Source: Ruminococcus flavefaciens
GTDB taxonomy: Bacteria > Bacillota > Clostridia > Oscillospirales > Ruminococcaceae
Length of the DNA stretch: 64,000 bases
Assembly (NCBI GenBank): GCA_023667045.1
Contig: JAMPAU010000001.1
Location: 569,803 to 633,802, forward strand
Direction of reading: 5' to 3'
The notes beneath the pieces were generated by a model that made no database searches, was not told where the DNA came from, and worked only from the letters and a program-made list of their open reading frames with translations. Shown one piece after another: positions 1 to 64,000 of this stretch (position 1 is its first letter; the number at the start of each line of letters is the position of its first letter). A program made the translations under genes and the position numbers.

Positions 1-7
1 AAGTAAA

Positions 8-283
8 ATGAAATTTAAATTTAGCACTGATTACTCGGAAGAAGAAATGAAATGGCTTGAAGAAAATAACGCTGAAATAATGTCCGAAATAAAACTTTCA
101 AGGGTGGATTTTTCAGAAAGCGGTACGCCACGTCGAATGTTTAAATATGGCGGTTCGTATATCGGAGAAGTATTTGATAATGAAGAAAATGAATTTGGGT
201 GGGCGGTTCTGTCAAAGTGGAAAGGCGTATATCATTTTGGTGATTTTTATGAAACTCTTGATATACTGGAGCAGGGTTTATAG
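8..283 (+). CDS. small hypothetical protein, 91 aa
   Basis: This is an acidic, soluble 91-residue protein with no signal peptide or membrane segment. I do not recognise a family. The C-terminal half is rich in Gly and aromatic residues (GGSYIG, EFGWAVLSKW, YHFGDFYE), as in small beta-rich immunity-type proteins, but that is only an impression. It is followed after 17 bases by another small gene on the same strand, so the two probably share a transcript. The promoter lies before the window edge, and only seven bases precede this ATG, so its ribosome binding site and true start cannot be judged. Confidence 0.6.
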   Translation: MKFKFSTDYSEEEMKWLEENNAEIMSEIKLSRVDFSESGTPRRMFKYGGSYIGEVFDNEENEFGWAVLSKWKGVYHFGDFYETLDILEQGL

Positions 284-300
284 TTATAGGAAGTGGTAAA

Positions 301-687
301 ATGACTGACGAAAAAGCTTTAAGGATAGCTGAACCGGTTGTAAAGGAAGTCGTGGACTGTCTGGCAGAAAAAAGATATGACTGCATAGAAAATTATGCGG
401 ATTTTGAAAACGGCTGGTCAGCAGGGGATATGAAAGAATTTATAGAGGGTTGCCTTGAAGTGAATGAACTTTCACATATAGATAAGTACGGAATACCTTG
501 TAATTTTTCGCCGGATTATGAATATAATCAGCTTTCGGTTTACGTCAGCAACAACGGAAAAAGTTTTGTGACAAACTACGATTTGACGACGGACAGCGAA
601 ATCAATGACTTTATGCTTATAATGAGGTTTGTTGTTACAGATTCGGGCAAAGTAAAAGCCTATCTTACTGATGTGCATATTCTGTAA
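301..687 (+). CDS. hypothetical protein, 128 aa (possible immunity-type fold)
   Basis: A soluble acidic protein with no signal or membrane segment, preceded by GGAAGTGG seven to twelve bases before the ATG. Residues 1-60 look helical and the C-terminal half alternates strands (SVYVSNNGKSF, MRFVVTDSGKVKAY). It recalls small DUF-type proteins found beside polymorphic toxins, but no toxin gene is visible, so I assign no function. It ends against a convergent gene, with a terminator between them that is oriented mainly for the opposite strand. Confidence 0.6.
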   Translation: MTDEKALRIAEPVVKEVVDCLAEKRYDCIENYADFENGWSAGDMKEFIEGCLEVNELSHIDKYGIPCNFSPDYEYNQLSVYVSNNGKSFVTNYDLTTDSEINDFMLIMRFVVTDSGKVKAYLTDVHIL

Positions 688-689
688 AA

Positions 690-718
690 AAAGACCGGCA
701 TTAGATACCAGTCTTTCG
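690..718 (-). terminator. rho-independent terminator of the TSCPD gene
   Basis: AAGACTGG and CCGGTCTT (read on the minus strand) form an 8-bp stem with one G-T pair around a 9-base loop. A T-run follows on the minus strand. On the plus strand the G-T pair becomes a C-A mismatch, so it serves mainly the leftward gene. Confidence 0.75.
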
Positions 719-722
719 GGAA

Positions 723-983
723 TTATGCATTTTTCTGTGATTCGTAAGCCTCACGGACAGCAACACATAACTGGTCTGCACATGAAGTACCTCTGCCTCG
801 GCAGTCGTTGCCCTTGACTTTTGATTCTATCTGCTCGACTGTCCAGCCGTCAACGAGTTTGGAAATAGCCTTTAAATTGCCGTTGCAACCGCCGTCAAAT
901 ACGATATTTGTTATAACGTTTCCGTCAATATCAAAGCTTATTTCCTTTGAACAGACCATTTTAGTTTTATAGCTGTATCTCAT
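723..983 (-). CDS. TSCPD domain-containing protein (TIGR03905-like, four-cysteine family)
   Basis: An 86-residue protein with conserved cysteines in the order CS (residue ~10), GGCNGN (~33), GNDCRGRGTSCADQL (~60-70). This is the pattern of the short stand-alone TSCPD proteins (TIGR03905) found in many Firmicutes. The TSCPD domain is otherwise known from the C-terminus of vitamin B12-dependent ribonucleotide reductases and is thought to bind metal or nucleic acid; the function of the stand-alone form is unknown. It has its own TTGACA/TATAAT promoter, an AAAGGAGG ribosome binding site and its own terminator, so it is monocistronic. Confidence 0.85.
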   Translation of the reverse strand: MRYSYKTKMVCSKEISFDIDGNVITNIVFDGGCNGNLKAISKLVDGWTVEQIESKVKGNDCRGRGTSCADQLCVAVREAYESQKNA

Positions 984-1011
984 GTTTAAAACCTCCTTTT
1001 AATATATAAAA

Positions 1012-1040
1012 ATTATACACTTTTTACTGAAACTTGTCAA
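1012..1040 (-). promoter_or_regulatory. sigma-A-type promoter of the TSCPD gene
   Basis: On the minus strand TTGACA (1035-1040) and TATAAT (1012-1017) are separated by 17 bases. The start codon lies about 30 bases downstream. Confidence 0.85.
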
Positions 1041-1063
1041 TATAATTTTTTTAGATTTTCCAT

Positions 1064-1092
1064 TTGACAGATTTCTGAAAATATGCTATAAT
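1064..1092 (+). promoter_or_regulatory. sigma-A-type promoter of the leader RNA and DUF2798 gene
   Basis: TTGACA (1064-1069), 17-base spacer, TATAAT (1087-1092). A start near 1099 gives a leader of about 145 nt before the ATG at 1245, which contains the structured element described next. Confidence 0.85.
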
Positions 1093-1113
1093 ATTAAAAA
1101 AATACATAGAAAA

Positions 1114-1222
1114 TCAACGCAAACGACACACGTTTTACCCTGTGGGTATGTAAATCTGATTACGGAACGTTTTCCGGCTCAGAGTGTACCTATTGGAAAG
1201 ACGTGTTATTTTTTTGCGTTAT
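1114..1222 (+). ncRNA. structured leader RNA, candidate riboswitch
   Basis: The 5' leader of the DUF2798-type gene folds by inspection. An outer stem AACGCAAA (1116-1123) pairs with TTTGCGTT (1213-1220), and an inner stem ACACGT (1128-1133) pairs with ACGTGT (1201-1206). Between them are three small hairpins: ACCC/GGGT near 1137, GTAA/TTAC near 1150 and GGAA/TTCC near 1164. A seven-T run directly after the inner stem is also part of the outer stem, which suggests that outer pairing and termination or readthrough could be mutually exclusive. The multi-hairpin layout is riboswitch-like. I cannot place it in a family with certainty. An azaaromatic-sensing yjdF-type RNA is one possibility worth testing. 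Confidence 0.6.
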
Positions 1223-1244
1223 TTTCAGAAATTAGGAGGTTTTT

Positions 1245-1811
1245 ATGCCAAAAAGTAAATTTCAGAGAATGATGTTCGCACTTATTACCGTTATAATCAC
1301 GGTACACGCCTATGTCTTTTACAGCCTTTATGTAATCAACGGCAGTATGTTCATGAACATAACCGGAGAGACAGGCGTTATCAAGGCTATCAACGCTATG
1401 GGCGGTATTGCTGTATTCGGAAAGAATATACCTATATGGGCGGTAGTACTTATTGAGTTTGTCTGTGCATATCTTCTGGAAATAACCGTAGGAAGCCCGA
1501 CATCATTCAAGCTGGCGTGCAAAGTCTTCAATCCGGCTGAGACACACCCCGTAATGTTTGAGACAGCTATTATCTGTGCAACAGTAGGTATTATGTGTCC
1601 GGTGATGAGTTTCATTGCGGCAATACTCTACTATCCATATGGAATGTCCGATTTCAACGTTTTCACACTCCTTGCAAACTGGATAAAGCTTGTATGTTAT
1701 AATTTCCCTTTTGCGTTCTTCTCGCAGTTATTTTTCATACAGCCCCTTGTGAGAACCATTTTCAAGAAAATTTTCGTAAGAAACGCCGTTCCGCAGGAAG
1801 CACACGCATAA
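1245..1811 (+). CDS. DUF2798-type integral membrane protein (two tandem repeats)
   Basis: A 188-residue protein with four predicted membrane segments (about residues 8-28, 61-80, 108-130 and 142-165). The two halves each resemble one DUF2798 unit. The second half has the familiar pattern of MSF in the first helix, a W-x-x-N-hydrophobic segment and PLVRxIFKKI at the end. DUF2798 proteins usually have one unit of about 75 residues, so this is a duplicated form. The family function is unknown; small efflux or membrane-stress roles have been guessed. It has a good AGGAGG site and is controlled by the structured leader upstream. It stands alone and ends at its own terminator. Confidence 0.75.
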   Translation: MPKSKFQRMMFALITVIITVHAYVFYSLYVINGSMFMNITGETGVIKAINAMGGIAVFGKNIPIWAVVLIEFVCAYLLEITVGSPTSFKLACKVFNPAETHPVMFETAIICATVGIMCPVMSFIAAILYYPYGMSDFNVFTLLANWIKLVCYNFPFAFFSQLFFIQPLVRTIFKKIFVRNAVPQEAHA

Positions 1812-1817
1812 TAATAA

Positions 1818-1850
1818 AGCCGTATACTTTTAAAGTGTACGGCTATTTTT
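1818..1850 (+). terminator. terminator of the DUF2798 gene
   Basis: AGCCGTATAC and GTGTACGGCT form a 10-bp stem with one wobble pair and a 7-base loop, followed by ATTTTT. It also faces the convergent gene ending at 1885 and may act both ways. Confidence 0.85.
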
Positions 1851-1884
1851 ATATTTCAGCAGACATATAATAAAAAATATATGT

Positions 1885-2571
1885 TTACTTATCAATGATA
1901 AGCATTTTATTGTCGCCTTTCTGAAATTCATAATTTGTCTCAACAAGTTTTAGTGAATATTCTTTGCTGAAATAATTCATGACATCGGAAATTAAATCAG
2001 TTTTTTCTGCATCGAGGTCAACAATCGGAAAAATACGTATCTGTCTGCATACTCTGAGCATTTCTGTAATTGATTTAATATGGAAGTCAAATCCAAGTGA
2101 CGTATAAATAAGCAGAAAGTGCGAACTCAGACCTATATCAAAAGAATTATCATCAGCATTTATTTTGTCGGGCAGTTCGTGACAGATATATCTTCCGTCC
2201 GCTTTACCCTTTTCAAAGTCATTCAAAAAAAGTTTCATAGCGGACATTCTTATATTTTCCAGTTCGTCAAGACTTTTAATATTTGTCCAGATATAGTTAT
2301 CCATATTTTCGGACATTTGTTTCATAACAATTTTGCGTACTTCTTCAATGCGTTTTTCAAGCATTTGTTTAGAAAACTGATAAACAGGGTCAAATGAAGT
2401 AACTGAATATCCCTGTTCAGTTGCTTGAAAATTAAAGCTTGCTGGTCCATCACCGAATCCGGCTATTTTCTTTTTCATATCATCATCAGATAACATGAAC
2501 ATATCACGGTATTCTGTTATATTTCTTCCCCATGGTACTACATTTTCAAGTATGAATGCCATAATATTCAA
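1885..2571 (-). CDS. class I SAM-dependent methyltransferase-like protein
   Basis: A 228-residue soluble protein. GFGDGPASFN at about residues 38-47 resembles the SAM-binding glycine loop. A later block (SFDIGLSSHFLLIY, about 143-157, then ITEMLRVCR and IRIFPIVDLD) resembles motifs IV to VI of Rossmann methyltransferases, in which a leader or reporter strand is followed by a helix and a Pro-containing strand. No catalytic residues specific to a substrate can be named. It starts seven bases after the radA stop on the same strand and is probably cotranscribed with radA. The substrate is unknown. Confidence 0.6.
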   Translation of the reverse strand: MNIMAFILENVVPWGRNITEYRDMFMLSDDDMKKKIAGFGDGPASFNFQATEQGYSVTSFDPVYQFSKQMLEKRIEEVRKIVMKQMSENMDNYIWTNIKSLDELENIRMSAMKLFLNDFEKGKADGRYICHELPDKINADDNSFDIGLSSHFLLIYTSLGFDFHIKSITEMLRVCRQIRIFPIVDLDAEKTDLISDVMNYFSKEYSLKLVETNYEFQKGDNKMLIIDK

Positions 2572-2577
2572 CTCCTC

Positions 2578-3945
2578 TTATTTTATCACAGAAAAAGCCT
2601 GTTTTAGAGTAGATGCTGGAATGATATTTATATTATACTTTTCAGGATTTACTGACTTTGCGGACTGTTTAGGGATTATGCACGTTGTAAAGCCCATTCT
2701 TTCGGCTTCCTTGATACGCTGTTCAATGTGCGAAACTGAACGTATCTCACCGCCCAGACCTATTTCACCGAATGCAATCAGCCTGTCATCAATCTGCTTG
2801 TCCATGATACCGGAGTAAAGAGCCATTGCAACCGGCAAATCTCCGGCGGGTTCGTCAAGCCGGAAACCTCCTACTATATTAAGATAAACGTCCAGCGAAC
2901 CCATATAAATGCCCAGTCTCTTTTCAAGGACGGCAATAATTATATTCAGCCTGTTAAAGTCGAATCCGGTAACCATACGGCGAGGTGCTGAATAGCTTGT
3001 CTTTGAAGCAAGTGCCTGTACTTCCGCAAGTATAGGACGTGTTCCCTCCATAACGCAAGCCACGCACGTGCCGGAGACATTCAGCGGTCTGCCGTCAAGC
3101 AACATCTGTGAGGGGTTTTCCACTTCCTGCAATCCCTTGTCAAGCATTTCAAAAACGCCTATTTCGTTAGTAGACCCGAAACGGTTTTTTACAGCACGCA
3201 AAAGCCTGTAACTCTGGTGGCGTTCACCCTCAAAGTACAGTACAGCGTCAACAATATGCTCCATGACTTTAGGACCTGCAATAGCACCGTCCTTGTTTAC
3301 GTGACCGACGATAATAAGCGGTATTTCAAGTTTTTTGGCAGTATGCATGAAAAGGTTTGTACACTCACGCACCTGTGTTATACTGCCGGGACTGGACGAT
3401 ATACGGCTTATGCTTACCGTCTGAATTGAGTCTATTATGACAATATCCGGAGTACATGACGAGATTGTTTCAGCGACAGCCTCAGCGTCGGTTGATGTGA
3501 GGATATATAAGTTTTCCGTATCTACGCCCAGTCTTTTGGCACGGAGCTTTATTTGTCTTGCCGATTCCTCGCCGGAAACATACAGTACAGAGTGTTCCTC
3601 TCCTAAAAACTGGCATATCTGCAATAAAATAGTACTCTTGCCTATACCCGGTTCACCGCCTAAAAGCACCAGTGAACCCTTTACCAGTCCACCGCCGAGA
3701 ACCCTGTTGAGTTCGCCTATGCCGGTATCATAGCGTACATCATTGTCAATGCCTATCTGTTCAAGTTCTAAAATCTGTTCTGACAAATCGGGTGCGGACT
3801 GCGAGTTTTTGCCGGAACTTGTCGCCGTCTGTGAAATATCTTCTTCAAAGCTGTTCCATGCGTTGCACGATGGGCATTTTCCGTTCCATTTTGAACTCTC
3901 ATAACCGCACTGGTTGCAGATATATACATATTTAGATTTAGCCAA
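2578..3945 (-). CDS. radA: DNA repair protein RadA (Sms)
   Basis: At 455 residues it has the family's usual length and layout. An N-terminal C4 zinc finger is present (Cys10, Cys13, Cys24, Cys27). A RecA-like ATPase domain carries Walker A GGEPGIGKST (residues 96-105) and the RadA-specific KNRFGSTNE motif near residue 255. A C-terminal Lon-protease-like domain starts near residue 290. RadA is a hexameric helicase-like motor that promotes branch migration during recombinational repair. It lies upstream of the methyltransferase-like gene with a 6-base gap, and an upstream lipoprotein gene ends 41 bases before it. Assignment is secure. Confidence 0.97.
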   Translation of the reverse strand: MAKSKYVYICNQCGYESSKWNGKCPSCNAWNSFEEDISQTATSSGKNSQSAPDLSEQILELEQIGIDNDVRYDTGIGELNRVLGGGLVKGSLVLLGGEPGIGKSTILLQICQFLGEEHSVLYVSGEESARQIKLRAKRLGVDTENLYILTSTDAEAVAETISSCTPDIVIIDSIQTVSISRISSSPGSITQVRECTNLFMHTAKKLEIPLIIVGHVNKDGAIAGPKVMEHIVDAVLYFEGERHQSYRLLRAVKNRFGSTNEIGVFEMLDKGLQEVENPSQMLLDGRPLNVSGTCVACVMEGTRPILAEVQALASKTSYSAPRRMVTGFDFNRLNIIIAVLEKRLGIYMGSLDVYLNIVGGFRLDEPAGDLPVAMALYSGIMDKQIDDRLIAFGEIGLGGEIRSVSHIEQRIKEAERMGFTTCIIPKQSAKSVNPEKYNINIIPASTLKQAFSVIK

Positions 3946-3986
3946 TTATTCAATCCACGCTTTCATTGTTTAGTATTATATTTTTA

Positions 3987-5075
3987 TCAGAAAGATGTAA
4001 TATAATTTATATTTTCCTCGGTAAGAATATACTTGCGACCGCATTCCATGTGGCTTCTTGAAACATTAAAACTGGAAATATCATTGCTTGTGAGCGACCA
4101 GCAGGCATTGCCGGAGTTTGCACCTGTTGTATAAAAAACAATCTGTTCGTTGTCAAAGTTCAGTCTGCCGTTGTAGCCGTAAGAGCCTTCGAGTTCAAGT
4201 AATACGTTGTTGGAAATATAGTAAATTCTGCAAAGGTCGCCGTCGGAAGTACCCTCTGAAACTATAAGCTCCGGTACTTCATCGCCGTTGAGGTCGCATA
4301 ATTCAAAGCAAGCGTCTTTTCCGAGTTCATTAGCTTTGGCAAGATTATTTTTTAGCTGTTCTGCAAAAAGCTGTTTTTCCGTCGGAGTGAGTACAGCCCC
4401 CCAGCTTTCAGAGCAGTGAAGTGCATAGTCGATTGTGGCAGAGCCGAAAGAATATTTTCTGCCGACAGAGATAGTACGTGCATTTCTGTATACTTCCATA
4501 GCCTCATCATATTCCGGAAGCGACAGCTCTTCGCCGTTTATTTCGTGCTTTATTGACGCACCCTTTGAGGCAGAACCGCTGTTATCGCTGTACGAAAAAT
4601 AGTCTCTGAGTGCTGTGCCGTCAAAGTTGATAAATTTACCGACTACAAATCCCTCGCCGGAATATTCATCGTTAATCAGCTTGAAATCAGGATAGTACGT
4701 AAAAGCACCGTATTCGCCGATAGAGCCGACACTTACTACCTGACCGTCCGAGACAGTAAAAATTTCACACTGGGTTTTGTGGTTATTGTCGGCAGAAATA
4801 AGGAGCTCCGGCGTGCCGTCACTGTTAAGGTCAAAGAGGTCAAATCTTGATTCTTCGAGACCTTTCTGAGCGATTTCTGAAAAATTTTCAGAACCGGCAA
4901 ACTCATTGAGTTTCTGTTCATAAAGAGACTGCCATTCAAAGACAATGCTTTTCGGCGAAACATTTATTACTCCGGAATTTTCAGAGCCGGAATTATTTTT
5001 TTTATCTGAACAGCCTGCACAGGCAGATGTCAGGACGAGTGCGAGAAATACAGTAGTAAGCTTATTTGAATTCAC
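3987..5075 (-). CDS. secreted lipoprotein with calcium-loop-like repeats
   Basis: The 362-residue product starts with a lipoprotein signal peptide (residues 1-22; Cys19 or Cys22 would be lipidated). Two copies of an Asp-rich loop, DLNSDGTPELLIS (about residue 78) and DLNGDEVPELIVS (about residue 265), head two repeated halves. The pattern is common in Ruminococcus extracellular proteins and resembles EF-hand/FG-GAP-like calcium loops. It is probably a surface-anchored binding protein of unknown ligand. It has its own promoter at 5110-5138 and a GGGAGG ribosome binding site. Nothing enzymatic is visible. Confidence 0.75.
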   Translation of the reverse strand: MNSNKLTTVFLALVLTSACAGCSDKKNNSGSENSGVINVSPKSIVFEWQSLYEQKLNEFAGSENFSEIAQKGLEESRFDLFDLNSDGTPELLISADNNHKTQCEIFTVSDGQVVSVGSIGEYGAFTYYPDFKLINDEYSGEGFVVGKFINFDGTALRDYFSYSDNSGSASKGASIKHEINGEELSLPEYDEAMEVYRNARTISVGRKYSFGSATIDYALHCSESWGAVLTPTEKQLFAEQLKNNLAKANELGKDACFELCDLNGDEVPELIVSEGTSDGDLCRIYYISNNVLLELEGSYGYNGRLNFDNEQIVFYTTGANSGNACWSLTSNDISSFNVSRSHMECGRKYILTEENINYITSF

Positions 5076-5109
5076 TTGAAAATCCTCCCAAAAATTTTAT
5101 ACATGATAT

Positions 5110-5138
5110 ATTTTATCATATCTGTCAGGATATGTCAA
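5110..5138 (-). promoter_or_regulatory. promoter of the lipoprotein gene
   Basis: Minus-strand TTGACA (5133-5138), 17-base spacer, TAAAAT (5110-5115). Confidence 0.75.
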
Positions 5139-5173
5139 TTAAGATAATATTACGAAAATGCTACATATTCGTT

Positions 5174-5923
5174 TCAGAAAATATCTTCTGCAATATCTTC
5201 ATAAACCTTTGTATCAATAATATCATCAAGTTCATATTCAAAATCATCAAGAGTTTCATCATCAAACATAAGTTTCCAGCCCTCGTCGCTGAGTTTTGCG
5301 GAGTACATCCATACTTTTATACTTTTTTCTTCGTCTTTGCCTTTAAGAGTAAGTTCAGTTTTAAGTTTATAGGCTTTTTTTATACTGCAATCCATGTTAA
5401 TAGATTTGCAGTATTTTTCGATGCTTTTTATTTCACGTTTCTTAGCGTCTTTTTTGTCAATAATTTTTGCGGAGACTTTAAAGTGTTTTCCGAAATCGTC
5501 TTCAATGTATTCTTTCAGTTCTTCCATGCCATCTTCAGTATCATCACAGAAGTCTTTCCAGTCGCTTTTGCTGTCTCCGGCGTTTTCCTCTTTAAATTCT
5601 TCAAGCATATCATCTGTCATTACCTGTTCAAGAATAAGCTCTATATTATTTTTGTTAATGCCTTTAACGATATTTTTAAGCGGTCTCTGATAAGCGTTAG
5701 CAAGATGTGAAATTCCGGCAGAAAAAATAATAACAGCTATAATAATGACAGCCATAATAATCAATGATTTTTTACTGACTGATTTATTTTTTTTAATTGC
5801 GGGGGCGGAGTTATTATTTTCAAGGTCTAAGTCTATATCCGGAGTGTATCTGCTGTTTGGTGTACGACAATTGCATATTTCATTTTCTGAGAGTTGTTTT
5901 CCGCAGTATTTGCAGAATGCCAT
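5174..5923 (-). CDS. zinc-ribbon single-pass membrane protein, 249 aa
   Basis: The N-terminus has a short zinc ribbon (CKYCGK at residues 4-9, then CNC near 18-20). A polar linker follows, then one membrane helix (about residues 53-73, SLIIMAVIIIAVIIF). The rest is an extracytoplasmic, highly charged domain of about 170 residues. This zinc-ribbon, helix, outside-domain arrangement is common in Firmicutes and is usually of unknown function. The outside domain has helix-rich segments (DDMLEEFKEENAG, EDGMEELKEYIEDD) and a C-terminal strand region (LTLKGKDEEKSIKVWMYSAKL), similar to DUF4878/NTF2-like folds. It is monocistronic with its own promoter. Confidence 0.75.
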   Translation of the reverse strand: MAFCKYCGKQLSENEICNCRTPNSRYTPDIDLDLENNNSAPAIKKNKSVSKKSLIIMAVIIIAVIIFSAGISHLANAYQRPLKNIVKGINKNNIELILEQVMTDDMLEEFKEENAGDSKSDWKDFCDDTEDGMEELKEYIEDDFGKHFKVSAKIIDKKDAKKREIKSIEKYCKSINMDCSIKKAYKLKTELTLKGKDEEKSIKVWMYSAKLSDEGWKLMFDDETLDDFEYELDDIIDTKVYEDIAEDIF

Positions 5924-5962
5924 AAAAAAGCCTCCTCTTTTTTTACAATCCTTTTTTTAACT

Positions 5963-5981
5963 TCAGTAATTGCTTTACTGA
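5963..5981. promoter_or_regulatory. perfect inverted repeat in the leader of the zinc-ribbon gene
   Basis: TCAGTAA (5963-5969) and TTACTGA (5975-5981) are exact inverted repeats with a 5-base gap. They lie just downstream of the -10 box of the promoter at 5985-6013, a position where a dimeric repressor would block transcription. The regulator is unknown. Confidence 0.4.
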
Positions 5982-5984
5982 TTT

Positions 5985-6013
5985 ATTATAATGCTTTTTG
6001 TTCTTTATGTCAA
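5985..6013 (-). promoter_or_regulatory. promoter of the zinc-ribbon membrane protein gene
   Basis: Minus-strand TTGACA (6008-6013), 17-base spacer, TATAAT (5985-5990). Confidence 0.85.
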
Positions 6014-6060
6014 TATATTCTATCTGATTTCACGGCATTTTCACATATGTTTATTTCGGT

Positions 6061-6634
6061 TTATTTTGAGTTTATGAAACTGTTTATTCCGGCGAATATT
6101 GTAAAAGCTACTTTTTGCTGATATTCTTCATCTGTAAGTAGAGAGGCTTCTTCCGGATTGGAAAGAAAACCGCACTCTACCATTACAGTGGGGTTTTTGC
6201 TGTAATAGCACAGAAAAAGCTCCTTACCGCACTGCTTTATTTCACGCTTGTTATCGGGTTGCAGAAATTCCACGAATCTGTTTTGTATTGCACGTGCCAG
6301 ATTTTCGTTACGGCGGTTGCTTTCGGAATAGAACATCTGAGCTCCGCTGTATCGTGGGTCTGTAAACTGGTTCTGGTGGATAGATATGCAGATAGCGTTA
6401 TCATACTTATTGAAAAGTTCAAGCCTGTTGTCCATGTCGGAACTTTTCTGATTGGCGATACCCTCAACGCCTTTGTCATGTATTGAAATATCCGTATCTC
6501 TTGTCACTTCAACCTGATAGCCGGAAACTGTCAGCAAGTCCCTGAGGGTGAGCAGGATATTCAGATTTATGCCCTTTTCGGCTGTGCCGTCTACAGCTAC
6601 ACAACCGCCGTCGAAACCGCCATGTGCCGAATCG
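6061..6634 (-). pseudogene. cwlD: CwlD-like N-acetylmuramoyl-L-alanine amidase, C-terminal part (split gene)
   Basis: The frame runs without a stop from the core at 6628-6634 (SAHGGFDGGC...) to TAA at 6061. It contains EKGINL (zinc-ligand Glu), the SIHQN motif (zinc-ligand His) and the terminal VECGFLSNPEE of Amidase_3/CwlD enzymes. The first zinc ligand, in DAGH, and the start codon are missing. They lie at 24474-24659, on the far side of the polysaccharide island. Upstream in frame there are stops within the att arm, so as it stands this is a silent 3' fragment. Joined to the N-terminal part it gives about 248 residues, close to the size of B. subtilis CwlD, which makes muramic-delta-lactam in spore cortex. 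Confidence 0.9.
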
Positions 6635-6660
6635 TCTTAAACTTAGTCATTGATTCTTTT
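6609..6660. other. left attachment junction of the island
   Basis: Host side CCATGTGC, core CGAATCG (6628-6634), island arm TCTTAAACTTAGTCATTGA. The island arm TCGTCTTAAA is the exact reverse complement of the arm at the other junction. Beyond it the two arms still share TAGT and further scattered bases, as expected for the two half-sites of a serine-integrase attP. Confidence 0.75.
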
Positions 6661-6904
6661 TTCAGACCAGCTTAACTTACTTATTTAATATACTCGCCGT
6701 AAGTCATTCTATGGTTAAATCCGATACCATTTTGTTTGTGTGTGGCGAATAAGAAAAAATAATAATTAAAAATATTTCTGTTTATAATATATGTGATGAA
6801 AGTGTTAATATACACAACATATATTATGAGTACAAAATCCGAATTATAATATTCATGTAGGTCTTGTTAAGAAATGCTATTAGTTACTTCTTTTGGATTA
6901 GCTA
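6642..6904. other. AT-rich island-end intergenic region
   Basis: No supportable gene. It contains an exact 11-base inverted repeat, ATAATATATGT (6784-6794) and ACATATATTAT (6817-6827), with a 22-base gap, upstream of the operon promoter. This could be a regulator site or only AT-rich palindromic sequence. Confidence 0.5.
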
Positions 6905-6933
6905 TTGACAAATGCATAAAGATATGATATACT
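6905..6933 (+). promoter_or_regulatory. promoter of the polysaccharide operon
   Basis: TTGACA (6905-6910), 17-base spacer, TATACT (6928-6933), followed about 60 bases later by the flippase start. Confidence 0.8.
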
Positions 6934-6994
6934 CATAATAGTTATATTAAATAAAGTTAAATGTATTGAATTTATAAGGAGGTATATTTGGCAA

Positions 6995-8527
6995 GTGAAG
7001 ATAGAAAGAACTAAAAACGCTAAAAGAAATATTGTATGGGGTATGATTGAAAAAATTACTGTTCTGTTACTTCCATTTATTTGCAGAACGGTTATAATTG
7101 AAATCCTTGGAGCAGAATATATTGGTCTGAACAGTTTATTTACATCTATTCTTTCTGTTCTCAGTATTTCAGAGCTCGGATTTGGTTCAGCAATTGTATT
7201 TTCTATGTATAAGCCGATAGCTGAAGGGGATAATGATACCGTCTGTGCATTGATGAATGTATACAAAAAAATATATCAAGTTATCGGAACAATAATTCTT
7301 GTTGTAGGGTTATGTATTATTCCTTTTCTTTCAAAGTTGATAAAGGGTGATGTTCCGTCAGATGTGAATTTATATGTTCTGTATGGTGTTCATCTTTTTG
7401 ATACAGTAGTGGGTTATTATCTGTTTGCGTATAAGGCGGCTATTTTTTCTGCTTATCAGAGAAATGACCTTATAAGCAAAAGAAGCACATTTGTCAGTTT
7501 GATAGGTAATATTCTTAAAATAATTGGTCTGGTTGTTTTCAGAACATATTACGCTTTTGTTCTTGTATTGCCTTTTATTACAATATTCACAAATCTTGCA
7601 AATGCAATGCTTGCAAAGAAAATGTTCCCTAAAATCGTCTGCAAAGGTAAAATTTCCAATGAAATGAAAGACGGAATAAAAAAGCGAATGGTGGGGCTTA
7701 TTTCTTTTAAAATATACAATGTAATATTTACTTCTGTAGATACTATTATAATTTCATCTTATTTAGGACTGACCCCGTTGGCAATATACAATAATTATTA
7801 TTATATACAGACTTCAATTGTGTCATTTATGACAATATTTACAGCATCAATAACTGCCGGTATCGGAAATAAAATGATAACTAATTCTATAGAAGATAAC
7901 TACAGCGACTTTAAAAATTTTACTTTTGCTAATGGCTGGATTTGCAGTTGGTGTGCAGTCTGTCTTGTATGTTTATATCAGCCATTTATGAAAGTATGGG
8001 TCGGAGAAAGTCTTCTGTTTCCATTAAGTACAATGATTCTTATGGTTTTTTATTTTTTCCTTCCAAGACTTACAACAATGACATATACTTACAGAGAAGC
8101 AGCAGGTTTGTGGTGGGAGGACAGATTCAGACCTCTTGTGGCTACTGCTGTCAATCTGATTACAAATATTATTCTTGTAAAATTTATAGGGATTAACGGC
8201 GTAATTATTTCTACATTGATATGTACAATATTTATTAATGTTCCATGGGGTTCAATTATATTGTTTAAAAATTATTTCAAAATATCAATTGCTGAATATT
8301 TCGGACAGCTTATTTATTATACAGTCATTACTTCAATTGTAGGCGGTATTTCTTTTGGTATCTGCTATTTTATAAAGATTGATGGTTTAATTGGTCTTGG
8401 AGTAAAGGCGGTTGTATGTCTGATAGTTCCGAATATTCTTTTTTGGCTGTTTTATAAAAATAAAAAGGAATTTGATTATACACGCAGGTTATTCGTTGGT
8501 ATATTAAGTAAATTCAGAAAGGTATAA
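6995..8527 (+). CDS. polysaccharide flippase (Wzx-like, MVF/MATE superfamily)
   Basis: A 510-residue integral membrane protein with about 12 to 14 membrane helices and no signal peptide. The N-terminus (KNAKRNIVWGMIEK, then PFICRTVIIEILGAEYIGLNSLF) is the typical start of Firmicute repeat-unit flippases that move undecaprenyl-diphosphate oligosaccharides across the membrane. The start is GTG at 6995, eleven bases after AAGGAGG (6977-6983); the nearby TTG is in another frame. It is the first gene of the operon, directly abutting the MenD-like gene. Its presence with a polymerase-like gene downstream suggests a Wzx/Wzy-dependent polymer. Confidence 0.9.
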   Translation: MKIERTKNAKRNIVWGMIEKITVLLLPFICRTVIIEILGAEYIGLNSLFTSILSVLSISELGFGSAIVFSMYKPIAEGDNDTVCALMNVYKKIYQVIGTIILVVGLCIIPFLSKLIKGDVPSDVNLYVLYGVHLFDTVVGYYLFAYKAAIFSAYQRNDLISKRSTFVSLIGNILKIIGLVVFRTYYAFVLVLPFITIFTNLANAMLAKKMFPKIVCKGKISNEMKDGIKKRMVGLISFKIYNVIFTSVDTIIISSYLGLTPLAIYNNYYYIQTSIVSFMTIFTASITAGIGNKMITNSIEDNYSDFKNFTFANGWICSWCAVCLVCLYQPFMKVWVGESLLFPLSTMILMVFYFFLPRLTTMTYTYREAAGLWWEDRFRPLVATAVNLITNIILVKFIGINGVIISTLICTIFINVPWGSIILFKNYFKISIAEYFGQLIYYTVITSIVGGISFGICYFIKIDGLIGLGVKAVVCLIVPNILFWLFYKNKKEFDYTRRLFVGILSKFRKV

Positions 8528-10306
8528 GTGACTTTTATGTATAGCAGTTTAAAAAATATCCAGATTTTAGTGTCACTCTTAAAACAATATGGTATAAAGC
8601 ATATTGTTATATCTGCCGGCACTCGTCATACTCCGTTTGTATATTCAGTTGAACATGACGATTTTTTTGAAACTTATTCGGTTGTTGATGAAAGAAGTGC
8701 ATCATTTTTTGCTATCGGAATGATTGAAAAGCTAAGAGTTCCCGTTGCCGTTGTATGTACATCGGGTACGGCAGCAGCAAACTATGTTTCAGCGGCAAAC
8801 GAGGCTTTTTATCAACAGCTTCCGCTTCTTATTCTTACAGCAGACAGAAATCATTACTATATGTTTCAGCAGGAAGAACAGATGATTCCACAGGAAAATC
8901 TTTACAGTTCTGTGTGTAAAAAGGTTGTGACACTCAATCATGTAAGAGATGAAAAGGATTTTTGGTATACATCAAGAATATGCAATGAGGCGTTGCTTGA
9001 ACTTGTTCAGGGTGAAAAAGGACCTGTGCATATTAATTTTATTGTTGAAAATGATTATCCGCTGAAAAAAGGAATTGTTGATTTTAAAACCGATAAACTT
9101 CCGCCGGTTAAGAAGATTGAACGCCTGACCCTTGAAGACACTACAGCAGAATGGAGAAGATTATCTAATAAAATCAGCGGAAAGAAAATTCTTATTGTTT
9201 ACGGACAGCATGGTCTTCTTAATAAGCAGGAACAGAAAGCAATAGATGACTTTACAGAAAAATATAACTGTGTAGTATCAACAGATTTACTTTCTAACTT
9301 GAAAAATGATTATGCAGTGAAAACTTTCGTATTGAGCAGGCTTCTTTCTTCAGATGAAATATCTGAACTCTGTCCGGATTTTGTTTTTACTGTTAATGCC
9401 AATACAATTTCAGAAATAAAGGGCAGTCTCACTCCTTTCAAATCAAGATTTGAACACTGGCATATTTCGGCTAAAGGTCAAGTTTCTGACCCGTTCAAAT
9501 GCCTTTCAAATGTTGTGCAGTGTTCACCATTCAAGTTCTTTAAAAGAATGGCTGCTCTCCGAACTGAAAACAGTAATCATGATTTCTTTGAAGACTGGAA
9601 GAATGTGTACTCAAGAATCGGCGATAACGGAAGTCTGAATGATGAAGATATACGTTATTCTTCAATGTATGCAATCCAGCAGTATATCAAGAATATTCCG
9701 TCCGGTTCGCTTCTTCATATCGCAAACAGCAACAGTGTACGCTTATCAAATTATTTTGATTTGGCTGATAATATTGAAGTATATGATAATCGTGGAACAC
9801 ATGGTATTGACGGTTCAATGTCTGCATTTATAGGACAGGCTCATCTTAAAAAAGATGGTCTTGCTTTCCTTGTTATCGGAGATTTAAGTTTCTTCTATGA
9901 TATGAATGCTTTATGGAACAGTTATGTCAGAAAAAATATCAGGATTCTTGTATGCAATAATTCTGGAGGTGCAATTTTCTATTCTTTCCCGAATACACAG
10001 AATGTACCCACTCTTGGCGACCATATCGCCGCTGTCCATGAAAACAGCGTAAGAAAATGGACAGAGGACAGAGGTTTTAAATATCTTTCTGCTTCTGATA
10101 AGTCTGAATTTGACGATGCACTGAAAGAATTGATTTCTGCTGAATCTGATTGTCCGGTTCTTCTTGAAGTTTTCACAGATAAAGAAATTGATGCAGACTG
10201 TATCAGAACTATCTTAACTCCATACAGGCAGGTTACATTAAAACAGAAAATATCCGACAAAATTCCTCAGAGTGTAAAAAAAGCCATAAAAGGCGTTTTA
10301 AAGTAA
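8528..10306 (+). CDS. MenD-like thiamine-diphosphate enzyme in a polysaccharide operon
   Basis: The 592-residue product follows MenD (SEPHCHC synthase) from end to end. It has VVDERSASFFAIG (the ThDP-activating Glu, residues ~56-68), CTSGTAAANY (~78), LTADRN (~97), NRGTHGIDG (~419) and GDLSFFYDMN with NNSGGAIF (~455-485) for ThDP-Mg binding. MenD adds a ThDP-bound succinic semialdehyde unit from 2-oxoglutarate to isochorismate. No other menaquinone gene is here and the surroundings are sugar-polymer genes, so I infer a repurposed carboligase or decarboxylase making an unusual building block. The tail (IPQSVKKAIKGVLK) is a basic amphipathic helix absent from ordinary MenD. GTG at 8528 or ATG at 8537 could be the start. 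Confidence 0.85.
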   Translation: MTFMYSSLKNIQILVSLLKQYGIKHIVISAGTRHTPFVYSVEHDDFFETYSVVDERSASFFAIGMIEKLRVPVAVVCTSGTAAANYVSAANEAFYQQLPLLILTADRNHYYMFQQEEQMIPQENLYSSVCKKVVTLNHVRDEKDFWYTSRICNEALLELVQGEKGPVHINFIVENDYPLKKGIVDFKTDKLPPVKKIERLTLEDTTAEWRRLSNKISGKKILIVYGQHGLLNKQEQKAIDDFTEKYNCVVSTDLLSNLKNDYAVKTFVLSRLLSSDEISELCPDFVFTVNANTISEIKGSLTPFKSRFEHWHISAKGQVSDPFKCLSNVVQCSPFKFFKRMAALRTENSNHDFFEDWKNVYSRIGDNGSLNDEDIRYSSMYAIQQYIKNIPSGSLLHIANSNSVRLSNYFDLADNIEVYDNRGTHGIDGSMSAFIGQAHLKKDGLAFLVIGDLSFFYDMNALWNSYVRKNIRILVCNNSGGAIFYSFPNTQNVPTLGDHIAAVHENSVRKWTEDRGFKYLSASDKSEFDDALKELISAESDCPVLLEVFTDKEIDADCIRTILTPYRQVTLKQKISDKIPQSVKKAIKGVLK

Positions 10307-10337
10307 GTACTTTTTATTGTTTGTGAAAGGAATAATA

Positions 10338-11222
10338 ATGGTAAAGAAAGTTTTAAAAAAAATCATTCCGAAAAAAGTCAAGGAATATGTAAAAAAACAG
10401 GTCGGTGCAAATTCATATTCACCGCAATCAGTTGAATATGTTGTCCGCAGGTCTGACGAAAAGAAAATGGATAAAAAATGTATAATAATTACCGGCGGTA
10501 CAGGTGCTATTGGTTCTGCTGTCGTTCACAGACTTTATCTTGAAGGTGCAACAATAGGTGTGTGCGGAAGAAATATAGATAAAGTAAATGAACTTATTAA
10601 AAGAATAAAAAAAGAATCAAGCGGTGGCGTTTTGATTCCATTAAAACTTGACGTATCTGACGATAAAAATATTGAAACTGCAATTGATTCTTTCGTAAAA
10701 AAAACCGGCAGACTTGACGCATTTATAAATAATGCCGGAGGTGGTGCAAGAAGTGACAGCAAGCCGATACATGAACAGTCTATAGAGATTATTGATATGG
10801 TTCTGAATACCAATCTGAGAGGCACTATTGTGTGTTCAAGAAAAGCTGCTCAGATAATGGTAAAGCAGAATTATGGAAAAATAATCAATATGTCATCTGT
10901 AGTTGGTATGCAGGGCAAATCCACAATGTCGGATTATGCAGCCTCAAAATCGGGAATTATCGGATTTACAAAGTCACTGGCACTTGAACTGGGAAAATAT
11001 AATATTTCTGTTAACTGTGTTTCACCGGGCATGGTAAATCAGATTCCATTTGACAAAGGAATGCCTGTAAAATCATCTTCTAAAAACGTTCTCGGCAGAT
11101 TCGGATATACAGATGAGGTCGCAGCTATGATTTCATATATTCTTTCAGATGAAGCTGATTATGTAACAGGTCAGAACCTTGTTATTGACGGTGGACGTTC
11201 ACTCGGTCTTATGGGAGACTAA
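10338..11222 (+). CDS. short-chain dehydrogenase/reductase with basic amphipathic N-terminus
   Basis: A 294-residue SDR with the NAD(P) motif TGGTGAIG (about residue 48), NNAG (~131), a catalytic Tyr-x-x-x-Lys in YAASK (~198-202) and a GGRSLG end typical of FabG-like enzymes. About 40 residues precede the Rossmann fold. They begin with a strongly basic amphipathic helix (VKKVLKKIIPKKVKEYVKKQ), similar in style to the tail of the MenD-like protein just upstream. I place the start at ATG 10338 behind GAAAGGA rather than at an upstream TTG. It probably reduces the product of the MenD-like enzyme. Confidence 0.85.
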   Translation: MVKKVLKKIIPKKVKEYVKKQVGANSYSPQSVEYVVRRSDEKKMDKKCIIITGGTGAIGSAVVHRLYLEGATIGVCGRNIDKVNELIKRIKKESSGGVLIPLKLDVSDDKNIETAIDSFVKKTGRLDAFINNAGGGARSDSKPIHEQSIEIIDMVLNTNLRGTIVCSRKAAQIMVKQNYGKIINMSSVVGMQGKSTMSDYAASKSGIIGFTKSLALELGKYNISVNCVSPGMVNQIPFDKGMPVKSSSKNVLGRFGYTDEVAAMISYILSDEADYVTGQNLVIDGGRSLGLMGD

Positions 11223-11277
11223 AGGATATTTAGGCAAAATTTAACGGAAAAGCCGATTTTTATTTATATTATGGGTA

Positions 11278-11306
11278 TTGACAAACAGGTGCTAAAGTGG
11301 TATAAT
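11278..11306 (+). promoter_or_regulatory. internal promoter before rmlA
   Basis: TTGACA (11278-11283), 17-base spacer, TATAAT (11301-11306) in the 130-base gap between the SDR and rmlA. The rhamnose genes can therefore be expressed apart from the first three genes. Confidence 0.85.
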
Positions 11307-11352
11307 CTTAATGGTTATACATATTTTATTTAAGTAATTTATTGGAGGTTTT

Positions 11353-12240
11353 ATGAAAGGAATAATTCTTGCCGGCGGTTCAGGCACAAGACTTTATCCG
11401 CTAACAATGGTAACATCAAAACAGCTTTTGCCTGTCTATGACAAACCGATGATATACTATCCTTTGTCAACGCTTATGCTGGCAGGAATTAGGGATATTT
11501 TAATAATCTCAACGCCGACAGACCTTCCGAACTTTGAGAGACTTCTCGGAGACGGTTCACAGTACGGAATAAACCTCAGTTATAAAATACAGCCGTCACC
11601 GGACGGACTGGCACAGGCTTTTATACTGGGCGAGGAATTTATAGGAAATGAAGCCTGTGCAATGGTTTTAGGTGATAATATTTTCTATGGAAACGGTTTC
11701 GGAACGATTCTACGTGAAGCAAAGAAAAACGCTGAAAAAAATTCAAGGGCAACTGTATTCGGATATTATGTTTCAGACCCTGAACGTTTCGGAGTGGTTG
11801 AATTTGATGAAAAAGGTCATGCACTTTCCATTGCAGAAAAGCCAAGTCAACCAAAAAGCAATTATGCTGTAACGGGACTTTATTTTTATCCTGCCGGTGT
11901 AAGTGCGAAAGCAAATCAAGTTAAGCCGTCCACAAGAGGCGAGCTTGAAATAACTACACTCAATGAAATGTATCTTAATGATAATTTGTTGGACGTTCAG
12001 CTTCTCGGACGTGGTTTTGCATGGCTTGATACCGGCACAATGGACAGTCTTATTGATGCTTCAAATTTCGTTCAGATGGTTCAGAGCCGTCAAGGAATAG
12101 AAATTTCTGCACCAGAAGAAATTGCATTTATAAATAAATGGATAATAAAAGAAAAACTTCTTGAATCTGCCGAAAGATACGGAAAATCACCATATGGCGA
12201 ACATCTCAAGGCAGTTGTGGAAGGCAAAGTGAAATATTAA
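11353..12240 (+). CDS. rmlA: glucose-1-phosphate thymidylyltransferase RmlA
   Basis: At 295 residues it matches RmlA. The nucleotide-binding GGSGTRLYP (residues 8-16) is followed by [17 protein letters not shown] (~23-39), GDNIFYG (~109) and RGFAWLDTG (~222). It converts glucose-1-phosphate and dTTP to dTDP-glucose, the first step to dTDP-L-rhamnose. It starts a tight rmlA-rmlB-rmlD-rmlC block with its own promoter and a GGAGG site. The four genes look slightly more GC-rich than the rest of the island. Confidence 0.97.
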
Positions 12241-12254
12241 GGAGATTATTTGCT

Positions 12255-13283
12255 ATGACAATTATTGTAACCGGAGGAGCAGGATTTATCGGCTCAAACT
12301 TTGTATTCCATATGCTTAATGCGTATCCCAACTACAGAATAATATGCCTTGATAAGCTGACATATGCGGGAAATCTTTCAACGCTTGCTCCTGTAATGGA
12401 TAACAAAAATTTCCGTTTTGTAAAGCTTGATATATGCGACAGAGAGGGCGTTTACAGACTTTTTGAGGAGGAAAATCCCGATATCATCGTGAATTTTGCG
12501 GCTGAGTCTCATGTTGACCGTTCAATTGAAAATCCAGAAATTTTTTTGCAGACCAATATTTTAGGAACACAGGTTCTCATGGACGCTTGCCGAAAGTACG
12601 GTATACAGCGGTATCATCAAGTATCGACAGACGAGGTTTACGGCGATTTACCGCTTGACAGACCCGATTTGTTTTTTACTGAGGAAACGCCGATTCATAC
12701 AAGCAGTCCGTACAGTTCGTCAAAGGCAAGTGCCGATTTGCTTGTAATGGCTTACCACAGGACATACGGGCTTCCCGTGACTATTTCAAGATGTTCAAAT
12801 AACTACGGACCTTATCATTTCCCCGAAAAACTGATTCCTCTCATGATTGCCAACGCTCTTGCGGACAAACCGCTTCCCGTTTATGGTAAGGGTCTTAATG
12901 TCCGTGACTGGCTTTACGTTGAGGACCATTGCCGTGCTATTGACCTTATTATTCATAAGGGCAGAGTGGGTGAAGTTTACAATGTCGGCGGACACAACGA
13001 AATGAAAAATATCGATATTGTAAAGCTCATCTGCAAGGAACTTGGAAAACCCGAAAGTCTTATAACTCATGTCGAGGATAGAAAAGGTCATGATATGCGT
13101 TATGCAATTGACCCGACCAAAATTCACGAAGAACTCGGCTGGCTTCCGGAAACGAAGTTCGCAGACGGTATCAAAAAAACAATCAATTGGTATCTTGAAA
13201 ACAGAGAGTGGTGGGAGACCATTATTTCGGGCGAGTATCAGAATTATTATGAGAAAATGTACGGAAATCGTGCAGAGGTGTGA
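12255..13283 (+). CDS. rmlB: dTDP-glucose 4,6-dehydratase RmlB
   Basis: A 342-residue extended SDR with GGAGFIGSNF (residues 6-15), the RmlB signature STDEVYGDL (~121-129), YSSSKASADLLV with catalytic Tyr/Lys (~151), and RCSNNYGPYHFPEKLIP. It converts dTDP-glucose to dTDP-4-keto-6-deoxyglucose. A GGAGAT site lies nine bases before the ATG, 14 bases after rmlA. The stop codon overlaps the start region of rmlD. Confidence 0.97.
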   Translation: MTIIVTGGAGFIGSNFVFHMLNAYPNYRIICLDKLTYAGNLSTLAPVMDNKNFRFVKLDICDREGVYRLFEEENPDIIVNFAAESHVDRSIENPEIFLQTNILGTQVLMDACRKYGIQRYHQVSTDEVYGDLPLDRPDLFFTEETPIHTSSPYSSSKASADLLVMAYHRTYGLPVTISRCSNNYGPYHFPEKLIPLMIANALADKPLPVYGKGLNVRDWLYVEDHCRAIDLIIHKGRVGEVYNVGGHNEMKNIDIVKLICKELGKPESLITHVEDRKGHDMRYAIDPTKIHEELGWLPETKFADGIKKTINWYLENREWWETIISGEYQNYYEKMYGNRAEV

Positions 13284-13285
13284 TT

Positions 13286-14170
13286 ATGAAAGCATTTGTA
13301 ACGGGAGTTGGCGGACAGCTTGGCTATGACGTTGTAAACGAACTTAAAAAGCGTGGATATGAGGCTGTGGGAAGCGATATTCTCGATGATACCGCCACAG
13401 ACTGCAAATATATTAAGCTTGATATTACGGATTCGGAGGAAGTTGAAAAAATTATTTCCGAAGTCCGTCCCGACATTGTGATTCATTGTGCCGCATGGAC
13501 TGCGGTAGACTTAGCTGAGGACGAGGAAAATATTCCGAAAGTACAGGCGGTAAACGCTGACGGCACTCGGAATATTGCAGAGGTCTGTAAGAAAATCGAC
13601 TGCAAAATGATTTATATTTCTACCGATTACGTTTTCAACGGTCAAGGGACAGAACCTTGGCAACCCGACTGCAAGGAATACTCTCCGCTATGTGTTTACG
13701 GACAGACAAAGCTTGACGGCGAGCTTGCGGTAAGCAGTATTCTCGATAAATACTTTATTGTGCGTATTGCTTGGGTATTCGGCGTGAACGGAAAAAATTT
13801 CATCAAGACGATGCTTAATGTCGGAAAAAAATATGATACTGTCCGTGTTGTGAATGATCAGATAGGTACACCTACTTATACATACGACCTCGCAAGGCTT
13901 ATTGTTGATATGGCTGAAACTGAAAAGTATGGTTATTATCACGCAACAAACGAGGGCGGATATATAAGCTGGTATGATTTCGCCTGTGAGATTTTCCGTC
14001 AAGCAGGTTATATGACGGAAGTTGTTCCTGTGACAACCGCCGAGTATGGACTTTCAAAGGCTATAAGACCTTTCAACAGCAGGCTCGACAAATCAAAACT
14101 TGCTGAAAACGGTTTTGCTCCGCTTCCGACATGGCAGGACGCACTTTCACGCTATTTAAAGGAGATTTAA
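13286..14170 (+). CDS. rmlD: dTDP-4-dehydrorhamnose reductase RmlD
   Basis: A 294-residue SDR with GVGGQLGYDV (residue ~6), CAAWTAVDLAE (~65), STDYVFNG (~106) and the catalytic YGQTKLDGE (~128). It reduces the 4-keto sugar to dTDP-L-rhamnose. ATG 13286 is chosen over an in-frame GTG at 13280 because AGAGGTG ends at 13280 and spaces properly to the ATG. The gene overlaps or abuts rmlB, which suggests translational coupling. Confidence 0.95.
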   Translation: MKAFVTGVGGQLGYDVVNELKKRGYEAVGSDILDDTATDCKYIKLDITDSEEVEKIISEVRPDIVIHCAAWTAVDLAEDEENIPKVQAVNADGTRNIAEVCKKIDCKMIYISTDYVFNGQGTEPWQPDCKEYSPLCVYGQTKLDGELAVSSILDKYFIVRIAWVFGVNGKNFIKTMLNVGKKYDTVRVVNDQIGTPTYTYDLARLIVDMAETEKYGYYHATNEGGYISWYDFACEIFRQAGYMTEVVPVTTAEYGLSKAIRPFNSRLDKSKLAENGFAPLPTWQDALSRYLKEI

Positions 14171-14175
14171 TACTG

Positions 14176-14781
14176 ATGGGACAGATTACAGTTGAAAAGA
14201 ATGTAGGCGGAATTGAAGGTCTTTGCGTAATTACACCGGCTGTTCATGGTGATAACAGAGGCTATTTCATGGAAACATACTCACAGAGAGACATGGAAGA
14301 AGCCGGAATAAATATAAATTTTGTGCAGGATAATCAGTCATGTTCAACAAAAGGAGTTCTTAGGGGACTTCATTTTCAGAAACAGTATCCGCAGACTAAA
14401 CTTGTAAGAGTTATCAAGGGCAGTGTTTTTGATGTTGCCGTTGACCTTAGAAAAGATTCCGCCACTTATGGAAAATGGTACGGCGTTGAGCTTACCGAGG
14501 AAAACAAGAAGCAGTTTCTTATTCCTAAAGGATTCGCTCACGGATTTCTTGTGCTTACAGATATTGCTGAATTCTGCTATAAGTGCGATGATTTTTATCA
14601 TGCTAATGATGAGGGCGGTCTTGCATGGAATGACCCTAAAATTAATATCGACTGGAAAGTTAAGGGCATATATAACGGTACTGCTTCTGCTGAGGGTTAT
14701 ACTCTTTCAGACGGTACTCCTCTTAATCTCTCCGACAAAGACCAGAAGTGGCTTGGATTTAAAGATACTTTTAAATTTTAA
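14176..14781 (+). CDS. rmlC: dTDP-4-dehydrorhamnose 3,5-epimerase RmlC
   Basis: A 201-residue cupin with the RmlC pattern: GDNRGYFMETY (~26-36), FVQDNQSCSTKGVLRGLHFQ (catalytic His in RGLHFQ, ~62), AVDLRKDSATYGKW and PKGFAHGFLVL. It epimerises C3 and C5 of the 4-keto sugar. An upstream in-frame ATG at 14131 lies inside rmlD. ATG 14176 with AAAGGAGAT about nine bases before it is the likely start. The block order is A-B-D-C. Confidence 0.95.
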   Translation: MGQITVEKNVGGIEGLCVITPAVHGDNRGYFMETYSQRDMEEAGININFVQDNQSCSTKGVLRGLHFQKQYPQTKLVRVIKGSVFDVAVDLRKDSATYGKWYGVELTEENKKQFLIPKGFAHGFLVLTDIAEFCYKCDDFYHANDEGGLAWNDPKINIDWKVKGIYNGTASAEGYTLSDGTPLNLSDKDQKWLGFKDTFKF

Positions 14782-14804
14782 CAGATAGGGAATAGATTGA
14801 TATT

Positions 14805-16037
14805 ATGAAAAAGAATATTCAGCATATTTGGCTTATAGGTGCTAAATCATTAGGTGCTTATGGCGGTTATGAAACTTTTATAAATAAACTTACAGAATAT
14901 CATCAGAATAATGATAATATCAAGTATCATGTTGCCTGTAAGGCAAACGGTGACGGCTGTATGAATCCGGCAGAGACAGAGGGTGCAAGGATTATTTCTG
15001 ATAAGGAATTTGAGTATCACAATGCACGGTGCTACAGAATTTCAATACCTAAAAAACTTGGTCCTGCACAGGCTATATATTATGATATAAAGGCTCTTGA
15101 AGAAGCCTGTAAATATATCGAAAAACACCATATTCCTCACCCGATTGTGTATATAATGGCGTGCCGTATAGGACCTTTTATAAAGAAATATTATGAAAGG
15201 ATTCACAGACTTGGCGGAAAAATTTATGTAAATCCCGACGGTCATGAATGGAAAAGGGCGAAATGGTCCGCACCTGTACGTAAGTACTGGAAGTTATCCG
15301 AACAGATGATGATAAAATATTGCGACCTTGCTATATGCGATTCTGTTAACATTGAAAAGTATATTCATAAAAGCTATGACAGAAAGGGCATATGTAATTC
15401 AAATCCGAAAACGACGTTTATAGCATACGGAGCTGAAACACGGAAAAGTATGCTGGCAGATGATGACGAAAAACTGGTTGAATGGTACAGGGAAAAAGGA
15501 ATTTCGGCAAAAGAATATTATCTTGTGGTCGGACGTTTTGTACCTGAAAATAACTATGAAATCATGATTCGTGAATTTATGAGAAGCAATTCAAAAAAGA
15601 ATTTTGCTATCATTACAAATGTAAATGATAAATTTCTTGACGAACTTGAATCCAAACTCCATTATAAAAAGGATTCAAGGATAAAGTTTGTCGGTACAGT
15701 TTATGATTCAGAACTCCTCATGAAAATCCGTGAAAACGCCTATGGCTACTTTCATGGTCATGAAGTAGGAGGAACTAACCCGTCACTGCTTGAGGCATTA
15801 GGTGCTACTGACCTAAATCTTCTTCTTAATGTCGGATTCAATAGGGAAGTGGCTGAAAAAAGTGCATTGTACTGGAATAAAAAACCGGGTAATCTGGCTT
15901 CTTTGATTGAAAAAGCAGATGCTATGCCACAAAATAAGATACATGAGTATGGCGTAAAGGCGAAAAAGAGAATAGCAGAGGCATACAGCTGGGAATATAT
16001 ATGTGATAAATATATGAATGTATGGCTGGCTGATTGA
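14805..16037 (+). CDS. DUF1972-family glycosyltransferase, probable rhamnosyltransferase
   Basis: A 410-residue GT4-like enzyme. The N-terminus IGAKSLGAYGGYETFINKL is the DUF1972 signature (YGG-x-ET) of Cps2T/RgpA-type beta-1,4-rhamnosyltransferases. The C-terminal half has YLVVGRFVPENNYEIMI and GHEVGGTNPSLLEALGA, the nucleotide-sugar-binding E-x7-E region of GT4 enzymes. It is cytosolic and probably membrane-associated. It follows directly after the rhamnose genes, which supports dTDP-rhamnose as donor, though this is inference. Confidence 0.85.
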   Translation: MKKNIQHIWLIGAKSLGAYGGYETFINKLTEYHQNNDNIKYHVACKANGDGCMNPAETEGARIISDKEFEYHNARCYRISIPKKLGPAQAIYYDIKALEEACKYIEKHHIPHPIVYIMACRIGPFIKKYYERIHRLGGKIYVNPDGHEWKRAKWSAPVRKYWKLSEQMMIKYCDLAICDSVNIEKYIHKSYDRKGICNSNPKTTFIAYGAETRKSMLADDDEKLVEWYREKGISAKEYYLVVGRFVPENNYEIMIREFMRSNSKKNFAIITNVNDKFLDELESKLHYKKDSRIKFVGTVYDSELLMKIRENAYGYFHGHEVGGTNPSLLEALGATDLNLLLNVGFNREVAEKSALYWNKKPGNLASLIEKADAMPQNKIHEYGVKAKKRIAEAYSWEYICDKYMNVWLAD

Positions 16038-16054
16038 AACAGAAAAGAGGGTTT

Positions 16055-17215
16055 ATGAAGAAAGCATTAGTTGTTGGAGGAAGTAACGGAATAGGTTTGG
16101 CAGTTACTTTTTCCTTGATAGAAAGAGGATATTACGTTATTATATTAGATGTGGCTGAACCCGATGAAAGTATATGTGCTTTTGACGGAAATTATATGTA
16201 CTGTCATTGCGATTTGTCGGATATGAATGAAGAAATCGTTACTTCATTCAGCAAAGACAATGACATTGAGCTTCTGATGATTACAGCAGGAATCGGCTGG
16301 GTTTGTCCGTTTGAGTTGCTTCATACTTCAGAAATTGATAAAATTATTACTATAAATACAACTTCAGTCATCAAGATAATAAGTATTTTTTATGAAAGAC
16401 TTCTTAATGATGAAAGTTTTTACTGTGGTGTTATGTGTTCTCTTGCAGGATATGTAAGTTCTCCTCTTTTTTCAGTTTATGCTGCTTCAAAATCGGCTCT
16501 GGTAAGATTTACAGAAAGTGTAAATATTGAACTTGAAAAGAAAAATTCAGCTAACAGAATTTTAAATATATCTCCTTCTCATATAAAGGGAACAAGATTC
16601 GGTGGTGAAAATACATCTACAGACATTGAATCTGTCAGACCAGTTGCTGATTATATTGTTAAATCAATGATTAACCATGATGAAATCTGGTTTCCTAACT
16701 ATGATGAAGTTATAAGCGGAGTTTTAGAAAGATATAACTCCGACCCTCATATGTTTGGACTTTCAAGCTATGAATATAAAGTAAATTCGGGGCGGGTTGT
16801 TTACAGCCCAAAAACTCGTATAGGGTATTTATCCGGCACTTTTGACTTATTTCATGTAGGACATTTAAACCTTTTGAAACGTGCAAAAAGTCAGTGCGAT
16901 TATCTTATTGTGGGTGTACACCCCGATGCATCACACAAAGGAAAACAGACTTTTATTCCTTTTGATGAAAGAAAAAGTATAGTTGAATCTGTTAAATATG
17001 TTGACAAGGTTGTGGATTCATGTCCTGAAGACTGCGACGCATGGGAAAAGTACCATTATACAAAGCTTTTTGTCGGAAGTGATTATAAGGGTACAGAACG
17101 GTTTAATCGCTATGAGGAATACTTTAAGGATAAAGGTGTGGAAATAGTATATTTCCCTTATACCAAAGGAACAAGCAGTACACAGATAAGAGAGAAAATC
17201 ATAAATAATGGTTGA
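16055..17215 (+). CDS. bifunctional SDR - cytidylyltransferase fusion
   Basis: A 386-residue two-domain protein. Residues 1 to about 235 are an SDR (GGSNGIGLAV at ~7, catalytic YAASKSALVRF at ~147). Residues about 260-386 are a TagD/GCT-type cytidylyltransferase with GTFDLFHVGHLNLL (the HxGH nucleotide motif), FVGSDYKG and TKGTSSTQIR (equivalent of RTEGISTT). The architecture suggests reduction of a keto-phosphate followed by CTP activation to a CDP-alcohol. That parallels ribitol-phosphate synthases, which use a different transferase family. ATG 16055 is preferred to TTG 16034, which overlaps the previous gene. LicD lies next door as the likely CDP-substrate user. Confidence 0.85.
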   Translation: MKKALVVGGSNGIGLAVTFSLIERGYYVIILDVAEPDESICAFDGNYMYCHCDLSDMNEEIVTSFSKDNDIELLMITAGIGWVCPFELLHTSEIDKIITINTTSVIKIISIFYERLLNDESFYCGVMCSLAGYVSSPLFSVYAASKSALVRFTESVNIELEKKNSANRILNISPSHIKGTRFGGENTSTDIESVRPVADYIVKSMINHDEIWFPNYDEVISGVLERYNSDPHMFGLSSYEYKVNSGRVVYSPKTRIGYLSGTFDLFHVGHLNLLKRAKSQCDYLIVGVHPDASHKGKQTFIPFDERKSIVESVKYVDKVVDSCPEDCDAWEKYHYTKLFVGSDYKGTERFNRYEEYFKDKGVEIVYFPYTKGTSSTQIREKIINNG

Positions 17216-17261
17216 GAATTTTTGTTTTCTTTTATAAAGAAAGCGGAAGGCAGGTTGAATT

Positions 17262-18098
17262 ATGAATAATATGGATTTGCTTCATCAGGTTGATATTGCT
17301 ATAGTAAAAGAAGTTGTTGCAATATGCCGAAAGTATAATTTAAGGTATTATATGCTTGGCGGTACAATGCTTGGAGCTGTACGTCATAAGGGATTTATCC
17401 CATGGGACGATGATATTGACCTTGGTCTGCCACGAAAGGATTATGATAAATTCCTTGAAGTTGCACCGAAGCATCTTTCTGCTCATCTTAAAATGGTAAA
17501 TTATCATACTGACCCTAACTATCATTATTATATAACACGTATTCTTGATACCGAAACAAAGGTTATTGAAGAAAGAATAGGAAATGATAATAAGTTTACT
17601 AATGCATCAATAGACATTTTCCCGATAGATGGCACTCCTAATAATATAATATTGAGAAAGATATATTTTTTCCGTGTTCTTTTTCATAGAGCGATGATGT
17701 CATTATGCTACAAAGATTCTATTGACAGAAAGCGTCCGAGAGGCAAGGCAGAAAAACTTCTGCTTGCAGTTATGGAAAGAGTGCCAGTAGAAAAGTTTAC
17801 TACTCCTTATAAAGAAAAGGAAAAAATAGATAAACTGCTTAAGTCTCAGAATGTTAAAAAATCTAAATATATCGGCAATATAATGGGGGCTTACAGAACA
17901 AAGGAAATTGTTCCTAAAAGTTATTACGGCAGAGGAAAAATGTATCAGTTTGAAGATATTATGCTTCGTGGCATGAGTGATTATGATGCATATCTGCGGT
18001 ATACCTACGGAAACTATATGGAGCTTCCTCCAAAAGATAAGCAGAAAACTCATTTTAAGATTCTTGAAATTCATGGAAAAAATATATCAGAAGAATAA
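17262..18098 (+). CDS. LicD family phosphotransferase
   Basis: A 278-residue protein with the LicD signature MLGGTMLGAVRHKGFIPWDDDIDLG (residues ~28-52, read in parts: GGT-x-LGA, G-F-IPWDDD-D). This is a nucleotidyltransferase-fold metal site. LicD enzymes transfer a phospho-alcohol such as phosphocholine from a CDP carrier to teichoic acid or capsule sugars. The gene follows the SDR-cytidylyltransferase fusion by 46 bases, so I infer that it uses the CDP compound made there. GGAAGG lies before the ATG. Confidence 0.9.
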   Translation: MNNMDLLHQVDIAIVKEVVAICRKYNLRYYMLGGTMLGAVRHKGFIPWDDDIDLGLPRKDYDKFLEVAPKHLSAHLKMVNYHTDPNYHYYITRILDTETKVIEERIGNDNKFTNASIDIFPIDGTPNNIILRKIYFFRVLFHRAMMSLCYKDSIDRKRPRGKAEKLLLAVMERVPVEKFTTPYKEKEKIDKLLKSQNVKKSKYIGNIMGAYRTKEIVPKSYYGRGKMYQFEDIMLRGMSDYDAYLRYTYGNYMELPPKDKQKTHFKILEIHGKNISEE

Positions 18099-18154
18099 TT
18101 TAATTTATAATATTTTGTTTGTTCGTAAATGCTTTCACAGAAAGGTGAATTGAG

Positions 18155-19156
18155 ATGTATAATGTTGACTCAAAAATAAGTATTATTATAGCAGTATATA
18201 ATACGCCTTTGAAATATCTGAATGAATGTTTCCAATCTGTTAAAAATCAGACATACAAAAATATTGAAGTGATAATTATTGATGACGGTTCTGAAAAGGC
18301 TGTTTCTGATTTTTGTGAAAATTTCTGGGCAGATGAAAAAGAAATTGATGTTAGGATTATTCATAATGAAAATCACGGTGTTTCCTATTCAAGAAATTGC
18401 GGACTTGAAAAGGCGACGGGAGATTATATCTTGTTTCTTGACAGCGATGACATGATAGCTGAAGATTATATAAGTCTTATGTTAGAGGCAATAAATCATC
18501 TGAAATGCAAAGTCGTTGTTTGTGATTATTCAACAGAAGAATTAGGCAGTTCAGCCGACAAACAAAAAACGGATAAAATTTCGGTTCTTTATAGAGGAAA
18601 AAATATCTGGGCTAATCTAAATACTTCATATATATGGAGAACGCTTTACTCATCTGATATTTTAAAAGATATAAGATTTAATGTCAAACTTAAATGCAGT
18701 GAAGACATTGTCTTTTTTGATAAAGTAATAAAGAAAACGAATTGTATAGGTTACCTGCCTCTTAAGCTATATTATTACAGACAAACTCCGACAAGCATAA
18801 CACATAGCTTTTCAGTTGAGGTCTGCAAAGATGCGATAAAAACATATGAGAAAGTGTATCTATCAAATGAAGCGGTCATAAATAACAAAAAGGTCTATTC
18901 AGAGATTTTTACAAGCTATTCAAGGTGGATTGTCAGATATATCAGTGTGGTAAGTACAAGCGGGAGTTTTTCTAAATTCACATCTGCAAGAAATTTCTGT
19001 TTGAAGAGAACCAAAGGACGTATAAATTTAATCAATAGTAAAAATGTAAAAGCAATGGTTTGCTTGGCAAGAATGCCTTCTTTTGTATTTTACATCTGTA
19101 TAAGAGCATATGATTTTCTGAGAAAAATCAAAAATAATAAAAGGAGAGGAAAATGA
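18155..19156 (+). CDS. family 2 glycosyltransferase
   Basis: A 333-residue GT-A enzyme with SIIIAVYNTPLKYLNECF (residues ~9-26), VKNQTYKNIEVIIIDDGS (UDP-binding Asp) and the metal-binding FLDSDD near residue 94. A basic hydrophobic C-terminus may anchor it to the membrane. It overlaps the next gene by four bases (ATGA), showing translational coupling. Donor and acceptor cannot be predicted. Confidence 0.9.
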   Translation: MYNVDSKISIIIAVYNTPLKYLNECFQSVKNQTYKNIEVIIIDDGSEKAVSDFCENFWADEKEIDVRIIHNENHGVSYSRNCGLEKATGDYILFLDSDDMIAEDYISLMLEAINHLKCKVVVCDYSTEELGSSADKQKTDKISVLYRGKNIWANLNTSYIWRTLYSSDILKDIRFNVKLKCSEDIVFFDKVIKKTNCIGYLPLKLYYYRQTPTSITHSFSVEVCKDAIKTYEKVYLSNEAVINNKKVYSEIFTSYSRWIVRYISVVSTSGSFSKFTSARNFCLKRTKGRINLINSKNVKAMVCLARMPSFVFYICIRAYDFLRKIKNNKRRGK

Positions 19157-20361
19157 GTATTAAATTTAAAGGAATAAACGAAATGATATTTATATTTTTT
19201 TGGTTTATTTTTTCTTTTTCATATATTATTAATGCATCTCTTTTAGGCTCTTTATCCGTATTCAAAATGATGTATAAACTCGAAGTAGTAGCTTTTGGTG
19301 GAGTTCTTGCCTTACTTTTTTTAGTTCACAGCAGGATAAAGTTAAAAAAAATAATTTTAGCAAGTATGTTTTTGGTTAGTTGTCTTATTATTGCAAAAGT
19401 GACAGGTAAAATAGTATATATGGTTTTTATATTGTTTGTAGCCAATTCTGAATGCACATCATTTAAAAGAATAATAAAAACAACAATTATATCTGTCACA
19501 CTGGCAACGTTATTGGTTATAGTATCATGTAAATTGGGATTTATTCCTGATTATATCTTTATAAGAGAGGAAGGATTGCAGGCACATTCTCTTGGCTTTA
19601 CTTACTATTATACAGTCTCGACATATGCTATGTTTGTTTCAATATTATATATTTATTATAAGAAAAATGTCAGTTGGATTGAGCTTTCAGCAATTGTATT
19701 GTTATCATATGCAATATATAAGACTTGTACAACAAGACTTCCTTTTGTGATTTTGCTTCTTGCATTGTGTCTTTATGTTCTGCTCAATAAGTTTGATATT
19801 ATAAAAAATATTAATTGTAAAATAATAAGAATATATTCATTGGTTGCTTTTCCTATAGCCTGTATCACCTGTGTTGTAGCGGCGGTATTGTATAATCCAT
19901 CTAATCCGGTATTTTATAAACTGAATGAAATTCTGAATCACAGATTAAGTCTGTCTCATGCTGCGTTTGCAAGATATAGCGTTAAATTGTTTGGGCAGTA
20001 CGTTGAAATGCAGGGCAACACATATGGCAAGGTGCAGACAAATTATTTTTTTATAGATTCGGGATATATTCTCAGTGTTGTGGAATATGGTATTGTGGCA
20101 ACCGTCATACTGTTGGCGTTATATAGCTTTATTTATTACTATTCATGCAAAACCAACAATAAAAGGCTGTTTGTTTGGATTACTATGGTATTGATTTTTA
20201 ATGTTGTAAATGGCTGTTGGTTTGCATTTGTATATAATCCTGTATTTTTTGTATTGATGCATATGGATAAGTACTCTATTACTGAATTGTTGAGTAGTAT
20301 TATGCGTAATAAAGAGGTCGATAAGGTGATTAAAAAACTAAATATAGCGGAGGAGATATGA
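19153..20361 (+). CDS. polysaccharide polymerase-like (Wzy) membrane protein
   Basis: A 402-residue very hydrophobic protein with about ten membrane helices and one longer external loop (about residues 250-300, with HRLSLSHAAFARYSVKLFGQ and YFFIDSGY). That pattern is typical of Wzy/O-antigen polymerase-like proteins, which share little sequence. It lies between two GT2 genes and overlaps both by four bases (ATGA junctions). Assignment rests on topology and context. Confidence 0.75.
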   Translation: MSIKFKGINEMIFIFFWFIFSFSYIINASLLGSLSVFKMMYKLEVVAFGGVLALLFLVHSRIKLKKIILASMFLVSCLIIAKVTGKIVYMVFILFVANSECTSFKRIIKTTIISVTLATLLVIVSCKLGFIPDYIFIREEGLQAHSLGFTYYYTVSTYAMFVSILYIYYKKNVSWIELSAIVLLSYAIYKTCTTRLPFVILLLALCLYVLLNKFDIIKNINCKIIRIYSLVAFPIACITCVVAAVLYNPSNPVFYKLNEILNHRLSLSHAAFARYSVKLFGQYVEMQGNTYGKVQTNYFFIDSGYILSVVEYGIVATVILLALYSFIYYYSCKTNNKRLFVWITMVLIFNVVNGCWFAFVYNPVFFVLMHMDKYSITELLSSIMRNKEVDKVIKKLNIAEEI

Positions 20362-21347
20362 ATAGGAAAATTTCAATAATTATGCCTGTTTATAATGCTG
20401 AGAAAACATTAAAACGCAGTGTAGAATCTGTCTTGAATCAGACGTATAAAAATATTGAGTTGATTCTTGTGAATGACGGCTCAACCGATGAATCCGGAAA
20501 AATATGTCTTGAATATCAGAAAAAAGACAGCAGGATAAAATATCTGTATCAAAAAAACTCGGGTGTGTCATCAGCAAGAAATAAAGGAATCAAATTGGCT
20601 TCTAGTGAGTTTATAGCCTTTCTTGACGCAGATGATTACCTTGATTGTGAGTTTTGCAGAAAAATGCTTAATAGTCTTAACTCTGAAAAATCTGATATGT
20701 GTATATGTATGAACTATAATGTCAGACAGTATCTTAATTCTGACGGTGTAATAGAGGAAAAAATTGAAACTCCTGAGCATAAGCCACGAAATAAAATCAG
20801 CATTAAATCGGAAGAATACGATTTTTATGATAATTGCAGTCACTGGACTGTATGGGGAGTATTATTCAGAAAGAAACTTATGGATAATGTGCGTTTTAAA
20901 AAAGGATTATTTGTAGGAGAAGATACATACTTTCTTGCAGAGATTATAAAAAAAGCTCGGAGAATAACTTTTCTTGATGAATGTCTGGTTTATTATATAT
21001 TGGGGATTGAATCAGCTTCACATGGTGGTTTCAATTCTAAAAAAATCACAGAAATTTCCAGTTGGAAGAAAATAATTGAACTTTACAAGGACAGAAAAGA
21101 GCAGGTAAAAAATATTAAAGCTGGATATGCCAAAAGATGTATTAAACTGATAAAAACATACTATGTTGAAGACGACAACTTTAAGAAAAATTACTATAAA
21201 AAGATTATTTCAGAATATAGAAAAAATGCTGTGTATGCTTTTAGAGAAGATATAAAAAAGCGTGACTATATCTATTTGATAAAACATATTTCTGGTTTTA
21301 TTGTTCCTGAAATTATGTTCAGATTAGAATATATGAAAAACAATTAG
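20358..21347 (+). CDS. family 2 glycosyltransferase
   Basis: A 329-residue GT-A enzyme with SIIMPVYNAEKTLKRSVES, LNQTYKNIELILVNDGSTDES and metal-binding FLDADD near residue 93. It is coupled to the polymerase gene by an ATGA overlap. It is related to, but clearly different from, the GT2 at 18155, so the repeat unit probably needs at least three sugar transfers counting the DUF1972 enzyme. Confidence 0.9.
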   Translation: MNRKISIIMPVYNAEKTLKRSVESVLNQTYKNIELILVNDGSTDESGKICLEYQKKDSRIKYLYQKNSGVSSARNKGIKLASSEFIAFLDADDYLDCEFCRKMLNSLNSEKSDMCICMNYNVRQYLNSDGVIEEKIETPEHKPRNKISIKSEEYDFYDNCSHWTVWGVLFRKKLMDNVRFKKGLFVGEDTYFLAEIIKKARRITFLDECLVYYILGIESASHGGFNSKKITEISSWKKIIELYKDRKEQVKNIKAGYAKRCIKLIKTYYVEDDNFKKNYYKKIISEYRKNAVYAFREDIKKRDYIYLIKHISGFIVPEIMFRLEYMKNN

Positions 21348-21359
21348 AAAGGTGTTTTT

Positions 21360-22466
21360 GTGAATATGAAAGCATTGATTGTGACAATAAATGACGGAAA
21401 AAATTATAATTTTGGTAATAAACTTCAAAATTTAGCTGTGAGTGAAGTGCTGAAAAAGTTTAATGTGGAGTCAGAAACTCTTAATTTTGAAATGCCGTTT
21501 ACTTCTGAGGTTAAAAGAAAAATAAAAAAAACATTAATGAAACTGACAAATTATAAACTTGCACGGTCAGCTGAAAGTAAGTTTTATTGGAAATATGGAA
21601 TGAAAAGAATTGAAAATTTCCAGAAATTTGACAGGAAATATTTAAAACAGCATAATGATTTTACGCTTACAAAATCTTCCGGATATGACTATTATATAAT
21701 TGGTTCTGACCAGGTATGGAATCCAGAGTTTTTTAAATATCATAAAATGAAAAAATATGCCTATATGCTTTCTTTTTGTGATAATAATAAAAAGATATGT
21801 TTTTCTCCAAGTTTTGGCGTGTCTGAGATTCCGCCGGAATGGAAAAAATGGTTTAAAAAATATCTTTCAGCTATTCCGCATATTTCAGTAAGAGAGGATG
21901 ACGGTGCAAAGATAGTAAAAGAACTTACTGGAAAAGAAGCAGATGTGCTTATTGACCCTACTCTGATGCTTAGTGCGAAGGAATGGAAAAAATATTCTAA
22001 AAAACCAGTTGGTATTGATTTCTCTGAAAAATATATTCTTACGTATTTTTTAGGAGAAGTTTCTGATGAGAAAAAAATATATATAAATAATCTTGCAAAA
22101 ATGAAAAATCTGAAAGTATATAATTTACTTGACAAGGAAAATCCAGAACTTTATACGATAGGCGTATCAGAATTTATATTTTTAATTTCACATTCCGATA
22201 TGGTAGTAACAGATTCTTTTCATGCGTGTGTGTTTTCTTTTATTTTTAACAGACCATTTGTTGTATTCAATAGAAAAAGTGATTATTCAGATATGTCATC
22301 AAGGCTTGATACCTTGCTTTTAAAGTTATCCCTTACAGACAGAAAAGCTAAATCCCTTGAAGACAGTGACCTTTTTGAAGCGAATTATAAAAAGGGAAAA
22401 GTGGCTTTAGCAAAAGAACGGAAGAAAGTAATGATGTATTTGTCCAAAGCCATGAATATAAAATAA
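21360..22466 (+). CDS. polysaccharide pyruvyl transferase family protein
   Basis: A 368-residue protein with the PF04230 pattern: NFGNKLQNLAV near the N-terminus, DYYIIGSDQVWNP (~107-119), FSPSFGVSEIP, SVREDDGAKIV, DVLIDPTLML and VVTDSFHACVFSFIFNRPFVVF (~292-313). These enzymes add pyruvate ketals from phosphoenolpyruvate to exopolysaccharide sugars, giving the polymer negative charge. It is the last gene of the operon. GTG 21360 sits eight bases from AGAAAGG; ATG 21366 is the alternative. Confidence 0.88.
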   Translation: MNMKALIVTINDGKNYNFGNKLQNLAVSEVLKKFNVESETLNFEMPFTSEVKRKIKKTLMKLTNYKLARSAESKFYWKYGMKRIENFQKFDRKYLKQHNDFTLTKSSGYDYYIIGSDQVWNPEFFKYHKMKKYAYMLSFCDNNKKICFSPSFGVSEIPPEWKKWFKKYLSAIPHISVREDDGAKIVKELTGKEADVLIDPTLMLSAKEWKKYSKKPVGIDFSEKYILTYFLGEVSDEKKIYINNLAKMKNLKVYNLLDKENPELYTIGVSEFIFLISHSDMVVTDSFHACVFSFIFNRPFVVFNRKSDYSDMSSRLDTLLLKLSLTDRKAKSLEDSDLFEANYKKGKVALAKERKKVMMYLSKAMNIK

Positions 22467-22494
22467 AATCGTGGTTTTTAAATATGAAAAATGT

Positions 22495-22534
22495 TTCTGA
22501 AAGACCTGTTTATCAGTCTTTCAGAATTTTTTTT
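22495..22534 (+). terminator. terminator of the polysaccharide operon
   Basis: TTCTGAAAGAC and GTCTTTCAGAA form an 11-bp perfect stem with a 10-base loop, followed by eight T. A single strong terminator closes the 15-kb operon. Confidence 0.95.
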
Positions 22535-22688
22535 GCTGTCTATGGTATATTTAAATAAAGCGGTGGTTTGATTTGAATGTTTTATTACGAAAAAAGTATT
22601 TGTGGATAAGTTCTACATTAAACCAGAATGTTAAAGATGAAACGAAAATTAGGAATTGTAAAAAATAACAGCAGACTCAGACCTGCCA

Positions 22689-24260
22689 TTACAATTTCCA
22701 GTGAATATTAATAGCACGTCTACTGTTTTCCAGTACCTCGTCAACTTCAATAAAGTCAATAAATTCTTCAACGATACTGCGGTCAAGGGCTGTGAAGTGC
22801 GTGTACTTTTCTATGACAGCACACTGATTTTCGGCATTTTCTTGATGTGTACGACGCTTGTCAATATGATTTTCGATTTCAGCAAGCCTTTGAATGATAT
22901 TCTGCTCATCGGCGGACAGATTTTCACGGAATGCCCTGTAATCTGCTTCCGATATAATGCCGTCAAGTTTATCCTTGTACATCATTGTAAGGCGATTTCG
23001 GGCGGTCTGCAATTGTTCTTCAAGGTTATTTCGCTGATATTCCAGAGCCTGTAACTGCTCATGACATATATCATCAATTACAATTTCGTCCGTCTGACAA
23101 TAATGCTCAATAATGTTATTCAGTTCGTCAAGAACTTTCTGCTCCAGCACTTTACCGCTCATTGTTTTGATATTTGTACAGTTCATTGCTCCGGTTTTGT
23201 ATGTAGCACACTGCATACCATAATACTTGATAGTCTTAGCCTTGTTATAGTAGATGTTTCGCTTCATCGGGCGACCGCATACCGCACATTTCACCTTGCC
23301 CGACAATGCAGAAACTTCATTTGTCACACGGCTTGAACGTGTACGGCTGTTCAGGCGTTCCTGCGTGCATTCCCACATTTCACGGTCAATTATGGCTTCG
23401 TGCGTGTCCGGAATACGCACCCATTCGCTTTTGTTTACTTTTTTACGCTTTTTGTTTTTATAGCTGATGTGGTGAGATTTTCCCTGTACAAGCGTACCCG
23501 TGTACATTTCATTTCTAAGTATAACAGAAATTGTTGACTGAGTCCATAAACCGTTAGAGCTACTACTGTTGGCATTGCAGTTGACATATTTTGAGCCTGT
23601 CTGTTTTTTGTAAGCGGAGGGACTGGGAATATTTCTGTTATTGAGTTTCTGTGCAATTTTCCGATAGCCGTTTCCATTTACGAACATATCAAAAATCAGT
23701 CTCACATTATCAGCCGTGTTTTTGTCAATAATCAGTCTGTGCTTGTCTTCGGGGTCGATAAGATAACCGTAAGGTGCGAAAGAGCCTATAAACTGCCCCT
23801 GTTCACGCTTGAATGTGAGAGTACGCTTGATTTTACTGGAAATATCTTTCACGTACATTTCATTGTACGCACTCGTAAAAAGTCTCATAGTGCTGTAAAT
23901 TTCGCTGTCCGAATCCGCATTGTCTGCAACTCCGATAAATCGGATTCCCCATTCAAGAAATTTATCGTTTATGTACTGCTCTATAACAATAATGTCTCTT
24001 GAAAATCTCGACTGGTCTTTGCACAGAACAATGTCAATATGTCCGTTTTCGCAGTCATGGAGCAGGCGTTTGAACTCAGGACGGTTGCGGTCAACACCGC
24101 TGTAGCCGTCGTCGCAGTAAATGTCATAGATTTCCCAGTTACGTTCACGGCAATAGTCAAGGAGCATAGATTTCTGATTTTGTATACTCTGACTGTCATC
24201 GGTTTTTAGTTTGTTCCTGTCCTCAATCGACAGACGGCAGTAAATTCCTGCTTTCGCCAT
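22689..24260 (-). CDS. large serine recombinase
   Basis: A 523-residue enzyme. The catalytic resolvase domain (1-~150) starts AGIYCRLSIED with Ser11 as the likely nucleophile and has DDGYSGVDRNRPEF and KDQSRFSRD. The recombinase domain spans about 160-290 (PFAPYGY-like SFAPYGYLID, NGNGYRKIAQKLNNRNIPSP). A zinc ribbon (CAVCGRPMKR...MNCTN, ~305-345) and a coiled-coil follow (~370-450). It starts behind AGGAGGTTCAGCTT. It lies near the right end of the island on the same strand as the split amidase, so it is the obvious candidate for integrating and excising the island. Confidence 0.95.
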   Translation of the reverse strand: MAKAGIYCRLSIEDRNKLKTDDSQSIQNQKSMLLDYCRERNWEIYDIYCDDGYSGVDRNRPEFKRLLHDCENGHIDIVLCKDQSRFSRDIIVIEQYINDKFLEWGIRFIGVADNADSDSEIYSTMRLFTSAYNEMYVKDISSKIKRTLTFKREQGQFIGSFAPYGYLIDPEDKHRLIIDKNTADNVRLIFDMFVNGNGYRKIAQKLNNRNIPSPSAYKKQTGSKYVNCNANSSSSNGLWTQSTISVILRNEMYTGTLVQGKSHHISYKNKKRKKVNKSEWVRIPDTHEAIIDREMWECTQERLNSRTRSSRVTNEVSALSGKVKCAVCGRPMKRNIYYNKAKTIKYYGMQCATYKTGAMNCTNIKTMSGKVLEQKVLDELNNIIEHYCQTDEIVIDDICHEQLQALEYQRNNLEEQLQTARNRLTMMYKDKLDGIISEADYRAFRENLSADEQNIIQRLAEIENHIDKRRTHQENAENQCAVIEKYTHFTALDRSIVEEFIDFIEVDEVLENSRRAINIHWKL

Positions 24261-24294
24261 AAGCTGAACCTCCTTTCTTTAAAATTTTTGATAA

Positions 24295-24414
24295 TCAGCA
24301 AATATTTTTAAGATGTCTGTTGAGCAGTTTCTTAATTTTCTGAGTGACAGCTTTTTTTAACGCTTCGGGGTCTGTGTTTTTGAATATGTTCGTTGTATGT
24401 ATGCTGTTTTTCAT
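24295..24414 (-). CDS. 39-aa small protein upstream of the recombinase
   Basis: This ORF starts behind GAAAGGAG and encodes a very basic, helical peptide beginning MKNSIHTTNIFKNTDPEAL and ending KKLLNRHLKNIC. It lies between the att junction and the recombinase, which starts 34 bases after its stop, and both are on the same strand. Short ORFs of this type commonly precede recombinase genes in Firmicute integrative elements. A role in DNA binding or recombination directionality is possible but unproven. Confidence 0.6.
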   Translation of the reverse strand: MKNSIHTTNIFKNTDPEALKKAVTQKIKKLLNRHLKNIC

Positions 24415-24454
24415 AATATCGCTCCTTTCATTGCATAGAAACGGTGTAAAGCTT

Positions 24455-24505
24455 ATGTTTTTAGTAACTATATTTAAGACGATTCGCTGTGACCTGCGTC
24501 AAGAA
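24455..24505. other. right attachment junction of the island
   Basis: Island arm AGTAACTATATTTAAGA, core CGATTCG (24480-24486), host side CTGTGACCTGCGTC, which encodes the DAGHS of the amidase on the minus strand. The arm-plus-core TTTAAGACGATTC (24473-24485) is the reverse complement of GAATCGTCTTAAA at 6629-6641. Confidence 0.75.
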
Positions 24506-24659
24506 TAATAATTGGCTTTTCTTCGTCATATGACATAAGCGAAACAGGCAGTGAATCCTTATCAGACTTACTGCTTATATGAGATAGTGCAGTAAGCCCG
24601 AAAACTGCACAGCCGAAAACCAATGCTCCGCTTATAATTCTGCGTGTTATTTTGTTCAT
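24474..24659 (-). pseudogene. cwlD: CwlD-like amidase, N-terminal part (split gene)
   Basis: This 61-codon ORF has its own AGGAGG site. It encodes a basic N-terminus with one hydrophobic helix (residues ~8-26, a signal anchor), a linker, and then PIIILDAGH, the first zinc-ligand motif of Amidase_3. It then runs off into the island arm and meets TAA within three codons. The rest of the enzyme is at 6061-6634, 17.8 kb away. The fragment alone cannot be catalytic. Restored by excision, it would be a membrane-anchored or exported cortex-type amidase. Confidence 0.9.
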
Positions 24660-24680
24660 AAAAAAACCTCCTGTCTTTTT

Positions 24681-24712
24681 TAAGCATATGCAGAATTACC
24701 GACTGCTATTCC
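24681..24712 (-). promoter_or_regulatory. weak sigma-G/F-like promoter candidate for the amidase
   Basis: On the minus strand GGAATA (24707-24712) and CATATGCTT are 16 bases apart. This loosely resembles forespore promoters (GNATA / CATNNTA), though the spacer is short. No sigma-A promoter is obvious for this gene. This is a low-confidence suggestion that matters only because of the split-gene hypothesis. Confidence 0.2.
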
Positions 24713-24729
24713 CATACCAGAAATAATGC

Positions 24730-24758
24730 TTGACAGAAATATATTTTTTTGTTATACT
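24730..24758 (+). promoter_or_regulatory. promoter of the phosphofructokinase gene
   Basis: TTGACA (24730-24735), 17-base spacer, TATACT (24753-24758), then AATGGAGGA before the ATG. Confidence 0.9.
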
Positions 24759-24791
24759 GATTATAAATTATAAAATGGAGGACGAAAAATT

Positions 24792-26009
24792 ATGATGAAC
24801 ATAGCAGTTGCACAGTCGGGCGGACCTACCTGTGCTATAAATGCCTCACTTGTGGGGGTTTTCAGAGAATCACTCAAAGAGCCGTCAATTGACGCTATCT
24901 TTGGTTCTATCAATGGTATAGAGGGCATTATTGACAATCACCTTGTTGACCTCAAGTCAATGCTCCTTACCGACGACGATATTGAACTTCTCAGACAGAC
25001 ACCATCAACTGTTTTAGGCTCGTGCAGATATAAGCTTCCCGACTGGCGTGAAAACGAGGAAGTCTATATAAAAATCGTGAATACTCTTAAACAGCGTAAT
25101 ATAGGGGCTTTTTTCTACATAGGCGGTAACGATTCAATGGATACTGTAAACAAACTTTCCGAATATTTCGCAACAATCAGCCTTGATGTTAAGATAATCG
25201 GCATTCCGAAAACCATTGACAACGATTTATGCATTACAGACCATACACCCGGCTTTGGTTCTGCCGCTAAGTATGTAGCTACTACTCTGCATGAAATCAC
25301 ACGTGACAGCACAGTATATAGTATGCCGTCTGTAACTATCGTTGAGGTAATGGGTCGTCATGCAGGCTGGCTTACAGCTTCAAGTGCCGTACTTCACGCT
25401 ATGGGCGAGACTTCACCGCACCTTGTTTATGTTCCAGAAACAGAATTTTCAATTGAAAACTTCCTAAGCGACGTAAGACAGGAGATGTCCAAACATAAGG
25501 CAGTTATAGTAGCCGTTTCTGAGGGCATAGAAGTTCCGGAGGGCGTGCAGTCGGGAGTAGTGGATAATTTCGGTCATAAGTATCTTTCCGGAATAGGCAA
25601 ATACTTAGAAGATATTGTCCGTCATGAGATAGGCTGTAAAGTACGTTCTGTAGAGCTGAACGTAATGCAGAGATGTTCTTCACATCTTGCCTCAAAGACC
25701 GATATTGACGAATCTGAAAGCATAGGCTCTGCCGGAGTGAGATGTGCTTTGAGCGGTCAGACCGGAAAAGTAATGGTATTCCGCCGTGTTTCAGATATGC
25801 CATATACTGTTGTTATTGAGACGGCAGAGGCTTATGAGATTGCCAACAATGAAAAACATCTGCCGAAAGAGTATATAAATTCTGCCGGAAACAATATCCG
25901 TGACTTTGCACTTCCTTATTTTATGCCTTTGATACAGGGCGAACTCAACCCGATTATGTCGCAGGGCGTGCCTAAACATTTTGCAATCCATGAGTCAGTG
26001 CTTAAATAA
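24792..26009 (+). CDS. pfp: PPi-type 6-phosphofructokinase
   Basis: A 405-residue group-A PFK beginning NIAVAQSGGPTCAINASL. The phosphoryl-donor site reads GGNDSMDT (residues 111-118), with Asp where ATP enzymes have Gly. The catalytic loop reads PKTIDND (139-145), with Lys in place of Gly. Both are marks of pyrophosphate-dependent enzymes, so it probably interconverts fructose-6-phosphate and fructose-1,6-bisphosphate reversibly with PPi. It is preceded by a strong promoter, and its last 20 bases overlap the start of a probable ADP-ribosyltransferase gene, so the two are translationally coupled. Confidence 0.92.
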   Translation: MMNIAVAQSGGPTCAINASLVGVFRESLKEPSIDAIFGSINGIEGIIDNHLVDLKSMLLTDDDIELLRQTPSTVLGSCRYKLPDWRENEEVYIKIVNTLKQRNIGAFFYIGGNDSMDTVNKLSEYFATISLDVKIIGIPKTIDNDLCITDHTPGFGSAAKYVATTLHEITRDSTVYSMPSVTIVEVMGRHAGWLTASSAVLHAMGETSPHLVYVPETEFSIENFLSDVRQEMSKHKAVIVAVSEGIEVPEGVQSGVVDNFGHKYLSGIGKYLEDIVRHEIGCKVRSVELNVMQRCSSHLASKTDIDESESIGSAGVRCALSGQTGKVMVFRRVSDMPYTVVIETAEAYEIANNEKHLPKEYINSAGNNIRDFALPYFMPLIQGELNPIMSQGVPKHFAIHESVLK

Positions 26010-26757
26010 TCCGGAAAAGCTGTGGCTTAAATACTATACCGGTGACGTTTCCGGAAATGACCCTTTCTGGAGCGAGCCGAAAGCCTACCTTGTGCTTAAT
26101 TCGCTTTTCTATGACGGCATGGAAACTGAAATGTCCCGCTCTGCTGAGGGTAAGTTTCTTAATCCGACAGTGCTTGACGACGTTGACAGACTGCTTGATT
26201 TTTATGATAATATGTTTTCAGCGTTCCGGAAATGCCGTGCGGACAGCGATATTTTAACGTACCGTGTTGAGCGTCACAGCGACTTTATACCAATACAGAA
26301 AACAAAACATACTATATCTTTCACATCAACGTCAACAGGCGGTTTTCTTGACGCATACCGTGACCGCAAGGGCATTACTCTGATTAAGTTTCTTATTCCC
26401 GAAAGTATTTCCTGTATTAACGTTGCGGAAGTGCTTGACTTTTATGCAAAGTCAGATGAGCAGGAAGTATTATTACCGCCTTTCATGGAGCTTGATTTGA
26501 CAGAGACCGTCCCGACAGAAAATGAATTATCCATAACAGATTCTGACGGAAAAAGTCCGGTAAACTCCTACAGAGCAGTATGCAGAGCCTTTGATATAAA
26601 GGAACGCACAGGAAATATTTCCCGTGACGGTGCAAGAGCCGGACAGCGTGTATATAATGCCCTCAACAATGGCATGATTCCAGAAAGCGAAGATACTGAA
26701 ATATACACCCAATGGAAAAAAGATTTTATAAGTCTATACAAAAACTGCTGTACCTAA
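25990..26757 (+). CDS. probable mono-ADP-ribosyltransferase (ART fold, R-S-E class)
   Basis: The 255-residue soluble protein has no signal peptide. It carries the three ART elements in order: Arg92 in LTYRVE, the STS motif in SFTSTSTGG (residues 110-118), and a Glu-x-Glu in DEQEVLLPP (Glu157, Glu159), followed by a strand as in EVLL-containing toxins and arginine-specific transferases. The spacing is compact. Such domains move ADP-ribose from NAD to a protein or small molecule. A cytosolic ART coupled to a glycolytic kinase is unusual. The start is ATG 25990 inside the end of pfp. Target unknown; a housekeeping regulatory role is as plausible as a toxin role. Confidence 0.75.
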   Translation: MSQCLNNPEKLWLKYYTGDVSGNDPFWSEPKAYLVLNSLFYDGMETEMSRSAEGKFLNPTVLDDVDRLLDFYDNMFSAFRKCRADSDILTYRVERHSDFIPIQKTKHTISFTSTSTGGFLDAYRDRKGITLIKFLIPESISCINVAEVLDFYAKSDEQEVLLPPFMELDLTETVPTENELSITDSDGKSPVNSYRAVCRAFDIKERTGNISRDGARAGQRVYNALNNGMIPESEDTEIYTQWKKDFISLYKNCCT

Positions 26758-26776
26758 GTACAGCAGTTTATTTTTA
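26741..26776. terminator. bidirectional terminator after pfp-ART
   Basis: AAACTGCTGTAC and GTACAGCAGTTT form a 12-bp stem with loop CTAA. The loop contains the ART stop codon, so the coding end and terminator are merged. ATTTTTAT follows on the plus strand, and a T-run also follows on the minus strand, serving the convergent gene. Confidence 0.9.
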
Positions 26777-27658
26777 TTCGGACAAATCTTTGATAATTTT
26801 ATCAAGCACAGGAAAATCCCTGTCATAAGTTTTTTGCATATCTTCTTCATCGTCATAGAGCAGATTGCGTGGTTTTCTTATGCCTATATACAGGTCGCCT
26901 GTTATTTCAGATGGGTCAACGCCGATACGTTCCGCAAACTTTGTATTTTTCAGAAAGAAACCGTAATCCCTTACCTGTATGTTGTCGGGATATATTTCAG
27001 AGAGGTCAACAAGAGTATTGTTAGGGTCAAGAACAGGATTGATATTTGAACCGCCTACCACTATTACAGCGTCAGCGGACTGCATTTCAGTAGTAAGTTT
27101 TGTTTCGTTGCCTGTCTGATAGTTTACATAGGAATTATCAGAGTAGGGTATATAATACGCCGAAACTTTTATTTCGCCGTTGCCGTTGTAGTCTTCAATG
27201 AAAGTTTCGATATAGTCTTCAAACTGTGCAGAAGTTCCGATAGTCTCATTGTCGCAGAGAATAAGCACAATCATGTCGGGGTTAGGTCTCATGAGCAGAG
27301 TGTATGTCAGATAGCTTGCAAGAGCCACAAAGAATATCACAAGAAAAAGCCACCACTTGTTATGATAGAAAAAGTTAGTTATTTTTTTCCATAGCGAAAG
27401 TTTTATTTCTTCGGGCTGTTCTTCATAGATTGTATCACTTTCTTCAATAACGCCTTGTTTGAGACGCATAAGTTCTATACGTTCTTCTTGAATCTTCCTG
27501 TCATATTCTTCCTGTTTTTGTCGCTGGCGGAGTTCTGCCTGTTTACGCATTTCTTCTTCCTGCTGTTCTCTTAGTTCCCTTGCCGACTGGAAAACGCTTT
27601 TTTTCACTTCTATTTTTCCGTCGTCTTTTTCGGGAATATTTTTATTTTCCTTCTGCAT
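26774..27658 (-). CDS. membrane protein with cytosolic coiled coil and extracellular domain
   Basis: A 294-residue protein. Residues 1-70 are a charged coiled coil (REQQEEEMRKQAELRQRQKQ, continuing to ~65). A membrane helix lies at about 98-117 (WWLFLVIFFVALASYLTY). The remaining ~175 residues form an outside domain with NPDMIVLILCD and ADAVIVVGGSN strands. No enzyme motif is seen and I do not recognise the family. It is monocistronic with its own promoter at 27693-27721. Confidence 0.75.
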   Translation of the reverse strand: MQKENKNIPEKDDGKIEVKKSVFQSARELREQQEEEMRKQAELRQRQKQEEYDRKIQEERIELMRLKQGVIEESDTIYEEQPEEIKLSLWKKITNFFYHNKWWLFLVIFFVALASYLTYTLLMRPNPDMIVLILCDNETIGTSAQFEDYIETFIEDYNGNGEIKVSAYYIPYSDNSYVNYQTGNETKLTTEMQSADAVIVVGGSNINPVLDPNNTLVDLSEIYPDNIQVRDYGFFLKNTKFAERIGVDPSEITGDLYIGIRKPRNLLYDDEEDMQKTYDRDFPVLDKIIKDLSE

Positions 27659-27692
27659 AGTACCTCCGGTAAGTAAAAAGTAATAATATTAT

Positions 27693-27721
27693 ATTATAGC
27701 ATATCTGATTAGCATTGTCAA
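27693..27721 (-). promoter_or_regulatory. promoter of the coiled-coil membrane protein gene
   Basis: Minus-strand TTGACA (27716-27721), 17-base spacer, TATAAT (27693-27698). Confidence 0.9.
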
Positions 27722-27753
27722 GTGTTTCTGAGGTATTTCAGAAATAGTATCAT

Positions 27754-27785
27754 AAAAAAAGACGGCAGATAATTACCGTCTTTTT
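27754..27785 (-). terminator. terminator of greA-lysS
   Basis: AAAAAGACGG and CCGTCTTTTT form a perfect stem with a 10-base loop and T-runs on both strands. It lies just after the lysS stop. Confidence 0.9.
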
Positions 27786-27795
27786 ATATTATTTA

Positions 27796-29403
27796 TTATT
27801 CTTCTTCCTTTGCCGGACGACCGCTGTTAGCCGGAATGGGCTTCATAGTCGGGAAAAGCAGAACATCTCTGATTGAGGCACTGTCAGTAAGTAACATAAC
27901 AAGTCTGTCAACGCCAAAACCAAGTCCGCCCGTTGGTGGCAGACCGTATTCGAGAGCCGTAACGAAATCCTCATCAACTTCAGCGTTAGCACCTGTTGCA
28001 CGCTTTGCCTCAACCTGCTTTACAAAACGCTCTTTCTGGTCGATAGGGTCGTTGAGTTCTGAAAATGCGTTGCCCATTTCACGACAGTAAATGAAGTACT
28101 CAAATCTTTCAGTGAAAGCAGGGTCAGACGGTTTTCTCTTAGCGAGAGGTGAGTTTTCTACAGGATAGTCATAAATGATAGTCGGCTGAATAAGTTTGTC
28201 CTCAACGAATGCATCAAAGAATGCAATAAGAACATGACCCTTTGTAGCCTTTTCGCCCTCGTCAACTACAACGCCCTTTTCCTTTGCACAGGCACGTGCT
28301 GATTCGTCGTCTGCCCAGTCATTGTAGTCAACGCCGGCGTACTTCTTTACAGCTTCAATCATAGTTAGGCGTTCCCACGGCTTGCCGAGGTCTATTTCAA
28401 CGCCCTGATATGTTATCTTTGAAGTACCGCATACATTTTCAGCGATAGTACGGTACATATTTTCTATTAAGTCCATCATGCCGATGTAGTCAGTGTAAGC
28501 TTGATACATTTCGACCGTTGTAAATTCCGGATTGTGTGAAGTGTCCATGCCCTCGTTTCTGAAGATACGACCTACTTCGTATACCTTTTCAAAACCGCCT
28601 ACAATAAGTCTCTTTAGGTAGAGTTCAGTTTCTATTCTGAGGTACATAGGAATATCAAGAGTATTGTGGTGAGTAATGAAAGGTCTTGCGGACGCACCTA
28701 TTTCAAGGGTATGGAGTACAGGTGTGTCAACTTCAAGGTAGCCGATACCGTCAAGATAGTTGCGGATTTCACGCATAATCTGACTTCTCTTTATAAAAGT
28801 ATCTTTAACTTCGGGGTTTACGATAAGGTCAACATAACGCTGTCTGTATCTCATATCCTGGTCTTTGAGACCGTGCCACTTTTCTGGGAGAGGGAGCAGA
28901 GACTTTGAAAGGAGTGTAACCTTGTGTGCGTGTATAGAGATTTCACCCATGCGTGTACGGAAAACAAAACCCTCAACGCCGATAATATCGCCTATATCCC
29001 ACTTTTTAAACTCCTTAAATTCTTCCTTGCCTATGTCATTCTGACGTACATATACCTGTATTCTGTCAGAGCCGTCACGAATGTCAATGAAATTAGCCTT
29101 ACCCATATTACGCCAGCTCATGATACGACCGGCAAGACGGAAATCAACAGCCTTTATTTCTTCGAGACCTGCATTTATTTTTTCTTCATCGCCGTCAGCC
29201 TCGCTTATAATGCGTGCTTCGTCGGCTTCATACTTAGCCTTTAATTCGCCTGCCTTTGCGGTAACGTCGTACTTTGTTATGGTGTAGGGGTCTGCATTGT
29301 TGCTTTTGAGTTCGGCAAGCTTTTCAAGCCTTACCTTTTTGAGTATGTTAATATCCTGCTCCGGTTCTTCTGTCTGAGCAGTGGGCTTGATATTTTCGCT
29401 CAT
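27796..29403 (-). CDS. lysS: lysyl-tRNA synthetase (class II)
   Basis: At 535 residues it has the OB-fold anticodon domain (AGRIMSWRNMGKANFIDIRDGSD, in pieces, ~90-115) and the class II catalytic core. Motif 2 is in GRIFRNEGMDTSHNPEFT (~262-279) and motif 3 in GLPPTGGLGFGVDRLVML (~492-509). It charges tRNA-Lys. It follows greA by 26 bases on the same strand, a common Firmicute pairing. The C-terminus (GRPAKEEE) and N-terminal 20 residues are slightly longer than usual. Confidence 0.97.
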   Translation of the reverse strand: MSENIKPTAQTEEPEQDINILKKVRLEKLAELKSNNADPYTITKYDVTAKAGELKAKYEADEARIISEADGDEEKINAGLEEIKAVDFRLAGRIMSWRNMGKANFIDIRDGSDRIQVYVRQNDIGKEEFKEFKKWDIGDIIGVEGFVFRTRMGEISIHAHKVTLLSKSLLPLPEKWHGLKDQDMRYRQRYVDLIVNPEVKDTFIKRSQIMREIRNYLDGIGYLEVDTPVLHTLEIGASARPFITHHNTLDIPMYLRIETELYLKRLIVGGFEKVYEVGRIFRNEGMDTSHNPEFTTVEMYQAYTDYIGMMDLIENMYRTIAENVCGTSKITYQGVEIDLGKPWERLTMIEAVKKYAGVDYNDWADDESARACAKEKGVVVDEGEKATKGHVLIAFFDAFVEDKLIQPTIIYDYPVENSPLAKRKPSDPAFTERFEYFIYCREMGNAFSELNDPIDQKERFVKQVEAKRATGANAEVDEDFVTALEYGLPPTGGLGFGVDRLVMLLTDSASIRDVLLFPTMKPIPANSGRPAKEEE

Positions 29404-29429
29404 TATATAAAACGTCCTTTCATATATAA

Positions 29430-29894
29430 TTACTTGGAGATGTCCATAATTTCAAAACGGAGTTCTCCGGCTGGTGCTTCAACGATAAATACATCTCCGA
29501 CTTTTTTCTTCATAGCGGATTTGCCTATAGGCGACTCGTCTGATATTTTGCCCTCACGGACATTGGCGTGGTTAGTTCCGACAATAGTAAAAGTCTCGAT
29601 TTTTCCGTTGTCAAGACGCTTTATAGTTATTTTGGAACTCATGCCTACTTCGTCTGTAGAGGCGTTGTCAATAATTTCAGCATTGTCGATAGTGTACTGG
29701 AGTTCTGCTATTTCTGCTTCAAGAATAGCCTGCTCATTCTTTGCCTCGTCGTATTCGGCATTTTCGGAAAGGTCTCCGTATGAACGTGCTACTTTAAGTC
29801 TTTCAGCCACTTCTTTACGTTTATTTATTTTGAGGTCGTCAAGCTCTGCAACAAGTTTGTTGTAGCTTTCACGGGACATTTTTTTAACAGCCAT
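29430..29894 (-). CDS. greA: transcription elongation factor GreA
   Basis: A 154-residue protein with an N-terminal coiled coil (KLVAELDDLKINKRKEVAER, ~13-32), the GreA tip acidic pair in DLSENAEYDEAKNEQ (~41-55), and the C-terminal FKBP-like domain (DESPIGKSAMKKKVGDVF). It rescues backtracked RNA polymerase by stimulating transcript cleavage. It is first in the greA-lysS operon, with a good promoter upstream. Confidence 0.97.
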   Translation of the reverse strand: MAVKKMSRESYNKLVAELDDLKINKRKEVAERLKVARSYGDLSENAEYDEAKNEQAILEAEIAELQYTIDNAEIIDNASTDEVGMSSKITIKRLDNGKIETFTIVGTNHANVREGKISDESPIGKSAMKKKVGDVFIVEAPAGELRFEIMDISK

Positions 29895-29944
29895 TTCAAA
29901 CCGCTCCTTTTAGTAATAATATCCGGAGTAATCCGGTAACTTAT

Positions 29945-29973
29945 ATTATAATATATATTCTGTGAGTTGTCAA
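29945..29973 (-). promoter_or_regulatory. promoter of greA-lysS
   Basis: Minus-strand TTGACA (29968-29973), 17-base spacer, TATAAT (29945-29950). Confidence 0.9.
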
Positions 29974-30010
29974 GAAATTTTTATCTGTATTTTCCGGAAA
30001 TAATGCCTTT

Positions 30011-31534
30011 TTACAGACAGAGTTTGTTTTTGTATTCTGTAAGCATGGTATGTGTTTTGTTTTCCCATAATCTGTTTTTCCATATGCTGTCTGCAAATTC
30101 TATTAATCTGTCAATATATCTTTCTATGACAAAGCCTGTATTGTCAAGGACAGTCTGTATGCGGTACGAATCGCCTTTTTTAATGAAATTTTTCATGATT
30201 TTGCCGATATTATGCCGGATATATGTTTCAGCGTCCGTATCTCCGGAGACAATGAAGTAATCAAGAATCAGCCCATATTTTACTTCAGGACTGATTTTTA
30301 TTGAAAAGTCCTTTGTCCTGAGCATACTCAGAACATCTTCCAGATTTGTTTCAGATGATTTTATTTCTATAGGATTTATATTGATTTCATAACCGTTTAT
30401 ATCTGCCTTTAGGTCTGTGGAATTTTTATCTTTTCCGAAAGTCATAATATTATCGCCGTAACGTACATTTATAGTAGAAATATTATTACAGCAGTTAAAG
30501 GCATACATACAGCTATCCATTATACTGTAAGGAATGGTTATGATTTTCAGACCGTCACAATCATTAAAGGCGTAATTACCGATACTTTTCACGCTGTCAG
30601 GGATTGTTAGGCTTGCAAGACTTCTACATTCTTGAAAGGCACGTTCTTCAATGTTTGTTACGCTGTCCGGAATATCTACACTGATAAGACCAGTGCAGTG
30701 CTGAAATGTACGCTGTTCGATTCGTGTTATGCTGTCTGGAATGGATATACTTGTAAGACTATGGCAAAACTGAAAAGCCTGTACGCCGATACTTTTTATG
30801 CTGTCAGGAATGTTTATTGCAGTAAGATTGTTACAGTTGCAGAAAGCCCCAAGTTCGATTTTAGTAACGCTGTCTGGTATGGTTATGCTTTTCATTTTGT
30901 TGCAGGCATTAAAAGCCCAGTAACCGATAGTTTTCACGCCGTCCGGTATGGTGACGGTTTCCGTATTTCTTTTATACTTGTATAAAAAGCCGTTGATAAT
31001 TACGAAACTATTGGGATATTTTTTCAGCCATAGGGTATTCTCAAAGGCTATTTCGCCGATTTCTGAAACGCTGTCCGGTATATTTATGTTTTTAAGATTC
31101 TGACAACTACAAAAAGTCCCGTTTTCAATTGATTCAACGCCGTCGGGAATGTTTATATTGGTAAGGTTTTGACTGCCTTGAAAAGCAAAATCTCTGATAA
31201 TTTTCACGCTGTCCGGAATGGAATATGCTTTTTCGGGTCTGGCATTCGGATATAATATGATTTCGTTTATGTCCTTACTGAAAAGCACACCATTCACATC
31301 ACAGTAATTTTTATTATTCGGGTTTACTTTTATTTCAGTAAGGGAGGTACATTTATAAAAAGCTAACCGTCCGATAACTGACACACTTTCCGGTATTGAT
31401 ATACTGGTAAGACTGGTACAATCACAAAAAGCGTATTTATCTATATTTGTTATGTCGTCGGGTATGATGACTTCTGTGATGTCGTCTTCTTCTGTGTACC
31501 TTGTCAGTACGCCGTCCTTTATTACGAAACCCAT
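30011..31534 (-). CDS. cytosolic BspA-type leucine-rich repeat protein with helical C-terminal domain
   Basis: A 507-residue protein without signal peptide. Residues ~15-370 are about 13 TpLRR units of 23 residues (IPDSVxxIGxxAFxxCxxLxxI). Residues ~385-507 are a helical domain (DYFIVSGDTDAETYIRHNIG, GFVIERYIDRLIEFAD, LTEYKNKL) that is also present in the broken LRR gene at 63.1-63.7 kb. One interrupting segment, NSFVIINGFLYKYKRNTETV (~175-195), looks like a second copy of the N-terminal start. It follows the XRE regulator by 14 bases. LRR domains bind proteins; the partner is unknown. Confidence 0.85.
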   Translation of the reverse strand: MGFVIKDGVLTRYTEEDDITEVIIPDDITNIDKYAFCDCTSLTSISIPESVSVIGRLAFYKCTSLTEIKVNPNNKNYCDVNGVLFSKDINEIILYPNARPEKAYSIPDSVKIIRDFAFQGSQNLTNINIPDGVESIENGTFCSCQNLKNINIPDSVSEIGEIAFENTLWLKKYPNSFVIINGFLYKYKRNTETVTIPDGVKTIGYWAFNACNKMKSITIPDSVTKIELGAFCNCNNLTAINIPDSIKSIGVQAFQFCHSLTSISIPDSITRIEQRTFQHCTGLISVDIPDSVTNIEERAFQECRSLASLTIPDSVKSIGNYAFNDCDGLKIITIPYSIMDSCMYAFNCCNNISTINVRYGDNIMTFGKDKNSTDLKADINGYEININPIEIKSSETNLEDVLSMLRTKDFSIKISPEVKYGLILDYFIVSGDTDAETYIRHNIGKIMKNFIKKGDSYRIQTVLDNTGFVIERYIDRLIEFADSIWKNRLWENKTHTMLTEYKNKLCL

Positions 31535-31548
31535 TGATTAAACTCCTT

Positions 31549-32025
31549 TTATTTATTCTGATTTTTGAATTTTTCTTCAAAGTCATATACGATATTCATT
31601 AGGCGTATTTGTTCTTTGGTAGGCAGACTTTCAAAGACCTTTATAAGTTCCTTTATATTTTCGCTGATAGTTTTATCGTTGTTTATTTCTATGTGTTCAA
31701 AGCTGAGTCTGTTTGCATAAATAGCCACATTCAGCATACTTTCATTTTTTATGCCGTTTATTTCTACATTTTGGCTTTCGGTTATTGTTGGATTCTGACT
31801 GTTTGTGTCTATAATTGATTCGGGGACATTTTCCGTATCGCCTTTTAGCAGAAAGTCAGTTGACACTCCTAAATATTCTGATATTCTTACTATAACCTCT
31901 CCGTTGGGGATAGTTCCCTTTTTCCAGTTTGTTACGTTGCTTTTGCTTATTTGAAGATATGTAGTCAGATTTGTAACAGTGATATTACGCATTTTGCAAG
32001 CTTTTGTCAATTGTTCAAAAAACAT
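31549..32025 (-). CDS. XRE-family transcriptional regulator
   Basis: A 158-residue protein with an N-terminal helix-turn-helix (residues ~5-62: LTKACKMRNITVTNLTTYL, SKSNVTNWKKGTIP, ISEYLGVSTDFLLKG) of the Cro/C1 type. A ~95-residue C-terminal domain that could dimerise or sense a signal follows (ISENIKELIKVFESLPTKEQ). It heads an operon with the LRR gene. Two operator-like inverted repeats lie just upstream, so autoregulation is likely. Its role resembles a phage-type repressor, but no phage genes are near. Confidence 0.88.
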   Translation of the reverse strand: MFFEQLTKACKMRNITVTNLTTYLQISKSNVTNWKKGTIPNGEVIVRISEYLGVSTDFLLKGDTENVPESIIDTNSQNPTITESQNVEINGIKNESMLNVAIYANRLSFEHIEINNDKTISENIKELIKVFESLPTKEQIRLMNIVYDFEEKFKNQNK

Positions 32026-32059
32026 AAAAAACCTCCTATAAATTTATGCACAAGCTACA

Positions 32060-32110
32060 AAGTTCTATAAAACGAACTTATTAAGGTTGACGAGTTCTAT
32101 ATTTTGTACT
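32060..32110. promoter_or_regulatory. paired operator-like inverted repeats
   Basis: Site 1 is AAGTTC (32060-32065) and GAACTT (32074-32079), a perfect repeat with an 8-base gap. Site 2 is AGTTC (32093-32097) and GTACT (32106-32110), with the same centre-to-centre design and one mismatch. Both share AGTTCTATA. Site 2 fills the spacer of the rightward promoter at 32087-32115. This is the expected arrangement for an XRE repressor controlling both directions. Confidence 0.65.
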
Positions 32111-32115
32111 ATAAT
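32087..32115 (+). promoter_or_regulatory. rightward promoter toward the 59-aa ORF
   Basis: TTGACG (32087-32092), 17-base spacer, TATAAT (32110-32115). The spacer coincides with operator-like site 2, so repressor binding would block it. The transcript would have a ~148-base leader before the ORF at 32270. Confidence 0.75.
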
Positions 32116-32269
32116 GTAGATTATGGAAATATTGCAGGACGTAACTATTTCTATTATATTTTACCATATTCAGTATAAAAAGTAAACAGAAAGGAATGAT
32201 TTTTTTATTAAGAATAATAAGATACAAGATTTTAATTACATCATATAATTATCGGAGGGAAGTGAGAGT

Positions 32270-32449
32270 ATGACCGAACTTGACAGACTTGCAGGCTACA
32301 TAATAGGCAACGGCAGTGTGGTTGCCTCATACACGGCAATAGACGCAGAAAATAAGCCTGTCCATGCTTTTGAAGTTAATTTTGAAAACAACGTACTTCT
32401 TCTTATTTTTGACAGCAGAGAACACTGCACTGGCATTATCCGGAAATAA
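32270..32449 (+). CDS. 59-aa hypothetical protein
   Basis: A small ORF behind GGAGGGA, starting MTELDRLAGYIIGNGS and ending HCTGIIRK. It has an alternating hydrophobic pattern in the second half (AFEVNFENNVLLLIF), suggesting beta strands, and no membrane segment. It is divergent from the XRE gene, has an operator-covered promoter and is followed at once by a strong terminator, all of which support a real gene. I do not recognise it. A regulator or small partner of the XRE-LRR module is possible. Confidence 0.6.
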   Translation: MTELDRLAGYIIGNGSVVASYTAIDAENKPVHAFEVNFENNVLLLIFDSREHCTGIIRK

Positions 32450-32456
32450 AGAAAAT

Positions 32457-32490
32457 ATTCCCCGCACTTTTGTGTACGGGGAATTTATTT
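32457..32490. terminator. bidirectional terminator
   Basis: ATTCCCCG and CGGGGAAT form an 8-bp stem with a 12-base loop and T-rich tails on both strands. It closes the 59-aa gene on the plus strand and the LRR gene at 32490 on the minus strand. Confidence 0.85.
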
Positions 32491-32786
32491 TATCTGTACG
32501 TTATTTTTGTGTGTTTGGGGAAAACGCCGTCAATTTTACCTTTGAGGTGTGCCGGTACTGAGACAGCTTTAAGGTTTACGCAACCAACGAAAGCATATTT
32601 TCCTATACTGGTCACGCTGTTAGGAATTTTAATAACTTCAAGATTGTCACATTTGTAAAAAGCCATATCTCCGATAGTAATTACTTCGGACGGAATGATT
32701 ACTGATTCATTCGGGTTGATAAGGTCAGATTTGTATTTTATAAGAATATTATCTTTTATTTCAAAATCCATAATATCAGAATCCAT
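32490..32786 (-). CDS. short BspA-type leucine-rich repeat protein
   Basis: A 98-residue protein with about two and a half TpLRR units (VIIPSEVITIGDMAFYKCDN, then IPNSVTSIGKYAFVGCVNL) between a short start (FEIKDNILIKYKSD) and a short tail. It is much shorter than the 507-residue paralogue and lacks the helical C-terminal domain. It has no signal peptide. It starts two bases after the solute-binding protein gene on the same strand, so it is the last gene of that operon. Confidence 0.8.
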   Translation of the reverse strand: MDSDIMDFEIKDNILIKYKSDLINPNESVIIPSEVITIGDMAFYKCDNLEVIKIPNSVTSIGKYAFVGCVNLKAVSVPAHLKGKIDGVFPKHTKITYR

Positions 32787-32788
32787 TT

Positions 32789-34411
32789 TTATTCAGTTAG
32801 GGCTTTACGGCGGTGTACTTCTTGTGTAAGGTCATCGAAATAAGCCTGAGGGTTGGCTTTTCCGTATTCTTCAACATATTCTTCCCACATTGTGTCAAAG
32901 TCCTCACTCATGACTATTCTCGGCAGATAATGGTGCTTTAAGTAGTCAATTTGTTTGAGTGCTTTTCCGGCTTCAGAGTTTTCATCGGGGGAGTAGCTCC
33001 ACATAGGATACCATGGAGAGTTTTCTTCTGCCTCATTAAGCATTTCAACGTATGTCTGTACTCCGTAAGCGTCAAAACATCTTTTTACATCGTCGGAACG
33101 GTTTTTATAAAACTCGCCGGGCTGACAGCTTGGGCAGTATGCATTTTTATTGTCTTGATTCATGCCGAAATAGTACGGAAAATAGTTGTACAGACATATG
33201 TGTTTTTTAGCATATTCGGAGTCTCTCCATTGTTTAGCCTGTTCTTCTGTTTGATAGAAAATTCCGTCGCTGTCCACTTCATAGTCAACGCCCTCCACAC
33301 CCCAGAAACGCAGTGTAAGTATTTCGGGGGAGAGCAGGTCGTCAATGAATTGCAAAGCACCTTCAATATCGGTACAGCTGGTGGTTACTCCGAGACCGGA
33401 GGAATCATTAAAAGCGGCTATTGAGTGATATTGTCCTTCAATGCTTTCGTCAGCGGTAATACTCAGTGGTATATAGGTGCATTCCGGTGGAAGATTAGTC
33501 ACAGCACCGTTAAAGTTCCAGTTCTGGTCAACCATGCCGAGAACGTTTCCGGTAGAGAGTTTTTCATAGTACTGGTCGCTTGTAAGCACAAAACATTCGG
33601 GGTCTATAATGCCCTTGTTGTATTCCTCGTTGAGTTTTCTGAACCATTTTTCAGCGGTAGGAGAGAGGTTATAGTCCATTGCTTCAAGTGTATCAGTATC
33701 TACTATGCAGTTGCCGTCATTGGGATAGCCGTCAAGGAACATAGGCGGATTATCGAGACTAAAGAAATATGAATCGTTGGCGAGAATCTCATAGCCTATG
33801 TACTCTGTACCGTCAGAGGCAGTCGGGTTTGCTTCAAGGTAATCTTCTATTAGGTCAAAATATTCGTCAATGGTGTTTATTTCCGGATAGCCTGCCCATT
33901 CAAGCACACGCACTTGAATCCAAAAAGCCTCATCGTTGTGGTTAGTGGCGGTATCATGACCGTAACAGCTTGAAAACAGCGGTATGAAGTATACGTGACC
34001 GTCTTCGGAGCGTATTCTGTTCCATTCGCTTTCAGAGTAGAGATTTTTAATATTGGGGTAGCTGTCCCAGTAGTTATCAAGCGGGATAAATATATTTGCA
34101 TTCATGAGCTTGCGACAGTTTTCGCCGTCCGGCACAAGAAAGTCCGGATATTTGTTTGATACCATCATATCACTGAAAACCGCTGACATATCTTCCTGTT
34201 CTTTCAGCCATGTTTCCTCGCACATAGCACCAGTTTTTTCAGCAATAATCTTTTTTATATCGTTGTCTTTGCTGAGGGCGTTTCCTCTTGCCCCGAAAAA
34301 GCTTGTATATACTCTTATCTCCTTTTGTTCTTCTTCTTTTTTTCCGCATCCGGCGGAAGAAAACATCATGATTCCGGATAATGACAATGCAAGTATTTTG
34401 TTTAGTTTCAT
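32789..34411 (-). CDS. extracellular solute-binding lipoprotein (family 1, LplA-like)
   Basis: A 540-residue protein with a lipoprotein signal (SSAGC at ~18-22, then GKKEEE). The family 1 binding-protein fold shows in KYPDFLVPDGEN, FIPLDNYWDSYPNIK and ANPTASDGTEYIGY. Such proteins deliver sugars to ABC importers, but no permease or ATPase gene is present here. Instead it follows a sensor-like membrane protein and a GGDEF protein. I infer a signalling role, with ligand-loaded protein contacting the sensor. ATG 34411 is chosen over the GTG at 34420 that overlaps the upstream gene. Confidence 0.85.
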   Translation of the reverse strand: MKLNKILALSLSGIMMFSSAGCGKKEEEQKEIRVYTSFFGARGNALSKDNDIKKIIAEKTGAMCEETWLKEQEDMSAVFSDMMVSNKYPDFLVPDGENCRKLMNANIFIPLDNYWDSYPNIKNLYSESEWNRIRSEDGHVYFIPLFSSCYGHDTATNHNDEAFWIQVRVLEWAGYPEINTIDEYFDLIEDYLEANPTASDGTEYIGYEILANDSYFFSLDNPPMFLDGYPNDGNCIVDTDTLEAMDYNLSPTAEKWFRKLNEEYNKGIIDPECFVLTSDQYYEKLSTGNVLGMVDQNWNFNGAVTNLPPECTYIPLSITADESIEGQYHSIAAFNDSSGLGVTTSCTDIEGALQFIDDLLSPEILTLRFWGVEGVDYEVDSDGIFYQTEEQAKQWRDSEYAKKHICLYNYFPYYFGMNQDNKNAYCPSCQPGEFYKNRSDDVKRCFDAYGVQTYVEMLNEAEENSPWYPMWSYSPDENSEAGKALKQIDYLKHHYLPRIVMSEDFDTMWEEYVEEYGKANPQAYFDDLTQEVHRRKALTE

Positions 34412-34412
34412 A

Positions 34413-35966
34413 TTAATCACTCATTTCTGATTTTATAGTTATGCACAAAGTAAATTTATCTTTGGTTTTTATTTCTGCGGATACCCTGTTTTCAAGGCAG
34501 TGCATGATACGCAGATAGGGATTATAGGGATTTTTATGACTGAATGAGTATTCGTCTGATATATTGCTGTCTTCAAATATAGCGTTAAGTTTGAGTATTT
34601 TAGGTTGTTCCTGAACAGCACTGCTTGTGAACGTAATATTTGTTGTATTTTTGTTGTGTACTATGCTTACGGAAAGGTCACTGCTGTATAAATCTTCTGC
34701 GATAAGAAAAAGCGAGTATGCAGGAACTTTCATGTCTGACGTACCGGAGCAGGTTATATTATGTGTGATACGGCGTATATGTTCTGTTTCAGTTTCAAGG
34801 GGGATATTTTCGGGGTATTTTCTATAAATATCCGGATATTTTTCAGATATGTAAAGTTCAGCGTCAAGTTTCATGGCAGTGGCGAAAAGTTCATTGTACT
34901 GTGAACTTGTCTGTATGACTTCTTCTTTTTTACGTCTGTATACGCTGTGGGTCTTTGCAAGCTTTTCAGAGAACTTTATACACATATCAAGAAGTTCGCC
35001 TATTTCGTCCTTGCCGTTATCGGTAAGATTAAGGCTGTTTTCATTGATAAGCACTTCAGTTGCACGCCTTATACGCCTTTTCATATCGGCTGTAAAAAGC
35101 TGTCCGGCGGTAATCATTAAAATAATTACGGCGACAAATATTATAATACAAACAATATTTTCGCTGAAAAATTCTTCTATAGGTTTTCTGTATTCATATG
35201 CATAGTATTCAATGTCAGCAGTATAGTAATTTTTTATATAGCATTCAAAGTCTGGGTTTATATCGGTGTTTTCCAGTGTAATATCCGGAATATTGCTGTA
35301 TATCAGAGAACCGCCGTTTATTATGTAGAGTTTGCCGTTAAAATCCAGCGAATCACAGTAATCAGTGAGAAGTTTCATATTTAGGTCAAGTTTCAGACAG
35401 CTTTCGCCTGTTTTCAGGTTCTGAAAATCAAGACGGCGTATTATTGAGACTACATTTGTTTCCTTGTCAATGTATAGTATCATGGGTTTGTTGAGTTTTT
35501 TGTATTCGTGATACCAGTCTGTATTAAGTACAGGAGTGAATGAGCTTATATTTCCTCCGGTAAGTATAGTAGGATTTTCAGTGTATACAATGCAGTTGTT
35601 TATTATGTTTGTTTCGGCTATTGTAAGAGGATTACTGTGCTGTAGGCTGTAAAAAGCGTCATAGTATTCTCCCGACGAATCGTATTCATCATTAAGGAAA
35701 CTATATATATTTTCGTTGGTATATATGCTTTTTGCTATAGCTACACCGCTTTCAATAGTCATTTCCATAAGCTGTTCTGAGGCTGTTACAATGGTTTTCT
35801 GCATTTCTTCATGCTTGTTTTCCTGTGAGTTATACACGCTTGTTATCATAGCTGTAATAACTGCAACTGAAGATATTATTGAAAGTATATATATAACAGC
35901 CGATTTTGTTTTGAATTTCAAGTCAGAAATTATTGAAATTTTTGGTTTGTTTATTATTTTTTTCAA
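34413..35966 (-). CDS. sensor-like membrane protein with extracellular domain
   Basis: A 517-residue protein. It has a membrane helix at ~23-43, an extracellular sensing region of ~220 residues (INNCIVYTENPTILTGGNIS, LDFQNLKTGESCLKLDLN) resembling Cache-type two-component sensors, a second helix at ~270-292, and a HAMP-like and coiled region (RRIRRATEVLINENS, then DEIGELLDMCIKFSEKL). The C-terminus looks like a decayed histidine kinase: I see no phospho-accepting H-box and no clear N, G1 or G2 ATP-binding motifs. It may act as a partner for the GGDEF protein 15 bases upstream. Confidence 0.7.
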   Translation of the reverse strand: MKKIINKPKISIISDLKFKTKSAVIYILSIISSVAVITAMITSVYNSQENKHEEMQKTIVTASEQLMEMTIESGVAIAKSIYTNENIYSFLNDEYDSSGEYYDAFYSLQHSNPLTIAETNIINNCIVYTENPTILTGGNISSFTPVLNTDWYHEYKKLNKPMILYIDKETNVVSIIRRLDFQNLKTGESCLKLDLNMKLLTDYCDSLDFNGKLYIINGGSLIYSNIPDITLENTDINPDFECYIKNYYTADIEYYAYEYRKPIEEFFSENIVCIIIFVAVIILMITAGQLFTADMKRRIRRATEVLINENSLNLTDNGKDEIGELLDMCIKFSEKLAKTHSVYRRKKEEVIQTSSQYNELFATAMKLDAELYISEKYPDIYRKYPENIPLETETEHIRRITHNITCSGTSDMKVPAYSLFLIAEDLYSSDLSVSIVHNKNTTNITFTSSAVQEQPKILKLNAIFEDSNISDEYSFSHKNPYNPYLRIMHCLENRVSAEIKTKDKFTLCITIKSEMSD

Positions 35967-35981
35967 ATCAGATTACCTCCG

Positions 35982-37265
35982 TCAGCGTTCGGGCATATTC
36001 AGAAGATTTTTCAGTTCAGCCTTTTTGGAATACATATTTTCCTCAGCCTCTGTGAGAAGTTCGTCGTATGAGTACTCGCCTTTTGCATAGGAATATCCAA
36101 ATGACAACGCACATTTTACGGGGTCGGAGTCTCTGTTTAGGATAAAAGGAGCGTCCGATTCTATTTTTTCAATAACTTCATCTATTTCACGGAATGTGCA
36201 TTCAGTCATCACCATGAGGAACTCATCACCGCCCATTCTGAAGCAGTAATCATTCTGTCCGGTAAGTTCCTTTATGTACTCTGAGGCTCTTTTGATTACC
36301 ATATCGCCTTTTTCATGACCCAGCGTGTCATTCATAAGCTTGAGGTTATTAACATCAAAGTAAATAACGCACAGCGAACCGCATTTTTTGAATACAGGCA
36401 CCATATTCTGATAGCACCGCTTGTTTAAAGTCTGTGTCATGCCATCATGGTTAGCGTCGTATACAGCTTTTGAGAGGTTTTCAACGTTGCTGTTTATGCT
36501 GAGGAGCATTTTTTTGAGTTCACTGCCAAGCTGACCTATTTCGTCGTTACGGTCTTCGGCGAAAGCGTCCGGATTTTCGATTACAGCCTTTTGATTATCA
36601 TTTGTAAAGTTTCTTGCAGTTTCAATGAATATATTGATAGGCTTGAAAAGTTTCTTTTTTATGTACATATTGAAGAAGACAACTAAGGCGATTCCGATAG
36701 TCATTGCAAAAATATATGCTATAATGGCATATAGTATATACTTTCTGTTGAAAGGTTCATTTACTTCAACTATTATATATCCGGCTATCTTGTCTTCCAC
36801 TGTTCTCAGGGGCTGAAATACGCACAGGGTCTTTTTTCTGTATGCAGACCATGCATTACGGCAGTTTATGAGTTCGGTTTTTACAGAACTTATATAGCTG
36901 TCGTATTCGAGACGGTTGCCGAGTTCACTTCCGGCGGTATCATAGATGTAGTTTCCGGCGGAATTGCTGAAATTTACAAGGGATATTCTCTGTATAAAAC
37001 TGCTGTTTTTGTTCTGATAGTCAGTAAGAGCTTTCTGTACAGAGTTATAGCGGTTGTTTGTAGTGCGGATAGTAAGAAATTCTTTTGCCTCGTCAGCGTC
37101 TATTACAGCCTCTGCAAAATCAACGGCGGTGTCCGCCATGCTTTTCTGATACTTCCGGCTGAGGAAAGTCATACAGAGAACAGAAAAAACAAGGCTTAAT
37201 CCTATAAAAAGTGCTGTAATTATCATCATTGAGGACGTTATACTTTTCTGAATAGATTTAGACAT
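35982..37265 (-). CDS. membrane-bound GGDEF protein (probable diguanylate cyclase)
   Basis: A 427-residue protein. It has a membrane helix at ~12-34, an extracellular region of ~130 residues, a second helix at ~180-203, a HAMP-like segment (NDEIGQLGSELKKML), and a GGDEF domain (~265-420) starting DANHDGMTQTLNKRCY with an intact active site RMGGDEF. It should make cyclic di-GMP. The inhibitory RxxD site is not seen at its usual place. It is first in an operon with the sensor-like protein, the solute-binding lipoprotein and the LRR protein, and is divergent from a GGDEF-EAL gene. Confidence 0.9.
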   Translation of the reverse strand: MSKSIQKSITSSMMIITALFIGLSLVFSVLCMTFLSRKYQKSMADTAVDFAEAVIDADEAKEFLTIRTTNNRYNSVQKALTDYQNKNSSFIQRISLVNFSNSAGNYIYDTAGSELGNRLEYDSYISSVKTELINCRNAWSAYRKKTLCVFQPLRTVEDKIAGYIIVEVNEPFNRKYILYAIIAYIFAMTIGIALVVFFNMYIKKKLFKPINIFIETARNFTNDNQKAVIENPDAFAEDRNDEIGQLGSELKKMLLSINSNVENLSKAVYDANHDGMTQTLNKRCYQNMVPVFKKCGSLCVIYFDVNNLKLMNDTLGHEKGDMVIKRASEYIKELTGQNDYCFRMGGDEFLMVMTECTFREIDEVIEKIESDAPFILNRDSDPVKCALSFGYSYAKGEYSYDELLTEAEENMYSKKAELKNLLNMPER

Positions 37266-37304
37266 TTTATATACTCCGTTCCGGTGTGTGATTTATACAA
37301 TTTA

Positions 37305-37333
37305 ATTTTACCTCAAATTATTAATTTTGTCAA
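37305..37333 (-). promoter_or_regulatory. promoter of the GGDEF-sensor-binding protein operon
   Basis: Minus-strand TTGACA (37328-37333), 17-base spacer, TAAAAT (37305-37310). Confidence 0.8.
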
Positions 37334-37435
37334 TAAAACCAAAGAAATCCCTCTGCACAGTAATTGTAAATTTTTTGTGTTGCACTTTAAACAATATGCA
37401 CAAAATCATCTTTTTGAGAATATCAAAACTCAGCG

Positions 37436-37464
37436 TTGACAATTGATTTTTTATATGGTAAAAT
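37436..37464 (+). promoter_or_regulatory. promoter of the GGDEF-EAL gene
   Basis: TTGACA (37436-37441), 17-base spacer, TAAAAT (37459-37464). A TATACT follows at 37470. No cyclic-di-GMP riboswitch structure was recognised between the divergent genes. Confidence 0.75.
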
Positions 37465-37509
37465 TATGGTATACTATTGGATTAATAAGAAAATATAACG
37501 GGTGATAGA

Positions 37510-39813
37510 ATGAAATGGATTTATGTTTCAACTTTATATGGAGCAGTAATATTAATGCTGGTCTGTTTTTTTTACAGTATAGTAAAGCCTAAGAAGAATG
37601 TTCTTGAAAGAGCTATCCGCAGACTTATGCTGTGTGTAATATCGGCTGTTGCCGTAAATGCAACGGCGGTGCTTATGCCCACAAAGACCTCTGCATTTGT
37701 AATGTACGGCATATATTACTGCTGTACAGACGCTATAGGTATGGCACTTCTTCATTACGTCCGGCGGTATACCGGAATACGTTCAAAAAACCGCCATGAG
37801 ATGACAATAATGGGCATAGCCTCGATTGCGGACTGTGGGCTTCTGCTGAGTAATCCTTTCAGCCGGATTGTATATGACTGTACATTCTCGGCTGATAAGT
37901 ACGGCGGTTTCTGGCAGGTATCAGACAGGAGTTTTCTGTTTTTATGTCATCTTGTACTGCTGTATACTTTTATAATAGTATCACTGATTGCCCTTATCAG
38001 AAAAGCCACAGTAATACCAGCCGTTTATAAAATGAAATATGTCGGCATATCGCTTATACTCAGTGCGGTTATATTCTTCAATATGTCATTCCTTAATCTT
38101 AACTTCCGCTTTGACTATTCGCTTTTGTGTTATACGCTTATGGTTTTTGCGGTATACTATTTTACGGTGCTGTATATTCCGAGCGGTCTTATGGAAAAAC
38201 TTCTTTTTTTTACTATCGCCAATATGAAAGACGGCATTATATGCCTTGATATTGACGGCAGATGTGTACATTCCAACAAGAATGCCAACAACTACTGTGA
38301 CGCTTATAATAATCCGCAGGTGGTTGAACAGCAGGCACTTGAAATGTACAATGAAAATGTTCCGGAGGGCAGGAGTGAGTTTACATGGGAAACTGTAAGG
38401 CGGTATGAGGGCGAAATGCACCACTACACCATAGAATACAAGAGTATTTTCGACAATGCACGTCATTATCTGGGCTGTTTCTTCATTATACACGACCATA
38501 CGGAAGAAACAAATAAGTTTACAGCGGAAAAATACCGTGCTACCCATGATATGCTCACCGGAGTTTACAATAAGGAATATTTCTATGAAAATGTAAGCCG
38601 TATCCTTTCTGAAAATCCCGACAAGAAATATTATATAATATGCAGTGATGTAAAAAACTTTAAGCTTGTAAATGACATTTACGGCGTTGAGACAGGCGAC
38701 AGTCTTCTCATGAAAATTGCCGGACTGATAGAAAACGTCATGCCTGAAGACAGTATATACGGCAGACTTTATGCGGACAGGTTCGCCGTTTTTATTCAGA
38801 AAGAGCTTTTTGATGAGGAGAATTTTCTGAAATATATGAGCGAGATAGGTTCTGTTCCCGAAAACAAGGCTTTTAAGATACACATACACATAGGCATATA
38901 TGAAGTTAAAGACAAGTCGCTGAGGGTTTCAGTAATGTGCGACCGTGCGAATCTTGCAATAAAAACCATTAAAGACAGCTATCAGAATATAATCGCATAC
39001 TATGATAGTCATCTCCGTGAAGACTTCCTGAGCGAACAGAAAGTTATCAGCGAGTTTGAACACGCTCTCGAAACAAAGCAGTTTAAAGCCTACGTACAGC
39101 CACAGATTATGGCAGACGGCAGACAGATTAACGGCGGTGAGGTACTCGTCCGCTGGATTCACCCCACCGACGGCATGATTCCGCCGATAAGGTTTATAGA
39201 GATATTCGAGCAGACCGGTCTTATAAGCCGTCTCGATAACTATATGTGGGAACTCGCCTGTATTCAGCTTGCAAAGTGGAAAGACGAGGGAAGAACAGAC
39301 TATTACCTCTCTGTGAATATCTCACAGAAAGATTTCTATCTGCTTGATGTATATGCTGTAATGACTTCGCTTGTCGAGAAGTATAATATAAGTCCGGAGT
39401 GTCTGCACCTTGAAATCACTGAAACTGCCGTTATGAATAACCCGTCTGCACAGCTAAAACTTATTCAGAGACTAAGGGAATACGGCTTTATCATAGAGAT
39501 AGACGATTTCGGAAGCGGTTACTCATCGCTTAATACTCTCAAAGACCTTACGGCAGACGTGCTTAAAATTGATATGGGATTCTTGAAACATACTGAAAAC
39601 CGTGAAGAACGGAGCAAGACTATTCTCGGCATGATTGTTTCACTTGCAAAGTCTCTTGACATGGAAGTTATCACAGAGGGCGTTGAAACAAGGGAGCAGG
39701 TTGATTTTCTTACAGAGTTCGGCTGTGATATATTTCAAGGATATTTCTTTGCAAAGCCTATGCCGATAAGTGAGTTTGAAGAAAAATATCTGAGTACGTT
39801 TGTTGAAGTTTAA
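37510..39813 (+). CDS. 7TM-PAS-GGDEF-EAL protein, probable cyclic-di-GMP phosphodiesterase
   Basis: A 767-residue protein. The N-terminal ~215 residues hold about seven membrane helices (histidine-kinase 7TM-type sensor). A PAS-like domain spans ~225-345. A GGDEF domain at ~350-510 has its signature replaced by YADRF and so is probably catalytically dead. An EAL domain at ~520-765 has [37 protein letters not shown] and QGYFFAKP, all key metal and catalytic positions. It should hydrolyse cyclic di-GMP in response to a membrane signal. It opposes the diguanylate cyclase transcribed in the other direction. Confidence 0.92.
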
Positions 39814-39833
39814 TAAGAAAAGAGGAAAATATT

Positions 39834-41636
39834 TTGGCTAATCAGAAAATAAGAAATTTCTGCATAATTGCACACATAGACCACGGCAAGTCTACCCTTG
39901 CCGACAGAATACTTGAAAAGACGGAAACTGTCGCAGTGCGTGACATGGAAGACCAGTTGCTTGACAATATGGATATAGAGCGTGAAAGGGGAATCACGAT
40001 AAAAGCCCGTGCTGTCCGCCTGAAATATACGGCACAGGACGGTGAGGACTATATTTTCAACTTGATTGATACTCCCGGTCATGTCGATTTCAACTATGAG
40101 GTGTCACGTTCTCTTGTGGCTTGTGAGGGTGCTATACTGGTGGTTGATGCTTCTCAGGGTATAGAGGCACAGACTCTTGCTAACACCTATCTTGCTATTG
40201 AAAACGATTTAGAAGTAGTTCCTGTAGTAAATAAAATTGACCTGCCCTCTGCCGACCCCGAAAGAGTATGTGCAGAGGTCGAGAACGTTATAGGTATACC
40301 GGCTATGGACGCTCCGAAGATTTCCGCCAAAATGGGTACTAATATTGAGGAAGTACTTGAAAGAATAGTAACGGATATTCCCGCACCTCAGGGCGATACT
40401 GAAAAACCGTTAAAGGCACTTATATTTGACAGCTATTATGATTCATATAAGGGAGTAATCATATACGTCCGCATAAAAGAGGGTCGTGTCAAGGTCGGCG
40501 ACAATATACGGCTTATGGCTACAGGTGCGGTGTTTACGGTTGTGGAAGCTGGATTTATGGACGCTGACAAGCTCGTAAACAACGGCAGTCTCGAAGCCGG
40601 AGAAGTAGGCTATATATCCGCCTCTATCAAGAGCATAGGCGATACACGGGTGGGCGATACCGTCACTAACAATGACAATCCCTGCGACGAGGCTTTAGAG
40701 GGCTACAGAAAAGTCAATCCTATGGTATTTTCTGGTATATATCCGTCAGACGGTGCTAAATACGGCGACCTGCGTGACGCTCTCGAAAAATTACAGCTTA
40801 ATGACGCTTCTCTGTCTTTTGAGCCGGAAACTTCCGTTGCACTCGGATTCGGCTTCCGTTGCGGATTTCTCGGACTTCTCCACATGGAAATCATTCAGGA
40901 ACGTCTTGAAAGAGAATACAATCTTGATTTGATTACTACCGCACCGTCCGTTATATACAAGGTAACTCTCACAAGCGGAGAGGTTCAGTATATTGATAAC
41001 CCTACAAATTTCCCCGACCCTGCACTTATTCAGACTGCTGAAGAACCTATGGTTAAGGCTGATATTCTCGCACCGTCGGAATTTGTCGGCAATATCATGG
41101 AACTCTGTCAGGACAGGCGAGGAATTTTCAAGGATATGCAGTACCTTGACGACACACGTGTAAATATTCACTATGAGTTACCGCTTAACGAGATTGTTTA
41201 TGACTTCTTTGATGTTCTCAAATCACGCACAAGGGGCTATGCTTCATTCGACTATGAGATGCTCGGCTATGTGCCGTCAAAGCTCGTCAAGCTCGATATT
41301 CTCCTCAACGGCGATATTGTGGACGCACTTTCATTCATAATCCACACGGACAAGGCTTACGGCAGAGCAAGGAAAATTGCTGAAAAACTCAAGGAAAATA
41401 TTCCGAGACAGCTTTTTGAAGTTCCGATACAGGCGGCAATAGGCGGTAAGGTTATCGCACGTGAGACAGTAAAGGCTATGCGTAAGGACGTACTTGCTAA
41501 ATGTTACGGCGGTGATATAACACGTAAGAAAAAGCTCCTCGAAAAGCAGAAAGAGGGCAAAAAGCGTATGAGACAGTTAGGCACGGTTGAAGTACCGCAG
41601 GAGGCATTCATGAGCGTGCTGAAACTTGATTCATGA
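39834..41636 (+). CDS. lepA: elongation factor 4 (LepA)
   Basis: A 600-residue translational GTPase with P-loop AHIDHGKST (residues 13-21), switch ERGITIK, DTPGH (~80), NKID and the LepA-specific C-terminus ([45 protein letters not shown]). It back-translocates or remodels stalled ribosomes. The start is TTG 39834 behind AGAGGAAA, since the N-terminus [20 protein letters not shown] aligns with the family. It is followed by two small genes and hemW, a variant of the usual lepA-hemW linkage. Confidence 0.97.
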
Positions 41637-41648
41637 GGAAATATCAGC

Positions 41649-41996
41649 ATGAGTATAATTTTTTATTACAGCATGACTGTTTTAATTTTTATTATATTGA
41701 TAATGGATATTATTGTTGCTGTTACGGCAAATGTCCGCAATGCAGGAAAATTAATACGCCATTTAAGGCATTGCGTGTATAGCATAACTCCGGCAATGTA
41801 TATTGTAATATCTCTGCTTATTGTGATAGCCGGAAAAATTTTTAATGCGGAATCTGTGGCTGTTCTGATGTCTGTATCGTTGTTGCTTTTAGGTTGCTGT
41901 ATAGCGTATGCAGAAAAATTCATTACACGCCGAAAAACTCAGAAAAAGCGTATTCCTGCCCGAAAACTCAAACCGCTTACAGAAAAGAAAGGATAA
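41649..41996 (+). CDS. small membrane protein, 115 aa
   Basis: A three-helix membrane protein (about residues 5-27, 50-68 and 73-93) with a basic tail (RRKTQKKRIPARKLK). There is no known motif. It starts 12 bases after lepA and ends seven bases before the zinc-ribbon gene, so it belongs to the lepA-hemW operon. Function unknown. Confidence 0.7.
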   Translation: MSIIFYYSMTVLIFIILIMDIIVAVTANVRNAGKLIRHLRHCVYSITPAMYIVISLLIVIAGKIFNAESVAVLMSVSLLLLGCCIAYAEKFITRRKTQKKRIPARKLKPLTEKKG

Positions 41997-42003
41997 AAAT
42001 AAT

Positions 42004-42339
42004 ATGAGTATATATAGTTGTCCCCATTGTGGAGAAAAAACGTTCAATCCGTTCACAAAGGCTATAGCCGGTCAGATGAACTCAAAAGGCAGACCGTGCA
42101 AGAACTGCGGTACACGCTGTGTCAACGGCAAAGGTGCTACTGTCTTCAATGCACTGTACAGTCTGATAGGAATTGTCGGAGTAGTCTATACCTATCTGCA
42201 CCCCGATAATTTCTCTGTCGGCGACGTGAACTATGAGGTATTCGTGGTTGTCGGAATCATTCTCTCAATGTTTCTTGTGCCGAGACTTGTCAACGCTTTC
42301 TGCTTTAAAATGGAGGAGGCTATAAGGCTTAACTACTAA
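42004..42339 (+). CDS. zinc-ribbon membrane protein, 111 aa
   Basis: Begins SIYSCPHCGEKTF with Cys-x2-Cys, then CKNCGTRC for the second metal-binding pair (residues ~5-40). Two membrane helices follow (~48-66 and ~76-95). The start is ATG 42004; longer in-frame starts run back into the preceding gene. Its stop overlaps the hemW start by one base (TAATG), so the two are translationally coupled. Such zinc-ribbon/2TM proteins have no known function. Confidence 0.75.
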   Translation: MSIYSCPHCGEKTFNPFTKAIAGQMNSKGRPCKNCGTRCVNGKGATVFNALYSLIGIVGVVYTYLHPDNFSVGDVNYEVFVVVGIILSMFLVPRLVNAFCFKMEEAIRLNY

Positions 42340-43433
42340 TGGATTCTTTAGGAATATATATTCATGTGCCTTTCTGTGCAAAAAAATGCCCATACTGTGA
42401 TTTCTATTCTGAACCATACCGAAAAAAGACAGTTTCAGATTATGTTGAATCGGTTGTCCGCAACCTGAAAGACTATTCTGACAAGTCAGTGATTACAGAT
42501 ACGGTGTATTTCGGGGGAGGCACTCCTTCGCTTTTAACTCCCGAACAGATAAGGCTTATCCTCGACGAAACAGACAGAAATTTCAGTCTTTCGGACAGTC
42601 CGGAGATAACCCTTGAAACTAACCCTAATACCGTTGACTTTCAGAAACTTGCACAGCTTAAAAATGCCGGAATAAACAGGATTTCTATAGGCGTGCAGTC
42701 AATGAATGACAGTGAACTTAAATTTTTAGGACGTACCCACACGGCTGACAGGGCAGAAAAAGCTGTCATTGACGCTTACACGGCAGGTTTTGAGAATATT
42801 TCATGCGATGTGATGATTGCACTTCTGGAGCAGTCATGGGAAAGTCTCTGTTATACACTGGAAAGAATAACCAGTCTGCCGGTAAAGCATATTTCGGCTT
42901 ATATACTGAAAACAGAACAGGGTACGCCTTTCGGCTGTGACGAAATAGAAAATCTTCTTCCCGACGACGATACAACGGCAGAGCTGTATCTTGAAATGGT
43001 TAAGTTTTTAGGGAACAGGGGATTTGAACAGTATGAAGTGTCAAACTTTGCACGCAAAGGCTATGAGAGCCGTCATAACTGCCGTTACTGGAAATGTCTT
43101 GACTATATCGGCATAGGACCTTCCGCACATTCATGTTTTAAAGGAAAACGCTTTGCGGTGGACAGAAATTTAAATGACTTTATAAGCAGTCCTGTCCAGC
43201 AGACTATAGTGACAGACAATAACCCATGTACCTTTGAGGAGTATGCAATGTTACGTCTGAGACTTTCAGAGGGACTTGACCTTGATGTTTTTCCGGAACG
43301 CAAAGACGAAATAGTAAAAAAAATTCCCGCACTTATGCAGTCGGGATATATACATTATGACGGAAAACATCTATCTCTTACACCAGAGGGTTTTTTAGTG
43401 TCAAATTCTGTTATAGAGTATCTTATTTTCTGA
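42339..43433 (+). CDS. hemW: radical SAM heme chaperone HemW
   Basis: A 364-residue radical SAM protein with YIHVPFCAKKCPYCDFYS (cluster motif CxxxCxxC plus the extra Cys, residues ~7-24), FGGGTPSLL, the HemW-type TLETNPNTV, RISIGVQSMND and a C-terminal HemN-like domain. HemW delivers heme to membrane proteins and differs from the true coproporphyrinogen oxidase HemN. Its stop is directly next to the convergent sigF stop, with no intergenic base. Confidence 0.93.
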   Translation: MDSLGIYIHVPFCAKKCPYCDFYSEPYRKKTVSDYVESVVRNLKDYSDKSVITDTVYFGGGTPSLLTPEQIRLILDETDRNFSLSDSPEITLETNPNTVDFQKLAQLKNAGINRISIGVQSMNDSELKFLGRTHTADRAEKAVIDAYTAGFENISCDVMIALLEQSWESLCYTLERITSLPVKHISAYILKTEQGTPFGCDEIENLLPDDDTTAELYLEMVKFLGNRGFEQYEVSNFARKGYESRHNCRYWKCLDYIGIGPSAHSCFKGKRFAVDRNLNDFISSPVQQTIVTDNNPCTFEEYAMLRLRLSEGLDLDVFPERKDEIVKKIPALMQSGYIHYDGKHLSLTPEGFLVSNSVIEYLIF

Positions 43434-44090
43434 TTATTCCAAAAGCTCCTGACGCATCTGTGTGAGGAGTTTTTTTTCACGCCTTGAAACCTGCACCTGT
43501 GTCATACCAAGAGCTTTAGCGGTTTTTGACTGTGTGAAGTTTCTGAAATATCTCAGCTCAAGAAGTATGCGGTCTTTCTGTTCAAGACGTGCCATAATCT
43601 GCCGGAGTGCGAGCAAGTCAACTATAGCTTCGTCGGGGGCTTCTGACGGAATATCTATCTGTCCCTCGTCGTCGTCTGAGGCGGTAAGCGACAATAATGG
43701 CTGACTTACACACAGAGCCTCTGAAACGTTTTCTTCGGGTTCGCCGGAAATCTCTGAAAGTTCGCTGATAGTCGGCTCTCTGCCCTCACGTTGCCGGAAG
43801 TCTTCGCATATACGCTGTAACTTCATTGAAAGCTCTTTCAGACTTCTGCTGACCTTTATAGTACCGCCGTCACGGAAAAGCCTTTTTATTTCGCCGAGAA
43901 TAACCGGCACTGCATACGTCGAGAACTTAACGCCCCTTTCCATATCGAATGCCTTGACGGCTTTTAGAAGTCCTATACAGCCTGCCGAGTATAGTTCTTC
44001 ATAGTCTATGCCACGTCCCCGAAATTTATTGGCACACAGATGTACAAGCCCCAGATTTTCTTCAGCAAGCGGTTTTTTAACAGTTTCCAT
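43434..44090 (-). CDS. sigF: sporulation sigma factor SigF (SpoIIAC)
   Basis: A 218-residue sigma-70 family factor with region 2 (AGCIGLLKAVKAFDMERGVKFSTYAVPVI, in parts, ~37-65), a sigma-3 segment (REGREPTISELSEISG) and region 4 helix-turn-helix (FTQSKTAKALGMTQVQVSRREKK). Sequence and the spoIIAA-spoIIAB-sigF order identify it as SigF, the first forespore sigma factor. ATG 44090 overlaps the end of spoIIAB by 14 bases; an in-frame TTG at 44099 is less likely. It implies that this lineage has, or recently had, sporulation. Confidence 0.92.
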   Translation of the reverse strand: METVKKPLAEENLGLVHLCANKFRGRGIDYEELYSAGCIGLLKAVKAFDMERGVKFSTYAVPVILGEIKRLFRDGGTIKVSRSLKELSMKLQRICEDFRQREGREPTISELSEISGEPEENVSEALCVSQPLLSLTASDDDEGQIDIPSEAPDEAIVDLLALRQIMARLEQKDRILLELRYFRNFTQSKTAKALGMTQVQVSRREKKLLTQMRQELLE

Positions 44091-44517
44091 GTACAGCAAG
44101 CCTCTTACGCATGATAACCGTTGTGCCGTGACCGACCTCGCTTTTTACACTGAGCCTGTCCATGAAAGACTCCATGACAGAAAAACCCAGTCCGGAGCGT
44201 TCTTCTTCTGGAGCAGTAGTAAAAAGAGGTTGCATTGCTTGTTTTATGTCGGGGATTCCGCACCCTTTGTCACGGATTTTTATGTATATTTCCCTTTTCG
44301 GCAGAATCCGGACAGTTATTTCAATGTTTCCTTTTGAATGCCTGTAGCCGTGAACTATAGCATTTGTGACCGCCTCTGAAACTGACGTGCGTATGTCTGA
44401 GAGTTCTTCAACTGTAGGGTCTGTCTGTGTAAGAAACGACGACACCACAGCCCTTGCCGTACTTTCATTTACGGACAGCGATGGCACGGTGAATTTTATT
44501 TCATTAAGTATCTCCAT
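44077..44517 (-). CDS. spoIIAB: anti-sigma-F factor SpoIIAB
   Basis: A 146-residue GHKL-type serine kinase with the N-box in RTSVSEAVTNAIVHGY (~43-58), the G1 box in IRDKGCGIPD (~82-91) and the G2 region in RSGLGFSVMESFMD. It binds SigF and phosphorylates SpoIIAA on serine. The gene overlaps sigF and follows spoIIAA by 16 bases, as in the classical operon. Confidence 0.95.
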   Translation of the reverse strand: MEILNEIKFTVPSLSVNESTARAVVSSFLTQTDPTVEELSDIRTSVSEAVTNAIVHGYRHSKGNIEITVRILPKREIYIKIRDKGCGIPDIKQAMQPLFTTAPEEERSGLGFSVMESFMDRLSVKSEVGHGTTVIMRKRLAVHGNC

Positions 44518-44533
44518 AGATTTTTTACTCCAA

Positions 44534-44839
44534 TCATGTTATTTTTACTACTCTTTCCATTCCGGCGAGTTTCAGAACACGTCTGATATATGGCTGTGGA
44601 TTGCTTATTTCAAGATTTCCTCCGCATTCACGCATGAGACGGCTTCTTCCCATAATCAGACCTATTCCGGAGCTGTCCATGAAAGTTATATTTCCGAAAT
44701 CCATAGTCAGTGCAGACGGCTGGGCGGTTATTATGTACTTGTCAAGCTGTGTGCGTATTTCTTGGGCATTGTGGTGGTCTATTTCGCCGTTCAGAACCGC
44801 CACAGCATGACCGCCCGAAGATTTTATATCAATAGTCAT
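44534..44839 (-). CDS. spoIIAA: anti-anti-sigma factor SpoIIAA
   Basis: A 101-residue STAS-domain protein with NGEIDHHNAQEIR and TFMDSSGIGLIMGR. Ser57 in DSSGIG is the expected phosphorylation site. Unphosphorylated SpoIIAA frees SigF from SpoIIAB. It is the first gene of the operon, with a GGAGG site just before the ATG. No clear sigma-H promoter was recognised upstream. Confidence 0.95.
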   Translation of the reverse strand: MTIDIKSSGGHAVAVLNGEIDHHNAQEIRTQLDKYIITAQPSALTMDFGNITFMDSSGIGLIMGRSRLMRECGGNLEISNPQPYIRRVLKLAGMERVVKIT

Positions 44840-44958
44840 TGGTGTTCCTCCCTCGCTTACAGTATTTATATTTATTATACTATATACGGTAGTCGTTTTT
44901 TGTCAGAATACAGAATGGTCTTCAAATTTTTTCTATTTTAAAAATTTGATGAAAAATC

Positions 44959-44987
44959 TTGAAAAAAGTCTTATACGGTGATATAAT
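44959..44987 (+). promoter_or_regulatory. promoter of the flavin reductase gene
   Basis: TTGAAA (44959-44964), 17-base spacer, TATAAT (44982-44987), then AGGAGGTG before ATG 45015. Confidence 0.8.
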
Positions 44988-45014
44988 TATATATATTTGT
45001 CAGGAGGTGATAGA

Positions 45015-45590
45015 ATGGCTAAACAGTTCTGGAAAGGCAGTGCATTGCTTGCACCTGTTCCGGCAACTCTTGTTACGTGCGGTACTATGGAAAAACCTAA
45101 CGTTCTTACAATAGGCTGGACAGGCATATGCTGTACCCGTCCGCCTATGACATATATTTCTGTGAGACCGGAGCGTTTTTCGCATGATATAATCAAAAAG
45201 TCGGGGGAGTTTGTCATAAACCTCACTACTTCCGCTATGGTGAAACAGACCGACTTCTGCGGAGTAAAAAGCGGTCGTGACATGAATAAGATTGAGACGT
45301 GCGGATTTCATACTGTTCCGTCTCAAAAACTGAGCGTACCACTGATTGAAGAATGTCCTGTATCGCTTGAATGCCGTGTCACTGAGGCAAAGACTCTGGG
45401 AAGTCATACGATGTTTTTAGCGGAAATCGTCGGCATTGACGTTGACGAAAAATTTATTGACAGCAAGGGAAAACTCAATCTACAGCAGTGCGGACTTACA
45501 GCGTATGCACACGGCGAATATTTCGCACTCGGCAGGAAACTGGGCGATTTCGGGTATTCAGTCCGGAAAAAGAAAAAGCACCGTAAGTAG
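45015..45590 (+). CDS. flavin reductase-like domain protein
   Basis: A 191-residue protein with the FMN-binding split-barrel layout: APVPATLVTCG, LTIGWTGICCTRPPMTYISVRPERFSHDII (in parts) and FVINLTT near residue 70, and a basic tail (SVRKKKKHRK). Members reduce or bind FMN; many Firmicute copies are uncharacterised. ATG 45015 behind AGGAGGTG is preferred to the upstream TTG at 44997. It is divergent from spoIIAA and its stop is one base from a convergent gene. Confidence 0.88.
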   Translation: MAKQFWKGSALLAPVPATLVTCGTMEKPNVLTIGWTGICCTRPPMTYISVRPERFSHDIIKKSGEFVINLTTSAMVKQTDFCGVKSGRDMNKIETCGFHTVPSQKLSVPLIEECPVSLECRVTEAKTLGSHTMFLAEIVGIDVDEKFIDSKGKLNLQQCGLTAYAHGEYFALGRKLGDFGYSVRKKKKHRK

Positions 45591-45591
45591 T

Positions 45592-45930
45592 TCAGCCGGA
45601 TATATCTTCAATAAATTTCCGGAGTTCCTCATCTGATTCCATGATAAGCCCGTCGGCGAGCAGTTCACGGTCGTAATCAGAAAGAAGATTTACATTATAG
45701 TCTATTATTTTGTAAGGCTTGTCACTCGCTCCACGAAATACTCCGATTTTGCCGTTGTACTCACGCACTGTGCATTCCGGCTGTGATACTTCCGGTACAT
45801 TCACTGCAAACCGTGTCTGTATCTTGGCATGGCGGACGCTCTGGGCAAGAGTACATATCACGATAAACCCTGCTACTGCTATTGCGGTAAATATAGTAAA
45901 AAATACTTTCCGGTTTATGATTTTTTTCAT
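45592..45930 (-). CDS. small membrane-anchored protein, 112 aa
   Basis: An N-terminal signal anchor (residues ~3-28, NRKVFFTIFTAIAVAGFIVICTL in parts) followed by ~80 polar residues on the outside (EVSQPECTVREYNGKIGVFRG, then YNVNLLSDYDRELLADG). The pattern resembles small Firmicute proteins with a BofC/SpoIIIAH-like single helix, but no family is recognised. ATG 45930 has AAGGGAG eight bases upstream, which decides the start. Confidence 0.65.
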   Translation of the reverse strand: MKKIINRKVFFTIFTAIAVAGFIVICTLAQSVRHAKIQTRFAVNVPEVSQPECTVREYNGKIGVFRGASDKPYKIIDYNVNLLSDYDRELLADGLIMESDEELRKFIEDISG

Positions 45931-46019
45931 ACAAATCACTCCCTTTGCTGAATTTACTGTAAATATTATTGGCGGTTTTTGCTATATTATACAAATTGAT
46001 GTTTTTTTTCAGAAAATGC

Positions 46020-46048
46020 TTAACAACTGGGAAAAAATGTGGTATAAT
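46020..46048 (+). promoter_or_regulatory. promoter of the gene at 46079
   Basis: TTAACA (46020-46025), 17-base spacer, TATAAT (46043-46048). It shows that the long frame open upstream cannot be coding and sets the start near 46079. Confidence 0.75.
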
Positions 46049-46078
46049 ATAAAATATGGATTATTTCACAAGGCGGTG

Positions 46079-46537
46079 ATGTATTTGTACTTAGGCAGAA
46101 GAAACAGTGAACTAAGTAAAGCTATCAAGCAAAAATATGAGTTGTGGTTGAGCTTAATCATGGTCGAGTCGGTTGAAGAAATCATGGAAAACATTGACAC
46201 TATTGACAGTTACCTTGCAAGCAGAAATGAAAATGAGGTGGCATGGGCAAAAGACCTCATAAGGCGTGGCAGACACTTTATTGCTGTACCCGTTGAAGAC
46301 GGTTTCCGTTTTTATCCGAGCAAGTTTATGGGATATGTCCATAACACAATGAGCAGGCACGACAGCTATAGACAACAGAGAAACGGCAGGGCAACAGATG
46401 ATGTAATTTCTGATGTCTTGGGAGGTGCAGAGCCTAAACCGGACTATGAACTGGAATGCCAGTACAAGGATTACTGTGATTCACTCGGTCTTGAAGTCAC
46501 TAAATATAAGCGTGGATACTGGCTTTTGTCCGAATGA
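46079..46537 (+). CDS. hypothetical protein, ~152 aa
   Basis: A soluble protein with a helical N-terminal half (SELSKAIKQKYELWLSLIMVESVEEIMENID) and a C-terminal half containing FIAVPVEDGFRFYPSKFMGY and KYKRGYWLLSE. I do not recognise it. The frame is open from 45719, but the promoter at 46020-46048 places the start at ATG 46079 (behind AAGGCGGTG, closely spaced) or TTG 46085. It stands alone between a convergent pair and the PBP gene. Confidence 0.65.
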   Translation: MYLYLGRRNSELSKAIKQKYELWLSLIMVESVEEIMENIDTIDSYLASRNENEVAWAKDLIRRGRHFIAVPVEDGFRFYPSKFMGYVHNTMSRHDSYRQQRNGRATDDVISDVLGGAEPKPDYELECQYKDYCDSLGLEVTKYKRGYWLLSE

Positions 46538-46594
46538 TACAGCCTTTTTTTAGTCAGACTTATGTCTGATTAATCAGGAATATATAAATACCAG

Positions 46595-46636
46595 AAAGGA
46601 GCTGTTACCGTTTAAGGTGCGGTAAAAAACAAAATG
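46595..46636 (+). promoter_or_regulatory. hairpin between ribosome binding site and start of the PBP gene
   Basis: AAAGGAG (46595-46601) is 32 bases from ATG 46634. Between them TTACCG (46605-46610) and CGGTAA (46620-46625) form a perfect 6-bp stem with a 9-base loop. Folding reduces the effective spacing to about 11 bases. The loop holds a weak AAGGTG. Confidence 0.5.
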
Positions 46637-49282
46637 AATAACACAAACACTACTGTTCAGCCAACCGGCAGGCACAAAAAGAAGAAGAAAAAACAAAGCC
46701 TTCCGGTCAGAATTTTAAAAAAACTGCTGGCTGTAATCTCAACAACTTTGCTGTCGCTGTTTCTTGTGATGATTATTACCGGAACTATCGTGGCGACTGC
46801 ACTTACTGTGTATGTCCTTGACTTTATGGACGACTCGGCAAGCGTTACACTTCAGGAGCTTGAATCCGGAAGCGATACCTATTTTTACGGTATTCAGAAA
46901 GATGAGGACGGAGACGAGGAAATCGTTATACTCAACAGAGTAAAGACAGACGTTCAGCGTATTCCGGTAGACATCGAGAGAATACCTCAGCACGTCCGTG
47001 ACGCATTTGTTTACACGGAGGACGAGCGTTTCTATCTTCACGACGGTGTTGACTATAAGCGTACTCTGTCGGCTTTCCTTAATATGTTTCTGCATTTCTA
47101 TGATTCGGAGCAGGGCGGTTCGACAATTACCCAACAGCTTATAAAGAACCTCACCGGAGATAAGGAAACTTCACCACAGCGTAAAATCCGTGAGATTTTC
47201 AGAGCTATGGAACTTGAAAAAACCTACACAAAGGACGAAATACTGGAAGAATACCTTAATTATATTGGTTTCGGCGGTCCAATCAATGGAATACAGCTTG
47301 CTTCTATACGATATTTCGGAAAGAATGTTGAAGAACTTACTGTACCGGAGGCGGCGGTTTTGGCGGCTATCCCGAAATCTCCGGAGTATTACGGACCTTT
47401 TGTTGAAACTTACAACGAAAATAACCGCATGGTTGTTGACGGCAAAGCTAACAACAAAGAACGTCAGCGTTATGTACTCTATCAGATGTACAAGAACGGT
47501 GCTATAACATTTGACGAGTATCAGAAATATCTGAATACAAAACTTGTATATACTGATTCAGATGAATATTTACGTCTGCACCCCGAAGACAGAGCAGAAG
47601 AACTCGAACAGGAACAAAAGGCTTATTCGTGGGTTGTTGATGCTATGTACTATGAAGTAGCTGACTTTATGATGCAGGAATACAATATAGACGAAAATCA
47701 GGCGTATGCACGTATAAATAAAGGCGGTTACAAGATTTATTCAACTGTTGACGACACAATGCAGAAATACGTTGAAGAAAAGTTCCTTGATTTAAGCAAC
47801 CTCGTAAGCGTTGACAGCGTAAGGCGTTGGGCAGACATTGACGGCGACGGCGAAAGTGAAGAATATTTACCGCACGTTGCTTTTGTGGCACTCAACTATG
47901 ACGGTTCTGTAAAGGCTCTTGCAGGCGACTGGGGCGAAAAAACTACTTCACTTTCCACAAGCTATGCCGTTCAGGAACGCCGTCAGGTAGGTTCTACAAT
48001 GAAACCTATTTCAACATATGCACTCGCTCTTGAAAATGACATTATCCACTGGGGTACGCCTTTCCGTGACGAGCCTATTATGAAAGACGCAAAGGGCGAC
48101 CCATGGCCTACAAACTATGGTAAAACCCTCTCTTATGGCACTCACAGCGTTTATTATTTCCTACAGCAGTCTTTCAATACTGTTCCGGCACAGCTTTGTC
48201 AGACTCTCACACCGGAGGCTGTATATGAGTTCTGTACGGAAAATCTCGGTCTTCAGCTTGACCCTCTTGATGAAGACATCGCACCTCTTGCACTTGGTGC
48301 GTTGACTTACGGTATCACTCTCGAAAATCTTGTTAACGCTTATCTGCCTTACGGCAACAACGGCGTTTACAATGACGCACATATTGTTACACGAATCGAA
48401 GACAGCAACCAGCAGGTTATCTATGAAAATGACGGCAATGCAAGATATGCAGTCAGCGAAGAAACTGCTTGGGTTATGAACAGACTTCTCAAGAATGTAG
48501 TTGAAAACGGTACAGGTACTGCCGCAAAACTCAGCAACAAGGTTGTTGTCGGCAAGACAGGTACAACTGATAACTGGTATGACGAGGCTTTTGTAGGTCT
48601 TACAAGAGACTTCTTAGCAGGTATTACGGTAGGTTATAAGTATAACAATAATCAGCTTTGTCTGCCTTCCAATTTCAAGTCTGCACAGGTATGGCAGAAT
48701 ATCATCGGCGAATATGCTAATACGATGTTCCTTGAAACTCCGGCGGACTTCGACCCTGTTGAATCGGTTGTTGAAGCTCCTATGTGTGCATACAGCGGAA
48801 ACATTGCCGGTCAGTACTGTACAAAGGGCATAACAGGTTACTGGAAGTCAACTAACGCACCTGTCTGCACAGGCTCGCACTATGGTTCACTTTCAAACGG
48901 CACAACTAAGAGTACGTCAAGCAGTTCATCAACAAGCAGTAGCAGTAGTAGCAGTAACAACAATAATTATAATAATAATTACAATAACAACTACAACTAT
49001 AATTACAATTACGACAACAGCTATAACAATAACACATGGTCTAACGATACATGGAACAGCGGTAATACATGGGGCTATGGAACAGGCGGAGATTATTCCG
49101 GCGGTAATGACTACTCCGGCGGTGGTTCAGTAGATTACGGAACAGGCGGAGACTATTCCGGCGGTGGTAATGACTACTCCGGCGGTGGCTCAGTAGACTA
49201 TGGAACAGGCGGAGACTATTCCGGTGGCGGAGATTACTCCGGCGGTGGTACATGGGACTATGGTGTTGACGGTGCATGGTAA
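46634..49282 (+). CDS. class A penicillin-binding protein (GT51 - transpeptidase)
   Basis: An 882-residue bifunctional PBP. It has a Lys-rich cytosolic N-terminus (~12-25) and one membrane helix (~40-62). A GT51 domain is present with FVYTEDERFYLHDGVD (catalytic Glu, ~118), GGSTITQQLIKNL (~156) and RKIREIFRAMELE (~182). A transpeptidase domain is present with VGSTMKP (Ser-x-x-Lys, ~455), SFN (~515) and KTGT (~635). The last ~130 residues are low complexity: Ser run, Asn/Tyr run, then repeats of GTGGDYSGGG and NDYSGGGSVDY. It polymerises and crosslinks peptidoglycan; the tail probably lies in the wall. Monocistronic. Confidence 0.95.
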   Translation: MNNTNTTVQPTGRHKKKKKKQSLPVRILKKLLAVISTTLLSLFLVMIITGTIVATALTVYVLDFMDDSASVTLQELESGSDTYFYGIQKDEDGDEEIVILNRVKTDVQRIPVDIERIPQHVRDAFVYTEDERFYLHDGVDYKRTLSAFLNMFLHFYDSEQGGSTITQQLIKNLTGDKETSPQRKIREIFRAMELEKTYTKDEILEEYLNYIGFGGPINGIQLASIRYFGKNVEELTVPEAAVLAAIPKSPEYYGPFVETYNENNRMVVDGKANNKERQRYVLYQMYKNGAITFDEYQKYLNTKLVYTDSDEYLRLHPEDRAEELEQEQKAYSWVVDAMYYEVADFMMQEYNIDENQAYARINKGGYKIYSTVDDTMQKYVEEKFLDLSNLVSVDSVRRWADIDGDGESEEYLPHVAFVALNYDGSVKALAGDWGEKTTSLSTSYAVQERRQVGSTMKPISTYALALENDIIHWGTPFRDEPIMKDAKGDPWPTNYGKTLSYGTHSVYYFLQQSFNTVPAQLCQTLTPEAVYEFCTENLGLQLDPLDEDIAPLALGALTYGITLENLVNAYLPYGNNGVYNDAHIVTRIEDSNQQVIYENDGNARYAVSEETAWVMNRLLKNVVENGTGTAAKLSNKVVVGKTGTTDNWYDEAFVGLTRDFLAGITVGYKYNNNQLCLPSNFKSAQVWQNIIGEYANTMFLETPADFDPVESVVEAPMCAYSGNIAGQYCTKGITGYWKSTNAPVCTGSHYGSLSNGTTKSTSSSSSTSSSSSSSNNNNYNNNYNNNYNYNYNYDNSYNNNTWSNDTWNSGNTWGYGTGGDYSGGNDYSGGGSVDYGTGGDYSGGGNDYSGGGSVDYGTGGDYSGGGDYSGGGTWDYGVDGAW
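48903..49280 (+). repeat. low-complexity repeats coding for the PBP tail
   Basis: Short tandem units encode Ser, then Asn-Asn-Tyr, then GGDYSGGG-type repeats. DNA units of 24-60 bases around GGCGGAGA.TATTCCGGCGG recur four times between 49080 and 49250, so copy number could vary by slippage. Confidence 0.8.
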
Positions 49283-49301
49283 AAATATAATTTTATAAAT
49301 G

Positions 49302-49335
49302 TTATACCGGTTAAACATCAGTTTAGCCGGTATAA
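49302..49335 (+). terminator. stem-loop after the PBP gene
   Basis: TTATACCGGTTAAAC and GTTTAGCCGGTATAA form a 15-bp stem with one wobble pair and a 4-base loop. No T-run of more than two follows, and the next gene starts 16 bases later. It may be a weak terminator or a processing or stability hairpin. Confidence 0.65.
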
Positions 49336-49351
49336 TTATAAGGAGAATAAT

Positions 49352-50467
49352 ATGGATAATTCAATCAGATTATGCTGTCCGTGTCATTTCGGACTGGAAA
49401 GTGTTTTAAAATATGAAATAGCTAAAATCGGTGGGGACGACATAAAGGTTAATGACGGAAAAGTAAGTTTTTCCGGTGATGAGAATATTTTAGCAAGGGC
49501 TAATATATGCCTTTCCACTGCCGAGCGTGTAATGATAGAACTCGCTGAATTTAAAGCCACCACCTTTGAGGAACTTTTTCAAGGCGTTAGGGCTATAGAA
49601 CTTGAACGCTACATTAACCCGAAAGACGCATTTCCGGTAAAGGGCTATTCTCTTAATTCGGCACTGCATAGTGTTCCGGACTGTCAGGCTATTATAAAAA
49701 AAGCTTCAGTTGAGCGTTTAAAAGAAAAGTACGGAATAAGCTGGTTTGAGGAGACAGGGGCAACAGTGCAGATAAAATTCAGCATACTTAAAGACGTTGT
49801 GACGGTTTACCTTGACACAAGTGGAACAGGTCTGCACAAGAGAGGATACAGACGTAACTCCAACTCTGCCCCCATTAAAGAAACACTTGCCGCAGGTATT
49901 ATAGACCTTGCAAGAGTACGTCCCGATTCAGTGGTATGCGACCCATTTTGTGGCAGTGGCACACTTCTTATTGAGGCAGGTCTGAAGGCTCTCCGGATTG
50001 CTCCGTGCATAAACAGACGTTTTTCTGCTGAAAAGTGGGAAAGTATTCCGGCAGAGGTATGGCGTGAGGAAAGAAGCCGTGCTATCGACAATGTAGACCG
50101 TTCTGCAAAGTTTGAGGGCATAGGCTTTGATATTGACGATTCAGCGGTTGCACTCACCCTTGACAACGCCCACAAGGCAGGTATCAAGTCACGGCTGAAA
50201 ATAGAACAGGCTGACATATCGCATTTCAGACAGCCGGAAAACTCAATAGTAATCTGCAATCCGCCGTATGGTGAGAGAATGCTGGAACTCCGTGAGGCAG
50301 AAAATATATATCGTCAAATGGGCAGAGTTTTCGGCAAGGGTAGCGGTCAGTCAAGCTATATAATCTCTCCTCATGAGGAGTTTGAAAGCTTTTTCGGCAA
50401 AAACGCTAAAAAACGCCGTAAGCTTTACAACGGCATGATAAAGTGTCAGTTGTATATGTATTTCTGA
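49352..50467 (+). CDS. THUMP-domain class I RNA methyltransferase (RlmL/YpsC-like)
   Basis: A 371-residue protein with an N-terminal ferredoxin-like and THUMP region (~1-165, ending VYLDTSGTGLHKRGYR) and a Rossmann methyltransferase with VVCDPFCGSGTLLIEA (SAM site, ~190-205), GIGFDIDDSAV (~253) and NPPYGERML (~300), the NPPY motif of N-methyltransferases acting on bases. By family it should methylate a guanine or adenine in 23S rRNA. It overlaps nothing but abuts comF by one base, forming a two-gene operon. Confidence 0.9.
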   Translation: MDNSIRLCCPCHFGLESVLKYEIAKIGGDDIKVNDGKVSFSGDENILARANICLSTAERVMIELAEFKATTFEELFQGVRAIELERYINPKDAFPVKGYSLNSALHSVPDCQAIIKKASVERLKEKYGISWFEETGATVQIKFSILKDVVTVYLDTSGTGLHKRGYRRNSNSAPIKETLAAGIIDLARVRPDSVVCDPFCGSGTLLIEAGLKALRIAPCINRRFSAEKWESIPAEVWREERSRAIDNVDRSAKFEGIGFDIDDSAVALTLDNAHKAGIKSRLKIEQADISHFRQPENSIVICNPPYGERMLELREAENIYRQMGRVFGKGSGQSSYIISPHEEFESFFGKNAKKRRKLYNGMIKCQLYMYF

Positions 50468-50468
50468 T

Positions 50469-51128
50469 ATGGACTATTATTTAAAAAGAAAAATTCTTAA
50501 CTTATTTTTCCCTAACCGCTGTCCGATATGCGACGAGCTTATTAACGTCAATGACTGTTTCTGTGCTGAATGTACCGATAAGCTTAATTCATATAAGGGA
50601 AGTTTCAAGATAACCGGAGCTTCTGAATGCTTTTCGGCACTCATATACGACAAGGCGGTAAAACCGGCGGTCTTTCTGCTGAAAAAAGGCAACTGCGGAA
50701 ACTCTGCCCATGCTTTCGGCGTGTACCTTGCGGACGTTCTCAGAGATAACAGCATACCGGAAAAGGTTGATATTATTGTGCCTGTTCCTATGTCGGAAAG
50801 TTCACGGCGTAAGCGTGGATATAATCAGTCCGAACTTATAGCCGAAACGGTAGGAGCAGAAACAGGTCTGCCTGTCAGGTGCATCATACGCAAGGTGCGT
50901 GAGACGAAAGAACAAAAATCTTTAGGCAGGGCAGGCAGAAAACTGAATCTGAAAAACGCATTTGAGATAACCGATGATGTTTCCGGAAAAAGAATACTGC
51001 TGATTGACGATATATGCACTACCGGAAGTACATTATCTGAACTGGCGGTTTTGTGCCGTAAGAATGGTGCAGAAGACGTTTTCTGTGCCGTCGCCATGAA
51101 AGCCGTGCATAATCAAGTACATAAATAA
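50469..51128 (+). CDS. comFC: ComF family phosphoribosyltransferase-like protein
   Basis: A 219-residue protein with a four-cysteine zinc knuckle (CPICDELINVNDCFCAEC, ~17-34) and a PRTase domain carrying KRGYNQSELIAE (~117), and LLIDDICTTGSTLSEL (the PRPP-binding loop, ~178-193). ComFC is needed for DNA uptake in competent Firmicutes, and homologues are widespread outside competence. It follows the RNA methyltransferase by one base and ends at its own terminator. Confidence 0.92.
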   Translation: MDYYLKRKILNLFFPNRCPICDELINVNDCFCAECTDKLNSYKGSFKITGASECFSALIYDKAVKPAVFLLKKGNCGNSAHAFGVYLADVLRDNSIPEKVDIIVPVPMSESSRRKRGYNQSELIAETVGAETGLPVRCIIRKVRETKEQKSLGRAGRKLNLKNAFEITDDVSGKRILLIDDICTTGSTLSELAVLCRKNGAEDVFCAVAMKAVHNQVHK

Positions 51129-51132
51129 ATAC

Positions 51133-51174
51133 AGCCCTAAAGTAACTCAGAAAAATTGCTTTAGGGCTTAGTTA
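51133..51174 (+). terminator. terminator after comFC
   Basis: AGCCCTAAAG (51133-51142) and CTTTAGGGCT (51159-51168) form a perfect 10-bp stem with a 16-base loop, followed by TAGTTATT. It also separates the convergent gene at 51178. Confidence 0.8.
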
Positions 51175-51177
51175 TTA

Positions 51178-51411
51178 CTATTTGTTTCCGTATTTTTTTA
51201 TTTTTTCATAAAAATACTGACAGGCTTCTGATTCATTTTTAAATTTTTTAATTCCAGAACAATTTCCTTTTTCGCTATAATATACAATCCAATTATCATC
51301 TTCTGAGGTAAGGCAATAAGTTTCATTAGGAAGTCCGCCTTTCATTATTGAATAACAATCAGAAGGAATATTTTTACTTTTTATCATTTTTTCAAGTTTT
51401 TTTATATCCAT
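51178..51411 (-). CDS. small hypothetical protein, 77 aa
   Basis: A basic soluble protein (KKLEKMIKSKNIPSDCYSI, then ETYCLTSEDDNWIVYYSEKG and ACQYFYEKIKKYG). The strand-rich middle and helical ends resemble small immunity-like folds, but no match is recognised. It lies 11 bases after the CtpA gene on the same strand and is more AT-rich than its neighbours, which may mean recent acquisition. Confidence 0.65.
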   Translation of the reverse strand: MDIKKLEKMIKSKNIPSDCYSIMKGGLPNETYCLTSEDDNWIVYYSEKGNCSGIKKFKNESEACQYFYEKIKKYGNK

Positions 51412-51422
51412 TTTTATATTAA

Positions 51423-52592
51423 TTATGTGCCTGTTATTTTTGATGTTATTATTTCGACAGCTTTGTTGTATTGTTCGTCTGTATCGTCCGTATTTTCAAC
51501 AACATAGTCCGGAGTAATTCCGATATCGTCGTAACATTCAGAGCGTGTTGTTTTATACTCGGCAATAGTTAGAATTACAGCACCACCGTTGGACATTTCA
51601 GTGGTGGACTGCATAACACCCTTGCCGTATGTCTGACTGCCGATAATCTCGGCTTTTCCGAAGTCTTTCAGCGAGGCGGTAAAAAGTTCGCCTGCACTTG
51701 CCGTATGACCGTTTACCAGTACAACCATAGGGAGATTAATTTCTGATTCGTCGGAATATACGATAGTTTCTGAGTGACCGTCGCTGTATTCGGCGGTTGC
51801 AATTATTCCCTCCGGTAGTAAAGGGTCAAGACATTCCTCAAGAGAAGTGAGAAGACCACCGCCGTTTTCACGGACATCAAATATAATACCCTTTGCACCA
51901 TTGAGAGTAAGCCTTTCAAGCACATCAATAAACTGCTGTGAGGTATTCTGCTTGAAACCAGTTATTTTTATATAGCCGATATAGCCGTTGAGCATTTCAC
52001 CTGTAACTGTTACTACTTCAATAGGTCGGCGTGTAAGCGTGTATGATTTGTCAGCACCGTCATGGCGTACTGTAAGGGTTACCTCTGTGCCGTCCGTACC
52101 GGACATAAGATTTATTGACTTTTCAAAGCCTGTTTCGAGTACATCGTTTCCGTTCACTGAAACAATCAAATCGTCTGCCTGTATGTCCGTTTCGCTTACC
52201 GGAGAATTGAGCATTATTCCGGCAATCTTTATATAACCGCTTTCGTCTTCTTGCAGAGTAAGCCCAAGACCTGTCAGTTCTCCGGCATTTTCGCTTTTTT
52301 CGTCAACGTACTCGTCAGCAGTAAGGTATTTGGAATATCTGTCGCCCAGTCCCGAAACATAGCCTTTTAGAATGCCGTCGTTTATGTCGTTTTCGTCAAT
52401 ATCTCCGTAGAAGTTTTCATGCACGAAAGTGTCCATTGCCTGCAAAGAACCGTACTTTCGGGCTTTTTCGTTTACATCAACGACCTTTTTGTTAAAACTT
52501 TGCAGAGAGAAAAAGGAAGTCAGAATAAATGTCACGGCAGAGGCTATTGCAATAAGGCTTATCGCTAACCCAAGACTGATTTTTTTATTCAT
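51423..52592 (-). CDS. ctpA: S41 carboxyl-terminal processing protease (CtpA/CtpB-like)
   Basis: A 389-residue protease with an N-terminal membrane anchor (~6-28), a PDZ domain (~95-180: GLGLTLQEDESGYIKIAGIM, ADDLIVSVNGNDV) and an S41 domain with the catalytic dyad in NGHTASAGELFTASL (Ser, ~300) and SQTYGKGVMQ (Lys, ~325). It degrades or activates exported proteins. It lies directly after two FtsEX-linked hydrolases, so it could control their turnover. Its product ends 11 bases before a small gene. Confidence 0.93.
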   Translation of the reverse strand: MNKKISLGLAISLIAIASAVTFILTSFFSLQSFNKKVVDVNEKARKYGSLQAMDTFVHENFYGDIDENDINDGILKGYVSGLGDRYSKYLTADEYVDEKSENAGELTGLGLTLQEDESGYIKIAGIMLNSPVSETDIQADDLIVSVNGNDVLETGFEKSINLMSGTDGTEVTLTVRHDGADKSYTLTRRPIEVVTVTGEMLNGYIGYIKITGFKQNTSQQFIDVLERLTLNGAKGIIFDVRENGGGLLTSLEECLDPLLPEGIIATAEYSDGHSETIVYSDESEINLPMVVLVNGHTASAGELFTASLKDFGKAEIIGSQTYGKGVMQSTTEMSNGGAVILTIAEYKTTRSECYDDIGITPDYVVENTDDTDEQYNKAVEIITSKITGT

Positions 52593-52611
52593 TATATCAT
52601 CGCTTTCTGTG

Positions 52612-52640
52612 TAAAGAAACGGGCAGTGTGTTTACTGCCC
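52612..52640 (-). terminator. hairpin between the M23 hydrolase and ctpA
   Basis: GGGCAGT and ACTGCCC (52621-52640) form a 7-bp stem with a 6-base loop, followed on the minus strand by GTTTCTTT. It may act as a partial terminator lowering ctpA expression. Confidence 0.55.
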
Positions 52641-52649
52641 ATTTATTTT

Positions 52650-54497
52650 TTATTGACTTACGTAATCAAGTGGGTTCTGCTGAACGCCGTTCACACGTAC
52701 TTCAAAGTGAAGATGTGCGCCGGTTGACCAGCCTGTAGAGCCTACAGTACCAATAACCTGTCCCTGCTGAACATAATCGCCGACTGAAACAGATGCAGAT
52801 GTCATATGTCCGTAGAGTGTGGAATATGTACCGTCGTGCTGGATTATTACATAGTTTCCATAACCACCTCCACAGCCACAGCTTGAAGTCTTGGCGTAAT
52901 TGTGGGTACATGAGTTGCTTACATATGTAACAGTACCTGCCTTTGAAGCACATATTGAACCGCCCATTATTCCGGCATCGCCTATGTCAATACCCTTATG
53001 CTGAGTACCCCATCTCTGTGCAAACGGACTTGATATATAATAGAATCCCGGTGTAGGCCATGTAAAGCCAGATGGTGACGGTTGAGCTACAGCAGTAGTG
53101 GTTGTTGTGGTGGTAGCGGAAGTTGTAGTAGTTGTAGTGTTGGTTGTGGTTACAGTTGTAGCAGAGGAAGTGCTTGTAGTGGAAGTAGTTGTAGTGGAAG
53201 TAGTTGTAGTGCTTGTTTCCGGAATATCAGAATATGTAGTAGTTGTTGTGGTGGTTGTATAAACCGGCAGGGCAGTAGTTACAATAGTAGTGGTAGTTGT
53301 TGTGGTAGTCTGCTGTGCTAAGATTTCTGCCTGTCTTGAAGCTTCTTGTCTTTCGAGTTCACGGGAGGTTTCCTGTCTTTCAAGTTCACGGGAAGTTTCC
53401 TGTCTTTCAAGTTCACGGGAAGTCTCCTGTCTTTCAAGTTCACGGGAAGTCTCCTGTCTTTCAAGTTCACGGGAAGTCTCCTGTCTTTCAAGTTCACGGG
53501 AAGCCTCTTGTTGCCTTTCAAGTTCACGTGACGCTTCTTGTCTTTCAGTTTCTCTTGACGCTTCCTCAATAGCTAATCTCTTTTCGTTTTCGATTCTTTC
53601 AGCCTCTAAACGTTCAGCCTCTTGCTGTTCTGCAATACGTCTTTGTTCTTCCTCGTAACGCCTCTGAGCTTCTTCGGCGTGACGTTGGATTTCAGCCTGT
53701 ATCATAGCTTCTTCGTTTTCGAGAGCGTCAAGGTACTGCTGAGTTTCCTCTTTGGACTGGTCAAGGCGTATCTGTTCAAGCTGTATTCTGTCAATAATTT
53801 CCTGTGTCTGTTCCATTTTTGCATTAAGCTGAGTAATTTCATCTGCTTTTTCGCTGACCTTTTTTTCCTGTTCTTCGAGTTTCATCTGAAGTGAAAGTTT
53901 TTCAGATTCAAGGTCTTTTTTGGATTTTTCAAGCCCGTCAATTTCGTCAAGGAGCTTGTTAATGAGTTCTTCGTCATAAGATGCGATTCTGTTAACCATT
54001 TCTACTCTTGACATTATGTCATAGAAACTGGCAGAACCTAAAACAACTTCGGCGAGGTTATCGTTGCCCGAAACATACATAGTGCAAAGACGCTGTTTAA
54101 AGAGTTCGATGTTGCTGTTGATGAGTTCCTGCTGTATTCCGATATCAGAATCAAGATGACTGATATTGGATTCTGTTTTAGCTATGTCGTCATTCAGCTT
54201 GTCGAGTTCGTTGTTGAGCAGAAGAATATTCTGCTGAATAAGATAAATCTGGTCTGCGAGGGTTTCCTGATAGGCTTTCTGACTTGCCTTGTCGCCCTCC
54301 AGTGAGTTCATCTGAGCTTCATACTCAGCAATTTTAGCCTCATTTGCTTTTCTTTCCTCTTGAATTTCTGCTATAGTCTTGGCTGAAACGTCTGTATGGT
54401 TATCTGTCATTGAGGGATAACCTGCAACTATTCCGGCAGAGAGTGCGGAGCAGGTCATAAAGGCAAGAATTTTTTTAACTATGATTAACTTTTTCAT
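52650..54497 (-). CDS. FtsEX-linked M23 hydrolase with coiled coil and Thr-rich linker
   Basis: A 615-residue secreted protein. It has a signal peptide (~1-30), a long coiled coil (~35-310, PcsB/CwlO type), a tandem 9-residue repeat region (ETSRELERQ, ~312-395), a Thr/Ser-rich linker (~400-480), and a C-terminal LytM/M23 domain with HKGIDIG (first zinc His and Asp) and HLHFE. It should cut peptidoglycan crossbridges when its coiled coil is activated by FtsEX. ATG 54497 is chosen, giving a normal signal peptide; an in-frame ATG 36 bases upstream is possible. It is a paralogue of the next gene upstream. Confidence 0.92.
   Translation of the reverse strand: MKKLIIVKKILAFMTCSALSAGIVAGYPSMTDNHTDVSAKTIAEIQEERKANEAKIAEYEAQMNSLEGDKASQKAYQETLADQIYLIQQNILLLNNELDKLNDDIAKTESNISHLDSDIGIQQELINSNIELFKQRLCTMYVSGNDNLAEVVLGSASFYDIMSRVEMVNRIASYDEELINKLLDEIDGLEKSKKDLESEKLSLQMKLEEQEKKVSEKADEITQLNAKMEQTQEIIDRIQLEQIRLDQSKEETQQYLDALENEEAMIQAEIQRHAEEAQRRYEEEQRRIAEQQEAERLEAERIENEKRLAIEEASRETERQEASRELERQQEASRELERQETSRELERQETSRELERQETSRELERQETSRELERQETSRELERQEASRQAEILAQQTTTTTTTTIVTTALPVYTTTTTTTTYSDIPETSTTTTSTTTTSTTSTSSATTVTTTNTTTTTTSATTTTTTTAVAQPSPSGFTWPTPGFYYISSPFAQRWGTQHKGIDIGDAGIMGGSICASKAGTVTYVSNSCTHNYAKTSSCGCGGGYGNYVIIQHDGTYSTLYGHMTSASVSVGDYVQQGQVIGTVGSTGWSTGAHLHFEVRVNGVQQNPLDYVSQ
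53336..53560 (-). repeat. 27-bp tandem repeat array inside the M23 hydrolase gene
   Basis: A unit close to TCCTGTCTTTCAAGTTCACG plus GGAAGTC is repeated about eight times (five nearly identical), coding for E(T/A)SRELERQ. The units are in frame and extend the coiled coil, so copy-number change would lengthen or shorten the stalk without frameshift. Not a CRISPR array: there are no spacers. Confidence 0.9.
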
Positions 54498-54530
54498 TAT
54501 AAGTAGCAGTCGCTGACTGCTGTCTCCTTT
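54495..54530 (-). promoter_or_regulatory. hairpin between ribosome binding site and start of the M23 gene
   Basis: AAAGGAG (minus strand, 54524-54530) is 26 bases from ATG 54497. AGCAGTC (54515-54521) and GACTGCT (54505-54511) form a perfect 7-bp stem with a 3-base loop in between. Folding brings the effective spacing to nine bases. Confidence 0.5.
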
Positions 54531-54544
54531 CATAAAAAACTGTT

Positions 54545-55984
54545 TTACGGACTGATGTAGTCGAGGGGGTCGGTATCAACGCCGTCTATACGGAGTTCAA
54601 AGTGCAGGTGAGGACCTGTTGACCAGCCAGTAGAGCCGACTGCACCGATTTTCTGACCCTGCTGTACGTAATCGCCTACAGAGACAGTAGTATAAGCCAT
54701 GTGACCATATACAGTGGAATATGTTCCGTCGTGGGAGATGATAATGTAGTTTCCGAAATCACCGCCACAGCCACAGCTACCCTCTTTTCCGTAATTGTGT
54801 TCGCAGGAATTATTTACCGATATAACAATACCGTCTCTTACTGCACATATGTCAGCACCGTCAATATCAGCGTCGCCTATATCAATGCCCCTATGCTGTA
54901 AACCCTCACGCTCGCCATGATAGCTTGTGATATAGTAGTAATTAGGGGTAGGCCATATATAAGGCTGGTCTGACGGGTCGGGAATAGGCGGCTGAACGGA
55001 TTCAGTCTGTGGGGGAGTTTGCTGTTCAAGCCACTGCTGATAAAGTCTGTCCTGTTCTTCTTTCTGCCGTTGTAATTCCTGTTCCTGCTGTTGTTTCCGC
55101 AGTAATTCTTCCTGTTTACGTCTGAGTTCTTCTTCTTGTTTACGTCGCTGTTCTTCTTCGTATTTTTTCTGAGCTTCTTCAGCCTTACGTCTGATTTCCT
55201 CTTGAATTTCCTGCTCCTGACGGTCGAAATCTGTACGGAGTTTTTCAGCGTCTTCTTTTGAGTTCTGAATTTTAGTCTGCTGGGCGTTTATCTGCTCAAC
55301 GACAGACTGAGACTGTGCCATTTTGTCATTGAGGGACTGTATTTCAGCAGTTTTCTCCGATTTTTTAGATTCCTGTTCAGCAAGTTTTGATTCAAGGCTT
55401 TGTTTTTCTGTCTCAAGGTCTTTTCTGTCTTTTTCTAAATTATTTATATCGTCCAGAATTGAGTTTATAAGTTTTTCGTCATATTCCGCCATATTGTTGA
55501 CAACTTTTACTCTTGTCATCATATCATAGAAACTGACAGAGCCGAGAAGTACGGAAACCATATTGTCATTGTCTCCGGTAACATACATGGCACAAAGACG
55601 TTTTTTGAAAAGCTCAATACTTTCGTCAATCTGTTTTTGTCTTTCAGTTATGCTGTAGTCGAGGAATTGAATATTATCGCCTGCACGTGCTATATCACTG
55701 CTGAGTTTATCAAGTTCTTGATTTATAAGTGATATATTTTCCTGAATAAGCGAAATCTGTTCAGCGAGGGTCTGCTGATAAGCCTGCTCGCCGGACATAC
55801 TTTCACCGAGTTCAGAAATCTGTTTTTCGTATTCAGCTATTCTTTCCTCGTTTGCTATTCTTTCCTCTTGAATTTCGGGTATAGTCTTGGCTGAATCTTC
55901 CTGTGACGGAAAAGACACAACCATTCCGGCAGACATAGCCGAACATATCAGAAAAGAAAAGATTTTTGATAATATTTTTTTCAT
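54545..55984 (-). CDS. FtsEX-linked M23 hydrolase (CwlO/PcsB/EnvC-like)
   Basis: A 479-residue secreted protein with a signal peptide (~1-28), a coiled coil (~30-315), a Gln/Glu/Arg-rich segment (~270-315), a short Pro-rich linker and an M23 domain with HRGIDIG and HLHFE zinc motifs. It follows ftsX by 24 bases, the classical position of the hydrolase regulated by FtsEX. ATG 55984 gives a standard signal peptide; ATG 56008, directly next to the ftsX stop, would add eight residues. A duplication gave rise to the downstream paralogue, which has gained repeats and a Thr linker. Confidence 0.92.
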   Translation of the reverse strand: MKKILSKIFSFLICSAMSAGMVVSFPSQEDSAKTIPEIQEERIANEERIAEYEKQISELGESMSGEQAYQQTLAEQISLIQENISLINQELDKLSSDIARAGDNIQFLDYSITERQKQIDESIELFKKRLCAMYVTGDNDNMVSVLLGSVSFYDMMTRVKVVNNMAEYDEKLINSILDDINNLEKDRKDLETEKQSLESKLAEQESKKSEKTAEIQSLNDKMAQSQSVVEQINAQQTKIQNSKEDAEKLRTDFDRQEQEIQEEIRRKAEEAQKKYEEEQRRKQEEELRRKQEELLRKQQQEQELQRQKEEQDRLYQQWLEQQTPPQTESVQPPIPDPSDQPYIWPTPNYYYITSYHGEREGLQHRGIDIGDADIDGADICAVRDGIVISVNNSCEHNYGKEGSCGCGGDFGNYIIISHDGTYSTVYGHMAYTTVSVGDYVQQGQKIGAVGSTGWSTGPHLHFELRIDGVDTDPLDYISP

Positions 55985-56008
55985 AGCCGTCTGCCGTACT
56001 CCTTTCAT

Positions 56009-56917
56009 TCAGACATTAATGTGCTTTCGTGTGCTTATTACACTTCCGACAGCTCCGACAAGCGAACCTGCAAGCAGATAACCTAAAAGCACATATATTC
56101 TTATATCGGAAAACGGGATAATATTTCCCATGTTAAATACCCTCATAAGTGCCGGCTGTGCCGTAAGTATTCTGTATACAGAGCGGTATATAGCCCATGT
56201 TATAAAAAATGCACCTGTTCCGGAAAAGAACCCTGTAACCATGCCCTCAACAAAGAAAGGCATACGTATAAATATGTTGTTTGCACCGACATATTTCATA
56301 ATCTGTATTTCCTCACGGCGTGCATAAACGCTTGCTTTTGTCGTATTTGAAATCATAATCATTGATACAACGGCAAGGGCAATTATTACCGCACCTGCTA
56401 TAAGCGTAGCCATACGTCTCAGCTCTATAAGAAACTCAGCAACCAGTGTGGGAGAGTCTACTTCTTGAATATCCGTTATCATAGATATAGAATCGGTGGT
56501 ATCGTCCATTCTGGAAATATCCTTTATTGTTACGCTGAAACCGTCCGGCATGAAGTCGTATCCCTCAATGTAATTGAATATTGCACGACCTCTGCTGTCA
56601 ATTCTGTCACGCATACGCTCCAGAGCCTGTTGTTTTGAGATATGCTCAACGCTGTTTACGTTGTCGAGGGCAGAAATTTCAGCTTCTACTTCTGCAACTC
56701 TTTCTTCCGGAGTGTTTATATCAAGGTAAACCGCTATTTCGTTCTGGTCGTTAAGACCAGTAATCATTGAGTTGATATTTATATAGAAAAGTCCGGCAAC
56801 CCCTACAAGCAGTAATGATATAAGCAGTACACAGAAAGTAGCAAAAGCCATCATTTTGTTTTTCCAGATATTTTCAACGCCTTGGTCGGCAAGATATTTA
56901 AAACCGCTTAACTTCAT
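56009..56917 (-). CDS. ftsX: cell division ABC transporter permease FtsX
   Basis: A 302-residue protein with a cytosolic N-terminus, a first membrane helix (~25-47), a large outer loop (~48-175: NEIAVYLDINTPEERVAEVEAEI, EGYDFMPDGFSVTI), and three C-terminal helices (~185-210, 230-255, 270-295). It transmits ATP-driven movement of FtsE to the outer hydrolase. Its start overlaps the ftsE stop by four bases. Confidence 0.95.
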   Translation of the reverse strand: MKLSGFKYLADQGVENIWKNKMMAFATFCVLLISLLLVGVAGLFYININSMITGLNDQNEIAVYLDINTPEERVAEVEAEISALDNVNSVEHISKQQALERMRDRIDSRGRAIFNYIEGYDFMPDGFSVTIKDISRMDDTTDSISMITDIQEVDSPTLVAEFLIELRRMATLIAGAVIIALAVVSMIMISNTTKASVYARREEIQIMKYVGANNIFIRMPFFVEGMVTGFFSGTGAFFITWAIYRSVYRILTAQPALMRVFNMGNIIPFSDIRIYVLLGYLLAGSLVGAVGSVISTRKHINV

Positions 56918-58014
56918 GATGCACCTCCCTGTGACTGTTCCATAATAGCCGAAATAATTTCGTCGGGGTCGGCATTTTGCGAAGTACTTTCAAGCGAGGC
57001 TATCAGCTTGTCAACGTCGTCTTCTTCCTTGACTGCAACAGCTGGCTTTTCTGCAACAGGATTTACAATAATCTCCTCTTGAAAAGTTGTCTGAGACTGC
57101 ACAGTCTGAATTTTTTCATCAGCAGGAGAGGAAACAGGTACTTCCAGTACTTCTTCTTTGTAGGGTTCAGTTTCCGGCTGTACGGTGTCAGTTTCTTCTG
57201 CAAATTCTTCTTCTTCGTCGCTGAAGTCAATATCGGGAAATTCCGATTCTCCTAAAAGTTCTTCAGCGTCTGTGCCGTCGTCTTCAGTGAAACTATCGGG
57301 GACAGGCAGTATAGCCGGTTCAAAGTCTGTCATATCGTCTGAGCTACCGGCGACAATTTCGTCAAATACTATCTGACCGTCGTTGATATTTATGATACGA
57401 CCGCCGAAGTGTCTTACAAGGTCATGCTCATGAGTTACCATAAGTATTGTAGTGCCTTGGTCGTTTATGCCTTTGAGGAGTTCAACAATTTCGTATGAGA
57501 GTTCGGGGTCTATGTTTCCGGTCGGCTCGTCAGCAATTATAAGCTGAGGGTCGTTTACCAAAGCCCTTGCGATAGCTACTCTCTGCATTTCACCGCCGGA
57601 GAGTTCATCGGGGTATGAGTTTACTTTTTCCTGCAATCCTACAAGCCCGATAACATACGGCACACGCTTGCGGATAAATTTAACAGGTGCGTCAATGACA
57701 CGCAGTACAAAAGCTATATTTTCGTATACGGTCATTGACGGTATAAGCCGGAAATCCTGAAATACAAATCCGAGTGTACGCCGAAATTCCGGAATCTTGC
57801 TTTTTTTGAGACTGCTCAGATTATAGCCGTTTACGGTAACAGAACCGCTTGTAGCGTCTATTTCTTTCAGGAGCAGTTTAATCATGGTACTTTTTCCCGC
57901 ACCTGACGAACCTACAACAAAAGCAAAGTCGCCGTCGTTTATTTTGAGACTGACATTGTTTAGTGCGTCAACACCGCTTGAATAAGTGACAGATACGTTT
58001 TTAAGTTCTACCAA
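56914..58014 (-). CDS. ftsE: cell division ATPase FtsE with long acidic C-terminal extension
   Basis: A 366-residue protein. Residues 1 to ~225 are a normal FtsE (Walker A GSSGAGKST at ~36-44, signature LSGGEMQRVAIARAL, Walker B LIIADEPTG). The remaining ~140 residues are acidic and low complexity (DFSDEEEEFAEETDTVQPE) ending in DPDEIISAIMEQSQGG. Most FtsE proteins stop near 228 residues. The tail could bind division proteins such as FtsZ or be regulatory. It is the first gene of ftsE-ftsX-M23-M23-ctpA. Confidence 0.93.
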   Translation of the reverse strand: MVELKNVSVTYSSGVDALNNVSLKINDGDFAFVVGSSGAGKSTMIKLLLKEIDATSGSVTVNGYNLSSLKKSKIPEFRRTLGFVFQDFRLIPSMTVYENIAFVLRVIDAPVKFIRKRVPYVIGLVGLQEKVNSYPDELSGGEMQRVAIARALVNDPQLIIADEPTGNIDPELSYEIVELLKGINDQGTTILMVTHEHDLVRHFGGRIININDGQIVFDEIVAGSSDDMTDFEPAILPVPDSFTEDDGTDAEELLGESEFPDIDFSDEEEEFAEETDTVQPETEPYKEEVLEVPVSSPADEKIQTVQSQTTFQEEIIVNPVAEKPAVAVKEEDDVDKLIASLESTSQNADPDEIISAIMEQSQGGAS

Positions 58015-58043
58015 AAATTTACACCTACCTTAAAATATGTATA

Positions 58044-58062
58044 GCGGACAGGTTAAGTCCGC
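58044..58062 (-). terminator. small hairpin between the CdaR-like gene and ftsE
   Basis: GCGGAC and GTCCGC form a 6-bp stem with a 7-base loop. No clean T-run follows, so termination would be weak and readthrough into ftsE is possible. Confidence 0.35.
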
Positions 58063-58077
58063 CGAACTTATGGGCGG

Positions 58078-59163
58078 TCAGAATTTTACAGGGTTAGCGG
58101 ACAGGTACTTCTTAACCATGAGTGCTATCTTGAATATTATAGCGTGGTCAAATTCACGCAGGTCAAGACCTGTGAGCTTCTTGATTTTTTCAAGTCTGTA
58201 AACGAGAGTGTTTCTGTGTACAAAGAGTTTTCTTGATGTCTCAGAAACGTTAAGATTATTTTCAAAGAATTTCTGTATTGTAAAGAGTGTTTCGTGGTCG
58301 AGGGACTCAATACTGCCTACCTTGAATACTTCATGCAGGAAAGTCTCGCAAAGTACGGTAGGAAGATGATAGATAAGCCTTGCGATGCCGAGATTGTCGT
58401 AGCTTACGATAACCTTATCAGTATCAAAAACCTTGCCTACTTCAAGAGCCATCTGGGCTTCCTTGAATGAACGTGCAAGCTCCTTTACGCCGACAACTGC
58501 TGTGCCGATACCGACGTTAACTCTTGTGTAAAATTCACTGCTGAGAGTGTCGGCAATAGAACGTGCGAGTTTTTCGAGGTCTTTGGAGTCAACTGTGCTT
58601 TTGAGTTCCTTGACAAGCACTATATCGCTTTCTGTGATATTGAAGACAAAATCCTTGTTCTTGTCGGGGAAAAGGTTCTGAATAACATCATAAGCGGAAA
58701 TATCATTTGCAGAGATTATTCTTATGAGGAATACTGCACGGCTGATTTCGGCATTGAAGTGAAGTTCACGAGCCTTTATTACAATATCACCGGGAAGAAC
58801 GTTATCAAGGATAACATTCTTTATAAAGTTGTTTCTGTCGTATTTTTCGTCATAGTACTGCTTGATGTTTGAGAGGGTAATAGAGAGAATGCTTGCGTAC
58901 TTTGCGGCAGAATCGTCCACGCCCTCAACAAAAACGGCATAGTCGGGCTTTACCCTTGAACCAAACGGCTTGTATGTAAAGCCGTCTCTTATAAAAATAT
59001 CATGTGAATCGCTGAGGTCGAGCGAAACAAATTCATTTGTAGTACCCACACGTGTGAGGTCACTGCAAGCTATGATTGTGGCTGTCTCGTCTACAACTCC
59101 TATTGTTGCGTCGATAGTGTCACGCATCTGATGCACTAAACCTTGAAATAATCTGTTGGACAT
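58078..59163 (-). CDS. CdaR/PucR-type transcriptional regulator
   Basis: A 361-residue regulator with an N-terminal sensor region (LVHQMRDTIDATIGVVDETATI, ~9-30), a middle GGDEF-like CdaR domain (~130-270) and a C-terminal PucR helix-turn-helix (FFENNLNVSETSRKLFVHRNTLVYRLEKIK, in parts, ~300-340). It resembles sugar-diacid regulators by family, though in Clostridia such genes are common in front of division genes and their ligand is unknown. An AT-rich region full of TTACA motifs lies upstream and may hold its binding sites. Confidence 0.88.
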   Translation of the reverse strand: MSNRLFQGLVHQMRDTIDATIGVVDETATIIACSDLTRVGTTNEFVSLDLSDSHDIFIRDGFTYKPFGSRVKPDYAVFVEGVDDSAAKYASILSITLSNIKQYYDEKYDRNNFIKNVILDNVLPGDIVIKARELHFNAEISRAVFLIRIISANDISAYDVIQNLFPDKNKDFVFNITESDIVLVKELKSTVDSKDLEKLARSIADTLSSEFYTRVNVGIGTAVVGVKELARSFKEAQMALEVGKVFDTDKVIVSYDNLGIARLIYHLPTVLCETFLHEVFKVGSIESLDHETLFTIQKFFENNLNVSETSRKLFVHRNTLVYRLEKIKKLTGLDLREFDHAIIFKIALMVKKYLSANPVKF

Positions 59164-59411
59164 AGATTTTAAATCCTTTCTCTTTATTAATATGTATTGT
59201 TTTTTTTAAGGACTTGTTAATAGTTTCCTGATATATTACAGATTGTAACATATTTTTGAGGTCTATTTGTTAACAAAGTGTTAATTTTTTTGATTTTGAT
59301 GTACGGAAGTTACAAATTGAAGTGTTAGTTTTGTGATAAAAATTACAAAACAAGTCTTTTTTTGTAACCAAAACGTAATTTAATCTGATACAAAATGTAA
59401 TCTTTTTCCGG
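59164..59411. promoter_or_regulatory. AT-rich regulatory region with many TTACA/TGTAA motifs
   Basis: No gene is seen in these 248 bases between argS and the CdaR-like gene. At least eight TTACA or TGTAA pentamers in both orientations occur, e.g. around 59235, 59310, 59343, 59361 and 59395, together with GTTAACAAAGTGTTAA near 59270. No standard promoter was recognised with confidence. The cluster could be an operator array. Confidence 0.45.
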
Positions 59412-61181
59412 TTACATTTTTTCGGGTCTGTCAATGTTTAGGATTGAAAGGACGTTGCGGAGAACTTGTCTTACAGCCATACAGAGCAAAATTCTTGCGT
59501 TCATGAGTTCGAGAGTTTCAGCGTTCTTCACACTGCAAGCGTCATAGAAACGGTGGAAAAGAGTAGCAAGGTCTATAGCGTACTTTGTAATCTTTGCAGG
59601 GTCGTAAGTTTTGGCGGAAAGATTTATCTCTTTCGGCAGTGTTGCAAGGTGACGGATAAGCTCTATTTCACGTGGATTGTCGAGAACGTTAAGATTAGCG
59701 GTTTCCGGAATTTCAATGCCTTCTGCCTTGAGATTTGCAATAAGACTGCATATTCTTGCGTGTGCATACTGGACATAGTAAACCGGATTCTGTGAGGATT
59801 TTTCAACGGCAAGGTCTAAATCAAACTCAAACTGAGAATTTGCCTCACGGAGATTGAAATAGAATCTTGCTGCGTCAATCGGGATTTCGTCAAGGAGCGT
59901 GACAAGAGTGATAGCTTTTCCGCTACGCTTTGAGAGCTTGACAACTTCGCCGTTGCGGACAAGTCTTACCATTTGCATGAGTACAACGTCAAGTTTATCA
60001 GCGTCAACACCCAGTGCAGTGAGGGCAGATTTAAGACGTGGCACATATCCGTGATGGTCTGCACCGAGAACGTTAACAGCCTTGTCGAAATTTCTTGTAA
60101 CCAGTTTGTCATAGTGGTATGCAATATCTGGAACTACATAGGTCGGTATGCCGTTTGCACGCACAAGCACAAAGTCTTTGTCCACTCCGAAATCAGTAGC
60201 CTTAAACCATGTTGCCCCGTCCTGTTCATAAGTATGACCAGTTTCACGGAGTTTATCCACTATACGCATAGTTTCGCCGGATTCATGAAGTCTGCTCTCT
60301 CTGAACCAGTTATCATATACAATGCGGTATTTTTTAAGGTCACGCTCCAGACCCTCTATATTTAAAGGAAGTGCATAGCCGACAAGTGCCTTACGGCGTT
60401 CTTCTTCTGTGACGTTTTCGAGTTCAAAGAGGTGCTGTTTGTAGTAGTTGGCAACGTGTTCGATAATATCCGTACCGAGATAAACGTCTTCCGGCATTTC
60501 AAAGTCCATACCCTCACCGCTCCGTGAGTAGATGTCGGCACAGAGTTTTTCCGTATCGCTCATGCAGTCATAGATAGCCTGCTGTCCTTTTTCAGAACAC
60601 AACTGCATATATCTGAGTGAAAGGGACTTGCCGAATTTTTCAATCTGATTGCCTGCGTCGTTTACATAAAACTCACGTTCAGCATGATAGCCAGCCCACT
60701 GGAGAACACTTGCGAGACAGTCGCCGATAGCACCGCCACGAGCGTTTCCTATATGCATAGGACCTGTAGGATTTGCTGAAACAAATTCAACGAGTATTCT
60801 TTTACCCTTGCCGTAATTGGTTTTTCCGTAGCTGTCGTTTTCATCGAGGACATTCTGTACAACGTCGGAGAACCACTTTCTTGAGAGGAAGAAATTCATA
60901 AATCCTGCTCCGGCAACCTCGCACCTTTCAAAGAGAGAGCCGGAGAGGTCGATTTTTTCAATGATAGTCTCTGCGATTTTGCGTGGTGCATTTCTGAAAG
61001 CCTTAGCACATACCATAGCGACATTAGAGGCAAAGTCGCCGTGTGATTTGTCAGCCGGAATTTCTATATTAAAATCCGGTACTGGTACAGCCGGAAAAGT
61101 ACCGTCTGCTATTGTTTTTCCGAGAGCTTCAGTAATAAGCTGACGGAGCTGAAGTGATGCCTTGTTGATATAATCTGACAT
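59412..61181 (-). CDS. argS: arginyl-tRNA synthetase
   Basis: A 589-residue class I synthetase with the N-terminal ArgRS domain, the HIGH-type motif in ANPTGPMHIGNARGG (~130-144), the KMSKS-type loop VVKLSKRSGKAITL (~402), and a C-terminal DALR anticodon domain (YAHARICSLI). It charges tRNA-Arg. It starts 5 bases after the DUF1934 gene, a pairing seen as ywiB-argS in Bacillus. Confidence 0.97.
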   Translation of the reverse strand: MSDYINKASLQLRQLITEALGKTIADGTFPAVPVPDFNIEIPADKSHGDFASNVAMVCAKAFRNAPRKIAETIIEKIDLSGSLFERCEVAGAGFMNFFLSRKWFSDVVQNVLDENDSYGKTNYGKGKRILVEFVSANPTGPMHIGNARGGAIGDCLASVLQWAGYHAEREFYVNDAGNQIEKFGKSLSLRYMQLCSEKGQQAIYDCMSDTEKLCADIYSRSGEGMDFEMPEDVYLGTDIIEHVANYYKQHLFELENVTEEERRKALVGYALPLNIEGLERDLKKYRIVYDNWFRESRLHESGETMRIVDKLRETGHTYEQDGATWFKATDFGVDKDFVLVRANGIPTYVVPDIAYHYDKLVTRNFDKAVNVLGADHHGYVPRLKSALTALGVDADKLDVVLMQMVRLVRNGEVVKLSKRSGKAITLVTLLDEIPIDAARFYFNLREANSQFEFDLDLAVEKSSQNPVYYVQYAHARICSLIANLKAEGIEIPETANLNVLDNPREIELIRHLATLPKEINLSAKTYDPAKITKYAIDLATLFHRFYDACSVKNAETLELMNARILLCMAVRQVLRNVLSILNIDRPEKM

Positions 61182-61186
61182 GATAA

Positions 61187-61621
61187 TTACTGTCCTTTCT
61201 TATCAGTATTCTGAATAGTTATTATTATTTCATTATCTGAAAGTTTCGATGCGTTAAGGTCGAGAGTGTATTTCAGATAAAGTCTTCCGTTTTCGCTGAG
61301 GGTATTTTCAATTGCCTGTGTGTATACTCCTATCTGGAACATTCCGAAAGGCGTGCCGTACTGGCAGTAATGTTTTTTTCCTGTTTCCATTGTAAGTATT
61401 GAATTGGAAGTACCTGTGCGTATGACAGAGGCTTCTTTATTGCCGGTAACTTTTACAGAGGTGACAGACCCCTCAAAGCCTGTAGCCTCAGTATCTTCAT
61501 AAGTAATAGTAATATAATTTTTCGTACAGTTTATTTCGGCATTAGTAAAAAGTTCGGATTCTGTTTTTTCGCCGTCCTGTATCTGAATACTTACCAATGA
61601 AATCAATTGATTTTTTTTCAA
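61187..61621 (-). CDS. DUF1934 domain-containing protein (YwiB-like)
   Basis: A 144-residue lipocalin-like beta-barrel protein with the DUF1934 pattern: ELFTNAEINCTKNYITITYEDTEATG (in parts), then GTPFGMFQIGVYTQAI and GRLYLKYTLDLN. It lies directly upstream of argS and after the Ddl-like gene. The family is conserved beside argS in Firmicutes but its function is unknown. Confidence 0.88.
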   Translation of the reverse strand: MKKNQLISLVSIQIQDGEKTESELFTNAEINCTKNYITITYEDTEATGFEGSVTSVKVTGNKEASVIRTGTSNSILTMETGKKHYCQYGTPFGMFQIGVYTQAIENTLSENGRLYLKYTLDLNASKLSDNEIIITIQNTDKKGQ

Positions 61622-61643
61622 TATAAAACTCCTTAAAAATTAA

Positions 61644-62717
61644 TTAGTAACAGCGTTCAGCATTTTCGGTAGCATTTTCAAGCATTTTGTCCAGAAGATA
61701 CGGAAACTCAAAGCCGAGCTGATTCATGAGTTTCGGGAAAACGCTGTTGTGCCTGAGACCCGGAGCAACGCCTATTTTATTGAGAAGTAGCTGTCCGTCT
61801 TCTGTGAGGAAAAGGTCAACACGTGCAAAACCTTTGCAGTTGAGAGCCTTGAATGCGTTAACGGCTGTATCACGGACTTCTTTCTGTATTTCATTCGGCA
61901 GGTCTGCCGGAACGGTGAGGTCGTCGCCGGAAACTGCATTGAAGTTGCTTGGGTTGTAAGTATGGGTTGTATCGGTTATTTCGCCGACATTCGAGGCAAA
62001 AGGCGAATCATACCCGAAAACAGCAACCTCAAGTTTTCTGCCCTTTATGAACTTTTCAACTACTACCTTGTTGTCGTTAGAGAATGCAACCTTGACGGCA
62101 GAAATCAGCGATTCAAGACTATCGGCAAATCCTGTGCCTGCGTCACTTCCGCTGTTGGCTGGCTTTACGATAAGGGGGAAGCCGAGTTCGACAGAAATTT
62201 TTTCACAGCATTCGTCTATGTCGCTTAGTTCTCTCTGAGTGATTAAACGCCACTGTGCTGTTTTTATTCCGAAATCGTCCATTACCATGTGGGTGTGGGA
62301 CTTGTCCATACATGAAGCACCGGCAAGCAGTCCGCTTCCGACATAAGTAATTCCAGCAAGGTCGAGAAGTCCTTGAATAGTGCCGTCAGCACCGTTTTTG
62401 CCGTGAAGTATCGGGAATACAACATCAATCTTGCGTACAGATGCCTCACCGTTTTCTATAATAATGATACCTCTGTGGAGAGGGTCGGGAGATATGACGG
62501 CAGAAGTGCAGTCGGGGTTGGTTTCCCATTTGCCAGAGGATATATCTGAAACGTCTCCCGGATAGTAAAGCCACCGACCCTTGTGTGTTATGCCGATACA
62601 GATTACTTCGTATTTGTCCTTTGGAATATTCGCTATAACATCAGAGGCAGAGGCAAGCGAAAGCTCATGCTCACGTGAAGTGCCCCCGAAAATAACAGCA
62701 ACCTTGATTTTAGCCAT
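61644..62717 (-). CDS. D-alanine--D-alanine ligase-like ATP-grasp protein with altered active site
   Basis: A 357-residue protein aligned along its length with Ddl: GGTSREHELSLASA (residues 11-24), FPILHGKNGADGTIQGL (101-117), IVKPANSGSDAG (183-194) and ARVDLF (298-303). The metal-ligand motif that should read NE-x-N before the PG loop reads NKIGVAPGL (313-321), so Glu and Asn are replaced by Lys and Gly. The phosphate loop SSVG is SDAG and the usual YEAKY segment is missing. It may be inactive, regulatory or use another substrate. ATG 62717 is preferred; upstream in-frame codons lie before the ribosome site. Confidence 0.8.
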   Translation of the reverse strand: MAKIKVAVIFGGTSREHELSLASASDVIANIPKDKYEVICIGITHKGRWLYYPGDVSDISSGKWETNPDCTSAVISPDPLHRGIIIIENGEASVRKIDVVFPILHGKNGADGTIQGLLDLAGITYVGSGLLAGASCMDKSHTHMVMDDFGIKTAQWRLITQRELSDIDECCEKISVELGFPLIVKPANSGSDAGTGFADSLESLISAVKVAFSNDNKVVVEKFIKGRKLEVAVFGYDSPFASNVGEITDTTHTYNPSNFNAVSGDDLTVPADLPNEIQKEVRDTAVNAFKALNCKGFARVDLFLTEDGQLLLNKIGVAPGLRHNSVFPKLMNQLGFEFPYLLDKMLENATENAERCY

Positions 62718-62751
62718 AAAATTCTCCTTTTTAAATATTGTATAATATAAT

Positions 62752-62780
62752 ATTTTATCACATTTCACAGAAAACTGCAA
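62752..62780 (-). promoter_or_regulatory. promoter of ddl-like / DUF1934 / argS operon
   Basis: Minus-strand TTGCAG (62775-62780), 17-base spacer, TAAAAT (62752-62757). Confidence 0.65.
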
Positions 62781-63069
62781 GCCTTTTTCATGGAAATCTG
62801 AAACTGTACTGTTTATACCAAAGAGACGTATTATATGACAGTGTGCCGTCAGATGATATAAACCTGTAAAATAAAAAAACAGGGTGTATAGGGGGAATAA
62901 GTTTCTATATAGAAAAATTAAAAAAAGCTATTTAAGAAGATAATATAATATATAAAAAGGAAATTAACTGCACCTGTATATCGTTGTCTTGCTTTTGGAA
63001 GTGGGTGCAAAAACTATAATAATTTCTGCACCCTTGATAAATGTATAATACTTATTTTACATATTATTA
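62781..63069. other. intergenic region without gene
   Basis: No supportable ORF. It contains GGGTGCA (63003-63009) and TGCACCC (63027-63033), a perfect 7-base inverted repeat with a 17-base gap, and AT-rich sequence. The repeat could be a regulator site for either flanking gene. Confidence 0.5.
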
Positions 63070-63098
63070 TTGATATTATGGAAGATTTATGTTAAAAT
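63070..63098 (+). promoter_or_regulatory. promoter of the broken LRR gene
   Basis: TTGATA (63070-63075), 17-base spacer, TAAAAT (63093-63098). Confidence 0.65.
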
Positions 63099-63122
63099 AT
63101 AATAAATAATATTTTAAAAGGA

Positions 63123-63685
63123 ATGATAACCATGACTACAAAGTACTGAAAGAATACAACAGCAATGATACAGAAGTAACTATACCTAACGGCGTAACAA
63201 GCATAGGCGATTGGGCTTTTTATAATTGTACAAGTCTTACAAGTATAAACATACCTGACAGCGTGACAAAAATAGGCAATGAGGCTTTTAAAAATTGTAC
63301 AAGTCTTAAAGAAATAGTATTTTGTAATATTACAATAAATGTTTCAGAAATTGAAAAAGACAACGAAATTGCATCAGATGCTTTAAGAATGTTATGTAAT
63401 AAAGATTTTTCAATACCATTAATATCAAATATTAAATTTAAACTGGTTATGGATTATTTTTTCTGTACTGACGACGAGGATACTAAAGCCTACATAAAAA
63501 AGATGTTTTTAAGAATAATGAAACACTTCATAGAAAACGGCTATACGGACATAATAAATAAAATCCTCGAAAAGACGGATTTCGTCACGGAACGCAACAT
63601 AGATAAATTTATCACTCATGCTACTAACAACAAACAGCAGGAAGTATATAATATCCTCACAGACTACAAAAATGCAAATTTTTAA
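63123..63685 (+). pseudogene. BspA-type LRR protein gene with early frameshift
   Basis: Two ATGs (63123, 63132) behind AAAAGGA open a frame that stops at 63147. The real LRR frame is open from about 63134 (DYKVLKEYNSNDTEVTIPNG, two TpLRR units, then a helical domain) to 63685, but has no start codon until a GTG inside the repeats. A single frameshift near 63134 best explains this. The C-terminal ~115 residues match the helical domain of the LRR protein at 30011 (DYFFCTDDEDTKAYIKK, FVTERNIDKFI, LTDYKN). It may be a pseudogene, a phase-variable gene or a sequencing error. Confidence 0.7.
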
Positions 63686-63798
63686 TAACTTATAAAATTT
63701 TATGTCGTTAATTTGCACTAAATAATTGATAATTAAAATAAGCTGTTTGTGCATAACCATGTATTTTTGGTTAAAATAAAAAAAAATATGCTAAACTA

Positions 63799-63827
63799 TT
63801 GACTTTTCTGCACAACCGTGATATACT
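63799..63827 (+). promoter_or_regulatory. promoter of tRNA-fMet
   Basis: TTGACT (63799-63804), 17-base spacer, TATACT (63822-63827), 39 bases before the tRNA. Confidence 0.85.
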
Positions 63828-63865
63828 AATATAGTCGCATGAAGTTGATGTGACTTAAAGTATAT

Positions 63866-63942
<77 letters not shown>

Positions 63943-63971
63943 TAATGGTGAACCAAAATAGATGACACCGC

Positions 63972-63999
63972 AAAAAAGTCCGAATATTCGGACTTTTTT
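63972..63999 (+). terminator. terminator after tRNA-fMet
   Basis: AAAAAAGTCCGA and TCGGACTTTTTT form a nearly perfect palindromic stem ending in six T at the window edge. Confidence 0.9.
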
Positions 64000-64000
64000 C

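Follow-up and report, generated by a model that had tools for sequence, protein, structure and literature searches.

A recombinase-bearing element splits a CwlD-like amidase gene at a single codon in Ruminococcus genomes

Introduction

Why should the gene for a sporulation amidase lie in two pieces on either side of a surface-polymer operon? In the stretch of Ruminococcus flavefaciens DNA analyzed here (64,000 nucleotides, called the window below), the two parts of a CwlD-like amidase gene are both on the minus strand, the N-terminal part ending in DAGHSESS and a stop codon, and between them lie a glycan operon on the plus strand and a gene for a large serine recombinase on the minus strand. 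In this arrangement, open reading frames and Pfam matches bear out the original prediction, which held further that loss of the intervening DNA would restore the amidase and that polymer production and amidase activity were alternating states of one locus. We consider it likely that the intervening DNA represents a new family of non-viral elements that interrupt sporulation genes, comparable to skin and gin, and that would be excised in the mother cell by the recombinase and a small protein.

The split gene and its boundaries

The splitting of the CwlD-like gene by an element is confirmed. The N-terminal part shares 86% identity over 57 amino acids with an intact relative, and in the inserted state a stop codon stands just behind DAGH; the C-terminal part reads DSAHGGFDGG and continues until the stop at 6061 (Table 1). 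Scanned against NCBIfam, the C-terminal part (6061-6627) matched TIGR02883 (spore_cwlD) with 188.7 bits, under the cut-off of 221.55, and TIGR02883 was the top family for all three intact relatives scanned (200.4, 197.3, and 201.1 bits). The amidase is named CwlD-like because these scores of the intact relatives fall below the equivalog cut-off. The closest solved sequence for one intact amidase was the germination-specific amidase 7rag (2.8e-37).

When the window flanks were compared by blastn with nine intact relatives, similarity on the left stopped at 6624 in seven of the nine and similarity on the right resumed at 24490 in five, the homology ends in the remaining relatives deviating by 5 to 33 bases. 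The crossover core is the CA of the codon for the catalytic zinc-ligand histidine (between DAGH and GG), present at 6623-6624 and 24490-24491. Joined in silico at CA, the two parts give a protein of 243 amino acids, gap-free and 87 to 91% identical to five intact relatives; the attL by attR join restores the frame exactly. The expectation that loss of the element would restore the amidase frame was therefore upheld, but the protein is shorter than the roughly 248 codons proposed, and the proposed join at CGANTCG had to be rejected as the crossover. That motif sits in two inverted arms, and joining there leaves DAGHSESAHGG, whereas the relatives read DAGHGG, so that agreement of the restored protein with its relatives holds by way of CA and is spoiled by extra residues by way of CGANTCG.

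The element ends, taken together, form a palindromic attP with CA at its center. An attP was reconstituted in 19 of the 21 pairs tried, 11 of these 19 being assembled from separate contigs, and a mean of 14.2 of 18 arm positions paired (range, 9 to 17; 4.5 expected for random bases). The pattern missed G039 and L114, whose N-terminal fragments end in DAGQ because the third codon base (CAA) comes from the element; their C-terminal sides start with CAT and CAC, and a CA crossover gives histidine there too.

The flanks carry neighbors of the intact gene. The phosphofructokinase-like gene adjoins intact cwlD in five of nine relatives, as well as the N-terminal part in the split genomes G038 and G055; it was not found within 1.3 kb of cwlD in L009, L012, and L013, and L006 was too short.

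Table 1. Features of the split locus (positions in the window)
Feature	Position	Strand	Basis
249-aa protein, 3' neighbor of cwlD	5174..5923	-	3' of cwlD in 9/9 intact relatives
cwlD-like 3' part, His codon CAT to stop	6061..6624	-	Amidase_3 PF01520 3.6e-37 (scanned as 6061-6627)
attL: element arm TTTAAGACGATTCG + 3' cwlD half-site; core CA 6623-6624	6610..6645	-	sequence; arm pairing
Whole intervening element, 17,867 bp (one of two CA cores counted)	6625..24491	.	homology breaks, CA join
Polysaccharide flippase (presumably Wzx type)	6995..8527	+	PF01943 5.7e-07
Thiamine-pyrophosphate enzyme	8528..10306	+	PF02776, PF02775
Short-chain dehydrogenase	10317..11222	+	PF13561
Four dTDP-rhamnose-type genes (which we take to be rmlA, rmlB, rmlD, rmlC)	11353..14781	+	ORFs; RmlD, epimerase, nucleotidyltransferase families in cargo tally
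DUF1972 protein (presumably a glycosyltransferase)	14805..16037	+	PF09314 1.3e-75
Dehydrogenase fused to cytidylyltransferase-like domain	16034..17215	+	PF00106, PF01467
LicD-family transferase	17262..18098	+	PF04991 2.2e-48
Putative GT2 glycosyltransferase, Wzy-like membrane protein, second GT2	18155..21347	+	ORFs; GT2 in cargo tally; assignment inferred from sequence
Polysaccharide pyruvyl transferase	21360..22466	+	PF04230 1.9e-32
Large serine recombinase, 523 aa (Resolvase, Recombinase, Zn ribbon, DUF4368)	22689..24260	-	Pfam
39-aa ORF, candidate recombination directionality factor	24295..24414	-	directly upstream of recombinase
Weak counterpart of sigma-E-like motif before small ORF: ATA-N16-TATGCAAT; outside counted pattern	24430..24456	-	sequence
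attR: 5' cwlD half-site + element arm CGAATCGTCTTAAA; core CA 24490-24491	24474..24507	-	sequence; arm pairing
cwlD-like 5' part (N-terminus to DAGH, then SESS + stop)	24474..24659	-	sequence, ORFs
Sigma-E-like motif of cwlD: ATA-N16-CATATGCT	24683..24709	-	motif scan (L143)
Presumed 6-phosphofructokinase-like gene, flank, divergent from cwlD	24792..26009	+	neighbor comparison

Recombinase, small open reading frame, and promoter

A related recombinase (at least 65% identity) was present in 22 of 28 split genomes but in only one of the 53 intact ones (Fisher p 2e-13); six split genomes contain no assembled recombinase of this family. A small open reading frame of 37 to 48 amino acids stood upstream of the recombinase in all 48 loci that show the recombinase N terminus, among 53 examined. 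This family matched nothing in Pfam, and its median dN/dS was 0.18 over 49 pairs (all with at least 60% identity and a dS within 0.1-2.5). We regard it as a candidate recombination directionality factor, and together with the recombinase it looks like a single operon behind one promoter.

A sigma-E-like motif was found upstream of the small open reading frame in 32 of 44 loci, versus 17 of 670 control open reading frames and 1.75 for shuffled small-ORF upstreams; at a fixed place it occurred in 31 of the 44, versus 1 of the 670. The relaxed pattern was defined after looking at the sequences, and the strict sigma-E consensus fits only 6 of the 44 upstreams. The full promoter pattern is missing in 12 of the 44 loci, the window copy among them. 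Upstream of intact cwlD the motif was present in 42 of 54 cases, and upstream of split N-terminal fragments in only 9 of 26. In Clostridioides difficile, cwlD has been reported to be under sigma-E control, with ATA as the sigma-E -35 element (PMC3789822). Upstreams of spoIVA, taken as a positive control, had the motif in 0 of 20 cases, an outcome that we judge uninformative because several spoIVA genes closely follow an upstream open reading frame. The outcome nonetheless tells against easy confirmation of the motif.

In the sporulation-linked model, the recombinase would recognize the DNA encoding DAGHGG of the CwlD-like amidase and exchange strands at the CA in the codon for the zinc-ligand histidine, insertion thereby splitting the gene, and rejoining of attL with attR would give the scarless 243-aa amidase. 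The small upstream protein may act as the directionality factor, made together with the recombinase from the sigma-E-type promoter. A promoter of that type would place both proteins in the mother cell, which is also the site of cwlD transcription, so that precise excision in that compartment during sporulation is probable; since the mother cell dies, the forespore would retain the element and its cargo.

Occurrence and conservation across the genus

Among 100 genomes surveyed, 86 had a match to the C-terminal part and 14 had none. The 81 classified Ruminococcus genomes, one per species, comprised 28 split and 53 intact, and every split was at the same codon, a recurrence that sets the break apart from a chance event; the uninterrupted gene, looked for in relatives of the window's strain, is thus common. 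Five genomes were left unclassified: G006, G019, and G022 have open frames of 254, 253, and 244 and are probably intact, and G058 and G060 are partial.

Alternatively, selfish insertions might simply inactivate cwlD, the lineage losing normal cortex modification or sporulation and each split being a short-lived dead end. The distribution of the splits agrees with that explanation, for they lie at the tips of the tree, as costly insertions would, with 22 changes for 28 splits and no clustering relative to shuffles; and to our knowledge R. flavefaciens is not usually called a spore-former. The state of the split genes argues otherwise. The reading frame of the C-terminal part is open to its end in 28 of 28 split genomes, and its median dN/dS was 0.053 for split-split pairs (21 pairs), compared with 0.065 for both split-intact (125) and intact-intact (128) pairs, all with at least 78% amino acid identity and a dS within 0.05-2.5. 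N-terminal parts were located in 20 of 27 split genomes searched (the split genome G037 was left out), and 19 of the 20 keep a start codon and a ribosome-site-like word. The recombinase operon, moreover, often has the sporulation-type promoter motif.

These figures have limits of their own. Since the splits are scattered on the tree, the insertions may be recent and the low dN/dS may have arisen before they occurred, which weakens the case for long maintenance of the split under selection. Spare N-terminal fragments, found alongside an intact gene in the same genome, have lost the 5' end or the frame in only 2 of 11 cases (YL228 and G023), so that they form a weak contrast to the kept N-terminal parts of split genomes.

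Sporulation markers weigh in the same direction as the open frames. In a sample of 60 genomes, SpoIVA was matched in 59 and Spo0A was above cut-off in 59, and all 14 split genomes in the sample had SpoIVA above cut-off. Two other families discriminated poorly: PdaA-like matches were under cut-off in 30 of 30 genomes, and the PdaA family also matched 10 of 14 control genomes, while sigma-E was above cut-off in only 8 of 30 genomes, its family likewise matching 10 of 14 controls. On this evidence we think it unlikely that the splits are dead ends.

Cargo and movement of the elements

The cargo differs from element to element and includes glycan operons, cellulosomal proteins, and transporters; several elements have no glycan operon. 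The G038 element holds two cargo genes, and among the proteins scanned in G081, G040, G070, and G057 are glycosidases, proteins with dockerins or leucine-rich repeats, sigma or anti-sigma factors, a permease, and a TIR protein. This variety rules out polymer cargo as the general purpose of the element. The partly read G031 element is larger, at 66.8 kb.

Some of the shared DNA indicates transfer of elements from one species to another: those of G047 and G081 are 97% identical over 1,197 nucleotides, while the cwlD dS between the two genomes is 1.29. The G079 and G070 elements share 1,110 nucleotides at 95% identity, which is compatible with inheritance or transfer.

Such mobility, together with the site specificity of the element and the whole glycan operon in the window copy, might suggest a vegetative switch, in which the island is reversibly lost and gained by growing cells and polymer and amidase alternate. 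The mutually exclusive states originally proposed fare badly, given the variable cargo, the elements that have no glycan operon, and the sporulation-type motif often found before the recombinase operon. An excised circle would usually be lost unless it had a replication origin, and the promoter motif, pointing to sporulation, favors one-way excision in the terminal mother cell over a vegetative switch, which we consider very improbable.

Search for viral, plasmid, and cassette relatives

Large serine recombinases typically belong to phages or to transposons of the Tn4451/Tn5397 type, and the closest solved sequences to the window recombinase are TnpX (2mhc) and the SPbeta recombinase YokA (9dxh). 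A close relative of the recombinase was sought in three collections and none was found: its 770 phage and 380 plasmid matches were all below 60% identity (best listed, 35.5% and 37.7%), and a pattern scan of viral contigs confirmed no recombinase relative. The cargo proteins (69 in all, 14 from the window and 55 from relatives, the latter being 57 less two overlapping G030 open reading frames) matched 43 PHROG families, and no phage structural or packaging family was among the 25 listed. With no close recombinase relative in the three collections and no phage structural family among those listed, a viral or plasmid origin was rejected, and despite the TnpX match we give scarcely any credence to the idea that a degraded prophage or a conjugative element merely happened to use cwlD as attB. 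SPbeta, in contrast, is an active phage and is far larger than the element described here.

The top NCBIfam match of the recombinase, CcrB, scored 127.7 bits where the cut-off is 900, and identity with an SCC cassette was rejected. SCC elements likewise combine a large serine recombinase with diverse cargo at a single chromosomal site; their target is not split on insertion, whereas here the gene is.

Comparison with known gene-intervening elements

Insertion in a sporulation gene (here CwlD-like), a site-specific recombinase, and a frame-restoring att pair (here in silico) are features in common with skin, SPbeta, vfbin, gin, and yin. In the literature compared here, such elements are from Bacillus and Clostridium and are mostly prophage-like. 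One close likeness is to gin, a non-phage element that interrupts the gerE gene of Bacillus cereus ATCC10987, has variable gene content, is precisely removed to restore its target, and encodes the serine recombinase GirC and a very small accessory protein, GirX, of 42 amino acids (PMC5595907). According to that report, gin encodes three recombinases as well as a restriction system; here the target is cwlD, one recombinase directly follows the small open reading frame, and, unlike in gin, surface-glycan and cellulosomal genes are among the cargo.

The skin element in sigK of C. difficile also pairs a large serine recombinase with a small protein, the directionality factor CD1234 (72 amino acids), which is under sigma-E and SpoIIID; excision is restricted to the mother cell and the recombinase is expressed constitutively (PMC5025042). 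That element is prophage-like, and its constitutive recombinase contrasts with the arrangement here, in which the gene for the candidate directionality factor and that for the recombinase appear to share one promoter. In B. subtilis, SPbeta splits spsM, which is restored during sporulation by the recombinase SprA and the accessory protein SprB, whose gene has a mother-cell promoter (PMC4191935). The prophage-like yin, reported from one strain, splits the mother-cell sporulation gene yabG, and its excised circle was observed; the introduction to that report names sigK, spsM, spoVFB, and gerE among the targets of further elements, and its main text does not mention cwlD (PMC10747680).

Implications

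The family described here is non-viral and occupies a single codon within the gene for a cortex-type amidase, in 28 of the 81 genomes that could be classified. A broader reading, which we offer tentatively and stop just short of calling probable, is that this active-site codon is a genus-wide integration hub, the recombinase family using a conserved catalytic motif as its attachment site. Since the split gene would be needed only in the terminal cell that restores it, the site would be a nearly cost-free harbor for the exchange of surface-adaptation cargo (glycan operons, dockerin-bearing enzymes, and leucine-rich-repeat proteins) among Ruminococcus species. A second form may bring its own promoter and 5' cwlD half, so that tandem arrays would terminate in an intact, chimeric gene.

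The elements provide natural replicates by the dozen in which to ask why sporulation genes are chosen and whether excision in a terminal cell is what makes such a site safe. They predict that Ruminococcus species, major fiber degraders of the gut and rumen, still use a sporulation program, and they offer a compact pair of recombinase and small protein with a defined attB. The surface glycans and cellulosomal enzymes among their cargo suggest a route by which host- and plant-facing traits may be exchanged.

Precise interruption of cwlD at the catalytic histidine codon

In the window, the CwlD-like amidase gene (cwlD) is split by a 17,867-bp element (6625-24491). The two amidase pieces claimed in the original prediction were recovered, by sequence and ORF reading of the window, on the minus strand at the claimed positions.

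Features of the split cwlD locus in the window
Feature	Position	Strand	Remark
Amidase C-part (3' piece)	stop at 6061	-	reads ...DSAHGGFDGG...; Amidase_3 match 3.6e-37
Glycan-type (mostly) gene set, fourteen genes	6995-22466	+	between amidase pieces
Large serine recombinase, 523 aa	22689-24260	-	between amidase pieces
Small ORF, window copy	24295-24414		34 bp before recombinase
Amidase N-part (5' piece)	24659->24474	-	terminates DAGHSESS-stop

Alignment of the sequences on either side of the gap to nine intact relatives showed similarity ending at base 6624 on the left in seven of the nine and beginning at 24490 on the right in five. All nine share with the window a 249-aa gene 3' of cwlD, and five have a divergent phosphofructokinase-like gene upstream, which was not within 1.3 kb of cwlD in L009, L012, and L013 (the L006 locus was too short). 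Both boundaries have in common the dinucleotide CA that opens the His codon of DAGH. Joining the pieces there by script gave a 243-aa product without an internal stop, gap-free against five 243-aa relatives at 87 to 91% identity; the prediction that loss of the element would restore the frame is supported, with the join at CA.

The proposed core, CGANTCG, is not the crossover and was ruled out, being part of two inverted 14-bp arms around CA. The closed element reads TTTAAGACGATTCG-GCACACAG-CGAATCGTCTTAAA, a palindrome centered on CA. Rebuilt in 19 genomes (both sides on one contig in 8), this closed-element site, attP, pairs at a mean of 14.2 of 18 arm positions (range, 9 to 17), with 4.5 expected for random bases. 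In the two of 21 pairs that the script missed (L114 and G039), the N-fragment has DAGQ, its third codon base being the element's, and the C-sides supply CAC (L114) and CAT (G039), as predicted by crossover at CA. Such a crossover in the His codon of DAGH makes the uninterrupted target site, attB, the DNA encoding the catalytic motif itself.

Recurrence and evolution of the split

Among 100 genomes (the window's genome and 99 others of its genus), a C-part was present in 86, of which 81 could be classified. The uninterrupted amidase anticipated in relatives was found in 53 of these; the other 28 were split, every one at the same codon, and a search of 27 split genomes located the N-part in 20. 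A recombinase of 65% identity or more occurred in 24 of the 100 genomes (next best match, 40%): 22 split genomes, G009, which had no amidase match, and G062, which has an intact cwlD plus extra N-fragments. Among classified genomes, it thus accompanies 22 of 28 split genes versus 1 of 53 intact ones. Where a single contig held both ends, element lengths were 3.8, 7.0 (L114, recombinase 51% identical), 11.9, 12.7, 15.1, 17.9, 20.6, and 22.6 kb, and 66.8 kb in G031.

The main rival explanation is that a selfish element inactivates cwlD and nothing more. Reading frames, however, are kept: all 28 split C-parts are open through to the end, and 19 of 20 N-parts retain a start codon and a ribosome-site-like word. 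Median dN/dS of the C-part was 0.053 in comparisons of two split genes (21 pairs), 0.065 when a split gene was set against an intact one (125 pairs), and 0.065 in comparisons of two intact genes (128 pairs). What the rival has in its favor is the scatter of split states on the tree of 81 C-parts, where 22 changes of state (19 forced by well-supported branches; shuffled mean, 23.4) point to frequent gain and loss of the element; given this scatter, selection on C-parts may partly predate insertion. The elements of G047 and G081 are 97% identical over 1,197 nt despite a cwlD dS of 1.29, which, from sequence comparison, indicates that an element has recently moved between species. In 20 split genomes, distances between recombinases correlated weakly with those between cwlD genes (Mantel r, 0.31; 0 of 2,000 permutations as high).

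Small ORF, recombinase, and cargo

An ORF of 37 to 48 aa lies directly upstream of the recombinase in all 48 loci showing the recombinase N-terminus (53 loci surveyed; 44 found by script, with L072, L113, L114, and L116 seen in addition). Its median dN/dS of 0.18 (49 pairs, all <1) reveals coding constraint, and a Pfam search returned no family. We propose it as a candidate directionality factor. It is similar in size to GirX (42 aa) of the gin element, which excerpts of PMC5595907 describe as needed for gin excision.

Cargo differs between elements: glycan-type genes in the window, G030, and G088; two genes in G038; two leucine-rich-repeat dockerin proteins in G081; a GH9 cellulase with dockerin in G040; GH127 and a dockerin protease in G070; and a permease, RsgI-like and sigma factors, and a TIR protein in G057. 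The last (L049:10694-14206; 1,170 aa; Thoeris ThsB-like similarity, 3.6e-7) is possibly a defense gene. Dockerin was the most frequent Pfam family, in 6 of 69 cargo proteins (drawn from eight elements plus an array unit). No phage structural family was among the matches listed for these 69 proteins (25 of 43 PHROG families). All recombinase matches to phage records (770; best among the matches listed, 35.5%) and plasmid records (380; best among the matches listed, 37.7%) were below 60% identity, and a pattern scan of viral contigs confirmed no relative.

The window ORF at 16034-17215 fuses a short-chain dehydrogenase to a cytidylyltransferase-like domain; with an adjoining LicD gene and a nearby thiamine-pyrophosphate enzyme gene, it perhaps serves an unusual activated-sugar or polyol route. 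In L093, L071, L112, L117, L179 (G080), and L044 (G039), the recombinase points the opposite way from the amidase pieces, and its place within the element varies among loci including these; the elements look modular.

Arrays and extra fragments

Extra 5' cwlD fragments with the attR arm (an element end) accompany an intact gene in G034, G062 (MA2007), G067, YL228, G087, G007, and G023. In G034, fragment and gene lie ~6.3 kb apart, separated by cargo; in G067, three fragments precede the gene; in G087 and G007, the fragment is at some distance from the gene. We read the tandem cases as units each ending in its own promoter and 5' half, the last cwlD copy thus being whole. At the extra-fragment loci (L218 [G034:C1:1820000-1837000], L241 [G067:C73], L087, L171, L213, L210, L211, and L245), the fragments, most of which include the promoter region, are found upstream of an intact cwlD or close to the ends of contigs, with intervening cargo units.

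In G034, whose genome has three contigs, a lone fragment with an attR arm near 197306-197479 of L242 (G034:C1:190000-204000) lies 1.63 Mb from the locus and is oriented oppositely. Its N-part is similar to one in G067, and the fragment is a possible trace of inversion or a second integration. YL228 contig G100:C13 (189,937 bp) has 5' fragments near both ends, and its start and end match neighboring genes belonging to a single G034 unit, which would fit a self-closing contig or a unit present twice. In L066 (G098:C20:56500-65701), intact cwlD is followed ~7.7 kb downstream, at the contig end, by another C-part bearing an attL-like arm.

Sporulation genes and a sigma-E-like promoter motif

Of 60 genus genomes, 59 had SpoIVA (58 over the cut-off, including all 14 split genomes in the sample), as did, among 14 named controls, B. 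subtilis only; Spo0A exceeded the cut-off in 59 of the 60 and in a single control. This retention of SpoIVA counts against simple inactivation by a selfish element. The sigma-E (30 of 30 genus genomes, 8 over the cut-off) and PdaA (30 of 30, none over) families each also matched 10 of 14 controls and carry little information on sporulation. For the three intact amidases scanned, the best NCBIfam family was spore_cwlD TIGR02883 at ~200 bits, below its cut-off of 221.55, and the best solved sequence for one was the germination-specific amidase 7rag (2.8e-37).

According to PMC3789822, sigma-E controls cwlD in C. difficile and has ATA as its -35 element there. The pattern ATA-N15-17-[CG]ATAnnHT, relaxed post hoc after sequence inspection, preceded the small ORF in 32 of 44 loci (shuffled mean, 1.75; maximum, 6) versus 17 of 670 further ORFs from those loci, and occupied a fixed place (-51 to -44) before 31 of 44 small ORFs versus 1 of 670 others. 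It also preceded intact cwlD in 42 of 54 distinct upstreams but N-fragments in only 9 of 26. A strict consensus matched 6 of 44 small-ORF upstreams versus 0.045 shuffled. The pattern was unmatched upstream of the window's own small ORF and in all 20 spoIVA upstreams. This sporulation-type motif, too, speaks against the selfish-element explanation. Often, a GGTCAAG-like word immediately precedes the motif; we take it to resemble a SpoIIID site, and if it is one, it would match skin of C. difficile.

Proposed mechanism and novelty

The observed split with its exact boundaries, attachment-site architecture, and recurrence, the recombinase association, the conserved small ORF, and the promoter motif form the setting for a proposed mechanism. 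The small ORF product would act as directionality factor and, with the recombinase, would be expressed in the mother cell, where excision would restore CwlD while the forespore retained the element. The same logic underlies the skin and gin elements (PMC5025042, PMC5595907, and PMC4191935). The original prediction's vegetative switch between polymer and amidase found no support in this analysis and is superfluous.

Literature on interrupted sporulation genes, on cwlD with recombinase, excision, or prophage, and on Ruminococcus serine recombinases or intervening elements, mostly screened short of the full texts, turned up no paper describing an insertion in cwlD. The yin paper (PMC10747680) names sigK, spsM, spoVFB, and gerE as targets and itself adds yabG. 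We therefore take cwlD as a new target. Intervening elements are themselves known; what we regard as new here is cwlD as the target of a nonviral, genus-wide element with surface-trait cargo and arrays.
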